From: Amphibalanus amphitrite
Taxonomy: Eukaryota; Arthropoda; Thecostraca; Balanomorpha; Balanidae
NCBI RefSeq assembly: GCF_019059575.1
Contig: NW_024882954.1
Span: forward strand, 94,797-158,796
Reading direction: 5' to 3'
DNA length: 64,000 nucleotides
Below are positions 1 through 64,000 of this stretch, in pieces (the stretch's first letter is position 1; each line of letters opens with the position of its first letter). A program made the translations under genes and the position numbers. Under the pieces are notes generated by a model, which saw only the letters and a list, made by a program, of their open reading frames with translations, searched no databases and was not told the origin of the DNA.

Positions 1-1017
1 CGAAGGATCAGAGGAAGTCCTTGTGGCCAGAAGATGGCGGATTTGCCAACTGAGCGAACGGAAATGTCGGAGCCTTTCGAGTTCTGTGGCGTGGACGCGT
101 TTGGTCCGTTCTTCGTACGAGAGAAGCGCAGTGAAGTAAAGAGATGGGGTCTGATGTTTACCTGTTTCGCTTCCCGAGCTGCTCACCTGGAAGTGATCAG
201 TTCTCTGACCGCTGACTCATTCATCAACGCATATCGTCGTTTTATCTGCAGGAGAGGTCCCATCAGGCGTATATACTGCGACAATGGAACTAACTTCATT
301 GGTGGGAAGAACCTGTTGGAGAGCGCTCTGAAAGAAGAGGATCACAAGCGAATCGCTCAGACACTCAGTAAAGACAACTGCGACTGGGTGGAGTTCGCAT
401 TCAATGTGCCATATGCGAGCCATATGGGAGGCGTTTGGGAACGCCAAATCCGAACGGCGAGAACGGCGCTGACCAGTCTGCTGAGCGCTAATGGTCAACA
501 GCTCGACGACGAACTTCTGCAAACTCTTTTCGCCGAGGCTGAAGCCATCATCAACAGCAGGCCCTTGACCTACTGTAGCATGTCCAGTAGTGATACTGTG
601 GAGCCATTGACACCTCTCCAACTCCTCACCCTAAAATCAAAGGTCGTCCTTCCTGCCCCTGGGATGTTCTGCTCCGCGGACCTGTATGGGCGACGACGGT
701 GGAGGAGAGTACAGCACCTCGCCACCGAATTCTGGACGCGGTGGCGACGCGAGTTCCTGCCGTCTCTGCAGGAGAGGCGGAAATGGCAGCGGCCAGAACA
801 CAACCTGCAGGAGGACGACGTTGTCATCATGGTTGATGACAGCCAACCGCGAGGCGCCTGGCCACTAGGCCTGGTTGTGGCGACGTACCCGGCTACGGAC
901 GGACTTGTGCGAAGGGTGCGAGTGCGTGTAAACGGTCAGGAGTATGACCGCCCCGTGCACCGTCTCATTTCTCTCATGAGACGTGGGCAGTGTGATTCCC
1001 AGTCGGGGAGTCAGTGA
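1..1017 (+). CDS. BEL/Pao retrotransposon polyprotein, C-terminal integrase part
   Basis: The frame is open through the left edge, so this is the 3' end of a larger polyprotein. The first in-frame Met at base 34 is internal. Upstream residues (RGSPCGQKMADLP) match the usual linker before the BEL/Pao integrase core. The DDE triad is visible when numbered from that Met: Asp21 (GVDAFGPF), Asp83 (YCDNGTNF) and Glu136 (GGVWERQIR). The C-terminal part (DDVVIMVDD, PRGAWPLG, RPVHRL) matches the DUF5641-like tail found after BEL/Pao integrases. The protein inserts element cDNA into the host genome. No stops or frameshifts interrupt this stretch, so it is a fairly recent copy. The stop is at 1015-1017. 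Protease, RT and RNase H lie off the window. Confidence 0.93.
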   Translation, partial: RRIRGSPCGQKMADLPTERTEMSEPFEFCGVDAFGPFFVREKRSEVKRWGLMFTCFASRAAHLEVISSLTADSFINAYRRFICRRGPIRRIYCDNGTNFIGGKNLLESALKEEDHKRIAQTLSKDNCDWVEFAFNVPYASHMGGVWERQIRTARTALTSLLSANGQQLDDELLQTLFAEAEAIINSRPLTYCSMSSSDTVEPLTPLQLLTLKSKVVLPAPGMFCSADLYGRRRWRRVQHLATEFWTRWRREFLPSLQERRKWQRPEHNLQEDDVVIMVDDSQPRGAWPLGLVVATYPATDGLVRRVRVRVNGQEYDRPVHRLISLMRRGQCDSQSGSQ

Positions 1018-1964
1018 GTCGAGCAGCGGGGCTGGAGATTTCAGCTCGCGATCTTCGACGGAGCTGGAACAGAGTGGTTCGTCGAATCGGCCGTTGCGGT
1101 TTTTGCGCGGACTTTGGGCGAGTGCTGAGACAACGCGGCCAGTGATTGCGGCACCCGGCGGAGCGGCTGCAAAGAACTCAGCTGTGATGGGGTGTTTGCG
1201 GAAGTTATCTTTAAGTTTGTTAAGTGCGCCTCTGTGCATCCGGGATTTGTTCTCAGGATCATAAAATCCTCACCGGATTTTGGGGAGCCATGTTACCGCC
1301 GAGAGGGGGAATCGAAGGAATAGGAGGTGCCAGTTCAGTTTATTGCTTAGGGCATGCGAATGTGCAACACTTACCTGTGCATGTCTGCCTGCGGAATTTG
1401 CACTGCATGGGATGTTGGGACGTTTGCTTTGTGTTGCAATCGTGGCTGCCGGGTTTGCTCACACATGTTTTGCCTTCTCTTACAGTGCAAACGTGCTAAA
1501 GTAATTGTTCATTGATGACAGGCGTATTGTGGACCATTGAACTCCTTCATCTTGCAAACGAAGTACGTATCCATACGTTTATGTGTTAAATGTCTGCGGT
1601 CAACTGTGGCTACGCTATGGAGTCATTTGTTTTCTAATGAGCTGGCCACTACTTTGAATTGACACTGATCACAACAGAATGTTCAGCAGACGCCAGACAG
1701 TACAAAATGTGAATGACTGCTTGTGAATAATGCACTGTCAAACAAATCGCTAGAATGCTTGCTCGATTGTCTTGTCCGCTTAGCTTCTTGCGCAGGGCTG
1801 TCGTGCATGAATCGTGCATGAGCACTGCATGAGCTTCATGTGACTGACGGTGCGTGATCTGTGCGTGTTTGTTGCAGCTTTTACGTGACAAATGAATGGA
1901 CTACTGCTGCAATACATCACTGGGGCAATCCTAACTGTCCTTCTCTATTGATGGTAGTTGACGA
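1018..1964. other. Downstream of BEL/Pao ORF, possible 3' LTR start
   Basis: No gene is supported here. After the stop comes about 270 bp of GC-rich sequence. A purine-rich stretch (TTTTGGGGAGCCA) is then followed at 1291 by TGTTACCGCC, which has the form of a polypurine tract and LTR 5' end. I cannot place the LTR 3' end because no second LTR is in the window. From about 1500 to 1964 the sequence is mixed-composition and unremarkable. Confidence 0.3.
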
Positions 1965-2486
1965 AACGCGGTTACAGTCACGGTAGGTCACTTTCTGCTA
2001 TGTGGGCATGTGACACATGTTTTATGAGTTATTTTTCACGCTGAATCTGATGTTCATGGTTATATGTGACCCAAAGTCACTGTCCTGGTTACCAGTGTGT
2101 ATTGAAAGCTTTAAAAAGTAGTAAACCATACATCACCAAGTCAGGGCTAAGAAAAAGTCAGTTTTTTTTTATTTTATCGTTGACATAAAAATAATGCACT
2201 TTTCTAGACGAGCTTTGTCCCAGGAATTTAATGCTGTCATTTGTTTTCACATGCGATGTTCAGGAGCGCCTAAAACTCATAAAAATGCTAATGACTTCGC
2301 CATGCCCTATACATGTTGGAGCTATTTTTTACAATTAGGGGGTCAAAATCAAGATAGAAAGTTTAAATTTGGTACATGAAATTTTCTAATCGAGGTCTAT
2401 AACATATATTCCGATTTTTTTAACTGTTTTTAGTTTTTGAAATTTTAGGGGGAAAACATTTTTTTGGAAATTCCGAGATAGCCATT

Positions 2487-3498
2487 TTGACCCGCGCACC
2501 GACGGGGGGACGGTTGGCCGCCCCCCTGAGTTTTTCGTGAATAGCGCGAAAACCGCGGCCGCGAAATTTGGCATGACTTTTTCCTGATAAATTATACACA
2601 TGTTGTGCAAGTTTGAACCTCCTACCTTTCAAGGTCAGGTCACCAGGTCACTTCGAATGACCCAACCTCAAATCAATTTTTTGCAACTTTGTCACCGTGT
2701 CAGAGCTACAGTAGATGACGGAGGCCTTTGAAAGTCTGAGGTTGTTACGAAGTCATTAGTAGCTACAATTTGTATATCTCGGAATTTTGATATCGATGAC
2801 CTAATGTCAGGTCAATTTCTGACCTCCCCATTATGTCAATGGGGGAAAAATCAACTTCCTGTTTTCTTTACTAAAACGCGTCGGAATGGCCCAATATACC
2901 ATGAATGACTTCATATACGATCAACCTTGACTACCTTTAGCCTTTTTTGCTCTTGGGCAACTGTATGGTCATGTGACGTCACCAAAGGTCATCAAAGGTT
3001 TTTTGCTAATAATTCCTCACAGGAACAAGATGCAGCCGCGCCGATGGTCATCGTCGTGTTCAGCTAGTCAAGGCGCATCGAACGATAGGTATACATGATG
3101 ACCTTGAGGTAACGTGACCTGAGGTCAACCTTTGACATCGACCTTTCGGAGTGAACACTTTTCAACAAAAACAACAAAAAGATTCGACGCGGATTGACGA
3201 GAGGATCACGATGGTGCCATCAGTTTGTTCCTAGCTTGTTTACTTCGAAAGTTATTCGATACACACTCTCATACCCAGCGACCCATTTTGACGTTTTTGA
3301 CCCCTGTGACGTCATCTTTGACCTGACCTAAAAATTATTTAAATAGAAATGGTAGAACGTGTCAGTGCGTACCCCATGCCGTCCACCGCTTGTCTCTATC
3401 TTGCTTGGTTCTCGAGATCTCAGGGGGGGGGGGGGGCGGTCAACCCCTGAACCCCGTCGGTTCTAAGTTGGCGCAGACCCCTTCGGTGTGCGGGTTAA
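2487..3498. mobile_element. TTAA element B, inserted in C1
   Basis: The left end is TTGACCCGCGCACCGACGGG (TTAA changed to TTGA) and the right end is TTCGGTGTGCGGGTTAA, an imperfect inverted repeat with G- and C-runs just inside each end. The C1 sequence resumes on either side at a TTAA corresponding to TTCTTTAAAATGGC in C2. The interior has many AGGTCA/TGACCT hexamers and no ORF worth calling. A deleted relative of this end is at 52184. Confidence 0.78.
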
Positions 3499-3529
3499 AG
3501 ACCTTGTAAATCTGAATCTTTAGGCATCT

Positions 3530-4720
3530 TTAACCCGCGCCCGGCTGGGGGTCCTGGATTTCCACGCCCTGCTGGGGTGGGGGGGTTTGAACACCCCCCC
3601 CTCTAACTCGGTTCCTGGGCCACGTAGCGATACGCGGAAGGCGGCGTTCGAAAGAGCGTCAAAAATAATGACGAAATCACTTCGGTCAATTTTTTGGTCA
3701 GGTCAAAGGTCAGGTCACCAGAGGTCATTGAAGGCAAAATTTCGCCGATTTCCAGGTCGAATGTCGACAATTTCCAAGAAGCCAACGCATAACTCGGGAA
3801 CCAATAGAGCTACAGCGCCGCGGAAAACCGCATTCGATAGCCCTATTAACGCCCTTTCTGAGTAATCCCCTCAGATTTGACCTAACGTCAACGGTTTTGC
3901 CTGCAGGGGGCAAAAACTGCAAAAATAGCCGATTTTTTCGGAAACAGTTTTTCTGCAATAACTTTTGACCCAAGCCTTGTACGAGCTTACGTTTACCGGC
4001 ATCGTGTTCCTCTCGTCAAGACGCATCGAATGAACTATAACTTGACCTTGAAAGGTCAACTTGAAAATTTGACCTCAGGTCAAGGTCATGACCTGACCGG
4101 AAAGGGTCATGTTGCATATCAGTCGATCCGTATCGTCGAGCTGAACACTAAGGCGTTTTCATCGCTATAGCATGCCTCTATCAAAAGTTATTTGCGAAAA
4201 ACTGTTAGATACCACTCGTGACCTAAGATGACCTCAGGGCATAAACAGGGGTCACGGACACCATTTTCATGTTCAGTGTGTCTAAACCACTTGTAATTCA
4301 GTGTTTGGGAGTGTTTATAATGTCTTTCGTCCAAAGGAGGCGCATTTCAATTTTCTCCCATTGACATAGGTATAACGGGGAGGTCGCAAAATTGACCTGA
4401 CCTTAGGTCATCGATATCAAAATTCTGAGATATACATTTTGTACATGCTATTGCTCTTAGCAATCGCTGAAACTTTCAAAGCGATCGGTCACTCGGTGTA
4501 GCTATGACAGACATTGAAACTGTTTATGAGGTGAGGTCACTTCAAGTGACCTGGTGACCTGACCTTGAATGACCTTGGTCTTAAATTTTTACAACATGTG
4601 TAGAATTGATGTATGATAAGGTGTACCAAAAACGGCGGCGCGGAGCGCCGCCGTTTTTGAGATATTCGCGAAAAACCACAAGGGGGGTGTTCAAACACCC
4701 CCCAGCAGGGCGCGGGTTAA
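3530..4720 (-). mobile_element. TTAA element A1, inserted in C1
   Basis: Both ends are TTAA plus CCCGCGCCC(T/G)GCTGGGG in inverted orientation. The element aligns along its length, reversed, with A2 (14445-15642) and A3 (37041-38234). At one end a second copy of the terminal motif lies about 30 bp inward (CACGCCCTGCTGGGG near 3570). Near 4626-4656 sits a GC-rich hairpin with 14-bp arms around GGA. Flanking C1 sequence joins at the TTAA as in C2 (AAATTAAAGAC). Confidence 0.88.
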
Positions 4721-5061
4721 TTAGCAGTTTTTCTTTAAACCTTAATTTTGGGCGATTTATCAAACATTTACCATTTTTTACGAAAAATACCATTTAGTCA
4801 CGTCAGTAAAATGGATATATCTCAAAAACTTTGAGCCAAAATTTACCAAAAGTTTTACACAAGACGTAAAATTGATGAGGGAGAAGGTATATCAATTGTT
4901 TTAGGTTGATAGCATAAAAAGTTCGTGAGTTATTCAAGAAAAGCAGAGGGGGCCGGTCGGATCCGACCCCCTAGGCGGTCACGGGTTAAATCTTATTGTA
5001 AAAAATAAAACGTTGAATTTTTCTATAATTTTTTATTTTTCGAAACAGCAGAATATATGTG

Positions 5062-6599
5062 TTAACCCGGCAGGTGGTGGGCCTCCCGGCCACCTTCCGC
5101 GCGGTCGGGGGAGGGGCATTTTTTCCCCCCCCCCACCCGTATCTCCGAAACTACTAGACAAATCCGTTAAATTCAAACGGCGTTCGATAGCCCTGTCAAA
5201 TTTGTCGAAGGAACTCCAATTTCATTGACCTCAGGGTCACCGATGACGTCACAGGTCACGTCGAAGATAAAATGTTTGAACGTTCACGGGTCTTCTAGGG
5301 AATGCGCTATAACACCGAAGAAAACGCATTTTGTCGAAAATCAGCGATAGAGCGTATGTTTACATATGTTGCTATTGGATGTCACTAACAATGCCAGGTC
5401 AGGTCACAGGTCAGGTCACCAAAGTCAGCACATGAGCCCAACTTTACTAGGGTTGTGCGATGCATGTTTTATGGCCAATTTTTCATTTCCAACTCAATGG
5501 TGTTGGTTATAAGACCATCAGGTACGGTTTAGGTCACTTTCCGGTGAAGGTCATGTCAATGTCAGGTAAAAAAGGTCAAATTTCAAAGTTGATATTTTTC
5601 CATAAAATGGGTATCGATTCGATGCAGCTCGTCACATCGAGTCTAATGGCCGTCTTTGTTTTGCGCTGGCAGAATTGCTAAAAATTGCGTTTGAAAATTG
5701 GACGTCATCAATTTTGAACAGTTTTTCGCTATAACGTGGCCAAAAAGAAGAGATATCGATCTAACATTTGGTATGTGAGTTGAAGTCTATAGTAGTTATT
5801 ACAGATATTCCGTTTTTTCGAAACTCGAAAAACTTTTGGGATTGTTTGGTTATTATATTAAAAAATATTGTTTTGATTTTGTTGGGTTAAATTCCACAAT
5901 TCTCAAAATTTCGAGATAGCAGGATGGTAGCCCTGGTAATTCTACACCTTTTATGTCTTTAGCATTTGTCTGTATCATCAAAGCTGTAGGCCTGACAGCT
6001 TTTCTCGCGAAACCTTTTTTTGGGTCGAAAATGGCAGAAATGTATATTCTTATATATTCTTATATATTCACTTCAGCAGACACTCCACAACAGAGTGGCT
6101 ATTACGTGTCCATTGTCAATCAATAAAACGGTTGGGAGAGTCAAAATGGTACAAGGTAGAACATAACAATCGTCTGGCTCAGCAACACACTCACACCCAC
6201 ACATACACACGCCAGTAACACCAAACCCACGCACACTCACTCCGAATAAAATATACGTTTTGCAGCCTGCTTAAAAGCTGATGGCTCGAGCCGTGTCACA
6301 TCATTAGGTAGAGAGTTTAAAAGCGATGCAGCTCGGTAGGCAAAACCTCGCCGCCCGGCCGCTGTTCTGGTGGCTGGCGGACGCAGGTCCCCGTCCTGAA
6401 ATGACGTTTGCTGACGTCATTTACGGCCAACCTATCATAAGCCTTTGGAAAAAAATTTGGTCACCATGTGCGCTAGCTACTCCCGGGAGGGAACTGAAAG
6501 TTTGGTGACGATCGGCGCAGTGGTTCTGGAGATATATTGAAAAAAGTATAGGTGGGGGGGGGGGGGGCAAAAAATGCCCCCCACCCCCTGGAAGGTTAA
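5062..6599 (+). mobile_element. TTAA element D1, carrying a LINE 3' fragment
   Basis: It runs from GTGTTAACCCGGCAGGTGG to CCCCCTGGAAGGTTAA. The left half matches D3 (38862 onward) and the right half matches 43148-43877, including GATGCAGCTC, CGCTATAACGTGGCC and the closing G-run/C-run hairpin at 6552-6584. A 355-bp LINE fragment interrupts it at 6043-6397. Without that insert it is about 1.18 kb, the usual size of the group. Confidence 0.82.
6043..6397 (-). pseudogene. 5'-truncated CR1-like LINE, 3' end
   Basis: On the minus strand the frame running up to the stop at 6239-6237 encodes FAYRAASLLNSLPNDV and then FKQAAKRIFYSE. This is the familiar C-terminal end of CR1/L2-type LINE ORF2 proteins. 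A tail of ATATTCTT-like repeats follows at 6043-6070, typical of a LINE 3' terminus. A 6-bp target duplication GAAATG flanks the insert (6037-6042 and 6398-6403). Sequence outside the duplication joins element D sequence as in the D copy at 43680. It is a dead-on-arrival 5'-truncated insertion. Confidence 0.8.
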
Positions 6600-6683
6600 C
6601 TCTAGCCAGCACAGGGAATTTAGCGTCCTTCGACAGCACAAGGGCGGGGGGAGGGCTACGACCCCCCTCGCGTTTGGCACCTG

Positions 6684-7819
6684 AGGCCTGTTTCACTAAA
6701 AACTTGCAATTTCAAGTGTTTGAACTTTACAATTCATTGCCGGTCCCGTAGCTCAGTTGGTTAGAGCGTTGGACTCCGCGTGGTGAGAGCACGCGTTCCC
6801 GGTTATAACAGTCCGGGTTCGAAGCGCGACGGGCGCTCGACATTTATGGGCCTCCTGACAGGTATGGTTGCGGTTGGTGGCAGGCCGTAGCCAGGCAAAG
6901 TCAGCTAGGTAACCGGCCGTGCGCGGCTTTGTGCGCACGTTAACCTTTGGACTCTAAATTCTGCCATTGAATCGGAATTGCGCGATCGGAGGGTAGAGGG
7001 CAGGGTCATCGCAACAAGCTTTGCTTAGCGGTGGCTCTGTCCTTGTGAATCCTTTCCATCAAAAGGTTCGGACTAAATTTATTTAAAAAAAAGTATTTTT
7101 GCAAACTATGTAAAATCGGATTTCACTAAACTTCATCACCAGCGGCACCTCCGATAAAAAGAGTTGGTAAATAAGCTTGTAAACAGTAAAATTGTTTTTA
7201 ATCAAGAACTATAACATGTTACAGATATTGCTTCTTTTTATAAAACTATGTCTAGTATTCATGTCAGAAATTGCAGGAATAAATTAAAAATAATGATGCT
7301 GTTTCTGAATGGTATAAATGATAGCTCACAATATCTTATTATTTGAAGAAAATAACACGTAAAACATTTGACAGCAGAAGACTGTTGAATGCAATTATGG
7401 CGCGCGAATGACAAAACATGACGATATTTATTTATTGCTCGTAGCTTGTTCGTAGGGAATGTGCTAAGTGAAAAAGAGCATATAATGACTCAGCATATCA
7501 TATTTGTTTTAAATAGGTAATTGATTGCTTTGCATCATTGCACAAAAAGTAGTAAAATTCCAAACGTAAGGGCCACTGGAATTTCGGGTTTGTAAGTACA
7601 ACGTTTTCTTTCAAGTTTTTGGTCTTCGTGAAACAGAAAGTTTGCGATTTCGATGTTTCTTGCAAACTTTTTTCTTGTAAAAAAGTTGGTAAATTTTAAA
7701 CTCAAAATTCATGCCCGAAGGTTTCGTGAAATCCAAATTTCAAATGTTGGTAATTATTTCTTTTAAACTCAAGTTTTTTCTTTGTAATTACACACTTTAT
7801 TTGTTAGTGAAACAGGCCT
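6684..7819. mobile_element. DNA transposon F with 16-bp inverted ends
   Basis: The ends are AGGCCTGTTTCACTAA and its reverse complement TTAGTGAAACAGGCCT. They are flanked by CTG on both sides, and E1 sequence joins across the insert. The family is unassigned. The interior is AT-rich with self-similar stretches (CTTGCAATTTC, TTTGCGATTTC) and no ORF. It contains the SINE at 6742-7092. Confidence 0.7.
6742..7092 (+). mobile_element. tRNA-derived SINE
   Basis: A tRNA-like head begins GGTCCCGTAGCTC. It has an A box (TAGCTCAGTTGG, 6749-6760) and a B box (GGTTCGAAGC, 6816-6825), the internal RNA polymerase III promoter elements. The extra bases and the failure of the T and acceptor stems to pair rule out a working tRNA. 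A body of about 230 bp follows, including CGGTGGCTCTGTCC and CCATCAAAAGGTTCGGAC, and ends in an A-rich tail. Confidence 0.72.
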
Positions 7820-7893
7820 CTGATTGAGCTAAAGCTTTGCGGAAAAAAACGAGCGTGTTGCACGTCACAAGACGAAGCCGATAATACCCAATT

Positions 7894-8275
7894 TTAACCC
7901 TCGCCCGCACATGGGGGGGGGGGGTTGCCACCCCCCCAGGTAGTCTTTCTGCTCTGCACTCAACATTTTTAGAGCTAGAATGCTGATTTTTCGTATAGCT
8001 GCTCCTATATCCTTTCTTGATGTCCACTGAAAATGTCAAGTTTCTGTTATTTTTGGTTTCGGAGATATGACCTTGTTTTTTAGGTCATGTCATGACCCAA
8101 ATGGCCAATTCTCAACATCTTGCGTTTGCCAAGGGCCTTGTGAGCTCCAACGGTGACACAAAACAGCAACATTTTTTAGTTTGACCTGACCTGGAAGGTC
8201 AACGACTTACCTGAGAAGGTAAAACTGGGTATCATTGGTTTCGTCTCTTCCCAAAGAATCTTTTTGGTCTTTGGA
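7894..8275 (+). mobile_element. TTAA element G1, truncated
   Basis: The left end TTAACCCTCGCCCGCACATG plus a G-run/C-run hairpin is identical to the termini of G2 (43987-44909). The body matches G2 reversed (CAGGTAGTCTTTCTGC, CTCCTATATCCTTTC, GGTATCATTGG). It stops at about 8275 where Penelope-like sequence begins, so the right end is missing. It sits in the internal TTAA of E1. Confidence 0.75.
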
Positions 8276-10228
8276 AGTCTAGCTAGGTCACAGTTGAAAA
8301 GAGCAGTTAGGCTGTCGTCAGATGAAGATGCCATGAAGCGGAGCATCGACAAAGTTTGTGAACTGCTGGTGAAAATGGATATCCAAAAAGGCTAGTGGGT
8401 AGAATCAAAGAGGAGGTACTGAGATCTAGGAAAAGTCATAGAAAGTCTAGAGGCAGTGAGGGACGGGGGAAGTGGGACAGAGAGGGAACACATAGTTATC
8501 TCACTCTTCCGTACGTGAACGAAACAATTTTGTGTAAAGTAAAAAGGGCAGTGAAAAAGTCGAATCTGAAGGTTCACTTGGGATGGTACGCCCCCAAAAC
8601 CCTTAAGAAGGCACTCGTTTCGTCTGCACTGACCAAAGATCCGTGTCCAGCGGGATCCAGGTCGTGTGCGACCTGTGAAGCCATTACGGCGGGTAAATGC
8701 ACCGACAAAAACGTTGTATATGAACTGACCTGTAAACTTTGTGACGAGAGATATATCGGTGAGAGCAAGAGGCCATTGAGACTGAGATTTAACCCGCGAC
8801 CGCCTGGGGGGGGGGGGGGGTCGGATCCGACCCCCCTCCGTTTTTCTTGAATAACTCATGAACCGCTTGCACTATCAACTTGAAACTTCGCATACCTTCT
8901 CCCCCATCAATTTGACGTCTCCTGTGCAATTTTTAAGATTTTTTTTTCAAAAATTTCTGAGATATATCGATTTTAGTGATGTAACTACATGGCGTTTTCA
9001 GTAAAAAAATGGTAAATGTTTAAAAAATCGCCAAAAATCGAGGTTTTAGGCAAATTGCAAATTAAAGACAAGAAAAGACGCAACTCAACGAGTTCTTTAA
9101 AATGGCTATCTCGGATTTTCCATAAAATGCGTTTTTCACCCCTAAAAATTCAAATAACTATGTTTTTTGGAAAACAGCTAATAAAATCCAAAATTTTGAG
9201 AAGGAATATATGTTATAGAGCTCTATTAGAACATTAGATGTCCCAAATTTCAATTTTCTATCTTGATTTTTGACCCCCAAATTGTAAAAAATAGCTCCAA
9301 CATGCATAGGGCATGGTGACGTCATAAGCATTTTCGCGAATTAGAGGCACTTCTGAACATCGCATGTGAAAACAAATGGCACCACCAGATTCCTGGGACA
9401 AAGCTCGTCTAGAAAAGTGCATTTTTATGTCAAAAATAAAAAGTTGAAAAATTGTTTTTTTTCTTAGCCCTCGTTTAGTTACGTATGGTATAAACGATTT
9501 TTTATGCTTTCAATGCACACTTATCACCAGCACAGTGACCTGGGGTCACATATAACCATTACCATCGGATTTGGCGTGAAAAATAAGCCATAAAACATGT
9601 GTCGCACGCCCATGTAGCAGAAAGTGAAAACCGTGACCTTTCGTGACCTGACCTGACCTTGAAGTTGACCCGCACTTAGTATGACCCCTATACGCACATG
9701 GTACCTTCACTAGGTCTTTGAGGTCATTTGTGGTGAGTTTCGAGCAGCAGCTATCGATTCCGCTGTCCGTAAGCCTAATCATGCAAAACCCCTGAATTTG
9801 ACCTTTGACCTGACCTTGACCCGAAAGTTGACCTCAATCTTAAAATCTTAAGAGTGCTTTGGGAAGGTCTCGTAGAGACCTTTCGAACGCCGCCTCGCGG
9901 GGCTCGATACGACCATTGATTCTCGAGATAACAGGGGGGGGGGGTCGGATCCGACCCCCCCCCCAGGCTGATGTGGGTACGGAAATAGCCCAGGCGGTGC
10001 CGGGTTAATGAGCATTGTAGGAGTATGTTGAACGCCACTGAATATACATCCATAGGGGACCACTTTAGAAAGAAACACCCAGAAAATGATCGCGACAGGG
10101 CTGCGTTAGGAGTGGGTGTGCTACGACGAACTCTAGATCATCCCGATAGAAAAATCACTGAATCACTCTACATCAGGGACAACAAGCCCAAATTAAATGA
10201 AAACATGATGTCTTGGCCTATTATTTAG
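8276..10228 (+). pseudogene. Penelope-like element, GIY-YIG endonuclease end, interrupted
   Basis: The coding remains read LKRAVRLSSDEDAMKRSIDKV (8294 onward), then after a frameshift near 8395 the segment with VNETILCKVKRAV, a CxxC-rich linker, VVYELTCKLC and ERYIGESKRPLRLRF. This is the order found before and within the GIY-YIG endonuclease of Penelope-like retroelements. The ORF is cut at 8789 by element C2 and continues at 10009 with the R..EH part, GDHFRKKHP and the C-terminal RRTLDHPDRKITES, KLNENMMSWPII, ending at 10226-10228. The reverse transcriptase part is absent (5' truncation). From 10229 to about 10406 is probable 3' untranslated sequence with no ORF. Confidence 0.88.
8789..10008 (+). 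mobile_element. TTAA element C2, inserted in the Penelope-like ORF
   Basis: TTAACCCGCGACCGCCTGGG at the left and CCCAGGCGGTGCCGGGTTAA at the right form the inverted ends. TTAA is present on both sides (8789-8792, 10005-10008). Deleting the insert and one TTAA puts the Penelope-like GIY-YIG frame exactly back together, so both borders are certain to the base. Inside each end is a G-run/spacer/C-run hairpin. Near the right end the terminal motif is repeated 30 bp inward (CCCAGGCTGATGTGGG). The interior has dense AGGTCA motifs at 9638-9672 and 9798-9835. Confidence 0.95.
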
Positions 10229-10479
10229 GTTCGCACTCCTCTAGGTTTTAGACAGGTTATAGGCGCGATTCGTTAGTTCTGAGTGTTCTGCGTCGCTCTT
10301 TGGTATTGTTTACTTGTATGCTTTGTGTATTCACATGAGATAGAAGTGTTGCGAAATTCCAGGCGGAAAAAAACTAGGTGTGAAAATTGTTTAGATGTGT
10401 GTCATATTAGCCGTTTTCACGACGGAACTTTCGCAGAGGAACCTATTTGATACCTGAAAAGTACCTACTCTTTGAGGCC

Positions 10480-10954
10480 TTAAAGGGACCCTCCCACTTT
10501 CAAAAAAGTTAATGAATTGGCACGAAAGTGATGTCGCTCGGTTCAGAAAGAGCGAAAACGAATATCTACCAAATTTCATCGAAAAATATTCACCGGTTTT
10601 CAAGATATTAGACTTTTACTTTTGTTTACTTTTTGGGATCTCCGCTGTTCCTAGCGACTTTATTTGAAAGTGCGGCATTTGTTGCGCGCAAAGCAGCATA
10701 TACCACCGCGTGCTACCAAACGTTTTAGTAAAAGATTTAAAAATCGTTAGATCTCCGCTGACGTCACAAATTCTAAGGGGGCATACCAATGCACTAGCCC
10801 CTTAGAATCCGAAAACTGCAAGTTTAAAATTCCATATCTCCGAATTAAAGCATTTGTCGATGTTGTGAGTGCCCAAACCGGTATTTGCAGGCCATGGCCA
10901 CCAATTTGGCTATCTCAACTCAAAACTAATGTTAAGGTGGGAGTGTCCCTTTAA
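10480..10954. mobile_element. 475-bp inverted-repeat element (MITE)
   Basis: The ends are TTAAAGGGACCCTCCCAC and GTGGGAGTGTCCCTTTAA, an inverted repeat with one mismatch and TTAA outermost. It has no ORF. Its ends differ from the CCC-starting group (AGGGAC after TTAA), so it is a separate family, possibly also TTAA-targeting. A short flanking motif CCGTTTTCACGACGGAA at 10411 reappears inverted at 26371. Confidence 0.68.
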
Positions 10955-11273
10955 CATCCCTCAAACTGAAATATTTTATGTTCAAAATAATTTTAGAAGT
11001 TTAAATCCGGGCATTCTTTGCCCTCAAATCACTTATTTATTTACAAACACAGCAATTTTCGGTTCTAGTAGCCCACCTTTCGACTATGAGGTATCAAATC
11101 AGCGTGGCAACTTGCTCCCTCTTTGCTCCCTCGGGTATCTAATTCCGGAATTCTTAAAAACAAGGAAAGTATATATCGATACCTATTCAGTTATGTTTTA
11201 ATGGTGATTAAAATATGGCAAATTTTTTAATTACATTTCATATAAGAAAACACGCAAAACAATGAAACAAAAA
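10955..11273. other. Intergenic, no feature seen
   Basis: AT-rich sequence. A 110-residue open frame covers 10869-11201, but it overlaps the end of the MITE and shows no family resemblance or coding bias. I see nothing else. Confidence 0.5.
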
Positions 11274-12265
11274 TAGGGTAGACCGGGGCAAGTCGCCCCG
11301 CCGAGGTAAAACGCCTCACCGATGTTTCTCGGAACTGGCAAGGTTCTGGGGAAACATCCTCTCTTCTATAAAACGTGCACTATACGATCATTATATGAGC
11401 AGACTGGAAAGAAATTGTGATGACGCTTTAGGGAGATATAGCCAAAAATGTGTTTTTGGAGTGATTTTTATGTTTTGTTGTCAGATTATGCATCATGGCG
11501 TTCTTTTATCGTCCACATCAGGTTAACGACTTTTATGTATTTTGAACGACTATTGTCTAACGCTTATAATGCCGGGTTGGTTCGTGTTAAATTATGTCTT
11601 CCTGGAGTGCAAGGCGTTGTTCTCTGACCGTACTACGTGATGGGGTAAAACGCCCCAGTAGGTCGCGGGGCAAAAAGCCCCATGGGGCGTTTTACCTCAT
11701 GTGTTGTTCGGACTACCCACTTCCAAGGCCCCCCACTTCCTAATGTTCGGTAGCTGGCGAACGGCATGTTTCTATGCATTTATATGTACTTTTCTCAGCA
11801 ACTGGATGGCAAAGGAAGTATTTTGTTAACATTTGCATTGCAATAATTCATTATTTGGCCTTCTGAGGCAGGTGAAAAAACTGCTCACACAATAGTGTCG
11901 TAGCTGAACACCTGATAGGATGGAAGGTGCTAACTTCAGTGCCGTGCCTCCCAAGGTCTAACGGACCTCTCATATAAGATTTAGTCAACTAGCATGTTTA
12001 ATCTTTAATCTAGAGTATGGGGCTTCTTGCCCCAGGCCGTGGGGCGTTTTGCCCTGGGGTTGGGGCAAAACGCCCTATTTGCAGTTGCTTCACAAATCAC
12101 TTCCTAGCTGGGAGTCCGATCATAAGTGAATGAATTTGAGGGGTGGAATTTAAAGTAAAATGTCCAAAGAACGCATTGAGCACAAATTTGGCCTTCCAGG
12201 TGATGTGGGACAAAAGTTATGTAGCAAAATAAATTATCTGGGGCGTCTTGCCCCAGGCTACCCTA
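11274..12265. mobile_element. Inverted-repeat element H with GGGGCAAAACGCCCC motifs
   Basis: The ends are TAGGGTAGACCGGGGCAAG and CTTGCCCCAGGCTACCCTA, flanked by TA. The motif GGGGCAAxxCGCCCC recurs at least six times in both orientations: near the left end, at 11640-11695, at 12018-12074 and near the right end. Between them lies AT-rich non-coding sequence. I cannot assign a superfamily. Element U (58957-59930) has the same TAGGGT ends and the same design with a different repeated motif. Confidence 0.7.
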
Positions 12266-13511
12266 ACTACGGCAGATAATTACCTTCAGGTATCTAATTC
12301 CGACCAATCAGCACCTCAGTAGGATATGACGTCATACAAGAATGGTGGTGAAGGCCGTTTGCAGTCCCGGCCGGTAGGTCACGTGACCGCCGGGCGCCTC
12401 GGGTCACGCGGCGGTCGGGAGTCGGACGCGGGGCGTGGTCGCGGGCGGACGCGCGGGGCATCATGCTTTGCTGTGCTTGCTTTGTCAACTTCATATAACT
12501 TACTATCGCATTCGTGTGAAAGCCAAACACTGCTCAGTGCCCTTAGAAATTGAGTTTTGGAAAGCTCAAGTCCCTATAGCTCCTCAGGCCGGCAACAGTT
12601 GAAGCCTCATCTGAACCCATGTGAAAAAAAAACGAGGGTAAGGAACCTTGTGTTGCTTTTTCTTTTACCGTCATGATTATCTCAAACCATCACAATTTTG
12701 AGTTGCCACATTGTCTGCTTCACTACATTCGTGTAAAACTTGGGTGAAGGCTGGTGGCTCAAAGAAAGGTGAAGATATTTGTTTAAGTGCCTAATCCGTG
12801 AAATATCCCGGCTTTACAAACCTACACTTTTCATTTTCTCCACGATACATTTTTTAAAATTGTTTAAATTTAATCTACATTTGTTAAAATCGGGGCTTTG
12901 GATTTGTGTAAACTAGATCATAAAGTTTACTATAGTTTTGTGTAACCTGATGGCTGAAGAAAACAGTAATTTTGCTAAAATGATGTGCGGAAATTTGTTG
13001 CTTTCCAAATCAAATTACTCATACCTATATTTCATTCAAAATTAGGAGGCATTATTACTGTTTTTTCTTGTAACATGAACTGAGTTTGGGTACGGTGCTC
13101 CGGAAACGTTGTGGAACTTTAAGCTAGCTAGAGCAGTTTCCATAAAAATTGTGATAGTTGACATGGCTTGTTGACAACTCTTTTGCTGTTTCTAAAAAAG
13201 TGAAAAAAATATTTTCCTGCATTAAGCACACAAGGCATGTTATTCTCATAAGCTATCGAATGTGTGTGTGTGTTTTTAAGCTGTTTTTTTAAGCTTTTAA
13301 GCTGTAACTTCAGTTACTTCACTTTAGAACATATTGCCCAGAATGGGTCACTGATCATGAGCTGGTATATCATATCATATGTAGCAAATACATAAATGAG
13401 AATAGTGTGTCATGAATTTTTGTGCATGTTTCTGGATCATCTGTAATTACATCAAAGGCTCGGCTCAAGAGTGTCCTGCCGACCAGCTTATGCCCAACCC
13501 TTTCTGTCCGC
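12266..13511. other. Intergenic or intronic; short GC-rich patch, then AT-rich
   Basis: 12360-12462 is a CpG-rich patch (GGTCACGTGACCGCC, GGCGGTCGGG) that could be a promoter-proximal fragment, but no gene can be attached to it. 12560-13450 is AT-rich with a short TG run at 13261 and no supported ORF. A possible 3' splice site TTTCTGTCCGCAG ends at 13512. Confidence 0.4.
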
Positions 13512-14444
13512 AGAACGTCGCCTGCGACTCCCGCACGCCGTTTGCCCCGGCCGTCCGTACTGGTCTTCGCGCTGCGAGCCGCGCTGGAGTTCGCGGCGGC
13601 GTCGTGGAGCTCCCATCGGGACGGCGTGTGATGCCCGCGTCGAGCTTATAAGCCGTGAGCTTCGATTGGCGGCTCACGCGGTCACCAGCTGTATGTACAG
13701 CCTCGGCCCCGACGACCCGCTAATGGCCGAGACCGGCATACCCCCGGCATGGGTCCGCTGTCCGGCGCAGCGCTGGCCGCCCGCATGCTACTTTTGGCTG
13801 TATCGCTGCCCAGCGGGAGCGCGCTCCACGCTGCGGAAGAGGTACACGTTGCGACCCGACTGAGGACCGCAACCGGATGGTGACACGTCGGCCTCTGCGC
13901 CCTGGCCGGGGCAGGCGTGACCGACGTCACAGTGGAGGAACGCCCAAACAAGACCAGCCCACCGTCGGAGCAGCATGGAAATATCATGTTCTGCCTGGAC
14001 GTCGGACCCGGCGGCCGCAGTGCACCTGCACACGTGCGGAGAGGGGCGCTGGAGGCTACTCTGGAGCTTCTGCCATTCCGCGGCGCGACTGCTGGCAAAA
14101 CGGCGGCGATTGAGGGGGTTGGGAACAGCTGCAGCAATGGTGATGGCGGTGATGGCGACATGGCGGTTTGGGACTTCATCTCAGCGCGGCCGCCGCCCGG
14201 GCGCCGCTGCGCCCGGCTGCTCAGCCACCTACCGGATGGCGGGGTGGCCCTCACGCCCGTTCGGTCTGCGGCCACGTTGTGGGGTGGCGGTCGCGGGGTT
14301 AGCGGCGTTGGACTTTGTCCTTTATCCAGACTGCACCGTACCATCTGAACGGATGGATCTGCCAAGAAAGATGACATCCAAGGCGGCTATGAGGCGATCA
14401 CAAAGCTTCACCAAGAGCTTCTCCTTCATGGGACCGGCCGGCCG
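13512..14444 (+). other. GC-rich, exon-like island of unknown identity
   Basis: About 930 bp is strongly GC- and CpG-rich, unlike its surroundings, and several long open frames overlap on both strands. An acceptor-like tract precedes it. On the plus strand one frame starts at 13750 with a signal-peptide-like hydrophobic stretch (ARMLLLAVSLPSG) but stops within 45 codons. Other frames run 13917-14348 and 13975-14448. None resembles a family I know. High GC alone makes open frames common, so I do not call a CDS. The island continues for about 130 bp after element A2 (15643-15775) and was one piece before that insertion. It could be a decayed gene, a 5' exon with CpG island, or a GC-rich repeat. 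Confidence 0.4.
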
Positions 14445-15642
14445 TTAACCCGCGCCCTGCTGGGGGGGGTGTTTGAACACCCCCCCTTGTGGTTTTTCGC
14501 GAATATCTCAAAAACGGCGGCGCTCCGCGCCGCCGTTTTTGGTACACCTTATCATACATCAATTCTACACATGTTGTGAAAATTTCAGACCAAGGTCATT
14601 CAAGGTCAGGTCACCAGGTCACTTGAAGTGACCTCACCTCATAAAAACTTTCAATGTCTGTCATAGCTACACCGAGTGACCGATCGCTTTGAAACTTTCA
14701 GCGATTGCTAAGAGCAATAGCATGTACAAAATGTATATCTCAGAATTTTGATATCGATGACCTAAGGTCAGGTCAATTTTGCGACCTCCCCATTATAAGT
14801 CAATGGGAGAAAATTGAAATGCGCCTCTTTTGGATGAAAGACATTATAAACACTCCCAAACACCGAATTACAAGTGGTTTAGACACACTGAACTTGAAAA
14901 TGGTGCCCGTGACCCTTGTTTATGCCCTGAGGTCATCTTAGGTCACGAATGGTATCTATCAGTTTTTCGCAAATAACTTTTGATAGAGGCATGCTAGAGC
15001 GATGAAAACGCCTTAGATGTGTTCAGCTCGACGATACGGATCGACTGATATGCAACATGACCCTTTCCGGTCAGGTCATGACCTTGACCTGAGGTCAAAT
15101 TTTCAAGTTGACCTTTCAAGGTCAAGTTATAGTTCATTCGATGCGTCTTGACGAGAGGAACACGATGCCGGTAAAAGCAAGCTCGTACAAGGCTTGGGTC
15201 AAAAGTTATTGCAGAAAAACTGTTTTCGAAAAAATCGGCTATTTTTGCAGTTTTTGCCCCCTGCAGGCAAAACCGTTGACGTTAGGTCAAATCTGAGAGA
15301 ATTACTCAGAAAGGGCGTTAATAGGGCTATCGAATGCGCTTTTCCGCGGCGCTGTAGCTCTATTGGTTCCCGAGTTATGCGTTGGCTTCTTGGAAATTTT
15401 CGACATTCGACCTGGAAATCGGCGAAATTTTGCCTTCAATGACCTCTGGTGACCTGACCTTTGACCTGACCAAAAAATTGACCGAAGTGATTTCGTCATT
15501 ATTTTTGACGCTCTTTCGAACGCCGCCTTCCGCGTATCGCTACGTGGCCCAGGAGCCGAGTTACAAGGGGGGGGGGGGTTCAAACACCCCCCCCCCCCAG
15601 CAGGGCGTGGAAATCCAGGACCCCCAGCAGGGCGCGGGTTAA
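14445..15642 (+). mobile_element. TTAA element A2, full length
   Basis: It is an 1198-bp copy from TTAACCCGCGCCCTGCTGGG to CCCAGCAGGGCGCGGGTTAA, a perfect 20-bp inverted repeat. A G-run hairpin with a TGTTTGAACA-type loop lies at both ends, and the 14-bp-arm GC hairpin is near 14510-14541. The right end has a second terminal motif (CCCAGCAGGGCGTGG) 30 bp inward. It is inserted at TTAA inside the GC-rich island (GGCCGGCCG before, GTCGCAACACC after). About 1.19 kb aligns with A3. Confidence 0.92.
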
Positions 15643-16805
15643 GTCGCAACACCGGCTGCCGAGTGCCAACAGCTGCGTGCGCTGGCGCCGACGCGTTGTG
15701 GGCCGCGCTGCTGACGCCCAAGCTGCGATATCAACCATCTATGAATAAGTGGCAGCGGTGGCGGCTTGCCAGTTGTTAACGTGCCTTAACAGACGTTGCG
15801 AATAGCCCGCGTTGGAATCGCATGGTTGGCAACACAACGCAAGTAAAAATGGGCTTCCTTGATGAACCTACTTTTTAAGCATTGTAGCCTTTGTAATTTT
15901 GGATGTTTTGCTGTAGATATTATTTTCTACATATATACTATATAGGCACTCACGTGCTTAAAATCGCGCAATGCAATTGAACCATGGTAAAGACAATGAT
16001 AAATGAACTGAGAGCTGACATGCCCCATGCTTTGTGTGTGTATGTGTGTGTGTTTTTTTTTTTTGGCGAGTCGATAAAAGTGGTTTTGGACACTGGATGA
16101 GTTTTTAGGGGTGTGGTGAGGGGGGATGTAATTCCACAGACCTTCTGTCAGATTCACTAATGCAGTAGGTCTGTGCGGTGTTTAGTTATCGGAGCATTCT
16201 TTGAAAGTCGTGAATAGGGCCACCGAGTACCTAAAGCCGTGATATTCCCCCACAAAAACTTCTTTTAAATAACCGGGGATAGGTACATGAGCAGAGTACA
16301 TGCTATTACGAACGCCTATCACAATGCTGAGCGAATAGGAAAATCTATAGATGGAGAATTGTGCCGCGTTACGGGTGCTCGGGCGCAGCCAATCCACCGT
16401 TACCCCAGCGGTGACCTTGACCCGCATCGTCTGTCTCGGCTCCAAAGCCAGAGTCAGCTGTTGCAGCTGACGAAGGCAGCAGCTTTTTGCGGAGCTCCCG
16501 TTTGTCGGCTTGTTATTTTTGGTAATGTTTTGTAAATGGTCTGAGACTGTGTGAAAAGTGTTATTTATTCGTCCTTTTTTCTACTGAAGTGGTTAAATAT
16601 GCGGAAGTTATTATATACCTCGCAAGATTTGGCTTGAAAGATATCCTGGAAAACAGGTAACTACGTGTTTTCTTGCTCCGTGATCGAGATCGACTGCATA
16701 CAATCTTGCACGTTTTTTGGATCAACATAAACGTGACGTTGTGTTGCAAGATCTTTCGATCTACCTGAAGAGGAATCTGCTGCCGGCAGCGTAACCGGTG
16801 AGCGT
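15643..16805. other. Rest of GC-rich island, intergenic DNA and LINE 5' region
   Basis: 15643-15775 continues the GC-rich island. A TG-rich microsatellite plus T-run lies at 16036-16063. 16160-16560 has open frames on both strands without family resemblance. 16560-16805 is probably 5' untranslated sequence of the LINE that follows; its exact start cannot be fixed. Confidence 0.4.
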
Positions 16806-17912
16806 GTGAACATGACTATTATTAACGAGTTGTTATGTTATGTAATGAATAAAATTGATTTTCTCCCTCAAGATGCTTTGGTTCGTCTTATATCTGAAGC
16901 TTTCAACGATGAAGCAGTCGAGGCCGCCAAGAGTCTGCTGTGTTGTCATGTACCCGAGTCGATCAAGGCAGGTAGTCGACGTGGACAAAACAGGAAACTT
17001 TTAAACTTGCAGGACATCTACAAGATGGCTCTTGAATGCGACAGAGCTGAGCTTCCACATTTCGTCGCTCTTGACCTGAACAAGCTGCCGCCAGTGTCGG
17101 TGGACTGTATCGACGTCAGCGCGCTGATGCGAAAACAGCAACTCATGGAAATGGAGATGACGGAAATGAAAACGATGATGAACAGCATTATGCAAGTGAG
17201 TGTCGACATGTCGAAGAAAGTGGAGAGCGTGATGTCACAGACGCCTGTCATCCCCACTGCATCTCCGAAGGCTCTTGCGACTGCTGGGAGTTCTTCCGCC
17301 GGCCCGGTCGCAGCTCCGCCCCGACCGCGGCCAGCTGCCGTCGCTCCTTCGGCAATAGGCCCTGCGGTAGGTGGGGATGCGAACGGTCAGCCGTGCAGCA
17401 GTGGCCGGGACGCTGCTGGCCCACAACAGCCCCGGCGTGATGATGACGGTGCCGGGGCTGCCTCGTACGCGGCTGTGGCAGCGGAGCCTCCTGGTGCTGA
17501 GGGTTGGAGTGTGGCCAACAGGGCCAAACGAGGTAAGCCTCCTGCTGTCAAATCGACTTCTCGAGTAAACGCTGAGCCGAAAAGTGTTGTCGGACAACAG
17601 ATGTCCAGTCTGATCAAATCTGTAAAGAGTGTAAAGCGCCTGTCGCTGTTTGTGTCCCGCCTGCCCCCTGGTACTGATGCTGAGGTGGTTAAGGAGTATG
17701 AAAAGGAACAGGTAGGGGCAGCGGAGGTCGTCGTGACCAAGCTGAAGACCAAGTACGACTCTTATGAGTCATACAGGCTAGACGTGACAGATCCGTCAGT
17801 TGACGATGTTCTCGACCCTGAAATTTGGGCACAGGGGCTTTTAGTTCGACGCTTCTTTTCAAAGAAAGCCGATAACGCGCTGTCTGAAGGTCCTGCGACT
17901 GCTACAGTATGA
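16806..17912 (+). CDS. LINE ORF1 protein (CR1/L2-like two-ORF LINE)
   Basis: A 368-residue intact ORF with Met at 16811 or nearby. The N-terminal part (ELLCYVMNKIDFLPQD, LVRLISEAFND, EAAKSLLC) resembles ORF1 N-termini of invertebrate CR1/L2/Rex1-group LINEs. A short Met-rich helical or coiled-coil segment (about residues 108-150) follows, then a Pro/Ala/Ser-rich linker (170-240), and a C-terminal domain (RLSLFVSRLPPGTDAEVV, SYRLDVTDPS) of the kind that packages LINE RNA. Its TGA stop overlaps the ORF2 ATG in an ATGA (17909-17912), suggesting translation of ORF2 by termination-reinitiation. Confidence 0.82.
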   Translation: MNMTIINELLCYVMNKIDFLPQDALVRLISEAFNDEAVEAAKSLLCCHVPESIKAGSRRGQNRKLLNLQDIYKMALECDRAELPHFVALDLNKLPPVSVDCIDVSALMRKQQLMEMEMTEMKTMMNSIMQVSVDMSKKVESVMSQTPVIPTASPKALATAGSSSAGPVAAPPRPRPAAVAPSAIGPAVGGDANGQPCSSGRDAAGPQQPRRDDDGAGAASYAAVAAEPPGAEGWSVANRAKRGKPPAVKSTSRVNAEPKSVVGQQMSSLIKSVKSVKRLSLFVSRLPPGTDAEVVKEYEKEQVGAAEVVVTKLKTKYDSYESYRLDVTDPSVDDVLDPEIWAQGLLVRRFFSKKADNALSEGPATATV

Positions 17913-20793
17913 GGATGCGTGCTGGGGTACTCGGGAACTGTATCATGAGTGTTGCCTTATTTTTACTGTGTTTCCTCTTCTCTGTAAATTTTATGAAGGT
18001 CAGCACATACAATTGTCAGTCATCGAAACGTAATATTGGTAGTATTCAGTTGCTTTGTGACAGCTCTGATATCATCTTCTTGCAAGAGCACTGGCTTTTT
18101 CCCTCCGATCTTCCGAGCTTAAATAATATCAATTCTGACTTTATGGCGTATGGCGTATCTTCTATGAAGCCTGAGGAAAATATTGTTATAGGGAGGCCTT
18201 ATGGAGGGGTAGCTGTAATGTGGAAAAGAAAGTATGCACCGTTTATGAGAGTAGTGACCTTTGATGACGACAGAATTATTGGTCTGGAATATTGTTCCAA
18301 CGAGTTAAAGATCTTGTTCCTTGGAATTTATTTGCCCTATAACGCCAATCATAATTTTGAGGAGTTTGTGTTCTGTTTAGGGAAGATAAGAGCAATTATT
18401 GAAGTTTGACTCTCCACTCGTCTATATACTTGGATATTACAACGCTGATCTGGTTAAACTTACGGCCTTTGGCAGAGAGCTTCAATGTTTTTGCGATGAC
18501 TCTAGTTTGATTGTAGCGGACGACTTACTTCTTGACAGAAATTCCGTTACTCATGTCAATGATGGGCATGCCTCAGAATCATGGCTTGATCATGTTGTAT
18601 GTACTTCAAGTGCTTACGATCTTGTTCAGCAAATTATTATCTCTGGTGACATTCATGGATCTGATCATTTTCCCATGACCGTAACGCTTGCGACCCCTGA
18701 TCCTGGACATGTGACAGCTCCTAATGAAGAGGTTGGGAGCACTAAATGGGTTGTGGATTGGTCGTCTCTTGACGAACATAGTATAGCAATGTACCGCAGT
18801 TGTGTCGAGGAATTTCTCCAGGACGTAGACGTACCGTACCATGTCCTTGATTGCACAGACGCTGCTTGTAGAAGGCACTCAGATGAGATAGACAAATACT
18901 ATCAGAGCATAATGGCATGCCTGCGCGAGTCTTCACGCCGAAGCATTGCCAAGGCGGTAACAGGGAATGGCAAGGCCATCCCAGGGTGGAATGACTTTGT
19001 CAAAGAAGCCCACTCAGTTCTCGGGGACATATACTGTCTGTGGGCGTTGGTAGGTAAACCAAGAGATGGCTACATCTATGATCAATTGAGACTGGCTAAA
19101 GCTCGATTAAAGTATTCATTGCGTTGGTGCCTTAGGAACGAAAAAGATCTACGGGCTAAGTCGATGGCCGATAAGCTAGCCAGGTATCCACGAAATGTAT
19201 CCTCTTTTTGGAATGAAGTTAGAAAGCTCAACAGTTCGCCACCGCTATCATCTACGGTTGGTGGCGTCACTGGTGCTTCTAATATTGGTGAAATGTGGAA
19301 GAACCATTTTGCTGAAATACTTAATTCAGTGACGGACCAAAGCTTAAGGCCTTCCGTACTGTCACAGCTTGATGCTGACCTTCCTGATATCCCACTTATT
19401 TCGGTTGCTGAAGTTTCCAGATCGATACGTGATCTGTCATCAGGTCGTAGCCCAGGGCACGACGACCTACAGACGGAGCATTTAAAGTTCGCACCTCAAT
19501 CATGTGTTGTTCACCTCTCGCTATGTTTCAGTATGATGGTAAAGCACGGGCATCTGCCTCATGCCCGTACTAAAGTTGTATTGGTCCCAATCGTGAAGGA
19601 TAAAACTGGTAATATCTCGGAGAAGGACAACTACAGACCAATTGCTTTGGCCAGTGTTAGCTCCAAACTTCTAGAGACGTTGATCTTTATGCGCTGCAAG
19701 GAGAACCTAAAAACAACTGACCATCAATTTGGTTTTAAGCCAGCTCATGGTACTGATATGGCAATATATGCAGTCAAAGAAATTTCAGATTATTACCTTA
19801 GAAACAATAGTGCCGTGTATGTTTGTTTTCTGGATGCATCAAAAGCTTTTGAGTTTTGATAGAGTGAATCACTGGAAACTCTATGACAAACTTTTAAAGC
19901 GTGGAATTGATAAAAGCCTCGTTAAACTTCTAGTTGAATGGTACGGTACTCAGCTTTTTCACGTCAAATGGGGTGGTGTCACAACTGGCGGTTTTAATGT
20001 AAGTAACGGCGTGAGGCAGGGAGGTATACTTTCCCCCTTCATGTTCAATGTGTATATAGACTCTCTTTCTTCAGCACTGGATGAAACTGGCGTTGGCTGC
20101 CGTTATTTAGGCAGCATGAATCACATTGCTTATGCTGATGATGTCATCCTTCTTTCGCCATCTCACCATGGCTTGCAAGTGCTCTTGAATACTTGCGAAC
20201 GCTTTGCAGAGGAGTATGACATCAAGTACAACACAAAGAAAACTGTATGCTTGATTATGCGTCCAAAGGCTTTGAAAAATCTTAAAACTCCTGAGCTGTC
20301 TCTTTGTGGCACAATATTAAGAGTTGTAAGTGAGTACAAATATCTTGGTTACTTCATGACTGACAATGTGCGTGATGATCTAGAGATTCAGCAGCAATAT
20401 CGTATGCTGTGCTGTAGAATCAATTCGCTCATTCGCAAATTTGGCATGTGTACGTATGCTGTGAAAAAGTATTTATTCACGACCTACTGTGCTTCTGTGT
20501 ACTGTGTTCACTTGTGGCGTGCTTATAGTGCTGCGGTTATAAGAAAATTCAAAGTGTGTCTTAACAATGCTGTCAGAATATTCTTTGGCTACTCCAGGTT
20601 CTGTAGCGCTTCGTCTATGCATGTGTGTGAAGGATTAGATAATTTTGACGTGATGTACCGAAAAGCAGCATGGAGTTTCATGCAGCGTTTAGATGCATCC
20701 ACCAACGCGATCATCAATGTCCTGGTTGACAGTGACATACGCCGGCGATCACCGCTAAGAGCGGCATGGAATGATGCTCTGGGAGTGCCATGA
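17909..20793 (+). pseudogene. LINE ORF2: endonuclease and reverse transcriptase, two frameshifts
   Basis: The first block (17909-18409) begins with an APE-type endonuclease: VSTYNCQSSKRN and IIFLQEHWLFP with the catalytic Glu. A frameshift near 18404 moves to 18399-19859, which continues the endonuclease (SWLDHVVCTS, SDHFPMTV) and enters the reverse transcriptase (DNYRPIALASVSSKLLE, FGFKPAHGTDMAIY, FLDASKAF). A 7-bp direct duplication at about 19851-19857 then shifts the frame, and the rest (19858-20793) has GVRQGGILSPFMFNVYID, the intact YADD box at 20131-20142 and the thumb region. The endonuclease GDxN box reads GYYN, so a catalytic Asp is lost. The element copies RNA into DNA at nicked targets; this copy cannot. 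Clade CR1/L2/Rex1-like. Confidence 0.9.
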
Positions 20794-20828
20794 ATATTCA
20801 TGTTATGTAGCATTGGACTAAGTGTCTG

Positions 20829-21163
20829 TATATGTTACAGGGAGTATGCGATTTCAGTTAGTTTGCAACGACCCTAGGGTGGTTGTAACCTCCCTGAACG
20901 ATCAGTTTGTTTGCAACGACCCTAGGGACGTTACAAAATAACTGCTCGTTCCGGGACGTTGTAACGAAACTAGGTTCGTTGCAACCTCCCTAGTTAGTAT
21001 GCAACGAACCTAGGGTTGTTACAAAATAACTAGGGAGTTTAAGAATTCATCGAGTCTCGTTTCACGGGAGGGCCGTCAACAATCTTGACCAATGAAAATC
21101 TTGTTAAATCTAGTTAATTTAAAAAGAAAGGGAGAACAAAATTTGAACATTCAGCTCAGGAGT
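20829..21163 (+). repeat. 335-bp terminal repeat Z, left copy, with palindrome array
   Basis: It begins TATATGTTACAGGGAGTATG. It contains four palindromic units of about 23 bp centred on CCTAGG or CTAGG (for example GCAACGACCCTAGGGTGGTT), spaced roughly 40 bp apart, and ends near TTCAGCTCAGGAGTA. The same sequence recurs inverted at 24726-25064 and direct at 25744-26067. It could be the TIR of a 4.2-kb element or a dispersed short element. Confidence 0.82.
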
Positions 21164-21254
21164 ATTTCACGACGGCCATCAAGTACACAGTTCGTGCAGA
21201 TTTGTTCAAATTAGATGGGCATTCGCCAGGAAGCCCTTCGTAAAAACGGTTTTA

Positions 21255-22019
21255 TCCGCTCGTTTCCAGTCTTTTTGTGATTGAAAACGTTCAATCATGT
21301 GAAATGATGGTGGTTCCATGCATTATGGTGGGTGTCAAGGTCACGTGAAGGTCAGGTCAGGGTCATTGACCTTTGATGACCTTAGTTCACTTCTTCTGGG
21401 TTCATATATTTTTAGGCTAGTTTTTGGAGCTGAGGCCTCTTGCACCAAAATCCTCTTGCACCAATGCTTGGATTATTTTGCATCGTATACCCAGTCCAAG
21501 TCTCAAATGTAACAATTTGCGTGCAAAATTTAGCAAGCACATGTAGGATTATGTATTGGGCTATTGCAAACAAATTTACCACCGCTTGATTAGCTTATTC
21601 TGAAACCGGTTTTTCGATTTTACCTAGGTAGGTAGTTTGGTGCAAGAGGCCTCTGATTTCGAATTTAGCACCCAGTTGAACATTTACGAAGTAATTTTGG
21701 CGCCTTCGTACCATGTCACGAGGCTGTCAGTGGTGGTTGACACCTACTATGGACAGCTAGCAAGACGCCCTAGTTGCCCTGACCTGACCTGACCCGACCT
21801 GGCCTAAAAGCATCAAGACATCATCGTAGATCAAAGCTAACATGAAATTCGTGATCAGCGCCCCGAAAAAAACTCGTAACAACCTAACTCTCCAAAGTTT
21901 TACCAGGTCCCGATTTTCCCGACTTTTGAGTCACTGACCTGACCTGGAAGGTCAACCAATAACCTAACCCCGCCCTGTGCGTTTGCGGCTAGCAAAACAC
22001 AAATAAGGGCGAGAGTTAA
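21255..22019 (-). mobile_element. TTAA element E2, partial
   Basis: It matches E3 (44990-45507) in the same orientation: CCATGCATTA.GGTGGGTGTCAAGGTCA, TTAGGCTAGTTTTTGGAGCTGA, AACATTTACGAAGTA and GTGATCAGC. It ends in GGGCGAGAGTTAA at 22019. A stretch (21437-21655) repeating the words CTTGCACCA and GGTGCAAGAGGCCTCTGA looks like a small nested insert: GAGGCCTCTTGCACCAAA and TTTGGTGCAAGAGGCCTC form its inverted ends. Confidence 0.65.
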
Positions 22020-23014
22020 CCCCGCAGGACCTGTTGTTTTCTACATACGCGCCGGCCGGGGGAGGGTTGGTACGACCCCCTCGTCGTTTTTCGCCCCTGA
22101 TGTAGTTAGAGCGTCGCGGAAAAACGAGCGTGTGTGCCGTTAGGAGACACAGCGACTAGTACCCGATTTTAAGGTCTCAGGTCAACCGGTGGCCTCTGAG
22201 GTCAGGTCAAGTGACCCAAGACACGGGTTCGGTTTTTGATTAATACCTTCTTTAAAAAAAAAAAAACAGTCGCAGAGCGCCATTTTAGCATCAACGTGCT
22301 CGCCTTGCTCAGGCGCGTCGAATGGTGTACTTTTTGTTCGGGTGAGGTCAACTTGAGATGTTGGCCTCGGGTCAAGGTCAGGTCAGAGACCCCTAGGTCG
22401 CAAAATTGGTCAAAGGAGGTCATGTTGCATATTGTTCGATTCGGCACGTCTTCCTCAGTCCATTGGTGGCTTGACCGACTCGCTAGCTCCATTTGATCGG
22501 GAGTTATTGACAAAAAGCTCGTATGACCCTAGTGACGTCATAAATGACGTCACGCAACGTCAACAATGCAAAATTGAAGCATCTAACCTTGCAACTAGTG
22601 CATGAAATCACAATCCGTGTACTTGAGATAGTTTGAGATCGTTCCCGGCGCCAGAATAGCAGTTTTCATTTTTCTCAATTGACTTATAGTGGTGAGGTCA
22701 CGTGACCGACCTGACCTCATGTGATCTTTAGGAAAAATCCTAGAGGTACAAGTTGTGAGACTTCTAGAATATGCACGTACTGTAAGTTTCATCCCCCTGT
22801 AAAAGCTCCTCTGGGACTGAGGGCGTTGTGAAGTTGCGGCATCTGAGGACCGTCCACTTATGACGTCATAGGTCAGTAACCTGACCTGACCTGAAAATCT
22901 GGTTGGTGTCACAAGATTCGGCTTGAATCAAAGGTCAGGTATTCTAGTTTCAGCTCTCTGTTGCTGGCGTATTCGGAGCTATTGCGAAAAAATAGGGGGG
23001 GGGGCGAGGATTAA
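22016..23014 (+). mobile_element. TTAA element O2, full length
   Basis: It starts TTAACCCCGCAGGACCTGTT and ends with a G-run plus CGAGGATTAA. In reverse it aligns with O1 (39331-41375 without P): CTACATACGCGCCGGCCG, GAGTTATTGACAAAAAGCTCG, TGACGTCATAAG and GACACCAACC. It has many AGGTCA motifs. The annotated open frames are chance. Confidence 0.78.
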
Positions 23015-23620
23015 GCTAGGCTGGGTTGGGTAAGTTTGGATCAAGTAGTAGGGGTTCCACCCGCACCACCTGTTTATAGCAGGTGTACCTAAACCACCAG
23101 CGACAGCTTCGTATAAGTAAGTTGCATTGGCATTTGGCACCACAACTATACGTACTTCTCAAATGTCTCAGCGAATGCTGGATTCGAAATAAGCTTAAAA
23201 AAATCCCTTAAAATCGTAAAATTTCAAACAGTCACCCGAAGTCACCAAACGTCAATGACCTTGACCTGGCCGACAACTGACAAGTCAACTTGAAACCCAT
23301 CATGCAGATGCATAGGACAACCATCAGTTCACATGTTGGCACGTTTATATGTAATCACAATTTTAGTCTTGAAACGCAATTTTATGTGCGCTAACATAAA
23401 CGGCAAATCATTTCGGTCTGCTATGGTCTCAGAAATCAGATCAAAGGTCAAAGATCATTTCAGGATCATGGACTAATGGAGAATGTGTAACCAGTAACGT
23501 AGATAAGTTCGAGGACACTCAAAGTTGCGACACGATCGGCCGCTTTTAGCGCGAGATAATCGCGAAAAAACGAGGGGTTTTATCGGACCCGCACCCCTAA
23601 AAGTGTGAGGGATAACCCGC
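23015..23620 (+). mobile_element. Diverged E-like TTAA element fragment
   Basis: The order of words matches the right half of E elements (TCACCAAACGTCAATGACC, GAAACCCATCATGC, GATCGGCCGCTTTTAGCGCGAG, AATCGCGAAAAAACGAGGGG). It closes with a weak hairpin and GTGAGGGATAACCC near 23617, where TTAA has become GATAA. It is heavily mutated. Confidence 0.45.
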
Positions 23621-23747
23621 ACACGGATAGCGACGGATATCCATCACACCTACCCCAGTAACTATATTTCCTACATGTAAGCATATGCTGGCGATATAAT
23701 GCAGTCAAAATTATCACAGTTACGTGCTTTGTCCCGGGCACCACAAA

Positions 23748-24718
23748 GGGTGTCCCAAAAGTAAGGTCATCATTTGTTTTGGCCACACTGCCAAAAATAC
23801 GCGATGGATAGATATAAATAGGACATCATATGAAAGAACATTTTATAAAATTTTATTCTGACATACATATGAGTCAATACATTGGCTCGTAGCCCCACAT
23901 TTGCTGCTTTTCTACATGGCTACCATTTCGGGCCGCGTGCATGAATAGACTACGTTTGACTTCCTCCACTATTCTGGAGCGATTCTCTGGTGAGATGCCG
24001 CCTATGTTTGCTCGAAGGGATCATCCTTTAGTTCTTCCCGGCTCGTTGGGTTGTCCTAAAAGACAATCTTTCTGTTGTGTATCCAGAGAATAAAAATATG
24101 AAGGTGTAACGTCAGGTGACCGCGGAGGCCATTCAATGGCGTTGCCCTGACTGAAAATTACGGGATCTCACATCCACTCTCGGAGACAATGCATGATCTT
24201 CAGGACGGTGCAAGCATAGTCTCCATCCTGCTGAAACCACTGCTGGCTGATGGTGTCGGCACAGCTGCGTTGCGACGAGCGGAAGAACCACTGGGAGGAC
24301 TCTCGGCCACCTCTCTTGATTTATTGTCACCCGATTCCCGCTGTCGTCCTCAGGACCTCGAAGCACAGGTGGCTAAGTATACATGCCCTGTGCGTACATT
24401 ATACCTTTTTTCTGACGTTTTACCGGTTGAGGCGAAACTATGCATGAGTTCAGAGATAGGACGAGCTGATAGGGTCTGCTTAGGGCCGAAAACTGGGCGG
24501 TATTTACCCTTTGTTTTAATGACGGACCCTAAGAGTTGAATTTCGACCTTCTCAGTTTTATGCCTACTGCTCGGTGTAGTTATGATCAAAAATGGTTTAA
24601 GCATGCAAGAAAATAATTTTATGGATGTACCTTGCACGTGTTAAAATTGGAAGTGATTCGGACTCTTACTTCTCGAGATATTTAAGTTTTAAATCATGAC
24701 CTTACTTTTGGGACACCC
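23748..24718 (-). mobile_element. Mariner/Tc1-like transposon relic
   Basis: Inverted ends are GGGTGTCCCAAAAGTAAGGT and ACCTTACTTTTGGGACACCC. On the minus strand, between about 24400 and 23880, the transposase remains can be read: WFQQDGDYACTVLKIMHCLRE followed after a stop by AIEWPPRSPDVTP, the second and third acidic blocks of IS630/Tc1/mariner DDE/D transposases. Several stops and frameshifts show it is dead. The first catalytic Asp region and the DNA-binding domain are not recognisable, so it is also internally deleted. Confidence 0.85.
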
Positions 24719-24725
24719 GGCTGAG

Positions 24726-25064
24726 GTACTCCTGAGCTGAATGTTCAAATTTTGTTCTCCTTTTCTTTTAAACTGAACTATATTGAACAAGATTTTCATT
24801 GGACAAGATTGTTGACGGCCCTCCTGTGAAACGAGACTCGATGAATTCTTAAACTCCCTAGTTATTTTGTAACAACCCTAGGTTCGTTGCATACTAACTA
24901 GGGAGGTTGCAACGACCCTAGTTTCGTTACAACGTACCGGAACGAGCAGTTATTTTGTAACGTCCCTAGGGTCGTTGCAAACAAACTGATCGTTCAGGGA
25001 GGTTACAACCACCCTAGGGTCGTTGCAAACTAACTGAAATCGCATACTCCCTGTAACATATATA
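24726..25064 (-). repeat. 335-bp terminal repeat Z, right copy, inverted
   Basis: This is the near-identical reverse complement of 20829-21163. It starts TACTCCTGAGCTGAATG, contains the same four CCTAGG-centred palindromes, and ends CTCCCTGTAACATATA. Outward it continues TACAAAGTT into a CT microsatellite, the same junction seen before the third copy. Confidence 0.85.
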
Positions 25065-25068
25065 CAAA

Positions 25069-25623
<555 letters not shown>

Positions 25624-25678
25624 AATTGATGAAATACTAGGACTTACTCCACAAGGAGATCGAATGGGTCGAATGGGT

Positions 25679-25739
<61 letters not shown>

Positions 25740-26137
25740 TTTGTATATATGTTACAGGGAGTATGCGATTTCAGTTAGTTTGCAACGACCCTAGGGTGGT
25801 TGTAACCTCCCTGAACGATCAGTTTGTTTGCAACGACCCTAGGGACGTTACAAAATAACTGCTCGTTCCGGTACGTTGTAACGAAACTAGGGTCGTTGCA
25901 ACCTCCCTAGTTAGTATGCAACGAACCTAGGGTTGTTACAAAATAACTAGGGAGTTTAAGAATTCATCGAGTCTCGTTTCACAGGAGGGCCGTCAACAAT
26001 CTTGTCCAATGAAAATCTTGTTCAATATAGTTCAGTTTAAAAGAAAAGGAGAACAAAATTTGAACATTGAACAAAATTTGATTCGAATGCGACCCATTCG
26101 ATCTCCTTGTGGAGTAAGTCCTAGTATTTCATCAATT
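25624..26137 (+). mobile_element. 514-bp MITE with 48-bp perfect inverted ends
   Basis: The 48 bp at 25624-25671 (starting AATTGATGAAATACTAGG) reappear exactly, reversed, at 26090-26137. Between them are a short repeat of GAATGGGTCG, a (GA)n run at 25681-25738, and a third Z repeat (25744-26067) with its four CCTAGG palindromes. So this element carries the Z sequence as its body. No ORF and no clear target duplication. Confidence 0.85.
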
Positions 26138-27039
26138 TTTTTAACTATTGTACTAGTATTTAATAATTTCATAATTTTATAATTGTGCTTACGCTTTATG
26201 TTGATATTAGTGATAAATCCTTAGATAAAGTAAATCGATGTGATATTTAATAGAAAAATAGCAAACTAACGCACCATTCATTCGAAAGCTGGGGAACCTA
26301 CTAAAAAGAACTACTAAAATTCCTGAGGAACCAAAGGATCAAATGGGTATCAAATAGATGCCTGCTATTCCGTCGTGAAAACGGCCATTGTTGAATTGTT
26401 TATTATGTGATGGTAGGCACTATATATCATGACTAATGATAATGCAGGCATTTGACTGTGTTTTATTTAGTGGAAGTGTATCTTGCAAGGCGCATGTGCT
26501 GTCAAAAACTCTATTTTGAATGAGTCGATTTGGCGTCGATTATTTAAAATGTGTCTATTTGAATTTTGAATGTGATTTGACAAAGATCCGTGATCGAAAA
26601 TTTATCATTTCTGTAATTGACTTTTTGTAAAATATATCCTACATACAATTTCAAGGAGAGGTCATTCACAAAGTATTTTAAAATACAGGGGATGGTTAAA
26701 GGCCGGCATCTGGTCTTCAGAATCCAGTGCGGGGCCCTCAGAGGCTAATATGGGCCTTTACAGGCCAGCATAGGGCCTCAGAGGTCAGTGTGGGACCCTC
26801 AAAGACCGGCATGGGCCAGCAGGGTAGCGCGCTACAAGGCCAAGGATGTAACAAGTAGATTAAGGTAAAAAAAAAGCCGTATTTAGATCAAGAGGACGCG
26901 CCAAAAGTAAGCTGACCATGCCTCCTAAAAAGAGGCAGCGAGCATCACTTACCTATTCGATTTCTGGTTCAAGGAGCAATCATAGTAAGTTTAACTCTGC
27001 ACTTTTGCAGTCTTCTTAAAATTTTAAATGTATGTAGAC
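26138..27039. other. AT-rich intergenic with a GGCC minisatellite and an exon-like scrap
   Basis: 26703-26820 holds about five degenerate 23-bp units built on GGGCCCTCAGAGGCCAGCAT. At 26918-26984 an ATG in good context opens a Lys/Arg-rich peptide (MPPKKRQRASLTYS) running straight into a consensus donor GTAAGT at 26985. It could be the first exon of a small gene or a chance hit; nothing downstream supports it. The rest shows nothing. Confidence 0.4.
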
Positions 27040-27299
27040 TAGAGATGTCAATCGGATACCAACTTTTTGGTATACCGATACCAAACTGATACCAACTTGG
27101 TATTTGGTATTTTGATCCTAATGTTGTTGGTATTTTGTTGGTATTACGAATCCGGCTAATGTATAAGAGGATACGAATTCGGTAAAAAGTTGGTATTTCC
27201 CTCATGTTCCCAAGTTGGTTTGGTTTCGGTATTTTTCATGGTTTTGGTTGGCATTTGGTTTGGTATCGGTATCCTGATTTTCCGTTATTGATATCAATA
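27040..27299. mobile_element. hAT-like MITE J2
   Basis: 260 bp starting TAGAGATGTCAATCGG and ending ATTGATATCAATA, rich in GGTATCGGTAT words. An 8-bp target duplication with one mismatch flanks it (ATGTAGAC 27032-27039, ATGTAAAC 27300-27307). J1 (27956-28217) is the same family and size. Confidence 0.78.
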
Positions 27300-27413
27300 A
27301 TGTAAACAATAGGCATACCTATCAGGTGAAATACACACGAAATACCATATCACACACGACAAACGTTTAACTATAAATGGCACAGTTGGTTGACTGTGAA
27401 AGTGACATAGGCC

Positions 27414-27711
27414 TTAACCCGCCCCCCCCCTCCCCCCAGTCGCAGGTGAAAATGGTTGCACCCCAAAACAAGTGATTGGGTCTGCCCTTGGGCAGGGGAG
27501 CGGCGAAAAATTTTGCCCACCCAGTGAAAAATCCTTGGAGGAGGCCCTGATTGCCGTAGTTCAATGTTTTGCATCAAAATCGGCCGAACATGTCAAATAG
27601 ATGCAGGCGAAGGTACTGACAGTTTCGTGTTGATACGTTCAGCGGCTTAGAAGATATTGCAGAAAAACGAGAGGGGGGCTATAAATAGCCCCCCAGTGGG
27701 GCGCGGGTTAA
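27414..27711. mobile_element. Short TTAA element I (298 bp)
   Basis: TTAACCCGCCCCCC at the left and CCCAGTGGGGCGCGGGTTAA at the right, with a C-run at the left and a GGGGGGCT..AGCCCCCC hairpin at the right. The short interior lacks the usual AGGTCA array. Probably an internally deleted derivative. Confidence 0.6.
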
Positions 27712-27918
27712 TCAAAATGCATCATATCGCACGTCATTCGAACCGCCTGATCACAAGGAACACAGCGACACCGTTTTTGAAACTCTAGCCTCATTTTGTG
27801 CCAGGTTATTAGCAAAAACGTAGTTTGACCTTAGTTGACCTCAGTTGACCCGACCCAAGCGTTCTTGTAGCTTCCAAACACCAAGTAGATGTAAATCAAG
27901 GTAGTAAAACACAAAACT

Positions 27919-29369
27919 TTAACCTTGGCCCCAGTGGGGGGGGGGGCACATGTTACAGTGATGTCAATTAGGGAAAATCAGAATACCGATACCAAACCAA
28001 ATACCAACTAAAACCACGGGAAAATACCGAAACCAAACCAACTTGGGAAAATAGGGGAAATACCAACTTTTTACCGATTTCATAGCCTCTTATACATTAG
28101 TGAGGGTTTATGATACCAACAAAATACCGAACACATTACGATTGAAATACAAAATACCAAGTTGGCATCGGTTTGGTATTGGTATACCAGAAAGTTGGTA
28201 TCCGATTGACATCTCTAATATGTTACCACCCTGTCGCGTTTTTTGCACGTGAATAAAAAACCGCGGCGCGTAGCGCCGCGCCGCTCGGGGTAGGTTTTGG
28301 TACATCAATTTTGGACAATGTGTGAATTTTTTGACCCCAGGTCATGTCAGGTCAGGTCACCAGGTCAAGTTAACTGACCAAGCCTAAAAAAGTTTGCAAT
28401 CATGCCCAGCATGCAGTGTTTGTCAGAAAGGTTTCAAGCTTGGTGGATTGCATGCTGTTATGGGCGCCTACAATTTTTATATCTCAGATTTTTTATATCC
28501 GTGACCTAAGGTCAGGTCAGTGGCGTGACCTTTCCATTACAAGTCAATGGAGAAAAATGAAAATGCCTCTAGATCCGTGTGTACGCATAGGAACAGTCAA
28601 AATATTTTAGAATCACAATGATTTGGACCATCCGTGATGACCAAGGTGTCATTTTTGCTGATAGCCTCTAGAGAGGTCATCCGAGGTCATTTGAGGCTAC
28701 AAACAGATTTTTGCCAATAACTCGCGATTGGAAAGAGATAGAACGCTGGGGATGGTCTCATTGTGTTTGTCTTGTTGAGACGCATCGACTGATATGCAAC
28801 ATGACCTTTTTCGGTCAGGTCATGACCTTGACCTGAGGTCAAATTTTCAAGTTAACCTTTCAAGGTCAAATTATAGTTCATTCGACGCGTCTCGGCGAGA
28901 GGAACACGATTCTGGCAATAGAAATGCCGTGGCTGTTTGTAGTTAAAAGTTATTGTCGAAAAACACTCTTCGTAAAAACAGCTATTTTGGAGTTTTTGCC
29001 CTCTGGAGGCTAAACCGTTGACCTGAGGTCAATTTTGATAATGACCTTATCAAAAGAAGAGTTCAAAAGCTATCGATTGGTTCTCCATGCGTTTTTCTAG
29101 CTATTATAGTTTTTGAGATAACGGCATGTTTTCTAAAAAATATAATGACAATTGGCAAATTTTGACCTTTGATGACCTCTGGTGACCCCAATATTGCTCT
29201 AAGATGAAAATGACTGAAATACTTTCAAACGTACGCATTGAGAGGAGCTATCGACTGCTTTTTACCGCGTCTTTCTAGCCCTCTTAGTTTTTGAGTTAGA
29301 GGTGGGTGGTAACATATGCCCCCCACTAGGGCGAAGTTGGCTGAGACCGCCACTGCGGGCGCGGGTTAA
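27919..29369 (+). mobile_element. TTAA element K, diverged A family, carrying hAT MITE J1
   Basis: It runs from TTAACCTTGGCCCCAGTGGG to CACTGCGGGCGCGGGTTAA. After J1 is removed it has the layout of A elements: a GC hairpin (CGGCGCG-TAG-CGCCGCG near 28266), GGTACATCAATTTT, CAATGG.GAAAAATGAAAATG, CGACTGATATGCAACATGACC and GACCTTTGATGACCTCTGGTGACC. Divergence from A2 is high, so it is an older copy. Confidence 0.78.
27956..28217. mobile_element. hAT-like MITE J1, inserted in K
   Basis: 262 bp, starting CAGTGATGTCAATT and ending ATTGACATCTCTA, with a GGTAT-rich interior like J2. Target duplication of 8 bp with one mismatch (ACATGTTA 27948-27955, ATATGTTA 28218-28225), as expected for hAT elements. 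Confidence 0.82.
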
Positions 29370-30352
29370 AAGAAAGCACAAATCTCTCATCTTTACACAT
29401 TCAGGCAAATTTCCTTAAAAATTGTCATGAACTCTAGATGACCTCAGGCCAACCAAATTTGAAATACAGGGGTGCATATGATGGCACTCGGTGACCTGAG
29501 CATATCCTGCAAGTTTGAATAAAATCGATGAAAAACTCTAGTATCCATGAACTAGTATCCATACTAGTAGAACTAGTATCCATGAACTCTAGTATCCATG
29601 AATTTTAGTGCCATTTTGACTATGTACCGGTTTTTGTGACCTTGTGACCTGACCTCAAGTCACTGGAATCTAAAACTCCCAGGTCGTGTGTGAAATAGAT
29701 GCCCCAAGTTGTGTCTGAAATTCAGTAGCGCTACTTGCCATAGCACCCACGCTATCAACAAATAACTCTGTCATTCAGTTGCCGCTATGTCCAATTTTCC
29801 CCTGACCTTGTACCGTTTTTTTGTGAATTGGTGACCTGACCTAAAAAGACTGGGACTTGAAATTTTCAGGATATGTGCGGAAAGGTTGCCCCAGAGGGTA
29901 TGCCAAATTTGGCGGCGCAACGCGTTGCTGTTTTTACGTTATTTGCGAAAAACTTTAGAGGGGTTGCATCAACCCCCTCGTCGGGCGAGGGTTAAGATGT
30001 GCTTAACTTCTTAAGCACACTTACGCAAGCAAAAAGTATATCGTTCGTCGCGCCTTGACGTGCTGAGTTCACTGGTGCTTTCGTTTTTGCTCTACCTTAA
30101 TTAGATCAAAAGTTTGAAGCGAAAAACTTTTGACCTGTTTTAGCGAAATTTTTACTCTTATACCCCAAACCCCCTGAATATTGACCTAGAGCAACCAAAT
30201 TTGCACAGGGGCGAGAATTCCAGGGGGCCCACCCACCTACCAAATTTGTTGTTTCTAGGTGCCATATGAGCCAATCGTGAAGGGAGGGGGTCGCATCAAC
30301 CCCCCCATGCCAGGCCGTGTTATGAAAAATGCACTGCCAGGGCGAGGGTTAA
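29370..30352. mobile_element. Two TTAA-element right ends and a short tandem repeat
   Basis: Right ends close at 29995 (CTCGTCGGGCGAGGGTTAA) and 30352 (TGCCAGGGCGAGGGTTAA, with a second copy TGCCAGGCCG 30 bp inward). Matching left ends are not visible. Bases 29536-29602 hold four to five copies of an ACTAGTATCCATGA unit. AGGTCA motifs run throughout; there is no ORF. Confidence 0.5.
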
Positions 30353-30647
30353 TGCATGGGACCAACATCATATCACATGTCTGAACGCTTGAAACTACGA
30401 AGACTGCATACGCGCGGCTAATGCGAGCCGACATACGCCGAATCGCGATCCCGGCCAAACATGGTCTCGAAAAGTAGGTTACAGGTCAAAGGTCATTTGG
30501 GTCAGGGTCGTGAAGTATTCAGGGCAGGTGAAAAATTGATTACGCGAGGGTACTGAAAGTTTCGTCGCGATCGGCCGCTTTTTACGCGAGTTATTTGCGA
30601 AAAACCTTGGGGGAGGGGTGCATAAACTGTTTGCTGGCGGGGGTTAA
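30353..30647 (+). mobile_element. E-family right end
   Basis: Matches E5 (46110-46400) closely: GCGCGGCTAATGCGAGCCGACATACGC (words within), CCGGCCAAACATGGTCTCG, GTTTCGTCGCGATC.GCCGCTTTTTACGCGAG, then a G-run and GGCGGGGGTTAA. It joins the preceding element at TTAATGCATGG, a spot that reads CTAATGCATGG in other E copies, so the preceding element was inserted there. Confidence 0.65.
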
Positions 30648-30688
30648 TATCCGCATGGCTTGTAATAGGTAACGTTCCCGTTGTTTTC

Positions 30689-32022
30689 CATTTCAAAAAT
30701 AGTGCAGGTGATTTCGACGGTTCGGCATAGTGCCTTCATATATTGAATCGCGGCACGATATTCGTCATTGTGCACCCCACTCCGTCATAGTGTAGTTAAA
30801 AGTGGCCCAGGTTCAGACATATTGGACTTAGTGCAAATAATAATTCGTCAGGTTAATTTAATTTCGACATACGGCATGTGCTTACGGCAATGTTCAAATA
30901 AATCCAGCACGGTATAAATAAGCGATTATGTAAGCAAATCTCATCTTCCTACGCAACTTAAGCCCTCAGCAAAGCTCTGGACCTATTGAAGAATGTGGGA
31001 TGTCACGTGAACGTGAAATGCGCTACACTTTTTTACGGCCAAATATAGAAATAGTGCACACAGTTCAGTAATAGCGCAACCGATTTCGACAGTTCGGCAT
31101 AGTGCACCTCTAGTTCGGCCAAGTGCATGATATTCGGTAATAGTGCACACGTTTCAAAAGAAGAGCAATCAATTTAGAAGATGGTGCGTTCAAATTCAGT
31201 GAGCCGTAGGTTCAATTTCGTCATCGTGCACGGTTTCGTCATGTGGCCTGATAGTCGGCGTCCAGCAAAGCGATTTAGGCGATGTTCAAGTGAATTCGCT
31301 GCTAGATTGGGAAAATATTTTTGAAAGCCCGTATCTGTCTGTCAAGAGTAGCGTGAATCTTGTTCAAAAACCTGCTCAAATGCAGTTTCAGCTCTCAGGA
31401 ATTAACTCATCATTAGTCTCGCTCTAAGAACTCGGTGACACGGTCAAGTGGCGGTCACGTGGCATTCAGGGCTTCTGAATCGGGTGCATAACTTCGTTGC
31501 TGGTTCAAAAAGATCAGAAATGCTATGGATTCTTGTTATCGCCTTTCAGCATCATGGCGAATTTGATTGAACAAAGCCGAAAAAATATTGCTCATGCCGA
31601 ATATAAAAGCACCCGACGAATTATGTGCACTATGTCTTATATGATTGAAGCTAAGACACCCAGATGAAACATTAAATACCCTTTACCTTTTGCATTCAGA
31701 GCAGTGGCTACTTGACTTTTTTGCGTTGCTGACTGACTACGAGTGTCATTGGAGGCTCAGGTAGCGTGAAATGTCAAATAAAAATAGTTATTATTTATTT
31801 ATGCAATGCCGTCTTACTGAACAGTGCCTAAATTACATGCGGGACCCCGAAATTGAAACGATCTGACGAATAATGTGCGATATGTCTAATATGCCTGAAC
31901 CTGTGTCACTTTAAACCTGCACTATGACGAAATGGCTGCAATATGGCGAATATCGTGCCGCGATTCAATATATGAATGCACTATGCCGTACTGTCGAAAT
32001 CGCCTGCACTATTTTTGAAATG
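30689..32022. mobile_element. Inverted-repeat element L with TTCGGCATAGTGC motifs
   Basis: About 85 bp at 30689 (CATTTCAAAAATAGTGCAGG...TTCGGCATAGTGC...GAATCGCGGCACGATATTCG) recurs reversed ending at 32022. A degenerate unit TTCGG(C/T)ATAGTGCAC of about 20 bp is tandemly repeated near the ends. No protein-coding frame. Family unassigned. Confidence 0.65.
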
Positions 32023-32472
32023 TGTGCACTGCCGCCTAAATTGGGCCTTTTCATTACATTCATTAAAATCTCATTAACTTTATTAGCGGTAAAATTTCAA
32101 TAATTTAGTAAAATTTCATTAGCAGCTTGTTTGAACGGCACCACGCTACACTTGATGAACAGCAAGAGCGTTGTCAAAAATATTTTCTAGATGGGGCACC
32201 GAATTCGCGTGAGGGTTAACTAAATTGCTTTGCGGTACGCCGAATACCAATGCATATGACGAAGCAATGCACTCTGGCGAAACTGAAATCGCAACTACTG
32301 AAAATGAATGCATTCTCTTTTAAATTGCTTGCACTGTTTCGGAGCCGTGTGCACTTTTACTGAATTTCATGCACTCGGCCCAAGAAGCGGTGCACTATGC
32401 CGAACTGTCGAAATGGTTGCACTATTTCTGAACTGTGTGCACTATTTCTATATTTGGCCGTAAAAAGGTGTA
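31024..32472. mobile_element. Inverted-repeat element M interlocked with L
   Basis: About 130 bp at 31024 (TACACTTTTTTACGGCC, then ATAGAAATAGTGCACACAG) recurs reversed ending at 32472. It uses the same TTCGGCATAGTGCAC units as L, and the ends of L and M alternate (L, M, L, M). The right border abuts D2 sequence. A TTAA-type right end (CGTGAGGGTTAA, 32219) lies inside. Confidence 0.6.
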
Positions 32473-33203
32473 TATATGATGGTCCATAGCACCTACTATC
32501 AACATACCAAATTTGAGATTGATACCTCTTTTTTGGCCAAGTTATAGCGAAAACACTGTTCAAAATTGATGACGGTAAATTTTCAAACTCAAATTTTAGC
32601 AATTCTAGACCACGTAGCGCAAAACAATGACCACCATTAGAATCCCCGTGACGAGCTGCATTGAATCGACACCCATTTCATGCAAAATATCAACTTCAAA
32701 ATTTGACCTAATTTGACCTAACCTTGAACTGACCTTCACCAGAACATGACCTAAACTGGCCCCAAAGGTTGCCTGACCCACATAATCGCATTGGTCATGT
32801 AAAATGGACCATAAACATGTATTACACGACACTTTCATAGTGTGACCCTCAGTGACCTCAACTCTGTGACCTGGCCTGGTATCAGTGGCATCAGTTAGTA
32901 AAAGATGTGTTTGACGGACAATTCTTCATTGATGATTTTTAATGGTATTCCTTTTTACTCGATTTTAGAACACATTTCTTGAAATGCCTGTAAACGGTAA
33001 AATTGGACTTTCGACCTGACCTGTGGGCTGTGACGTCATCGGTTAGGCCGAGGTCAATGAAATTAGGTCACAAGGTAGTTCCCTGTTGGGGCTATCCAAC
33101 GCCATTTGAATTTTGAAAGTCGGTCGGTAATTTTCTGAGATCTTAGGGGGGCCTAAACGCCCCCCCCCCCTACGGGTGGTAGGGTACGGCGATAGCTGGT
33201 TAA
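32473..33203 (-). mobile_element. TTAA element D2, partial
   Basis: In reverse it aligns with D3 from its left end (hairpin plus AAGATCTCAGAAA) through CGTTTACA.GCATTTCAAGAAATG, CACATAATCGCATT and into CAAATTTGAGAT.GATACCTCTTTTTTGGCCA, where element M begins. It ends at TTAA 33200-33203 next to the GTPase exon. Confidence 0.75.
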
Positions 33204-33287
33204 CGGTGTTGGTGGCACCGCTAATATCCGTATGACTAAAAACTCAAGGCTTGCAAACCGTAACGTTTCCGTATTTTCCCATTTCAG

Positions 33288-36155
33288 ACGACTGCAAGAC
33301 AGTTCCTGTACGTGGACGACACTGGACCGGAGAGAAAGCTGCGGCTGAAGGAGAAAGTCCTACAGGCCTTCCTAGAGAGTGATGACGTTTCTGGCAAGCC
33401 TGTGGCGGTGATTTCGGTGGCCGGAGCATTCCGGACGGGCAAGTCGTACCTATTGAACGAGATGTCCCGTTATCTGACCGCCGAGAACAAGGGGCAATGG
33501 CGTGACGTGAAAAAGGGGAGCTTCACATGGAAAAATGGAGCTGACTCTCATACCAACGGCATGTTCATATCGCCTCCGATCAAGATCACTTTGGGTTCCG
33601 GAGAAGAGGGTGCTCTCTTTCTTCTTGACACCCAGGGGCTGTTTGATGATTCGAACATGTCTGACGCGACTAACATCTTCGCACTGAGCACACTTCTCAG
33701 CTCAATGCAGGTATTCAACCTTCGGGGCGATTTGAAAAGCGATGACCTGGACCACCTTCAGCTTTTCGCCGAAATCGGCAGCATGGCCAGAGATCGCTCT
33801 GACAGAACAGCGTTCCAGAACCTTCTCTTCCTGATTCGCGATTGGGATCACCCTGATACAAATCCGTTCGGTAAACAGGGAGGCGATGGTCTGGTTCAAA
33901 CACGTCTGAGCAGTGACAAGGCGGACCTCAATCAGAGACGCCAGCACATTGAACAATGTTTTGCAAACATCGAAGGGTTCCTCATGCCCCATCCGGGAAA
34001 AGTAGTGGCCCGCAGCTCGGCCTTTTCTGATGGCGATATTGACGAGGAGTTTGCGACTCATCTGGACGAGCTGCTGACCCTGCTGCTCTCTCCAGACAAG
34101 ATCCCGTTGAAGATGAACGGCAACCGTCCAGTGACGTGCGGAGAGCTGGCGACACTCATCAGGAGGTACGCGGAGCTCTTCCAAAGCGGCAAGCTCCCGG
34201 AACCAAAGAGCATTCTCCAGAGCCTCGCCGAATGGTGCAACACTGCAGCCGTTGAAACTGAGCTCAGCGGCTACGTGAGGAAGATGAACGACCTACTGGC
34301 GAAAGATGCTCCGCTACTGACCGAAGAAATCTTCGAGCAAAAGCACAGCGAGGAAAAGTTGGCAGCAATCGAAGCTCTGAAAAACAGAGACACCGTTCCA
34401 GACTACACAAAGTCTGAAGACCATTATTGCTCACAACTCGCTGAAAAAATAGAGCAATGGCTGGAATCGGCGCAAAAAAAGATCACAGAAAGATGCGCAA
34501 ACGACAGAGAAAAGGCAAGGATGGTGAATGAAAACCTGGTCAGAGAGTGCATTGAGACATTCGACGCATCGATGCGTGGCTTGGAAGGTGACGAACTACT
34601 CGGGGAAAATAAAATAAAGCACAGGTACTTCGAAGCAGAGAGGGTTGCGATAGATCACTTCACACAGAGAATGATTTCTTTGGGATCGTACAAACCAACA
34701 GATTTCAAATACAAGCTGGAAGCGAGTTTGAAAGAGAGGCTCGGCCGAATGTTGGCAAGAGACGAGGACTTGTCGAACATGGCGAAAGTGGAAGAGCACT
34801 TCCTCAAGTACAGAGCTCAAATGGAAACACTTCTAGCTGACGGAGCCCCGAGCCTGGACAGAGGTATTTTGGAAGGTCAGCACGACAAGGAACTACGCTT
34901 GGCTCTGTCAGCCTTGCAACCACGGATTAGCGTGAAACATTCGACTAACTCCGAAGGCCACTACTCTGAACGCCTTGAGAGCAAGGTACTGGGATGGTTC
35001 CAAGCGTCACAAGAACGGTTCCGCGAGAAGTTCAACCAGGACAAAATGAAGGCAGATGAGGTGAACTGTGCACTTGCGACAGAGTGCTTGGCGTCATTTA
35101 AACACACACTTACTGCTATAAAAAGAGACCAGGCTGCCAACAAAACGGAGATGCAAGAAGCAATGGAGGTTGCCGAGCAGAACGTCATGCAGCGATTCGA
35201 ATGTGAAGTGGTTACCTTTGGTTCGTACAACGCGGAGGAAAGAAGGCAGCAGCTGCTCAACAACATCAAGGATGCCAGTCTGAAGATTCTGGAAACAGAT
35301 GACGAAAAGTCGAACTCGGCAGTAGTCAGGGACCTATTAAAACAGTACAGCATGACATTGGTCCAACTTCTAGCTGACGAGTCACTCATTAATAGTGAGC
35401 TCATCACGCAAACTCACTCACAGGCGAAACAAAATGCGCTGTATGCACTGAAAGGCAGGCTCAGCTTGCAGCATTCCACGAAGACAAAATGTGAGTACTG
35501 GCATGAGCTTCACGAAGAAATAGACGAATGGTTCATCAAATCCAAAAATATATTTGAAGACAAATGCGAAACGCAGAACGTAAATGTGGCTACCAACGCT
35601 CTCGATGAGTTTTTTGAGAGTTTTCAAAAGAAACTACCAGAGGTAGAGGAGAACGGCTATTTCAGCAGTCGCGATGAAGAAAAAAATATTGTCCTGTTGG
35701 ACTTCTCCAACCAAGCAGCGTCTTTCGGCAATTACAGTGCTGCGGGCATAAGAAATCGACTCGACGAGATACTGGATTTACTAGCGGATCAGATGATCAA
35801 CAGGGAGAAGGCGCGTCGGAAAGCTAATTGGCAAATGAATTTGGCCAAGGCTGGCTACTTGGCCGGCGCAGCAGCCACTGTAGTGTCCCTCGGAGCACTC
35901 GCCGTCGTGGCTGCACCCGTCGCCGTCGGAGCAGCATTAGTCGGTGCAGGAGCCGGTGCAACTGGTATGGTGGGGGGAGCCATTGGTATATTTGCAAATC
36001 ACACCCCGGAGGACGTCAGGAAGGAGGCATTTCTGGACTTGATGCGGAAGAAAGAGGGCGACAAAGAGTCTGACACAGAAGCGATCAAACGGATCCTCGC
36101 GTTAACCGACAAAGGTTCAGCCAAAGAAGACAAAGACAAAGAAGCAGCCAAATGA
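33288..36155 (+). CDS. Atlastin/GBP-like dynamin-superfamily GTPase, large terminal exon
   Basis: The exon starts after the acceptor TATTTTCCCATTTCAG (33272-33287) and continues in frame to TGA at 36153. The first in-frame ATG lies inside the GTPase domain, so the start codon is in an unseen upstream exon. Numbering from the Val codon at 33312: P-loop GAFRTGKS 38-45; switch Thr81 in SHTNGMF; DTQG 106-109; RD 176-177, the guanine-binding pair typical of GBP and atlastin rather than NKxD. Three helical modules of about 180 residues follow from about 327, 507 and 686, each opening LLA(K/D).. and containing H....AL.AL..R and a later FGSY or FGNY. A Gly/Ala-rich hydrophobic stretch at about 847-895 may form a membrane hairpin, followed by a charged tail. 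Atlastins fuse ER membranes; the repeated middle is unusual for them. Function here is inferred. A poly(A) signal AATAAA is at 36643. Confidence 0.9.
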   Translation, partial: TTARQFLYVDDTGPERKLRLKEKVLQAFLESDDVSGKPVAVISVAGAFRTGKSYLLNEMSRYLTAENKGQWRDVKKGSFTWKNGADSHTNGMFISPPIKITLGSGEEGALFLLDTQGLFDDSNMSDATNIFALSTLLSSMQVFNLRGDLKSDDLDHLQLFAEIGSMARDRSDRTAFQNLLFLIRDWDHPDTNPFGKQGGDGLVQTRLSSDKADLNQRRQHIEQCFANIEGFLMPHPGKVVARSSAFSDGDIDEEFATHLDELLTLLLSPDKIPLKMNGNRPVTCGELATLIRRYAELFQSGKLPEPKSILQSLAEWCNTAAVETELSGYVRKMNDLLAKDAPLLTEEIFEQKHSEEKLAAIEALKNRDTVPDYTKSEDHYCSQLAEKIEQWLESAQKKITERCANDREKARMVNENLVRECIETFDASMRGLEGDELLGENKIKHRYFEAERVAIDHFTQRMISLGSYKPTDFKYKLEASLKERLGRMLARDEDLSNMAKVEEHFLKYRAQMETLLADGAPSLDRGILEGQHDKELRLALSALQPRISVKHSTNSEGHYSERLESKVLGWFQASQERFREKFNQDKMKADEVNCALATECLASFKHTLTAIKRDQAANKTEMQEAMEVAEQNVMQRFECEVVTFGSYNAEERRQQLLNNIKDASLKILETDDEKSNSAVVRDLLKQYSMTLVQLLADESLINSELITQTHSQAKQNALYALKGRLSLQHSTKTKCEYWHELHEEIDEWFIKSKNIFEDKCETQNVNVATNALDEFFESFQKKLPEVEENGYFSSRDEEKNIVLLDFSNQAASFGNYSAAGIRNRLDEILDLLADQMINREKARRKANWQMNLAKAGYLAGAAATVVSLGALAVVAAPVAVGAALVGAGAGATGMVGGAIGIFANHTPEDVRKEAFLDLMRKKEGDKESDTEAIKRILALTDKGSAKEDKDKEAAK

Positions 36156-36759
36156 ACCATGGTTGCAAGCCTCGGAGTCGACGGGGTTCTGAAGACTTCA
36201 GGAAACAAGCCATGTGTTGTCTTCATTTGCTTGTAGTTGACTGACTTGATTTCCCTTCGTCATATGCGACGCTGATACCACGTGCTTAGGGCGCTCCTGT
36301 TGTGCAGCTATGTCCTGGCATCTGTCGATGACCATGCAGAAAGAGTTGCTGTTGTTTGAATAATCATACGCACTCCGTTCCCGGTTCATCGTCGGGAGAC
36401 ACATGTAACGTGTGCAGTGTAGTGCGTCACATGGTGCTGTGGATGGCTTCTGGTGAGCCCTCAGCTGCTGTTCATAATAACAGATTAGAAATGCTTTACG
36501 CTTGGGTCTTAGCGATAGGTGTGTAAAACGTGACGCTATCTGATTTTCTGTCAATGATGGGAATCCAATGCGTATCATTCGATTTTGTTGAATATGCGCA
36601 GCAGAAAATGCATGGATGGTGCAGGTGTATGATGGTGCAAAAAATAAAGGTAAATGGCTTATCATTGTGATTGTTGAAAAAATAAGCACCTAACGCATTA
36701 ATTTCCAGCACAATGCATACCGCTGCTCGACAAATATGGTTTAGTCATCCGTTAGTCAA
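36156..36759 (+). other. Probable 3' UTR of the GTPase gene and spacer
   Basis: No competing gene. AATAAA at 36643-36648 is a plausible cleavage signal about 490 bp after the stop. Antisense open frames here look like chance. Confidence 0.55.
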
Positions 36760-36803
36760 TTAACCCTCGCCCGAAATGGTGTTTTTCCAGCCGCGAACGT
36801 ATA

Positions 36804-38432
36804 TTTTTTTTCCGCTGACACTTTTATTTCAGAAACAAGTGAAAACATACAGGTCAAAAACACCCCTACTACGATTTGTGTGGCACGAATGATAGGCTTT
36901 CCCTTTCCATAAGCTGTTAAAATATTGTGTTGAGTTTTCTGTCATGTGCGTGTCTTGAAGGAATAAAATATCGAATTTTTTAGATCTCAGATAACTCATT
37001 ACGTCTCTCTTTTTCTTGATATTACTCAGCCCTCTGCAGTTTAACCCGCGCCCTGCTGGGGGGTTGTTTGAACACCCCCCTTGTGGTTTTTCGCGAATAT
37101 CTCAAAAACGGCGGCGCGGAGCGCCGCCGTTTTTGGTACACCTTATCATACATCAATTCTACACATGTTGTGAAAATTTCAGACCAAGGTCATTCAAGGT
37201 CAGGTCACCAGGTCACTTGAAGTGACCTCACCTCATAAAAAGTTTCAATGTCTGTCATAGCTACACCGAGTGACCGATCGCTTTGAAACTTTCAGCGATT
37301 GCTAAGAGCAATAGCATGTACAAAAGGTATATCTCAGAATTTTGATATCGATGACCTAAGGTCAGGTCAATTTTGCGACCTCCCCATTATAAGTCAATGG
37401 GAGAAAATTGAAATGCGCCTCTTTTGGACGAAAGACATTATAAACACTCCCAAACACTGCATTACAAGTGGTTTGGACACACTGAACATGAAAATGGTGT
37501 CCGTGACCCCTGTTTATGCCCTGAGGTCATCTTAGGTCACGAATGGTATCTAACAGTTTTTCGCAAATAACTTTTGATAGAGGCATGCTAGAGCGATGAA
37601 AACGCCTTAGATGTGTTCAGCTCGACGATACGGATCGACTGATATGCAACATGACCCTTTCCGGTCAGGTCATGACCTTGACCTGAGGTCAAATTTTCAA
37701 GTTGACCTTTCAAGGTCAAGTTATAGTTCATTCGATGCGTCTTGACGAGAGGAACACGATGCCGGTAAAAGTAAGCTCGTACAAGGCTTGGGTCAAAAGT
37801 TATTGCAGAAAAACTGTTTCCGAAAAAATCGGCTATTTTTGCAGTTTTTGCCCCCTGCAGGCAAAACCGTTGACGTTAGGTCAAATCTGAGAGCATTACT
37901 CAGAAAGGGCGTTAATAGGGCTATCGAATGCACTTTTCCGCGGCGCTGTAGCTCTATTGGTTCCCGAGTTATGCGTTGGCTTCTTGGAAATTGTCGACAT
38001 TCGACCTGGAAATCGGCGAAATTTTGCCTTCAATGACCTCTGGTGACCTGACCTTTGACCTGACCAAAAAATTGACCGAAGTGATTTCCTCATTATTTTT
38101 GACGCTCTTTCGAACGCCGCCTTCCGCGTATCGCTACGTGGCCCAGGAGCCGAGTTAGAAGGGGGGGTGTTCAAACACCCCCCCCCCCCCAGCAGGGCGT
38201 GGAAATCCAGGACCCCCAGCAGGGCGCGGGTTAATGTAGCAAATTTCAGTTCAGACATGTTTAGTTAAAGTTTGAAAGAGGCGCTCTGAAATTAAATTTA
38301 GAAGTAGAAACCACCGAGCCAGAACTGACCGCGCGGAAGCCGCGCGCCGCGCCAGAGTCGAACTCCGGCCTTGTATTTGTGCATATTGATGTGTGCATTT
38401 GTGAGTAGTTGTGGTGTGTTTAGTAGTTGTGG
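36804..38432 (-). pseudogene. Internally deleted LINE with poly(A) and 13-bp target duplication
   Basis: On the minus strand it starts at 38432 with a 5' leader and then an ORF opening MSELKFATL at 38261. It is interrupted by A3 and continues with RGLSNIKKKRDVMSYLRS and FDILFLQDTHMT, the start of an APE-type LINE endonuclease. After about 70 residues the sequence jumps to a 3' tail with AATAAA and a run of A (T8 at 36804-36811 on plus). CCGCGAACGTATA is duplicated at both sides (36791-36803, 38433-38445). Without A3 it is about 430 bp, a short non-autonomous derivative moved by a full-length LINE. Confidence 0.82.
37041..38234 (+). mobile_element. TTAA element A3, full length
   Basis: 1194 bp, nearly identical to A2 over its length. 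Left end TTAACCCGCGCCCTGCTGGG, right end CCCAGCAGGGCGCGGGTTAA, G-run/C-run hairpins at both ends, the 14-bp-arm GC hairpin at 37109-37139, and the doubled terminal motif at the right. Removing it with one TTAA rejoins the LINE endonuclease frame across codons for T-L-N-C, confirming exact borders. The high identity to A2 suggests recent movement. Confidence 0.93.
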
Positions 38433-39330
38433 CCGCGAACGTATAAGAGAGGGGTCGTTGGACCCCCTTGCCGTTTCGCCCCTGATCGAGCTACATACAG
38501 CTTCGCGGAAAAAACGAGCGTGTTGCCCGTGACGAAAGGAAGCCGATGATACCCAATTTTAAGGTCCTAGGTCATCGGTTGAACTTCCAAGTCAGGTCCA
38601 TTACCCAAAAGTCGGGAAATCGGGACCTGTTAGAACGTCGTAAAGGGTGGCTGCTAAGAGGTTTTTGGGGGTGCTGATCACGAATATCATGTTAGTTATG
38701 ATCATAGATGATGCCCTCATGCATTCAGGGCAGGTCGGGGCAGGTCAGATCAGGTCAACCAGTAAGGGTTTTGACGGGTATTCGCAGTAGGTGGCAATCG
38801 CCTCTGACAGCTTCGTAAGATGTTACGAAGGCACCAAAACTTCTTCGTAAATGTTCAAATGGTAACCTCGGGGCGGCTCGCGCCCCGTAGGTCTATCTGC
38901 GGACCCTACCACTCGTAGTGGAGGGGGGGGGGGGGGAGGGCGTTTCGCCCCCCCTAAGATCTCAGAAAGTTACCGGCCGATTTTCAAAGTTCAAACGGCA
39001 TTGGATTGTTCCAACAGGGAACTACCTTGTGACCTAATTTCATTGACCTCGGCCTAACCGATGATGTCACAGGTTAGGTCAAAGGTCGAATTTTCACCGT
39101 TTACATGCATTTCAAGAAATGTGTTGTAAAATCGAGTAAAAAGGGAAAATCATCGATGATGAATTGCCCGTCAAACACATCTTTTGCTATTTGAGGCCAC
39201 TGATACCAGGTCAGGTCATAGAGGTCAGGACACTGAGGGTCACAATATTAAAGTGTCGTGTGACACATGTTGTATGATCCATTTACATAACAAATGCGAT
39301 TATGTGTGTAAGGCGACCTTTGGGGCTTGT

Positions 39331-41375
39331 TTAACCCTCGCCGGCCGAGGGGGGGGGGCGGGTGCCGCCCCCCCATAGAGTTTTTTCGCGATAGCTCCGA
39401 ACACACTGGCGATAGAGAGCTAAAACTTGGCGTACCTGACCTTTGATCCAAGCTGCATCTTTTAACCCTATTCCTGGCGGGGGGGGGCCTCAGGAGCCCC
39501 CCCCCCCCCTGAGGTTTTTTTGGTTATATCTCCCAAACGCTTTGAGCTAGGAAGCTCAAATTTTCTGACTTTTTCTAAAAGGCTTTTACGCAACATTTCT
39601 GAAAATTTTGAGTTGATCTGACCTCAGGTCAGGTTACCAGAGGCGGTTTGGTGACCCTACCTCAGAAAAGTTTGCAATCACGCCAGAGCTAGAGTTTTTG
39701 ACCGATCAATTTCTTCTCTTCAGGCTTTAGTTAGGGTACCAGTATGTGCAATTTGTATATCTCAGAATGTTCATATCTATGATCTGAGGTCAGGCCAGAC
39801 TCGTGACCTTTACATTGCAAGCCTATGGGAAAATATTGAAACGCCTCCTGCTTCGTGTAAACGAGTCAAAACCACCCAGTTCTTTCAGAATTATGGAAGA
39901 TTATCTCATCGATGATGATCCTGGTGCCGCTAATTGACAGGGCCACCGGCAAAGGTCATCTGAGGTCATGTGACGTCATAAATCGTTTTTCTGTCAATAA
40001 ATTACGACATGATGGTGCTTAAGACTTGTAAGTGGCACCAAACTGCTCGCCTGGTCAAGGCGCGTCGTTTGGTATGCAGCATGACCATACCCCACAACCT
40101 CATTGATGAATGACCTGACCTTGACCTCAGGTCAAATTTTAAATTGACCTGTGAAGGTCATCATACTTATTTCGCATCGCCTCGGCGAGAGCAACAAAAA
40201 ATGTATTGGTTTTATGTCTCTATGTTTCTTAGTTTAAAAGTTATATAGGTAACTAATTCCAAAACATTTTATCGTTGATGACCTCTGGTGACCTCAATAT
40301 TGACCTGACCTGAAAATGTTTTATGTAAAAGTTGTAGATCTTTAAACGACCTATCAAACGCCGTTCGCCGTTTGTCGCTGCGATGTGTAGTTTTTGAGAT
40401 ATGAAGGGTGGCCGAATCGGCCCCCCCCGCCAGTTTCTTGTCCCGGCGGAGCCCGCCAGGAATAGGGTTAACACCAACCGAATTTTTGGGTCAGGTCAGG
40501 TCACTGACCTATGACGTCATAAGTGAACCTCTGCACGGTCTTCAGATGTCGCAACTTCGCAACGCCCTCACTGCCAGAGGAGATGTCACAGGGAAATGAA
40601 ACTTGCAGGATCTAGTATCGATTATGAGTCTCACAACTTGTATATCTCGGATTTTTCCTAAAGGTCATATGAGGTCAGGTAATTTTCGTGACCTCACCAT
40701 TATAAGTCAATGGGGAAAAATGAAAACTGCTATTCTGGCGCCGGGAACGATCTCCAACTATCTCAAGCACACAGAATCGTGATTTGATGCACTCCTTGCA
40801 AGGTTAGATACGTCACTTTTGCAATGTTGACCTTGCGTGACGTCAGTTATGACGTCATCAAGGTCATATTAGTTTTTCGTCAATAACTCCCGATCAAATT
40901 GAGCTAGCGAGTCGAGAAAGCCACCAATGGACTCAGGAAGACCTGCCGAATCGAATTATATGCAACATGACCTCTTTCGACCAACTTCGTGACCTGGGGG
41001 TGCTGACCTGACCTTGACCTGAGGTCAACACCCAAAGTTGACCTGACCCGAACAAAAAGCATGTCATTCGACGCGGCTGAGCGAAGCGAACACGATGCTG
41101 CCAAAATCGCGGCTCTGCGGCCGTTTTTTGCGAAGTTATTCACCAAAAACTGAACCGTACCTTGGGGCACTTGACCTGACCTCAGAGGTCACCGGTTGCC
41201 CTGGGACCTTAAAATCGTGTACCAATCTCTGCGTCTCGTAACGGCGCACACGCTCGTTTCTTCCGCGACGCGCTAGCTCCAAAAGGGGCGAAACGGCGAG
41301 GGGGAGTCGTACCCGCCCCCCCCCCCCCCTCGGCCGGCGCGTATGTAGAAAACCAATAGGTCCGGCGAGGGTTAA
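39331..41375 (+). mobile_element. TTAA element O1, carrying P
   Basis: Ends TTAACCCTCGCCGGCCGAGG and GGTCCGGCGAGGGTTAA with G-run/C-run hairpins just inside. Without P it is 1.04 kb and aligns reversed with O2. It includes the words GAGTTATTCACCAAAAACT, CGAACACGATGCTG and CACGCTCGTTTCTTCCGCG. Confidence 0.85.
39462..40471 (+). mobile_element. TTAA element P, inserted in O1
   Basis: 1010 bp with a perfect 20-bp inverted repeat, TTAACCCTATTCCTGGCGGG. A long G-run/C-run hairpin lies at 39477-39510. O1 sequence rejoins across TTAA as CATCTTTTAACACCAACC, matching O2 where no element is present. The right end again has a second terminal copy (CCGCCAGTTTCTTG) about 30 bp inward. Confidence 0.92.
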
Positions 41376-42226
41376 CACGCGCAGTGGAAGGGTTGCGAGT
41401 ACTACGCCCAGTGGAAGGGGGGGGGGGGGCGGATGTCGCCCCCCCATAAGATCTCAGCTCCCACTGGAGCTAGAAAGACGAAATTTGGAGGGTAGGTGGG
41501 GGCCATGGGGAACTATCTTGTGTGTGAATTTCATGACCCTAGGTCAATATCTTCAAGGTCAAATGAGGTCAAATGTGGTCAAATCGGCCATATTAGCAAC
41601 TTTTTTCGTTTACACGCCGATAACTCAAAAAGTTACCGGCCGATTTTTAAAAATCTTTCACTATACGAAAGAACAAACATTTGTGAGTATGTATGGTAAA
41701 TTTCTAGATAATCCAACAATAAATATGGCAGTTAGAAGCCTGCTAAGGGTAAGATGTCGCCAGCTGAAGCGGCATCGGCCGACGCGGGAAACGCGGCAAT
41801 CACAATTTTGTGTTTACACACTCATAACTCAAGTTGTTACCGGCCGATTTTCAAAAATCTTTGACCATATGATTGCCTGTACATTTCTCAGTCTTCTCAC
41901 CGAATTTGACGCGAATCTAATATAATCAGCGGTAAGGAGCGCGATGTAAAGACGGAACCGTCCCGCCCCGGCACAGTCTACAATTCAGGCGGCGCGTAAC
42001 GGCTAGCGCCGGCCGCCGCGCTAGCCTAGGCAGGATGTTTGACTTTACACCGCTATTACTAGAAAAGTTGTGAACCGATTTTCTTACTTCTTGCACGAGA
42101 AGATCCGCAATTCAATTCTGGACAGGTAGCCAAAATTTCACATTGATATTATGCTTGCGGCGCGAGTTATTGGCGAAAAACAGGAGGGGTGGGCGAAATC
42201 CGCCCCCCTTCCACTGCGCGTGTTAA
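41372..42226 (+). mobile_element. TTAA element Q
   Basis: 855 bp with perfect inverted ends TTAACACGCGCAGTGGAAGG. The left TTAA is shared with O1 and the right with R. It starts TTAACAC rather than TTAACCC. The terminal motif is repeated inward at the left (CGCCCAGTGGAAGG). The words AACTCAAAAAGTTACCGGCCG and AACTCAAGTTGTTACCGGCCG form an internal direct repeat. It has few AGGTCA motifs. Confidence 0.88.
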
Positions 42227-43147
42227 CCCGCGAGTTGCTGGGGGGGGCGTTAAACGCCCCCACTTTTTTCGCCGGGCCATAGCATAAAAACGGCGCGCCG
42301 CAGGCGCGCCAAATTTTGGGTACCTGTAGGGAATTGATTGAAGTTTATTGTGACAAAGTTTCAAAAAAATCGGTCGGAAAATTTTTGAGATATCGAGTTT
42401 TTAGTGACGTCATGATTTCTGAGTTTTCGACCAAAAACGGCATATGTTCAAAAAATCATATAAAATCACAGAATAGACATACAGACATGCCGTAAATGCC
42501 ATTAGACTGCCAATACCATGATCAATCAAATGGCTATCTTCGATTATTGATTATCGTTCCGCATTTTCCAAAATCTTGAACTGAATCTTGGCAATTTTTC
42601 GTGACTACTTCACGACCATGATACATGAATTTCTTAAATTGAAGTTTTTGAGCCAAACACGTGCACATATGATAAAATGAATGTCACCATCGAGTTCTAC
42701 GCCCCAAATTACCTATAAAACATGTGTCACAGGCTGCGAATATCAGTTTTGATTTTCAGGGATATGTGCCTACCCGGTTGACCTGACCTTGACCCTGACC
42801 TATGCTTGACTGACCCCTATATGGAGCTGACACTCTTGTAGGCCTAATAGGGTGGATTGTGCACCGTTTTGACAGAGTTTATGGCGAGAGGCGCCCATTG
42901 CGAAGTCCTGAAGTCCATGCTACTGAAAGCCCGATTTCAGGTGTTTGACCTGACCTTGACCCGACCTGTGACCTCAAAATTCAACTTTAAAGTACTCATC
43001 TGAAGCGTCTCGTCGCGCTCTTTCGTTTGCCGCCTCGTGCGTTTCGCTGCGCCTATTGGTTCTCGAGTTATCGGCTGGGGGCGTTTAACGCCCCCCCCCC
43101 CCCAGCAAACGGTGGGTGGCGAAATACCCCAGCAACTGCCGGGTTAA
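42223..43147 (+). mobile_element. TTAA element R
   Basis: 925 bp from TTAACCCGCGAGTTGCTGGG to CCCCAGCAACTGCCGGGTTAA (two mismatches). A GGGGGGCGTTAAACGCCCCC hairpin stands just inside the left end and a similar one inside the right, with the doubled terminal motif. A palindromic GGCGCGCC pair lies near 42293-42310. It is related to C elements (CCTATAAAACATGTGTCAC). Confidence 0.88.
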
Positions 43148-43986
43148 GTTACGATTCTGGTGAAGGTCAGGTCAAGGTCAGGTCAAATTAGGTCAAATTT
43201 CAAAGTTGATATTTTTACATACATTGGGTATCCATTCGATGCAGCTCATCACGGGGAGGGGAGTCTAATTGGTGGTCTTTGTTTTGCGATGCGGCGCCGA
43301 TGCCTGATCTAGTATTGCTAAAATTGAGTTTGAAAATTTGACGTAATCAATTTTGAACGTTTTTTTTTCGCAATAACGTGGCCAACAAAGAGGTATTGAT
43401 CTCAAATTCGGTATGTAGGTAGCACACGGTATGGACTATCATATACCATTACCTATATAGGTATTCTGTTTTTTCTTTCTTTTGAAATTCGAAAACTGTT
43501 TGGATTTTTTGGCTATTATATCCATAAAATGATTTATTTTTATTTTGTGGTGAATATAAAACAAAATCAAAACCCCAGTAGCTTAGTTTATTCTACACCT
43601 TTTATGTCTTCGAAAAATTTTCTGCATCTTCAATACTGTAGGAATGCCAGCTCTTCCCGCGAAAACCTTTTTTAGGTCGAAAGTGGCAGAACATGACGTC
43701 ATTCTGACGTGATTTGCGGCCAGCCTATCAAAGCCTTTTGAAAAAAAAAATTGGTCACGATGTGTAAAATTGATATGTCTTGAAAGTTTTGTGACGATAT
43801 CTGCAGCCGTTTGGAAGATATCTACGGAAAAGGACAGGGGGGCCGTTTTGCCCCCCCCCCTACGGGGTGCGTGTTAACCCTCACCCGTATAGGAGGGGGG
43901 GGGGGGTCGAACGGACCCCCTCAGTTTTTCGCGAATAACTCGCGTAAAAAGCGGCCGATCGCAACAAAACTTTCAGTACACTCGCG

Positions 43987-44909
43987 TTAACCCTCGCCCG
44001 CACATGGCATTTTCCCATCCTAGAACGCACATGGGGGGGGGGGGCGGTGGTTGCCACCCCCCGCGCCGTTTCGTTCCTGTTGGAGAGAGAGCTTAGCGGT
44101 AAAGACAAAAAAGATTCTTTGGGAAGAGACAAATCCAATGATACCCAGTTTTACCTTCTCAGGTCAGTCATCGACCTTCCAGGTCAGGTCCAACTAAAAA
44201 ATGTTGCTGTTTTGGGTCACCGTTGGATATCAAGTGCGCTGCTTATCATATTCCGATGACGATGCCGTTTTCTGGTGCCAAGCCAGCTAGAACCTCATTG
44301 TCACACTACCCGACCAGGTTTTTGCTGCTGAGGTCATTTCAGGTCAAGTTAGGTCAAGGTCAGTTATATGTGTTTGTATGTCTGTGTGTGTCTGTGTGTA
44401 TAATGATGTGTGCACCGATTGTTTATGTGTTCATATTACATGAAATCATGATCTGAGAAGCTTTTACCAAAAATGCAGTAAAAAAAAACTTCACAAAAAG
44501 TTACTTCCGCTTGCCTAAAGCGCAATTATCTTAGATGACCTAGGTTGACCTTGACCCTGACCTTGACATCTGTTCATCGTCGAACAACATGTTCCATGAT
44601 AGGTGGGAGGTAAGACTGGCAAAAAAGGCCGAAATCAAGGTGTCAAAAGCACACAAGGCCTATAGCCAACGCAATATGCTGAGAATTGGCCATTTGGGTC
44701 ATGACATGACCTGAGAAACAACGTCATATCTCCGAAACCAAAAACCGCAGAAACTTGAAATTTTCAGTGGACATCCAGAAAGGATAGAGGAGCAGCTATA
44801 CGCAAAATCAGCTTTCTAGCTCTAAAAATGTTGAGTGCAGAGCAGAAGCCAGAAAGACTACCTGGGGGGGGGGGGGGGCAACCACCCCCCATGTGCGGGC
44901 GAGGGTTAA
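43987..44909 (+). mobile_element. TTAA element G2, full length
   Basis: 923 bp with perfect 20-bp inverted ends TTAACCCTCGCCCGCACATG. The left end has a doubled terminal motif (GAACGCACATGGGG). G-run/C-run hairpins lie inside both ends. The interior has TG-rich sequence at 44368-44400 and AGGTCA words. Same family as G1. Confidence 0.9.
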
Positions 44910-45507
44910 TCAATTTTACACCAACCCTGAAATTTTCATGACCCTGACCCTAATGACCTTTGACCTACTTTTCGAGACCATGTTTGGCCGGAATCGCGAT
45001 TCGGCGTATGTCGGCTCGCATTAGCCGCGCGTTTGCAGTCTTTTCGTGGTTTTAAGCGTTCAACCATGGGATATGATGTTGCTCCCATGCATTAGGGTGG
45101 GTGTCAAGGTCACCGGAAGGTCAGGTCAGGTCATTGACCTTTGATGACCGCGGTTCACTTTTTTGAGTTTTACATGTTTCTAGGCTAGTTTTTAAAGCTG
45201 AATTCGAATTTAGCAACCATATGAACATTTACGAAGTAGTTTTGGCACCTTCATAACATGTTACGAGGCTGTCAGAGGCGGTTGCCACCTACTACGAATA
45301 CCCTTACTGGTTGACTTGACCTAACCTGACCTGACCCGGCCTAAATGCATGAAGACATCATCTGTGATCAAAACTAACATGATATTCGTGATCAGCACCC
45401 CCAAAAACCTCATAGCAGCCACGCTTTACGACTTTCTAACAGGTTCCGATTTTCCCGACTTTTGGGTCATTGACCGGACCTGGAAGGTCAACCGATGATC
45501 TAGGACC

Positions 45508-46400
45508 TTAACCGTCGCATGTGTGCGGCGTTTGCCAGCTTCTAATGTGTAGGGGAGGGGGGGGGGGTTGGTTGGACCCCCCCTTGCCGTTTGGCTCCTG
45601 ATCGAGCTAGAGCTTCGCGGAAAAAACGAGCGTGTTGCCCGTGACGAGAGGAAGCCGATGATACCCAATTTTAAGGTCCTAGGTCATTGGTTGTCCTTCC
45701 AGGTCAGGTCAATGACCCAAGGTCGGGAAAATCGGGACCTGTTAGAAAGTCGTAAAGTGTGGCTGCCAAGGGTTTTTTCGGGGTGCTGATCACGAATATC
45801 GTGTTAGTTTTTATCACAGATGATGTCTTTAAGCATTTAGACCAGGTCGGGTCAGGTCAGGTCAGGTCAACCAGTAGGCGTCGTGACGGGTATTCGTATT
45901 ACGTGTCAACCGCCTCTGACAGCTTCGTAACATGTTACGAAGTCACCAAAACTACTTCGTAAATGTTCAAATGGTTGCTAAATTCGAATTCAGCTCCAAA
46001 AACTAGCCTAGAAACATGTAAAACTCGAAAAAGTGAACCGAGGTCACCAAAGGTCAATGACCTGGCCTGACCTTCAGGTGACCTTGACACCCATCCTAAT
46101 GCATGGAAGCAACATCAAATCACATATTTGAACGTTTGAAACCACGGAAAGCCTGCAAACGCGCGGCTAATGCGAGCCGACATACGCGGAATCGCGATTC
46201 CGGCCAAACATGGTCTCGGAAAAGAGGTCACAGGTCAAAGGTCATTGGGCTCAGGGTCATGAAATTTTCAGGGAAGGTGTAACTTGATCAATGTGAGGGT
46301 ACTGAAAGTTTCGTCGCGATCAGCCGCTTTTTACGCGAGTTATTCGCGAAAAACCATGGGGGGGGGGTCAATCCGACCCCCCTACACATGCGAGGGTTAA
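45508..46400 (+). mobile_element. TTAA element E5, inserted in another E copy
   Basis: 893 bp from TTAACCGTCGCATGTGTG to CCTACACATGCGAGGGTTAA. It contains a dense run GTCGGGTCAGGTCAGGTCAG at 45847-45868. The host E3 continues on both sides at TTAAAATTTGGTATCATCGG, so a member of the family inserted into an internal TTAA of its own family. Confidence 0.88.
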
Positions 46401-46707
46401 AATTTGGTATCATCGGCTTCCTCTCGTCGCGGGCAACACGCTCGTTTTTTCCGCGAAGCTCTAGCTCGATCAGGGGCGAAACGGCAAGGGGGGGGTCCAA
46501 CGGACCCCACCCCCCCTATACGTTCGCGGCTGGAAAAACACCAATACGGGCGAGGATTAAAAACTATAAACGGACTTGGAATATTAACAATAGTTCGCAG
46601 CAAGATAACTAACGGGTTGATGCTGATAAGCAACGGAATGTTCGACACTGCGCAGGAGGAATGCGCAAATAGATATCTGCCAATGATTTAAATCTTTAAA
46701 ATGTAGC

Positions 46708-47882
46708 TTAACCCGCGCCCCGCTGGGGAGGGGGGCAGAATCTGCCCCCTTCCGTTTTTCGTCAATAACTTCTAAACGCGTTATGCCAGCGACGTCAAAC
46801 TTTGCGTAGGTACTTTATGATACATCAATTTAACGCGTTCCCTGAAAATTTTAGCAAAATCCGTAAGATTTTTTTTGAGAAAATGACGTTTAAGTGATGT
46901 CATGTCCGTCATTTTCGCCTAAAAACGGCAAAAATTCAAAGGCCGCTAACATCTTCATTTTTAAAGGAATCAATACGTAACAAAAAAGGTTATACGTGAT
47001 TCTACTTTGCGTATCAAATGGTTATCTCGTTTTTTGAAAATTTTGGATTTTGACCCTTTTTTCTAAAAAAACTGATTTATTTTTTGGGAAATAATTATAA
47101 AATCCACAATTTTGAGTGTATCGAAAAACCTGAATATGTATATGTCAGAGAAGTGATCTATGTGCACCTTCATACCAATTTTTAGAAGAATCGGCTCGAA
47201 AATGTGGGAGTTATTCAAATTTTCATGACGTTACGACTCACGACACACAATGTTTTCGAAAAATGATTTTTTTGGAAATTCTAGACCTCGTACGGAAACA
47301 AAATAGCACTATTCGATTCGCATGAAAGACTGCATCAGATAGACACCTTTTTAGGTCTGAACAACCAACTTTAAAATTTGACCTCACTTGACCTGACCTT
47401 GACCTGACCTCGACCTGAAGCTCATCCAGATGTGGTCCATATCACTTATTGAGTGTGTCTATTGAATTCTATGAATATAATGACCTATAAAACATGTGTC
47501 TTACATGCCCTTTTATATATTTCGTTTTTGTTTACCTGACCTGACCTTGACCTTGACCTTTGCATGAAATTGTATGCAACGAATATTGTCTTGGTAGCCT
47601 AAGAACATGTTTTGGGCAATCAGTCTCAGTCCATTTTTCGGCAACTTCGGTGCAAGGCCGACGCTGCAGAAACTTGCATTTTGTACCTTTGACCTGACCT
47701 TGACCTGACCTCTGACCTACTCAAGGAAAAAAATTATCTCTTAAGATCCGCCTTGTTGAGAGCTTTCGATTGCCATTTTGCGACCATCGGTTCGGAAGTT
47801 ACACAGGGGGGGGGGGGCAGAATCTGCCCCCCCCCCCCAGCAGGGTGCGTATGGCTGAATAGCCCAGCGGGGCGCGGATTAA
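46708..47882 (+). mobile_element. TTAA element S, full length
   Basis: 1175 bp from TTAACCCGCGCCCCGCTGGG to CCCAGCGGGGCGCGGATTAA (one mismatch). Hairpins GGGGGGCAGAATCTGCCCCC lie inside both ends, with the second terminal motif (CCCAGCAGGGTGCG) inward at the right. The body shares layout with C elements (CTATAAAACATGTGTC). AGGTCA array at 47380-47420 and 47690-47720. Confidence 0.9.
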
Positions 47883-48141
47883 ATTTGATAGTATATTATT
47901 CCAATACGAGTTTGATTTTATTTTGAATATTTTATATGCCAAAGTAGCATCTAGACACATGAAGGCAATGACAATAAAAATAAGAAAAATAATAGGTCCA
48001 ACATTAATCCCGATTAAAGCGGCTCAGCTTCTTTCGGAAACAATATTTATTCATTGAGCGTATAAAACATAGGTACCTATCCTCTAAAAGGGTAAAACAC
48101 GTTTTCGTCACACGAATAAAGCAGACGGGAGGTAACTAGGT
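47883..48141. other. AT-rich spacer, no feature seen
   Basis: Sequence between element S and the hAT MITE; no ORF or repeat supported. Confidence 0.5.
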
Positions 48142-48444
48142 CACTGGCGGATCCAAGGGGGAGGGGGGAGGGGGCAACCGGGCCAAAGCCAGGGCTAGGG
48201 GCGGCCAAAACCTGATTTGCCCCCCTTTCCAAATCAAACTCGCCCTTTAAAATTTCCTCAGGAATGCAATCCACAAAAAATGACGACATGCATGCAAGAT
48301 AAGTCAATAAATCCTCACTTCCGATCCCATTTAATCCAAGTATGTATATGAAAAGCGGGAGATTTTGTCATTAATAACCTTCGGAGACCTGACCTATTGG
48401 CCGGCTTTGGCCCCACCCTTTGAAAATGGCTGGAGCCGCCAGTG
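48142..48444. mobile_element. hAT-type MITE V (303 bp)
   Basis: Inverted ends CACTGGCGGATCCA and TGGAGCCGCCAGTG, flanked by a perfect 8-bp target duplication AACTAGGT (48134-48141, 48445-48452). The G-rich/C-rich interior is non-coding. Confidence 0.92.
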
Positions 48445-49570
48445 AACTAGGTTGAGAATGGTGGTGCGGTTGTAATGCTCACTTCACACAAGCACATCAC
48501 ATAGAGCAGTCGGTGTAAACAGTGGCACCGGTCAGCTGTTGGCACCGGCGGCTGCAGACCAGCACCGCTCGGACCACGGAGAGGGGCGGGGACGGGCGGC
48601 TGAGATGGTACCGGACAACAGGACAGGGTGATTGGCTCTGACCCTCGGGGAGCCGGCGAGGCGACCTGGGGCGCTGGTGAGGTGACCTCGGGGCGGCGCA
48701 CGGGGCCTGAGTGAGTCGGTCTGGGTGTTCGGCGCGTGAACGGCGTGTGCGCTGGGTGTGCGGCACCGTCCTAGGTCAGGTGTATCCCGGGTCAGGGCAC
48801 CCAAGAGTCGTCTTAGCTCAAGTGTGGAGTGGAGCTGGACTAATACCAAGTGACGGGAAAGGCGCGACATTGAACGGTAGCGAGCCTTCTCATTATCATC
48901 ATCATCATCAGTGGCGTAGCCAGAAATCGGCGAAAGGGGGGGCCATGGTAGCAGCGACTGCAGTCAGAGGCGACCGAACACTTAAATACGTTCTGGATTT
49001 TTTTCTCCACAAATCACCATAAATTCAATGTCTATAGTGCGCGCAGCCCCTACTTGTGGACATGGGTGGCTGCATGAGTGCCAGATGGATGAGGCGTGAG
49101 ACTGTCCCATATAGTGGCACTAAGGTAAAAAATGTCCTCGGCGAGCCTTCTGAGCGTGCTAGTAGCCGGTTATTTTCATTATCCATAAGTCATAACACAT
49201 TATTCCACAACACAACCTCTTCCTGCGTGTGTGAGGGAGGCGGTCACAGCGTTTCGCCATCGAGTCACTGAGCTTAAACTCGTTCCCCGGGTCTTGCCAT
49301 CGAGGCTCGGGTGCGGGGTCTCCGCTCAGACAGGGGTGCGACCAGTCGGCTCCGGCTAACCTCGCCATCGAGGCGCCGGAGTATCGGCTGATCTGTCCGA
49401 TTACAGTGGTCTCGCCATCGAAAGGCTGGAATCGGGCAGCGGCTGGCGTCTTCCTCGCCATCCATACCTACCCAAACTCCTGCAGTCTTTGCCGATCATC
49501 TGGCTAAATTGGTGTAGCGGGAGCTTTATAGAAACCCGTCCCCGAGTAAGCCGTTGGCAGTTTCCAAAGT
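48445..49570. other. GC-rich intergenic region, no supported gene
   Basis: 48540-48800 is CpG-rich with overlapping open frames on both strands and no recognisable product; it may be a CpG island. (ATC)n lies at 48893-48910. Five copies of CGCCATCGA are scattered at 49253-49460, giving an antisense frame (49159-49461) that I cannot identify. Confidence 0.4.
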
Positions 49571-51457
49571 GGGGCATTCCACGATAGATCGTACCAGGCC
49601 CGTCACCCTCATCTCTCAGATTTTAATGAAAATCGGTCCCAGAAGTAATCATAGGCCCCAAAGACGCCTGGCAAAATATCAGACTTCTCAGATCAAAACT
49701 TTTTGAGTTATATTGCATTACATTTTTTTAACTTCGGTATGTAACGGTGAGTTTGATGGCCTATAACTCAAGAACGGGTTAAGCAACCAACAAAAAGTAA
49801 ACAACACTAAGCTTGCGATGAATCAAAAATTAATATTACTATTTAAAAATTCCAAAGAAAAAATTTCATTGTTGAGCAAAAACCTTAATCTTTTTTCATT
49901 TGCCTTTAATGACTTTTGGAATAAACATTTTTTCACATTTTTATTTTTTCAAAATAAACTTCATGTCATTGCAAATCGACATGTAAAAAATTAGAAAGGT
50001 GTTCTTTCTATAAGTTCCTCATTTTCCCGCAAACAAAATGGGTTTCGGAGGGGTTGATACGACCCCAGCACGCCGTTTCGCTTCTAATAGAGCTAGAGCC
50101 TCGCGGAAAAAAACGAGCGTGTGTGCCGTTACAAGTCACAGCGATTGGTACCCGATTTTAAGGTCTCAGGTCAACCGGTAGCGTCTGAGGTCATGTCACG
50201 TGACTGAAGTTACGGGTTCGGTTTTTAGTAAATAACTTCGCAAAAAATGGCCGCAGAGCCGCGATTTTGGCATCATTGTGTTCGCCTAGCTCAGGTGCAT
50301 CGAATGGTATACTTTTTGCTATGGTGAGGTCAACTTAAGTAGTTGACCTCGGGTCAAGGTCAGGTTAGAGCCCCTCAGGTCACAAAGCTGGGCAAAGGGT
50401 ATCATATGGCATATCATTCGATTCGGAAGGTCTTCCCGAGTCCATTGGTGGTTTTCCCGACTCTCTAGCTCCATTTGATCGGGAGTTATTGACGAAAAAC
50501 TCGTACGACCCTAGTGACGTCAGTTAACAATGCAAAAGTAAAGCATTGGACTTTGCAAGGAGTGCATGAAATCACGATACCATGTACCTGGGATAGTTTT
50601 AGATCATTCTCGGCGCCAAAATAACAGTTTTTATATTTTCCCATTGATTTATAACAGTGATGTCACGTGACCGACCTGACCTCATGTAACCTTGAAAAAT
50701 TCCCAGATATACAAGTTGTGAGACCTCTGGAGGACACCATGTATGCGTCCTGTAACTTTCATCTCGGACAGCTATGGTCATTGGCGTCCAAATCTAAGTC
50801 AGAACCAAACAGCCTTTTTCACCCTCGCGCTTATAAGAAAGATGGTTGGATGAACCCTCTTTTCACTTTTTTTCAGATGACTCAGACTTAAATTGAAATT
50901 TCAGTAACCCGTGATGTCACTAGGCAGCTTTACCACGCCATTTATAAGCTCCCCTCCCGAAATCACTATTCGAAACCGTTATCGTGACGTAAAATAAATA
51001 CATTTATAGAAAGAACACCTTCCTAATTTTTTGCATACTTCTTAACAATGAGCCACATATTTTTTTAAAGAAATCAAAATTCAAAAAAATTTGGTCCCAA
51101 AGTCCAAAAAAATACAAATGAAAGAAAACTCGATATGTCATATATCAAAAATAGCGTATTTTTCGAACTTTCAAAATTACACATTAATCTCTGTTTCATT
51201 GCAAGTTCAATGTTATATAACATTTGGCATTTGAATAATCCGTCTTGGAGTTACAGCCCGCCAAACTTAGCGCTGCAAAGCAAGATCAAAAAAATGTTAT
51301 ACACCATAACTCAAAAAATACTTATCTGATAAGCCTGAAATTGTTACAGGTGGATTCAGAGCCCCTGATTACCCCTGAGACCAATTCTCGTCAGATTCTG
51401 AGAGATGAGGGTGTCAAATTGGAAAAAAAGTGGTACGATCTATCGTGGAATGCCCCA
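49571..51457. mobile_element. Foldback element with about 450-bp diverged inverted ends
   Basis: The left starts GGGGCATTCCACGATAGATC and the right ends GATCTATCGTGGAATGCCCC. Homology continues inward for about 450 bp (CCCTCATCTCTCAGA; TTAGGAAGGTGTTCTTTCTATA) with mutations. The central part (50040-50990) is O-family sequence without its TTAA ends. Confidence 0.75.
50040..50990 (+). mobile_element. O-family sequence O3 inside the foldback element
   Basis: Aligns with O2 in order: GGTTG.TACGACCCC, GAGCCTCGCGGAAAAAAACG, GTGTGTGCCGTTA, GGTCTCAGGTCAACCGGT, GATCGGGAGTTATTGAC and CGGCGCCAAAATA. Both ends are truncated and lack TTAA. Confidence 0.65.
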
Positions 51458-51688
51458 AGTAGTTTAAATGGGCAAAAGTTGACATTTGATGACCTCTGGT
51501 GACCTGACCTTTGAGCTGACCTAAAAATGACTGAAGTATTACCGTCATTATTTTTGACGCTCTTTCGAACGCCGCCTACCGCGTAATGCTACGTGGCCCA
51601 GGAGCCGAGTTAGAAGGGGGGGGGGGGGGGTTCAGATATCCCCCGGCCCAGTACGGTTGGCGCCGAGCACCTGCCCGGCGCGGGTTAA
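51458..51688 (+). mobile_element. A-family right end A4
   Basis: Matches the last 220 bp of A2: GATGACCTCTGGTGACCTGACC, CTCTTTCGAACGCCGCCT, CCAGGAGCCGAGTTA, a G15 run, then GCGCGGGTTAA. Its left part is missing at the foldback border. Confidence 0.72.
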
Positions 51689-51708
51689 GTATGCAGTTTT
51701 CATCTATC

Positions 51709-52187
51709 TTAACCCATAAACCCGCGCTGGGCCGGTGCTCTGAGATTCCGCGCCGGGCCGGGGGGGGGGGGGGTCTGAACACCCACCTTCTAACTCGGCT
51801 CCTGAGCCACGTAGCGACACGCAGTAAGCGGCAATCGAAAGAACGTCCAAAATTAGGACGAAAACACTTCGGCCATTTTTTTTGGTCAGGTCAAAGGTCA
51901 GTTCACCAAGAGGTCACCAAAGGTAAAATGTTGACCGTCATCTACTGTAGCTCTGACACGGTGACAAATTTGCAAAAAAAGTGACTTCAGGTTGGGTCAT
52001 TCAAAGTGACCTGTGACCTGATCTTAAAAGTTAGGAGGTTCAAACTTGCACACCATGTGTAAAATTGATGACAGAATAGTCATACCAAATTTCGCGGCGT
52101 TACGCGCTGCGGTTTTCCCGCTATTCACGAAAAAACTCAGGGGGGGGGGGGGGCGGATAACCGTCCCCCCGTCGGTGCGCGGGTTAA
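51709..52187. mobile_element. Internally deleted TTAA element W (479 bp)
   Basis: The left half is the reversed A-type right end (two terminal motifs, then TAACTCGGCTCCTG, GAAAACACTTCGG). The right half is the reversed B-type end (GTAGCTCTGACACGGTGAC, ACCGTCCCCCCGTCGGTGCG, CGGGTTAA). About half the usual interior is absent. Confidence 0.72.
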
Positions 52188-52979
52188 ACCATGTCTCAGC
52201 GACGCGCTGTGGCGATAGAAACAGTATATGGCACGTTGTGACGTCATAGAACCAGTTCATGGCGCGTTGTGACGTCATAAAACCAGTTAACCCATATATG
52301 CATGAATTAATTTTTTGTTGAGTATTTGTATGAAACTGTCTAGCATTGTTAAACAACATGTTACTAAGCTGCTGACATCAACTGTTTTGTTGTTACATTT
52401 AGTGCTTGCCTGATATGCTCGTTCAAAGTGACGTACAAAAATGTACGTCTATGCCAGGTGTCAACAAGACAATTGTGACGTCTGCCGCCGCCGTCCTAAA
52501 ATAATACATCCGACATCCCTAATACAATGCTAACGTCTTTCGTACTTCAGAAGCGATGTATGAGGGATGGGTTGGGGTGGGGATGGGGTTGTGGAGGGGG
52601 TAGTGTGACGTCATGTCATCGTTAACCTGGGCGAGGGGAATAACTTGTGTTGTATGGTCAAATATGATGTATGATATGTTGTGTTGCATTAGAGACCCTT
52701 GGAAATGGTAGTTATAATTCATACGTTGAATTAGGAAATAGATGTAGATCATGTATGATGAAAATAAGGAAATTTGCAAAACACAACTCAATTATGTCAA
52801 CTTTTACCGTCTATTGAAAACTTGTCTTATGTACATAATAGTCAACATAGTAGATCTATAAAAAGAGCACGTTGTCAATGGCGATCAGGAGGCGTTCTGC
52901 TGCTGGCCACCGACGAGGTGACCCTGTGCTCCCCTGTGGCAGTCACAGTCCGGCGCCCGGCGCGCTCCATGCTGACTAC

Positions 52980-53147
52980 CTGACTGCAGAGCTTCTTGAG
53001 GAGACAGAAGATGTAGCCGTTCCGCTGGGGGCCTTCGCCCAGGACGTCTGCCTCGTCCACGCAGCTGACGCGTCGGTCGTCGTAATGGCACCACCTGTCC
53101 CGTCCCACACTGTACACGTCAGACACTGCCCCGAGCGCGTGGCCCCG
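52980..53147 (-). pseudogene. Captured exon resembling the C-terminus of a USP37-like deubiquitinase
   Basis: On the minus strand an acceptor CATTACAG precedes a 168-bp frame ending at donor CAG/GTAG. It reads RGHALGAVSDVYSVGRDRW then HYDDRRVS, ADVL, and RNGYIFC. This is the arrangement of the catalytic His box in USP37/USP26/USP29-type ubiquitin proteases (GHY.SDVY....W..Y.D..VS......GYIFFY). The Tyr of GHY is Ala here, and the domain is far from complete, so it is not an active enzyme. It was probably picked up by element X. Confidence 0.55.
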
Positions 53148-53230
53148 CTGTAATGACTAAAGACGGCCATCAGCCGGACGTAAAGTCGCCGGCATGGTCA
53201 ACGGAGCAGAGCGACTGGTCGCCCGCGACT

Positions 53231-53571
53231 TAGAACTCGGAGAGGTGCGTCTGTCCAGGGGCGTCGGCCGGCTCTTCCTTCCCCAGTGACGGCATGATGG
53301 CCTCTTGGAACTCGTGATCCTCGACCACGTCCATCCAGCGGATAACAGCCGCACTGCAGCCGTTGTTGGCAGTCGTAAATGCTTCGATGGTCTGATTGGA
53401 CTTCTTCTTGAAGGCGTTGATGTCGGAGAACTTGTTCGCCTTCAGAAGGCGATTCCCTCACATGGTACCCGTGCCATGGAACTGGCGCTTCTGGATCTCT
53501 GCTGCAAAACCGATCATCAGGGTCAAGCTTGGTGCTGCTTTGGAATTGACATACATCCATAATCATCCCGA
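53231..53571 (-). pseudogene. Unidentified captured coding fragment with one internal stop
   Basis: On the minus strand a frame of about 110 codons with a coding-like third-position GC bias reads IGFAAEIQKRQFHGTGTM, a TGA at 53460, then LLKANKFSDINAFKKKS, TTANNGCSAAVIRWMDVVED and a stop at TAA near 53230. I do not recognise the family. It may belong to the same source gene as the USP-like exon or to another. Confidence 0.45.
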
Positions 53572-53784
53572 ACCGGTTGAGCGGGTGGGTGCGACCAGTT
53601 ACGGGCCCAGTTACGTCTTTACGGCTCAGTTACGTCAGTTACGGCTCAGACCAGTTACGTCAGGCGGGCTGGGTCAGCATTCTCTTCGTCGCTAGAGTCT
53701 TCGTTTGTGTCGACGCGAACTTCCGGCGGCTCTAGGACGACGACCGTGACATCGGCGACTCGACTTCGCTCCTCGATGCCATCC

Positions 53785-54030
53785 AGAACAGGGTTGCGGA
53801 GTCGGAGTTGGAGTCGAAGTCGGTCGGAGTCGACAATTCTGACCGGAGTCGGAGTCGGAGTCGATTTTGGAAACCGGAGACGGAGTCGGAGTCAGAATCA
53901 CCGACAAACCCATCGACTCCGCTGACCTGGCAGGGCTGCTGAGTCGGGAGTCGGAGTTGGAGTCGGTCGGAGTCGATAGTTCTACCCGGAGTCGGAGTCG
54001 GAGTCGGAGTCGGAGTCACTGAAAATCCAT
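53785..54030. repeat. GAGTCG/GGAGTC tandem repeat
   Basis: Two blocks of GGAGTC-based hexamers (53795-53895 and 53940-54016) with a shared inner word GTCGGAGTCGA. Low-complexity; the Pro-Thr frames over it are artefacts. Confidence 0.85.
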
Positions 54031-55045
54031 CGACTCCCGCAGCCCTGATCCAGAACATCGTTGAGGCTCACATTTGCCATCAAACCAAAGCATAAACGTG
54101 TTTGATGTTTGGGAAACAAAATGTAACGGATATGCATAGACGTACATTATTGTACGTGCGTTTTTGTGAAACGTACTATTTTTGGATTCGCTTGGTAAGC
54201 AAAATTAGCATTATAATGACACCACTCATGAAGTTAGGGTCATGCTTGAGCAGATTGCTGGCAACGAAAGCTAGTCCGGGAAAAGCACTTAACTATAATT
54301 AAGAACACTTGGCTCACCCTGGGTCGAGCGTCTGAACGGGTGAAAATCTTCCCGTTGCGACATCAACAAACCGAATGTCTCAAACTCAACACTGAATGCA
54401 TTGGAACCGTGTTTTTTGGTGTTCACCTGACGGCTAACAATGTAAATGATTTAGAACGACCGCGTTTGATGGCTCATTAGCTCTATTTCTATAAAGATGG
54501 CACACATTGGTCAACTCAAATTGACGTACATTTATGTACGTCTATGCATATATGGGTTAATGGCACGTAGTGACGTCTCAGAACCAGTTCATGGCACGTT
54601 GTGACGTCTCAGAACCAGTTCATGGCACGTAGTGACGTCATAGAACCAGTTAATGGCACGTTGTGACGTCAAAGACACAGTATATGGCACGTTGTGACGT
54701 CTCAGAACCAGTTCATGGCACGTTGTGACGTCATAGAACCAGTTAATGGCACGTTGTGACGTCTCAAAACCAGTTCATGGCACGTAGTGACGTCATAGAA
54801 CCAGTCAATGGCACGTTGTGACGTCATAGACACAGTATATGGCACGTTGTGACGTCTCAGAACCAGTTCATGGCACGTTGTGACGTCATAGAACCAGTTC
54901 ATGGCACGTTGTGACGTCTCAGAACTAGCATGTGGCACGTTGGTTAAGTCATGAGAGCAGTCGCGTTGTGACGGCATACGACCAGTGTCGCGCTGTGACG
55001 CCATAAGACCAGTGTCGCGTTGTGACGTCATAAGACCGTTGGCGC

Positions 55046-55690
55046 ACTGTCGGAGCGCTATCAGCACTGGCGCATGCTATCAGCGGTGTGCTGATATCAG
55101 CGCTATCAGCGGTGTGCTGATATCAGCGCTATCAGCAGCGCTGTCGGTGTCTGTCAGGACCCGTCCACCCGGACTGGGAACGACAACGGCATCGGTGAGG
55201 ACCAGGGAAACAGGGACCAGAAGGTCAGAGGACTGGAGGACTGGAGGACTGGTAGACCAGAGGACCAGTGGATAAAGTGACCACAAGAGGATCGGAGGAT
55301 CAGTGGATCTTGGAACCAGAGGACTGGGTGACCAGAGGACAGCTGGACCAGAAGACCAGAAGACCACCAGGGGACCAGAGGATCGGTTCATCGGTGGACA
55401 GTTCGACCAACAAAGGGTGAACCGACTTATCGGCGGACCAACGGACCAAAGGAAGGACTCGAGGACGGACGGATCAACGTACCAAAGAGCAAACGGTCAA
55501 CCAGATCAACAGATCAAGGACGGACGGACGGACGGACGGACGGACGGACGGACGGGCGGGCGGACGGACGGACGTTTGAACTGAAACCTGCTGCGATAGT
55601 CATCCTCTGCCGAGCCGGCAATATTCCAGGTGAGCTGCAGTTTCATGCTGAGTGCTTATGGCTAGCTGAAAAAGTGGTTTCTTTGTGTTT
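55046..55690. repeat. Mixed short tandem repeats
   Basis: 55075-55140 has two copies of a CTGATATCAGCGCTATCAG palindromic unit. 55195-55400 is a degenerate GGACCAGAGGACC array. 55524-55575 is (GGAC)n. No gene. Confidence 0.75.
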
Positions 55691-56358
55691 TAAAGCTGTT
55701 TTTGTGTAAACTTAGCAGGGTCTGTGTGTTCAGTGACACCGGTTTTGTGTAGACTTAGCAGGGTCTGTGTGTTCAGCGGTTTTGTGTAGACTTAGCAGGG
55801 TCTGTGTGTTCAGTGACACCGGTTTAGTGTAGACTTAGCAGGGTCTGTGTGTTCAGCGGTTTTGTGTAGACTTAGCAGGGTCGTGTTCAGTGATACCGGT
55901 TTTGTGTAGACTTAGCAGGGTCTGTGTGTTCAGTGACACCGGGTTTGTGTAGAGTTAGCAGGGTCTGTGTGTTCAGTGACACCGGTTTTGTGTAGACTTA
56001 GCAGGGTCTGTGTGTCCAGTGACACCGGTTTTGTGTAGACTTAGCAGGGTCGTGTTCAGTGATACCGGTTTTGTGTAGACTTAGCAGGGTCTGTGTGTTC
56101 AGTGACACCGGGTTTGTGTAGACTTAGCAGGGTCTCTGTGTTCAGCGACACCGGTTTTTGTAGACTTAGCAGGGTCTGTGTGTTCAGTGACACCGGTTTT
56201 GTTAGACTTAGCAGGGTCTGTGTGTCCAGTGACACTGGTTTTGTGTAGACTTAGCAGGGTCTGTGTGTTCAGTGACACCGGTTTTTGTAGACTTAGCAGG
56301 GTCTGTGTGTTCAGCGGTTTTGTGTAGACTTAGCAGGGTCTGTGTGTTCAGTGACACC
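55691..56358 (+). repeat. 43-bp minisatellite
   Basis: About sixteen head-to-tail units containing TGTGTAGACTTAGCAGGGTC, followed in most by TGTGTGTTCAGTGACACCGG. Some units are shortened to about 35 bp. No coding frame runs through it. Confidence 0.92.
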
Positions 56359-56360
56359 TA

Positions 56361-56386
56361 GAGTAAAATGAAATTTCATTTTACTC
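56361..56386. repeat. Perfect 26-bp palindrome
   Basis: Two 13-base arms, GAGTAAAATGAAA and its exact reverse complement, with no loop, directly after the minisatellite. Confidence 0.9.
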
Positions 56387-56501
56387 TCGGTGTCCCATTT
56401 ATATTTTAATTTTATATTTATATCTATATTTATATTATATTTATATAACATTATATTATTACACCTATTCTTTTATATAAAATGGGTCTGGTGCAGTGAC
56501 T

Positions 56502-57969
56502 TATATATGTTACAGGCAATGTGTGGAATCAGGCATTCTATAGAATGCCTGACCGACCAGGCATTCTATAGAATTCCTAGGTATTCTATAGAATGCCTGA
56601 CCCACCAGGGATTCTATAGAATCCCTAGGCATTCTAAAGAATGCCTGATTTTCAGGCATTATATAGAATGCCTACGAAATACACGAATCTTTCCAACATA
56701 TAAGTGTATGTTGTATAAGATTATGAGCACAGACCGACATGTAACATTATTATTTTCTGCCAGGCTACCTTGCGTTCAGCTATTTATGTTCATTCAGTCA
56801 AATGCTCATTCAGTCAAATTTTCCGGTCAGGTATTCAATCTGACCTTATTAGGTCAAATTGTATCAGGATTTCATTCTGAGAGTACAGAGTATTTATCTT
56901 AACGCTAGAAAGACGATGGTGGTAATGTCAATATCGGAAACGCCTTTGGTAAAAAAAAAAAAAATACACAGAAAAAATTGACATATCGTCCATTTTTGGA
57001 GGTGTTTGCCTTCTAAGGAATTGATCTAAGGTCAAACTGGAGAAAACGGCTACGAGCCAAAAATGGACAAAAATTGGGCTGACCTAAAAATGGCTTAGCT
57101 ATTTGTTTTAGAAATGGCACCCTTTCGAACATTGCCAAAGAAGAACTGAAGTAAAATTTCATAATTTTGAGTCTTTGACGACCTTTCGAATACCGCATGG
57201 CCCAGAAGTCAAGCTGGAAGGGGAAATCGAACAACACCTAATCCGGCTCTTGTTACGGCCGGGCCACCGCCCAGACGTGGAATAAGGAACCATTTATTCA
57301 GGTTATTCCCTGACATTACGGTGTAGGTTGAGCTGTCCATGTATGCATATTGAGAGTCGTTACACGAAGTGCTTATGACGACATAAAATGTGACCTTTGG
57401 TGTATTTTTCACCTTCATTTCAAACATCAGAACAAAGCCATCGTCATTCCCAATCACTTTCGATTCAAGCCTACGGTCCACCCTCCCAGCCAACACTCTT
57501 CTAATGCAGCTTCGTATCTGTAGCAGCATAATCCTCCGAGGGTAACCGTTTAAGCGACTGGCTGGCCTGTGACTCTCCCGCGTGCCTTGCACCGTGGCTC
57601 TCCCGTGCCAACGGAATTGGATCAGCTGCTGCTTGCGGCGCACCATTTGGTGGTCGGCATAGCCCAATACCTCCCTCGCTTCCTCTCAGCTCATTGCCCT
57701 GAAATGGTGTATGGTGACGACCGGCCTAGGCCAACAATGAAAATTAGGTAAACAAATAGCATTACTGCCACTGACCCCTAATTTTCGAAGTGTGTTTCGG
57801 ACAATCAAAATACTTAGGCATTCTATAGAATGCCTGGGACCTTAATTAAGCCAGGCATTCTATAGAATACCTAGGGATTCTATAGAATGCCTGGTCGGTC
57901 AGGCATTCTATAGAATGCCTAGGCATTCTATAGAATGCCTGATTCCACACATTGCCTGTAACATATATA
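56502..57969. mobile_element. Inverted-repeat element Y with ATTCTATAGAAT palindrome arrays
   Basis: About 1.47 kb. Left TATATATGTTACAGGCAATG and its reverse complement at the right. Inside each end are four to six copies of the palindrome GGCATTCTATAGAATGCC. The outermost TATATATGTTACAGG is the same as in repeat Z, so the two belong together. The interior carries an open frame on the minus strand. Confidence 0.85.
57209..57667 (-). CDS. Unidentified ORF inside element Y
   Basis: A 152-codon open frame, open further upstream in a neighbouring frame. It reads RRIMLLQIRSCIRRVLAGRV, DDGFVLMFEMKVKNTPKVTF, and YAYMDSSTYTVMSGNNLNKW. The C-terminal half has a globular, secreted-domain look (two Cys, alternating hydrophobics). 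I do not recognise a family, and it is not a transposase I know. It could be a captured host exon or a piece of the element's own gene. Confidence 0.4.
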   Translation of the reverse strand: MGYADHQMVRRKQQLIQFRWHGRATVQGTRESHRPASRLNGYPRRIMLLQIRSCIRRVLAGRVDRRLESKVIGNDDGFVLMFEMKVKNTPKVTFYVVISTSCNDSQYAYMDSSTYTVMSGNNLNKWFLIPRLGGGPAVTRAGLGVVRFPLPA

Positions 57970-58167
57970 TCGTGAAGCTGCAGCTGTGTTGATTGCTAAG
58001 TAACCCATGTATCGTAGGCCTGTATCGTAGAACTACGGTCGTGTTGATAACTAGATAATGCCGATCGTCAAGACTTGATAGTCAGTGACAATGCACTGCC
58101 ATTTACCCATTAATGCCCTTGCCGTAGAGAGCAGTCATACCAGGTTTGTTTACGATAGCTCACGTAG

Positions 58168-60315
58168 TTAACCCGCGCATGACTAGGGGGGCCTACAGAG
58201 CCCCCCCCTCCCGTTTTTCAGCAATATGTTCTAAACCGTTTGATGGATCAACACGAAACTTGCGGTACCCTCAGAGGCATCAATTTGACACCTTTTGTTA
58301 AAAATTCCACTTTCTAGCTACCATAGTTTGGCCGGAAATGACGTCATAGTGACGTCATGTCGGCCGATTTTAATGCAAAATACTGAATTACGGCAAACGC
58401 TCTCAGGAGCTCAGTTTTAAAGCTAGATCCTTTTTTTTTGCATGAGTGGACTACAAATACACGTAGCTATCAAACTGCTATCTCGAATTTTCGAAATTTT
58501 GAAAATGTTGAAAAATATGTATATACAATTACAAAAAAATATATTTTTTGATTTTTTCAAAAGTTTTTAACTTTTCGCAAAAACCGTAATATATCTGATA
58601 GAACACACACTGATGAACTACCTTTGCAAGTTTTATCCCAATGTCTTCAAAAATAGCCAAGTTATTCGCATTATTGTCAAAATTTTACAATTTTATGTTT
58701 TTCCAAGTCCATTTTTCAGTACGTTTATGACATCGTACAGCAATATAACTGGTACCATCGTGTTTCTGAGCTCAAACTGCATCTGATGGGCACCGTTTCT
58801 GTTGAAAAATTTCATTTTCAAAATTTGACCTTTTCTGACCTGAAAGTGACCTGACCTCCTGTAAATTCAGCTGACAATGACCTCAAATGACACAGACGAC
58901 ACTATTTTCGAAATCTACGAGTAAAATGGACCATAAAGCATGCGTCACGTGACCGATAGGGTGAAGTCGTATAAGAGTACGCACTTAGTGGATTTCTTGC
59001 TCTCATTTATTTAATATTTGAAAGAAAGAAATTGCAAATAGGGAATATTAAAGTTCATTGAATTAGCCATCAACCCATGGGGCAACGATCCTTCAGCGTA
59101 AATGGAAGTGGTCTAAAACTGACATTTTCTGAACCGCTGCAGTTGCGTACTCTTACCATATGGGGTGTGTAAGAGTACGCACGCCAGGCGGGTGGAGTAC
59201 GCAAGCATATGAACACACACGTATGCAGCTTGTACTGTCCAAATGCTTAACTTCAAACTCAGAAGGCATTTAAGTTAATTCTAGTATCCAAAAAGAAAAA
59301 CATAAAATAAATCTTTCAAGTCTATAAATCAGGAAATAATCATGTCGTGTGTTTCTTAAAAAAATGCACAATCAAAAGGGAGAAGAACTCGTATTTGGAA
59401 GAATTTCAGGTACGGATCTGTATCACAGTGCTCCATTGATGATATACCTACAAAACAAACGTCATTGAGCGATAGATTAATAATTTTATTTTTCTGTATA
59501 TTCGATTTAATGTATAATTCTGCGTACTCTTACCCTCCTGAACAGTGCGTCCTCTTACCGTACATGCAATTCGCGCACAAAACAACCCCGAAACGTTGTG
59601 CAAAACTTCGCAAACAGAATATTGCACTGCACAGTATTTCCCCAGATAACCTCACAAGTTTCCCACAACAATCACGGAAATGTACCTTATCTCAACTGCC
59701 AAGTATCAAAATTATTGTACCATACCATAATAATATCATGACGCTCGAAAATAATATTCATCGCCTTAAACTCAACAGCGTCGCCGCTCAACGCCCACGT
59801 TCCGTTGGTGACAAGCACGCACTGGCGGCTTCATGTCACTTCATGAACTCGACAAACCCGCGTTGCTAAGCAACCGAAACAGCTGATGCGTACTCTTATC
59901 TCCCGCGTACTCTTACCCGCCCTTACCCTACATGATACACAATTTTGGTGACCTAGGATGACCTGGCCTTGACCTGAAAAATTAGAAGTAAAAGTTCGGT
60001 ACCCTCAGGGTATCTAAGGCATCCGTAAAGGAGTGCGTAAACCAGAAATGAGCCTGATCGGAGCGGCGGTCCGGTGGTCAGAGCCTAATTGTGAACTAGC
60101 AAAATTGCCGATAATGTTTACTGACCTGACCTGTGACGTCATCGGTGACCTCGAGGTCAATGAAAATAGGTTTCGCTCGACGGTTTTTCCAGGGCTATCA
60201 GACGCCGCTTGAATTCTACGATCGGCCCAGTAGTTTCGGAGATAGGAGGGGGGCTCTGGAGAGCCCCCCCCCGTCACTCGCGTTATGGAAAATACCCCAG
60301 TCATGCGCGGGTTAA
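58168..60315 (+). mobile_element. TTAA element T, carrying element U
   Basis: From TTAACCCGCGCATGACTAGG to CCCAGTCATGCGCGGGTTAA, an inverted repeat with one or two mismatches; hairpins inside both ends; the doubled terminal motif CCGTCACTCGCG lies inward at the right. Without U it is about 1.17 kb. C-type words (CCATAAAGCATGCGTCACGTG) and a D-like right end (GTAGTTTCGGAGATAGG). Confidence 0.88.
58957..59930. mobile_element. Inverted-repeat element U with GCGTACTCTTACC motifs
   Basis: 974 bp. Ends TAGGGTGAAGTCG and GCCCTTACCCTA, at a TA. The motif GCGTACTCTTA(C)C recurs about nine times in both orientations near both ends and at 59150-59195 and 59520-59560. It resembles element H in its TAGGGT ends and repeated-motif design. 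A 134-residue open frame (59465-59869) shows no family. Confidence 0.72.
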
Positions 60316-60382
60316 AATCTCCCTTGGTTTTATGTGTCAGTGTATATTTCATTCCTACTTATGGCTGAGTTTTATTTCAGAT

Positions 60383-60431
60383 ATGCGTGCCGTTGCAAGT
60401 TTGTGTCCATGGGCGCTCTCGCTGATATTCG
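60383..60431 (+). CDS. Exon 1 of membrane-protein gene (signal peptide)
   Basis: After an acceptor-like TTTTATTTCAG (ends 60380), an ATG at 60383 opens MRAVASLCPWALSLIF and ends at donor G/GTAAGC (60432) in phase 1. Joined to the next exon it gives MRAVASLC..SLIFVTSCVVV, a clear secretory signal peptide. The preceding acceptor suggests an untranslated exon upstream. It is too short to appear in ordinary ORF searches. TTAA element T lies in the intron just upstream. Confidence 0.68.
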
Positions 60432-61249
60432 GTAAGCATACCTTATGTAAGAGTTCATCAAATAATCGTATACAGACGATCACATAGTTCCTAAATTCTA
60501 CTGTCCTACCCACAGATAGGCAGCTTACTGGGAGAAGAGCATGGTTTATTTATCCTAGACGTAATTTTAGTTGCGGAACCCAATGAGCTTTTAAGGAGGT
60601 TAATAGTGGATGGAAATTGTCATTTTTTGTCCATGGCAAATACGAATTTGTTGAAGTTCTTTTTGCTAAAAATTCCATACATTACGAGCATAGGGACGCA
60701 AACAAACTCAGAATAGGATAATTTGCAGTTGAGATGAAAAATTAAGGCGCTCTCTTTTTTTAGTGTTTAACCCCATAAAGCCACAAAAGTAAATGTGTCC
60801 AACATGATCGCAAAACAAACGATTCCATTTACTCAAGGGCCTAGCGTCCAAGAATAACAGAAATAACAGATTTTGTATTGCACACGGTCCTTTTGTTTTT
60901 TGCTTTAGCAAAAGTTCGCGAGCATTTCTTTTCAAATGGTACCTATCATTCAGCTTTTAAAAATCGTTTTAGTTAGATCATCGAACATCGATCGTTTTAT
61001 CTTTCATCTATCATACCTTGACTTTAAGATACAATTAAAGTCATCATCTTTTTACAAGCTATCGAATGAATGCCCAAACTTGTTCCCAATGTTTCCCATC
61101 AGTGTCCCATGCAAAGAGTTCTATCTAATCGATATCAGCTGATGTACGCATTACTTTCTCTCTTCTCATGCCCTTTTAAATGATACATATACTGCAAATC
61201 ACCTGAGAGTTTCTGCACTGCCTGACCGCCCCGCTGCAATGCTTTCCAG

Positions 61250-61396
61250 TGACGTCATGTGTGGTGGTGACGTCACTGGAGGCCGCCGAGCCGTCTGAGG
61301 CGGCGTCTGCTCCGTACAGACACGCCGCCGACCACGCCCTGGTGCAGGCTGCGGGCGTCGAGACCGGGCACTACGCAGAGCTGCTGGTCACAAACG
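61250..61396 (+). CDS. Exon 2 of membrane-protein gene
   Basis: 147 bp between acceptor GCTTTCCAG (ends 61249) and donor AACG/GTGAGC, phase 1 at both ends. It completes the hydrophobic signal (VTSCVVVTS) and continues LEAAEPSEAASAP, HALVQAAGVETGHYAELLV. High GC. Frame agrees with exons 1 and 3. A GGT/GAT microsatellite (61411-61450) begins right after the donor. Confidence 0.68.
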
Positions 61397-61668
61397 GTGA
61401 GCAACCAGTGGTGATGGTGATGGTGATGGTGGTGATGGTGGTGGTGGTAGGATGACGTCAGCAACGCCCTTGATGGTCATTGGTGGATCCAGAATGGCGA
61501 CATTGCCCGCTGTGGTGGCGTGGTGGCGAAATTGCTTGTTCGACGTCTAAAAACTGTACGATGCCACTGCATTGTATTTGCTGTGTGACTCAAAGAAGGC
61601 AATTTTCAAGGAAATGATGTTTGTTTGCTTTCATAACGAAGACAACGGTAAATGTTCATGATTTGCAG

Positions 61669-61965
61669 CTGCTGCAATGCCGGCGTCACTTAGGGAGAAG
61701 AGGGATTTTTTTACGAAAAAGTATGCACTTGCCAGCATTTTTCCATTTGCTTTTGTCGCAGACAAAAGTATGGAAGTATGCGCTTCTTACAACCGGGAGA
61801 ATTCAAGTGATGTCTTTCATACCGTCACTGTGTTACCAGCTGATGACGTCACTGTGTTTCCAGCTGAAGGAGCAGATGTCGAGTGCTCAACTGTACTTGT
61901 TTTTGCGTTACGAGTTGCCATCCCTGCTTCTGTAGTCACTCGATCTTGTGAAATGCAAATGAACG
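61669..61965 (+). CDS. Exon 3 of membrane-protein gene (cassette-like)
   Basis: 297 bp between acceptor GATTTGCAG (ends 61668) and donor AACG/GTGAAT, phase 1-1, so it can be included or skipped without changing frame. It encodes REKRDFFTKKYALASIFPF, SMEVCASYNREN, TVTVLPADDVTVFPAEGAD, VECSTVLVFALRV and SCEMQMN. Three Cys and alternating beta-like stretches suggest an extracellular domain. I do not recognise the family. Confidence 0.6.
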
Positions 61966-62197
61966 GTGAATAGATGAAAAAACGTCACAGGTCGGCAAGT
62001 ATCTCACCAATGGGTGAATTTCCAAAGCTCCTCTGATGCAGCCTGTCTAGAAGCCAAAAATCAGCGCATTGGCAAATGGTAAAAGAATGCCACTGCGATT
62101 ATGTTTGGTTTCAAATCATTTTAAATCTGAAGCGAGGTGAAACTCGTACTGCCTACCAGATCAGACAGCGAATGACGCTCCTCGGTCTACATTTCAG

Positions 62198-62903
62198 ACA
62201 CACCGCTCGCTGTGAAGCCCAGGAGGGACCTCTACTCTGGGAGTGAGGACGCCCAGTCCTCCGACACACCTGACAGTGGGAAGCTCCCTCTCCCCGGCGA
62301 TAGTGCTGAACAGTCGCCTCCTTCTGATGGAGCTACCAACACTGCTTCCACCAGCCGATCACCAGCCGTGACAGAAACCGAATCGTCCGACGAAGACGCT
62401 GTAGATCCGCGAAATGTATCTTCTGAGGCGTCCTCAGATGTTCCTGAGACACTCCCGGAGAATCAGACTCCTTCTGAGAAAACCCAGCCAGCAGAGCCTG
62501 ATGACAACACGACATCAGTGGACGCCACATCCACCCTACCAGTTCTAGAGGAGGTAGAACAAGATGACGTAGAATCGCCTATCGAGCCAGAAGACGCACC
62601 AAAAGCAAAAGGAAAAGCTGCCTCCCCTCTAGTGACCTCCCCTGGTAATTCTGCAGTGGACTTGCCCAAAGTCACCTCACTGACTTCAAGCCGAGACGAC
62701 TCCGCGGTTGCGGACTCGTCCTCACCACCGCAAGAGGCCTCCCCTCCAGAGAGCCCCGCAGTGGACTCGTCCGAGCGAACAGCACCAAATATCCCTACTC
62801 CTGACACAGTCGCTGAAGAAAAGGAAGGGAGTGTCCCGACAGAACCGCACGACAGCACATCCGACGAAACAGACGTCAACAACAACAACAACAACAAAAA
62901 CAA

Positions 62904-62948
<45 letters not shown>

Positions 62949-63470
62949 CTTAAACGACAACGATGACAGCAGCGAAAACAGAAATGACAAGAGCAACGAA
63001 AACAACAACAGTGACAACGCTGATCATAATGAAAACAGCAGCAACGAACCCGACGCCATCGCCGACAAGAAGATCACCAAGGAGGGCGCCGCGGGCGGGG
63101 ACGACTCCGCCGACAAGAAGATCACCAAGGAGGGCGCCGCGGGCGGGGACGACTCCGCCGCTGCCACGAGCAGCTCGGCGGAGGACCCGGGTGACTCGGC
63201 GGAGGACCCGGGTGACTCGGGGGAGGACTCGGGTGACTCGGCGGAGGACTCTGGTGCCGAGCGGCGGACTCCGGCGGACTCCGCCCCGGGAGTCGGCCGG
63301 AGTCCGGCTCGGACGGTGAACGGCACGGTGCTGGAGGCGGGGCCCGGCCCGTGGGACTCGCCGGCCGATCGAGCCCGGAGGAGAAACGTCACGACGTTCG
63401 CGCTCGTCATGTGCGGGATCGTCGGGGCGACGTTCGTCATCCTTGTCGGAATGTGGATTAACAGAATGAG
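62198..63470 (+). CDS. Exon 4 of membrane-protein gene (mucin-like stalk and transmembrane helix)
   Basis: 1273 bp from acceptor TCTACATTTCAG (ends 62197; phase 1, Asp spans the splice) to donor ATGAG/GTGAGG at 63471 in phase 2. The TGA read just after is therefore intronic and the protein goes on. It encodes a Ser/Thr/Pro/Asp/Glu-rich region, an Asn tract from (AAC)n at 62878-62949, two copies of a 17-residue KKITKEGAAGGDDSA block (63067-63160), EDPGDS/EDSGDS repeats, a potential N-glycosylation site NVTT, and a transmembrane helix FALVMCGIVGATFVILVGMW. Predicted type I membrane protein with a long flexible stalk; cytoplasmic tail off the window. Family unknown. Total of the four exons: 588 codons plus 2 bases. 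Confidence 0.8.
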
Positions 63471-64000
63471 GTGAGGATGAGGTTGGGGTCAACAGGATCA
63501 GGTGATGGTAAAAGGATCAGGTGATGGTAACAGGATCAGGTGATGGTAACAGGATCAGGTAAGAGTTAATAGGATCAGGTGAGGTTTAACAAAATAAAGA
63601 GAGGATCAACATGATCAGGTAAGAGCTAACAGGATCAGGTGAGGATTGACAAGTTCAGGTGAGGCTTAACAGGATCAAGTGATGATTGGGGTAAAAGGAT
63701 CATACGAATAATCATGTTACAACAAAGTCAGGTGAGGGATGGGGATTAATAGAAGCAGGTGAGGAATGGGGTAAAGAGTCTAGTAAGGAATGGGGAATAA
63801 TTAGCAACAGCATCAAGTGAGGAATGGGGTGACAGGATCAGATGAGAAATGGTGGATGAGTAACAGATTCTGGTAATGAATTGGAGAAAAACTAACAAGA
63901 GCAGTTAAATGGGGAAACAGGTATCACAATCCAATGGGAAGTGGATAAATGCGTTAAGGCCAAAGGGGTCCAGTAAGAAGTGGAGATAGGTTAACAGTCA
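63471..64000 (+). repeat. Intronic minisatellite of splice-donor-like units
   Basis: From the exon 4 donor onward the intron is a degenerate array of about 20-bp units, AACAGGATCAGGTGATGGT-like, decaying towards the right edge. Many units contain CAGGTGAGG or CAGGTAAGAG, which are close to or match the 5' splice consensus. No ORF. Confidence 0.8.

Follow-up and report, generated by a model that had tools for sequence, protein, structure and literature searches.

Results

The TTAA-bounded repeats in the window, i.e. in the whole stretch of 64,000 nucleotides of the acorn barnacle Amphibalanus amphitrite that we analysed (contig C1457), are with high probability (about 0.93) non-autonomous deletion derivatives of a barnacle piggyBac lineage, and a helper would read their family-specific ends. 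A new superfamily is ruled out by the presence of the same ends on autonomous piggyBac elements; the assignment follows from autonomous piggyBac families with the same plan and from the matches of flanks.

Pairing of the ends by hand gave 14 complete TTAA-bounded elements and about nine single ends in the window (Table 1). A few more single hairpin ends came to light in later inspection, and the "about twenty copies" of the initial annotation are thus a fair count. Thirteen elements were laid out in detail with both ends, and the fourteenth (5062-6599) was paired later; together with the transposase-bearing loci, the window yielded 30 paired elements, which are a non-random sample. Some window elements are nested, others abut and have one TTAA in common. 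A separate TTAA family, starting with AGGGACC, lies at 10480-10954. In the second-type copy at 52287-54560, no G/C-run hairpin was found at the tips; it is probably an internal deletion derivative. Like MITEs, the TCGCCCGCACATG family is non-coding, abundant and homogeneous in size: its TTAA-bounded tips number 2,813 on one strand and 2,812 on the other, and among 100 places listed the facing pairs mostly span about 890-930 bp, with a few far shorter or longer. MITEs are usually smaller than about 500 bp; since the barnacle elements mostly measure 0.85-1.5 kb, it is safer to call them non-autonomous piggyBac elements.

Table 1. Elements and partial copies in the window; positions count from its first nucleotide, and L numbers denote other loci of the genome.
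Position	Strand	Feature	Family or tip	Remarks
3530..4720	-	complete non-autonomous piggyBac element	GCGCCCTGCTGG	short end 4720, long end 3530; interior 97-98% identical to interiors of elements at 14445 and 37041
5062..6599	-	probable complete element		short end 6599, long end 5062; palindrome core GGGCATTTTTTGCCC common to both ends, imperfect at long end
7894..8272	+	partial copy	TCGCCCGCACATG	intact short end; right limit is end of similarity
8789..10008	+	complete element	GCGACCGCCTGG	empty site for piggyBac insertion at locus L019
14445..15642	+	complete element	GCGCCCTGCTGG	flanks akin to autonomous element L030:333-5055
28760..29369		partial element		long end at 29369; 73.7% identical to right flank of autonomous L030
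37041..38234	+	complete element	GCGCCCTGCTGG	TTAA 37041-37044, 13-bp tip 37045-37057, G-run/palindrome/C-run 37058-37080, TTTTTCGCGAATATCTC 37087-37103
39331..41375	+	complete element	TCGCCGGCCGAGG	split by nested 39462-40471; uninterrupted copy is L011:1876-2916
39462..40471	+	complete element	TATTCCTGGCGGG	nested in 39331-41375
41372..42226	-	complete element	CACGCGCAGTGG	tip begins CAC; one TTAA common with each neighbour
42223..43147	+	complete element	GCGAGTTGCTGG	palindrome core CGTTAAACG at both ends; copies in L017 and L023
43874..46560	+	host element	TCGCCCGTATAGG	contains nested 43987-44909 and 45508-46400; long end 46560
43987..44909	-	complete element	TCGCCCGCACATG	nested in 43874-46560
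45508..46400	-	complete element	TCGCATGTGTAGG	nested in 43874-46560; autonomous L023 matches interior, not tips
46708..47882	+	complete element	GCGCCCCGCTGG	palindrome core CAGAATCTG
52287..54560		second-type copy	13-bp tips CCCATATATGCAT	80-82% match to both sides of L020 piggyBac-coding stretch
58168..60315	+	complete element	GCGCATGACTGG	976-bp sequence (~58957-59931) also present inside L023

The TTAA borders with CCC tips and family-specific outer motifs that had been described initially were recovered in the window and, for one family, genome-wide. In the window, 29 of the 120 places of the type XXXX-CCC-...-G-run-C-run begin with TTAA, as compared to a background of 42 TTAA before 1903 CCC words, and the 16-bp tip CCCTCGCCCGCACATG occurs 6,543 times in the genome, in 5,625 cases (86%) directly after TTAA. 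Judged against a CC(C/T) start, CCC opens 21 of the 26 ends in the 13 elements laid out, as it does the tip of piggyBac from Trichoplusia ni (T. ni); of the other five ends, two start with CAC, one with CCG and two with TCC. One family starts with CAC. Position 1965, initially given as a TTAA border, is not one. Variable borders among genome copies would speak against a TTAA element, and most border alignments stop at the TTAA edge: seven of 65 alignments, from two other TTAA families, were set aside, and among the remaining 58, some of them interdependent, the outer edge is the exact stop in 31 and lies within three bases of it in 45, nine stop 23-35 bases inside (mostly in comparisons between families) and four overrun by 4-8 bases; two of the 16 queries (5062-6599 and 46708-47882) yielded no row. 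In three empty-site comparisons, the filled site carries two tetranucleotides and the empty site one, i.e. TTAA in one case and TTGA in the other two. A chance control for TIR pairs with other tetramers is left out, since large inverted repeats distorted it. The features of the piggyBac superfamily, i.e. insertion at and duplication of TTAA, short TIRs and DDE_Tnp_1_7 in elements with these ends, are all present.

In all 13 elements laid out, a short end is paired with a long one, an asymmetry missed by the initial annotation. The short end consists of TTAA, a tip of 13-15 bp and then the palindrome, with a G-run before it and a C-run after it; at the long end, the same tip comes first, and between it and the palindrome lie a spacer and, 26-28 bp inward, another copy of the tip motif. 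Both the G-run/spacer/C-run palindrome and the TTTTTCGCGAATAACTC block of the earlier description were seen again, the latter with 23 matches (at most three mismatches) as compared to a mean of 0.20 in 100 shuffles. Within the range searched (shifts of 16-29 bp), the inner copy that best matches the tip motif is shifted by 26-28 bp in all 15 elements (by 27 in 11), with 5-8 of 8 bases matching; the T. ni piggyBac ends give a shift of 27 in the same measurement. The palindrome centres of short and long ends are 22-36 bp apart (median 31; T. ni 28), a distance that is looser than the motif shift because the G-run lengths vary, and the short-end dyad lies at bp 24.5-34 in all 15 elements (median 26; T. 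ni 25). For 12 family representatives, the identity within and between elements is 7.2 and 3.1 of 8 for the two tips, 6.25 and 4.4 for tip and inner copy, and 11.3 and 7.6 of 14 for the palindrome core, and 0 of 20,000 permutations matched any of these three values. Genome-wide, we counted 21,174 short ends (about one per 38 kb), 23,707 long ends and 379 ends of intermediate spacing, with 6, 4 and 5 matches, respectively, for the reversed patterns; these are exact matches on the + strand only, the reverse counts being inflated by overlapping matches and left out. The asymmetry of T. ni piggyBac consists of a duplicated motif and of a palindrome that is close to the tip in one end and lies about 28 bp deeper in the other; the hairpin layout, which the initial annotation had not recognized, matches it in tip, spacer, duplicated motif and palindrome.

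It is unlikely that the G-run/C-run palindrome is a by-product of replication slippage, or an element for host factors or chromatin, with recognition by the tips alone: the length of the G-run is indeed freely variable between copies, and piggyBat ends are without the same pattern in the available text (PMC11707139), but the core of 8-10 bp is family-specific and common to both ends of an element, the short-end dyad lies at bp 24.5-26.5 in 9 of 15 elements, and the position of the palindrome is two-state genome-wide.

The initial annotation had made these piggyBac-type elements dependent on a partner outside the window, and had suggested seeking an autonomous relative with DDE_Tnp_1_7; the genome does contain three autonomous families with the same end plan. 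The search gave 116 scored piggyBac DDE (PF13843) matches out of 232 first-look candidates; among the matches listed, none is on the window contig. Four coding copies (L027:2555-6531, L025:3443-7417, L030:333-5055 and L023:1925-8500) have hairpin-plan ends with the PF13843 transposase between them, and the four transposases form one clade with a support of 1.00 in a tree of 23. The L027 and L030 transposases match that of T. ni piggyBac, and in the alignment of L027 with 6x67 the DDD residues are covered. The L025 and L027 transposases each appear to be damaged at one end, the short end of L023 has CTAA in place of TTAA, and the L027 element, whose own two tips agree at only 4 of 8 positions, shares pieces of only 36-38 bp with the window. 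Exact tips of window families were not found on any autonomous element among the 23 loci examined, the nearest being that of L030 (CCTGGTG as compared to CCTGCTG). Elements of the CCCATTAGYGCC type were rejected as partners of the window families, their ends being without a G/C-run palindrome. TTAA alone does not tell superfamilies apart, the different AGGGACC family also lies within the window, and the repeats might belong to Kolobok or Sola3, which use TTAA too, and resemble piggyBac at their ends by chance. This is extremely improbable, and the coding elements already go most of the way to refuting it: those of the same plan encode PF13843 between their own ends, and two of them have flanks that match window elements.

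It is the non-coding, AGGTCA-rich flanks of these two autonomous elements that match. The interior, initially described as 1 kb of non-coding sequence, is indeed non-coding and AGGTCA-rich; what has changed is its explanation, as the two flanks of an autonomous element minus the transposase gene. Alignments trace the interiors of the GCGCCCTGCTGG, TCGCATGTGTA and TCGCCCGTATA families to such flanks, the gene having been lost, and for the remaining window families we infer the same origin. The richness in AGGTCA was borne out by 333 occurrences in the window as compared to 30 expected from dinucleotides, the density being 12.2 per kb within the 10 spans annotated and 3.1 outside them. Among 165 same-strand spacings of up to 30 bp, 50 are of 5 bp and 32 of 10 bp. 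We considered direct repeats for nuclear receptors: a 10-bp spacing corresponds to DR4 and also to two 5-bp steps, and no nuclear-receptor direct-repeat site is known to have the 5-bp spacing. The AGGTC pentamer may have a telomere-like reading, TCAGG being known from beetles. Of 847 aligned occurrences of AGGTCA, 562 are conserved, as compared to 40% for all hexamers, and so are 29 of 42 in another alignment set, which may favour repeats; a special constraint is only suggestive because the motif is no higher than 23rd among the 227 common hexamers. In the open-licence literature, titles and the beginnings of abstracts yielded nothing on transposon ends for piggyBac and AGGTCA.

In three families, the interiors are about 92-94% identical and the tips differ at both ends, and to judge from these comparisons elements have probably traded their end cassettes as a whole. 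For the L020 and L010 elements, 712 of 756 interior positions are identical (close to the within-family values of 715/745 and 689/739), and agreement is 2/9 in the tip motif, 2/9 in the inner copy, 7/17 in the spacer and 4/9 in the far tip. By eye, about 25 tip families can be told apart among the matches listed on one contig, and one core stands behind four tips. We tentatively propose that the end cassettes are exchangeable modules in which both tips, the inner copy and the palindrome cores are swapped together, the homopolymer runs being likely switch points; the resulting combinatorial library of tips and cores would allow non-autonomous elements to change their address and so escape from a transposase that is dying out. 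A possible, if rather doubtful, alternative is that no ends were exchanged and that tips, inner copy and cores evolved fast with the transposases under strong selection while the interiors drifted slowly. Such co-evolution predicts the co-variation of motif copies within an element, and it agrees with tips that are one base apart (GCGCCCTGCTGG, GCGCCCTGGTGG and GCGCCCTGATGG) and with an inner copy that still matches at 6/8 in one family comparison; in the case of L020 and L010, however, this would require the same rewriting at several separate sites and an interior that barely changed.

Discussion

Our data suggest a model in which a piggyBac transposase made elsewhere in the genome would act on the window elements: its core domains would read the family-specific tip, its C-terminal cysteine-rich domains are predicted to bind the palindrome, and synapsis would pair one short with one long end, with cut-and-paste at TTAA. 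By analogy with the model for T. ni piggyBac, the extra motif copy of the long end may hold a second transposase dimer. Each tip family would serve as the address for its own transposase variant.

Non-autonomous piggyBac copies crowd the genome of A. amphitrite, and the barnacle families are a natural test set for end recognition by the transposase. The letters that are recognized change and the spacing stays, so that evolution has tested the rule of tip, 27-bp shift and palindrome, and the tip letters of each family can be matched to the sequence of a transposase. Exchange of ends, if true, would explain how elements without a transposase could outlive their helper.

PiggyBac elements of A. 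amphitrite, among them the young PiggyBac-3, have already been reported in a survey of small genomes, which searched by transposase and excluded MITEs, and the end plan is without mention in its available text (PMC10813416). Otherwise, the open-licence barnacle literature has piggyBac only in single mentions per paper, and for barnacle MITEs it contained no barnacle-genome paper, the match concerning a legume genome. The closest published precedent, as far as the available text describes them, are the piggyBac-related CMITEs of the coral Acropora: they have TTAA flanks, TIRs of 13-14 bp that vary by family around a conserved internal region, tandem arrays and, in one family, a piggyBac-like partner, but they measure only about 100 bp, and their 75-bp interior has no known source (PMC2872659). 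In contrast, the barnacle has tens of thousands of ends, interiors of three families traced to autonomous flanks, and an asymmetry of the ends.

T. ni piggyBac, in the portions of the reports available, has 13-bp terminal and 19-bp internal repeats with spacers of 3 and 31 bp (PMC2532691), and its right end carries an insertion and a sequence duplication, the palindrome being bound by the CRD; those who solved the structure of this moth element termed the asymmetry puzzling and enigmatic (PMC7351741). With its ends (LE35/RE63), the barnacle elements share the TTAA target, the 13-bp terminal repeat, the internal palindrome and the asymmetry with an insertion and a duplicated motif in the longer end (PMC2532691, PMC7351741), as well as a DDD transposase with a C-terminal cysteine-rich domain (PMC7351741). 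The CCC tip is common to both. Only the barnacle elements have a palindrome framed by G- and C-runs and AGGTCA arrays in the flanks; moreover, many tip families occur in one barnacle genome, and the window copies are without the gene. PiggyBat of Myotis lucifugus belongs to the same superfamily and has repeated subterminal motifs, but according to the available text its right end has no match to the imperfect palindrome of the left end, and it lacks the conspicuous repeat pattern of piggyBac (PMC11707139). On these descriptions, the barnacle ends are far closer to T. ni piggyBac than to piggyBat.

Results

The TTAA-bounded elements of the window share an asymmetric plan, with one short and one long end that each carry a palindrome of G-run, core and C-run. 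Ends were assigned to one another through their terminal repeats and, in addition, through a search for TTAA with a CCC- or CAC-like tip ahead of a G-run and a C-run; 13 complete elements could be laid out end by end in the window (G000:C1457:94797-158796; assembly total 807.5 Mb), and a 14th was added. The initial annotation had let this superfamily begin at 1965, where there is no TTAA border; the TTTTTCGCGAATAACTC-like block that it described was borne out, with 23 occurrences against 0.2 expected.

Features of the window (plain positions) and of genome loci fetched around piggyBac transposase matches (L numbers)
Location	Feature	Details
L027:2555-6531; L025:3443-7417	coding elements, hairpin plan	3.98 kb; 99% mutual identity
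L030:333-5055	coding element, hairpin plan	4,723 bp; open frame of 666 aa
L023:1925-8500	coding element, hairpin plan	about 6.58 kb; nested 923-bp element and 976-bp insert; short end CTAA
5062-6599	14th element	ends paired via palindrome core
39331-41375; 41372-42226; 42223-43147	row of abutting elements	single TTAA common to each neighbouring pair; 39462-40471 nested in the first
43874-46560	element with nesting	contains both 43987-44909 and 45508-46400
10480-10954	475-bp TTAA-bounded element	14-bp terminal repeat AGGGACCCTCCCAC; borders matched in L010, L014, L021, L027; may resemble Kolobok (T2-type) elements
16737-20793	LINE-type retrotransposon	first frame without Pfam match, then endonuclease and reverse transcriptase fragments; frames broken
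24740-26068	perfect inverted repeat	389 bp, spacer 551 bp; TC/GA microsatellites at inner ends of arms
33264-36155	large GBP-like GTPase	single open frame, 963 aa; 100% identical to an Amphibalanus amphitrite protein; 2 same-species relatives at 69% identity
49570-51457	1.9-kb repeat	inverted ends TGGGGCATTCCACGATAGATCGTACCA in place of TTAA-CCC; L022 copy 95% identical; includes matches to piggyBac-type families
52215-54925	31-bp tandem array	units with common CACGTTGTGACGTC; flanks piggyBac-derived 52287-54560 on both sides, as if split by it
58957-59931	976-bp sequence, probably a mobile insert	97% identity to a stretch inside L023; overlaps a 169-aa open frame

Across 30 elements of the window and the fetched loci, the G-run of the palindrome starts 13-18 bases past TTAA at the short end and 39-45 bases past it at the long end; a single short end, the tip of which is itself G-rich, has its G-run at 7 bases, and the offset for L023 is 3 too high since this element was delimited three bases too long. 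In the long end the tip motif is present a second time; among the shifts searched (16-29 bp), its best match is at 26-28 bp in 15 of 15 elements and at 27 in 11. The palindrome centres (short end 24.5-34, with 9/15 at 24.5-26.5; long end 52-63) differ by 22-36, median 31, and are thus looser than the motif shift. Both motif copies and palindrome cores are alike within elements and unlike between families (three measures on 12 representatives, each reached by 0 of 20,000 permutations). Genome-wide, three spacing classes of equal width held 21,174 short, 379 intermediate and 23,707 long ends on the plus strand, with 6, 5 and 4, respectively, for the reversed-pattern controls. By their letters, many of the intermediate ends listed either belong to the short type, with a very long G-run, or carry small indels. 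If both strands are equal, the short and long classes together would amount to nearly 90,000 ends.

To examine the borders, 16 window elements, each with flanks of 300 bp, were aligned against 20 fetched loci and also against the window. Two queries from other TTAA families (52287-54560 and 10480-10954) account for 7 of the 65 border alignments, every one at most 1 base from the edge. Among the remaining 58, which are non-independent as same-family copies were compared with one another more than once, 31 coincide exactly with the outer TTAA edge and 45 come within 3 bases of it, 9 stop 23-35 bases inside, mostly in between-family comparisons, and 4 run over by 4-8 bases. Across the genome, the tip CCCTCGCCCGCACATG has 6,543 copies, of which 5,625 directly follow an exact TTAA; together with the exact border alignments this upholds the earlier proposal that copies end at TTAA. 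Empty sites were found as well: (i) a CCCATTAGTGCCC-type piggyBac in L019 interrupts a member of the 8789-10008 family at a point where a single TTAA stands in the window copy; (ii) L011 lacks the 39462-40471 insertion and (iii) L023 lacks that at 43987-44909, with TTGA (at about 2010 and 1550, respectively) versus TTAA on both sides in the filled window copy. At these two of the three sites, either the target had mutated to TTAA prior to insertion, or repair in the course of insertion turned it into TTAA.

A search of the genome for the piggyBac transposase domain PF13843 gave 116 scored matches, none on the window's contig C1457 among those listed, and 23 loci around such matches were fetched. 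The autonomous relative that the initial annotation had called for was found, with the same end plan, in the coding elements of L023, L025, L027 and L030. Nine loci (L009-L011, L013-L015, L018, L019 and L022) have CCC-type tip pairs of varying strength around the gene, without the hairpin; ends were settled for part of the 23. The transposases match PDB 6x67 (L027, E 1.5e-74; L030, E 1.3e-56), A. amphitrite proteins named PiggyBac transposable element-derived protein 4 are among the relatives of the L030 protein, and L023, L025, L027 and L030 form one clade with support 1.00 (FastTree, 23 open frames, some truncated). For the L025/L027 family, the long-end word gave 1,908 hits at up to 1 mismatch (reversed control, 0), so that the ends of this family, too, far outnumber its genes. 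To judge from the shared ends, autonomous piggyBac transposases would be the partner of these elements.

The non-coding sides of the coding elements were compared with the interiors of about 1 kb. Those of L030 match GCGCCCTGCTGG elements in co-linear blocks flanking the gene on both sides (72-86% identity), and 28760-29369 corresponds to the right side at 73.7% over 630 aligned positions. For the sides of L023, identity is 85-96% to 45508-46400 and 43874-46560, and 91-96% to L020:7417-8318, whose tips are the same. The interiors concerned are therefore what remains once the gene has been lost. We infer the same origin for families with no coding relative among the fetched loci, such as TATTCCTGGCGGG and CACGCGCAGTGG.

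AGGTCA arrays accompany the hairpin-plan lineage. Of the 33 AGGTCA/TGACCT in the L030 element, 32 lie beyond its open frame; 13 fetched loci with a hairpin end have 13-65 each, and seven 9.9-kb loci without one (L009, L012, L013, L018, L021, L024, L026) have 5-13, about 5 being expected by chance per such locus on the window's composition. Half of the close spacings (82/165) are 5 or 10 bp. Two further words, GACGTC and ACGTCA, show a 4-5-fold enrichment in the window and strong conservation from copy to copy; they have the half-site TGAC in common with the AGGTCA-type words.

Discussion

Like interiors can stand between unlike ends. For five aligned copies of three families (6 of 10 pairs counted), interior identity is 703/755, 712/756, 694/756 and 698/745 between families and 715/745 and 689/739 within them; another measure, applied to elements of this kind, gave 88-93% versus 91-94%. 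Between families, the divergence begins at the palindrome: the tip motif (2-5/9), the spacer (7-9/17) and the far tip (4-6/9) are unlike, whereas within families these three parts are nearly or fully alike. The inner motif copy is unlike in three between-family comparisons (2/9, 2/9, 3/8), with 6/8 in the fourth. Likewise, an element in L015 (L015_924) and 5062-6599 are 83% identical over 719 interior bases with only 4/16 tip positions alike. The pair of L023 and 58168-60315 (97% over 976) was set aside as a single shared block that is not the families' interior. The 99 short ends listed on one contig comprise 33 tip strings, by eye about 25 families; four distinct tips, two of them one base apart, share the core TGTTTGAACA.

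The pattern of like interiors and variable tips has a precedent, since coral CMITEs are described as having conserved interiors and variable TIRs (PMC2872659). What the barnacle genome adds is its scale and the fact that both ends change together. The asymmetry itself matches that of the Trichoplusia ni piggyBac, for which the literature gives 13-bp terminal and 19-bp internal repeats, with spacers of 3 and 31 bp at the two ends (PMC2532691), and a hyperactive transposase that is less strict (PMC7351741). The T. ni ends, run through the same script, have dyads at bp 25 and 53, a difference of 28, and a motif shift of 27, the very shift seen in most of the barnacle elements.
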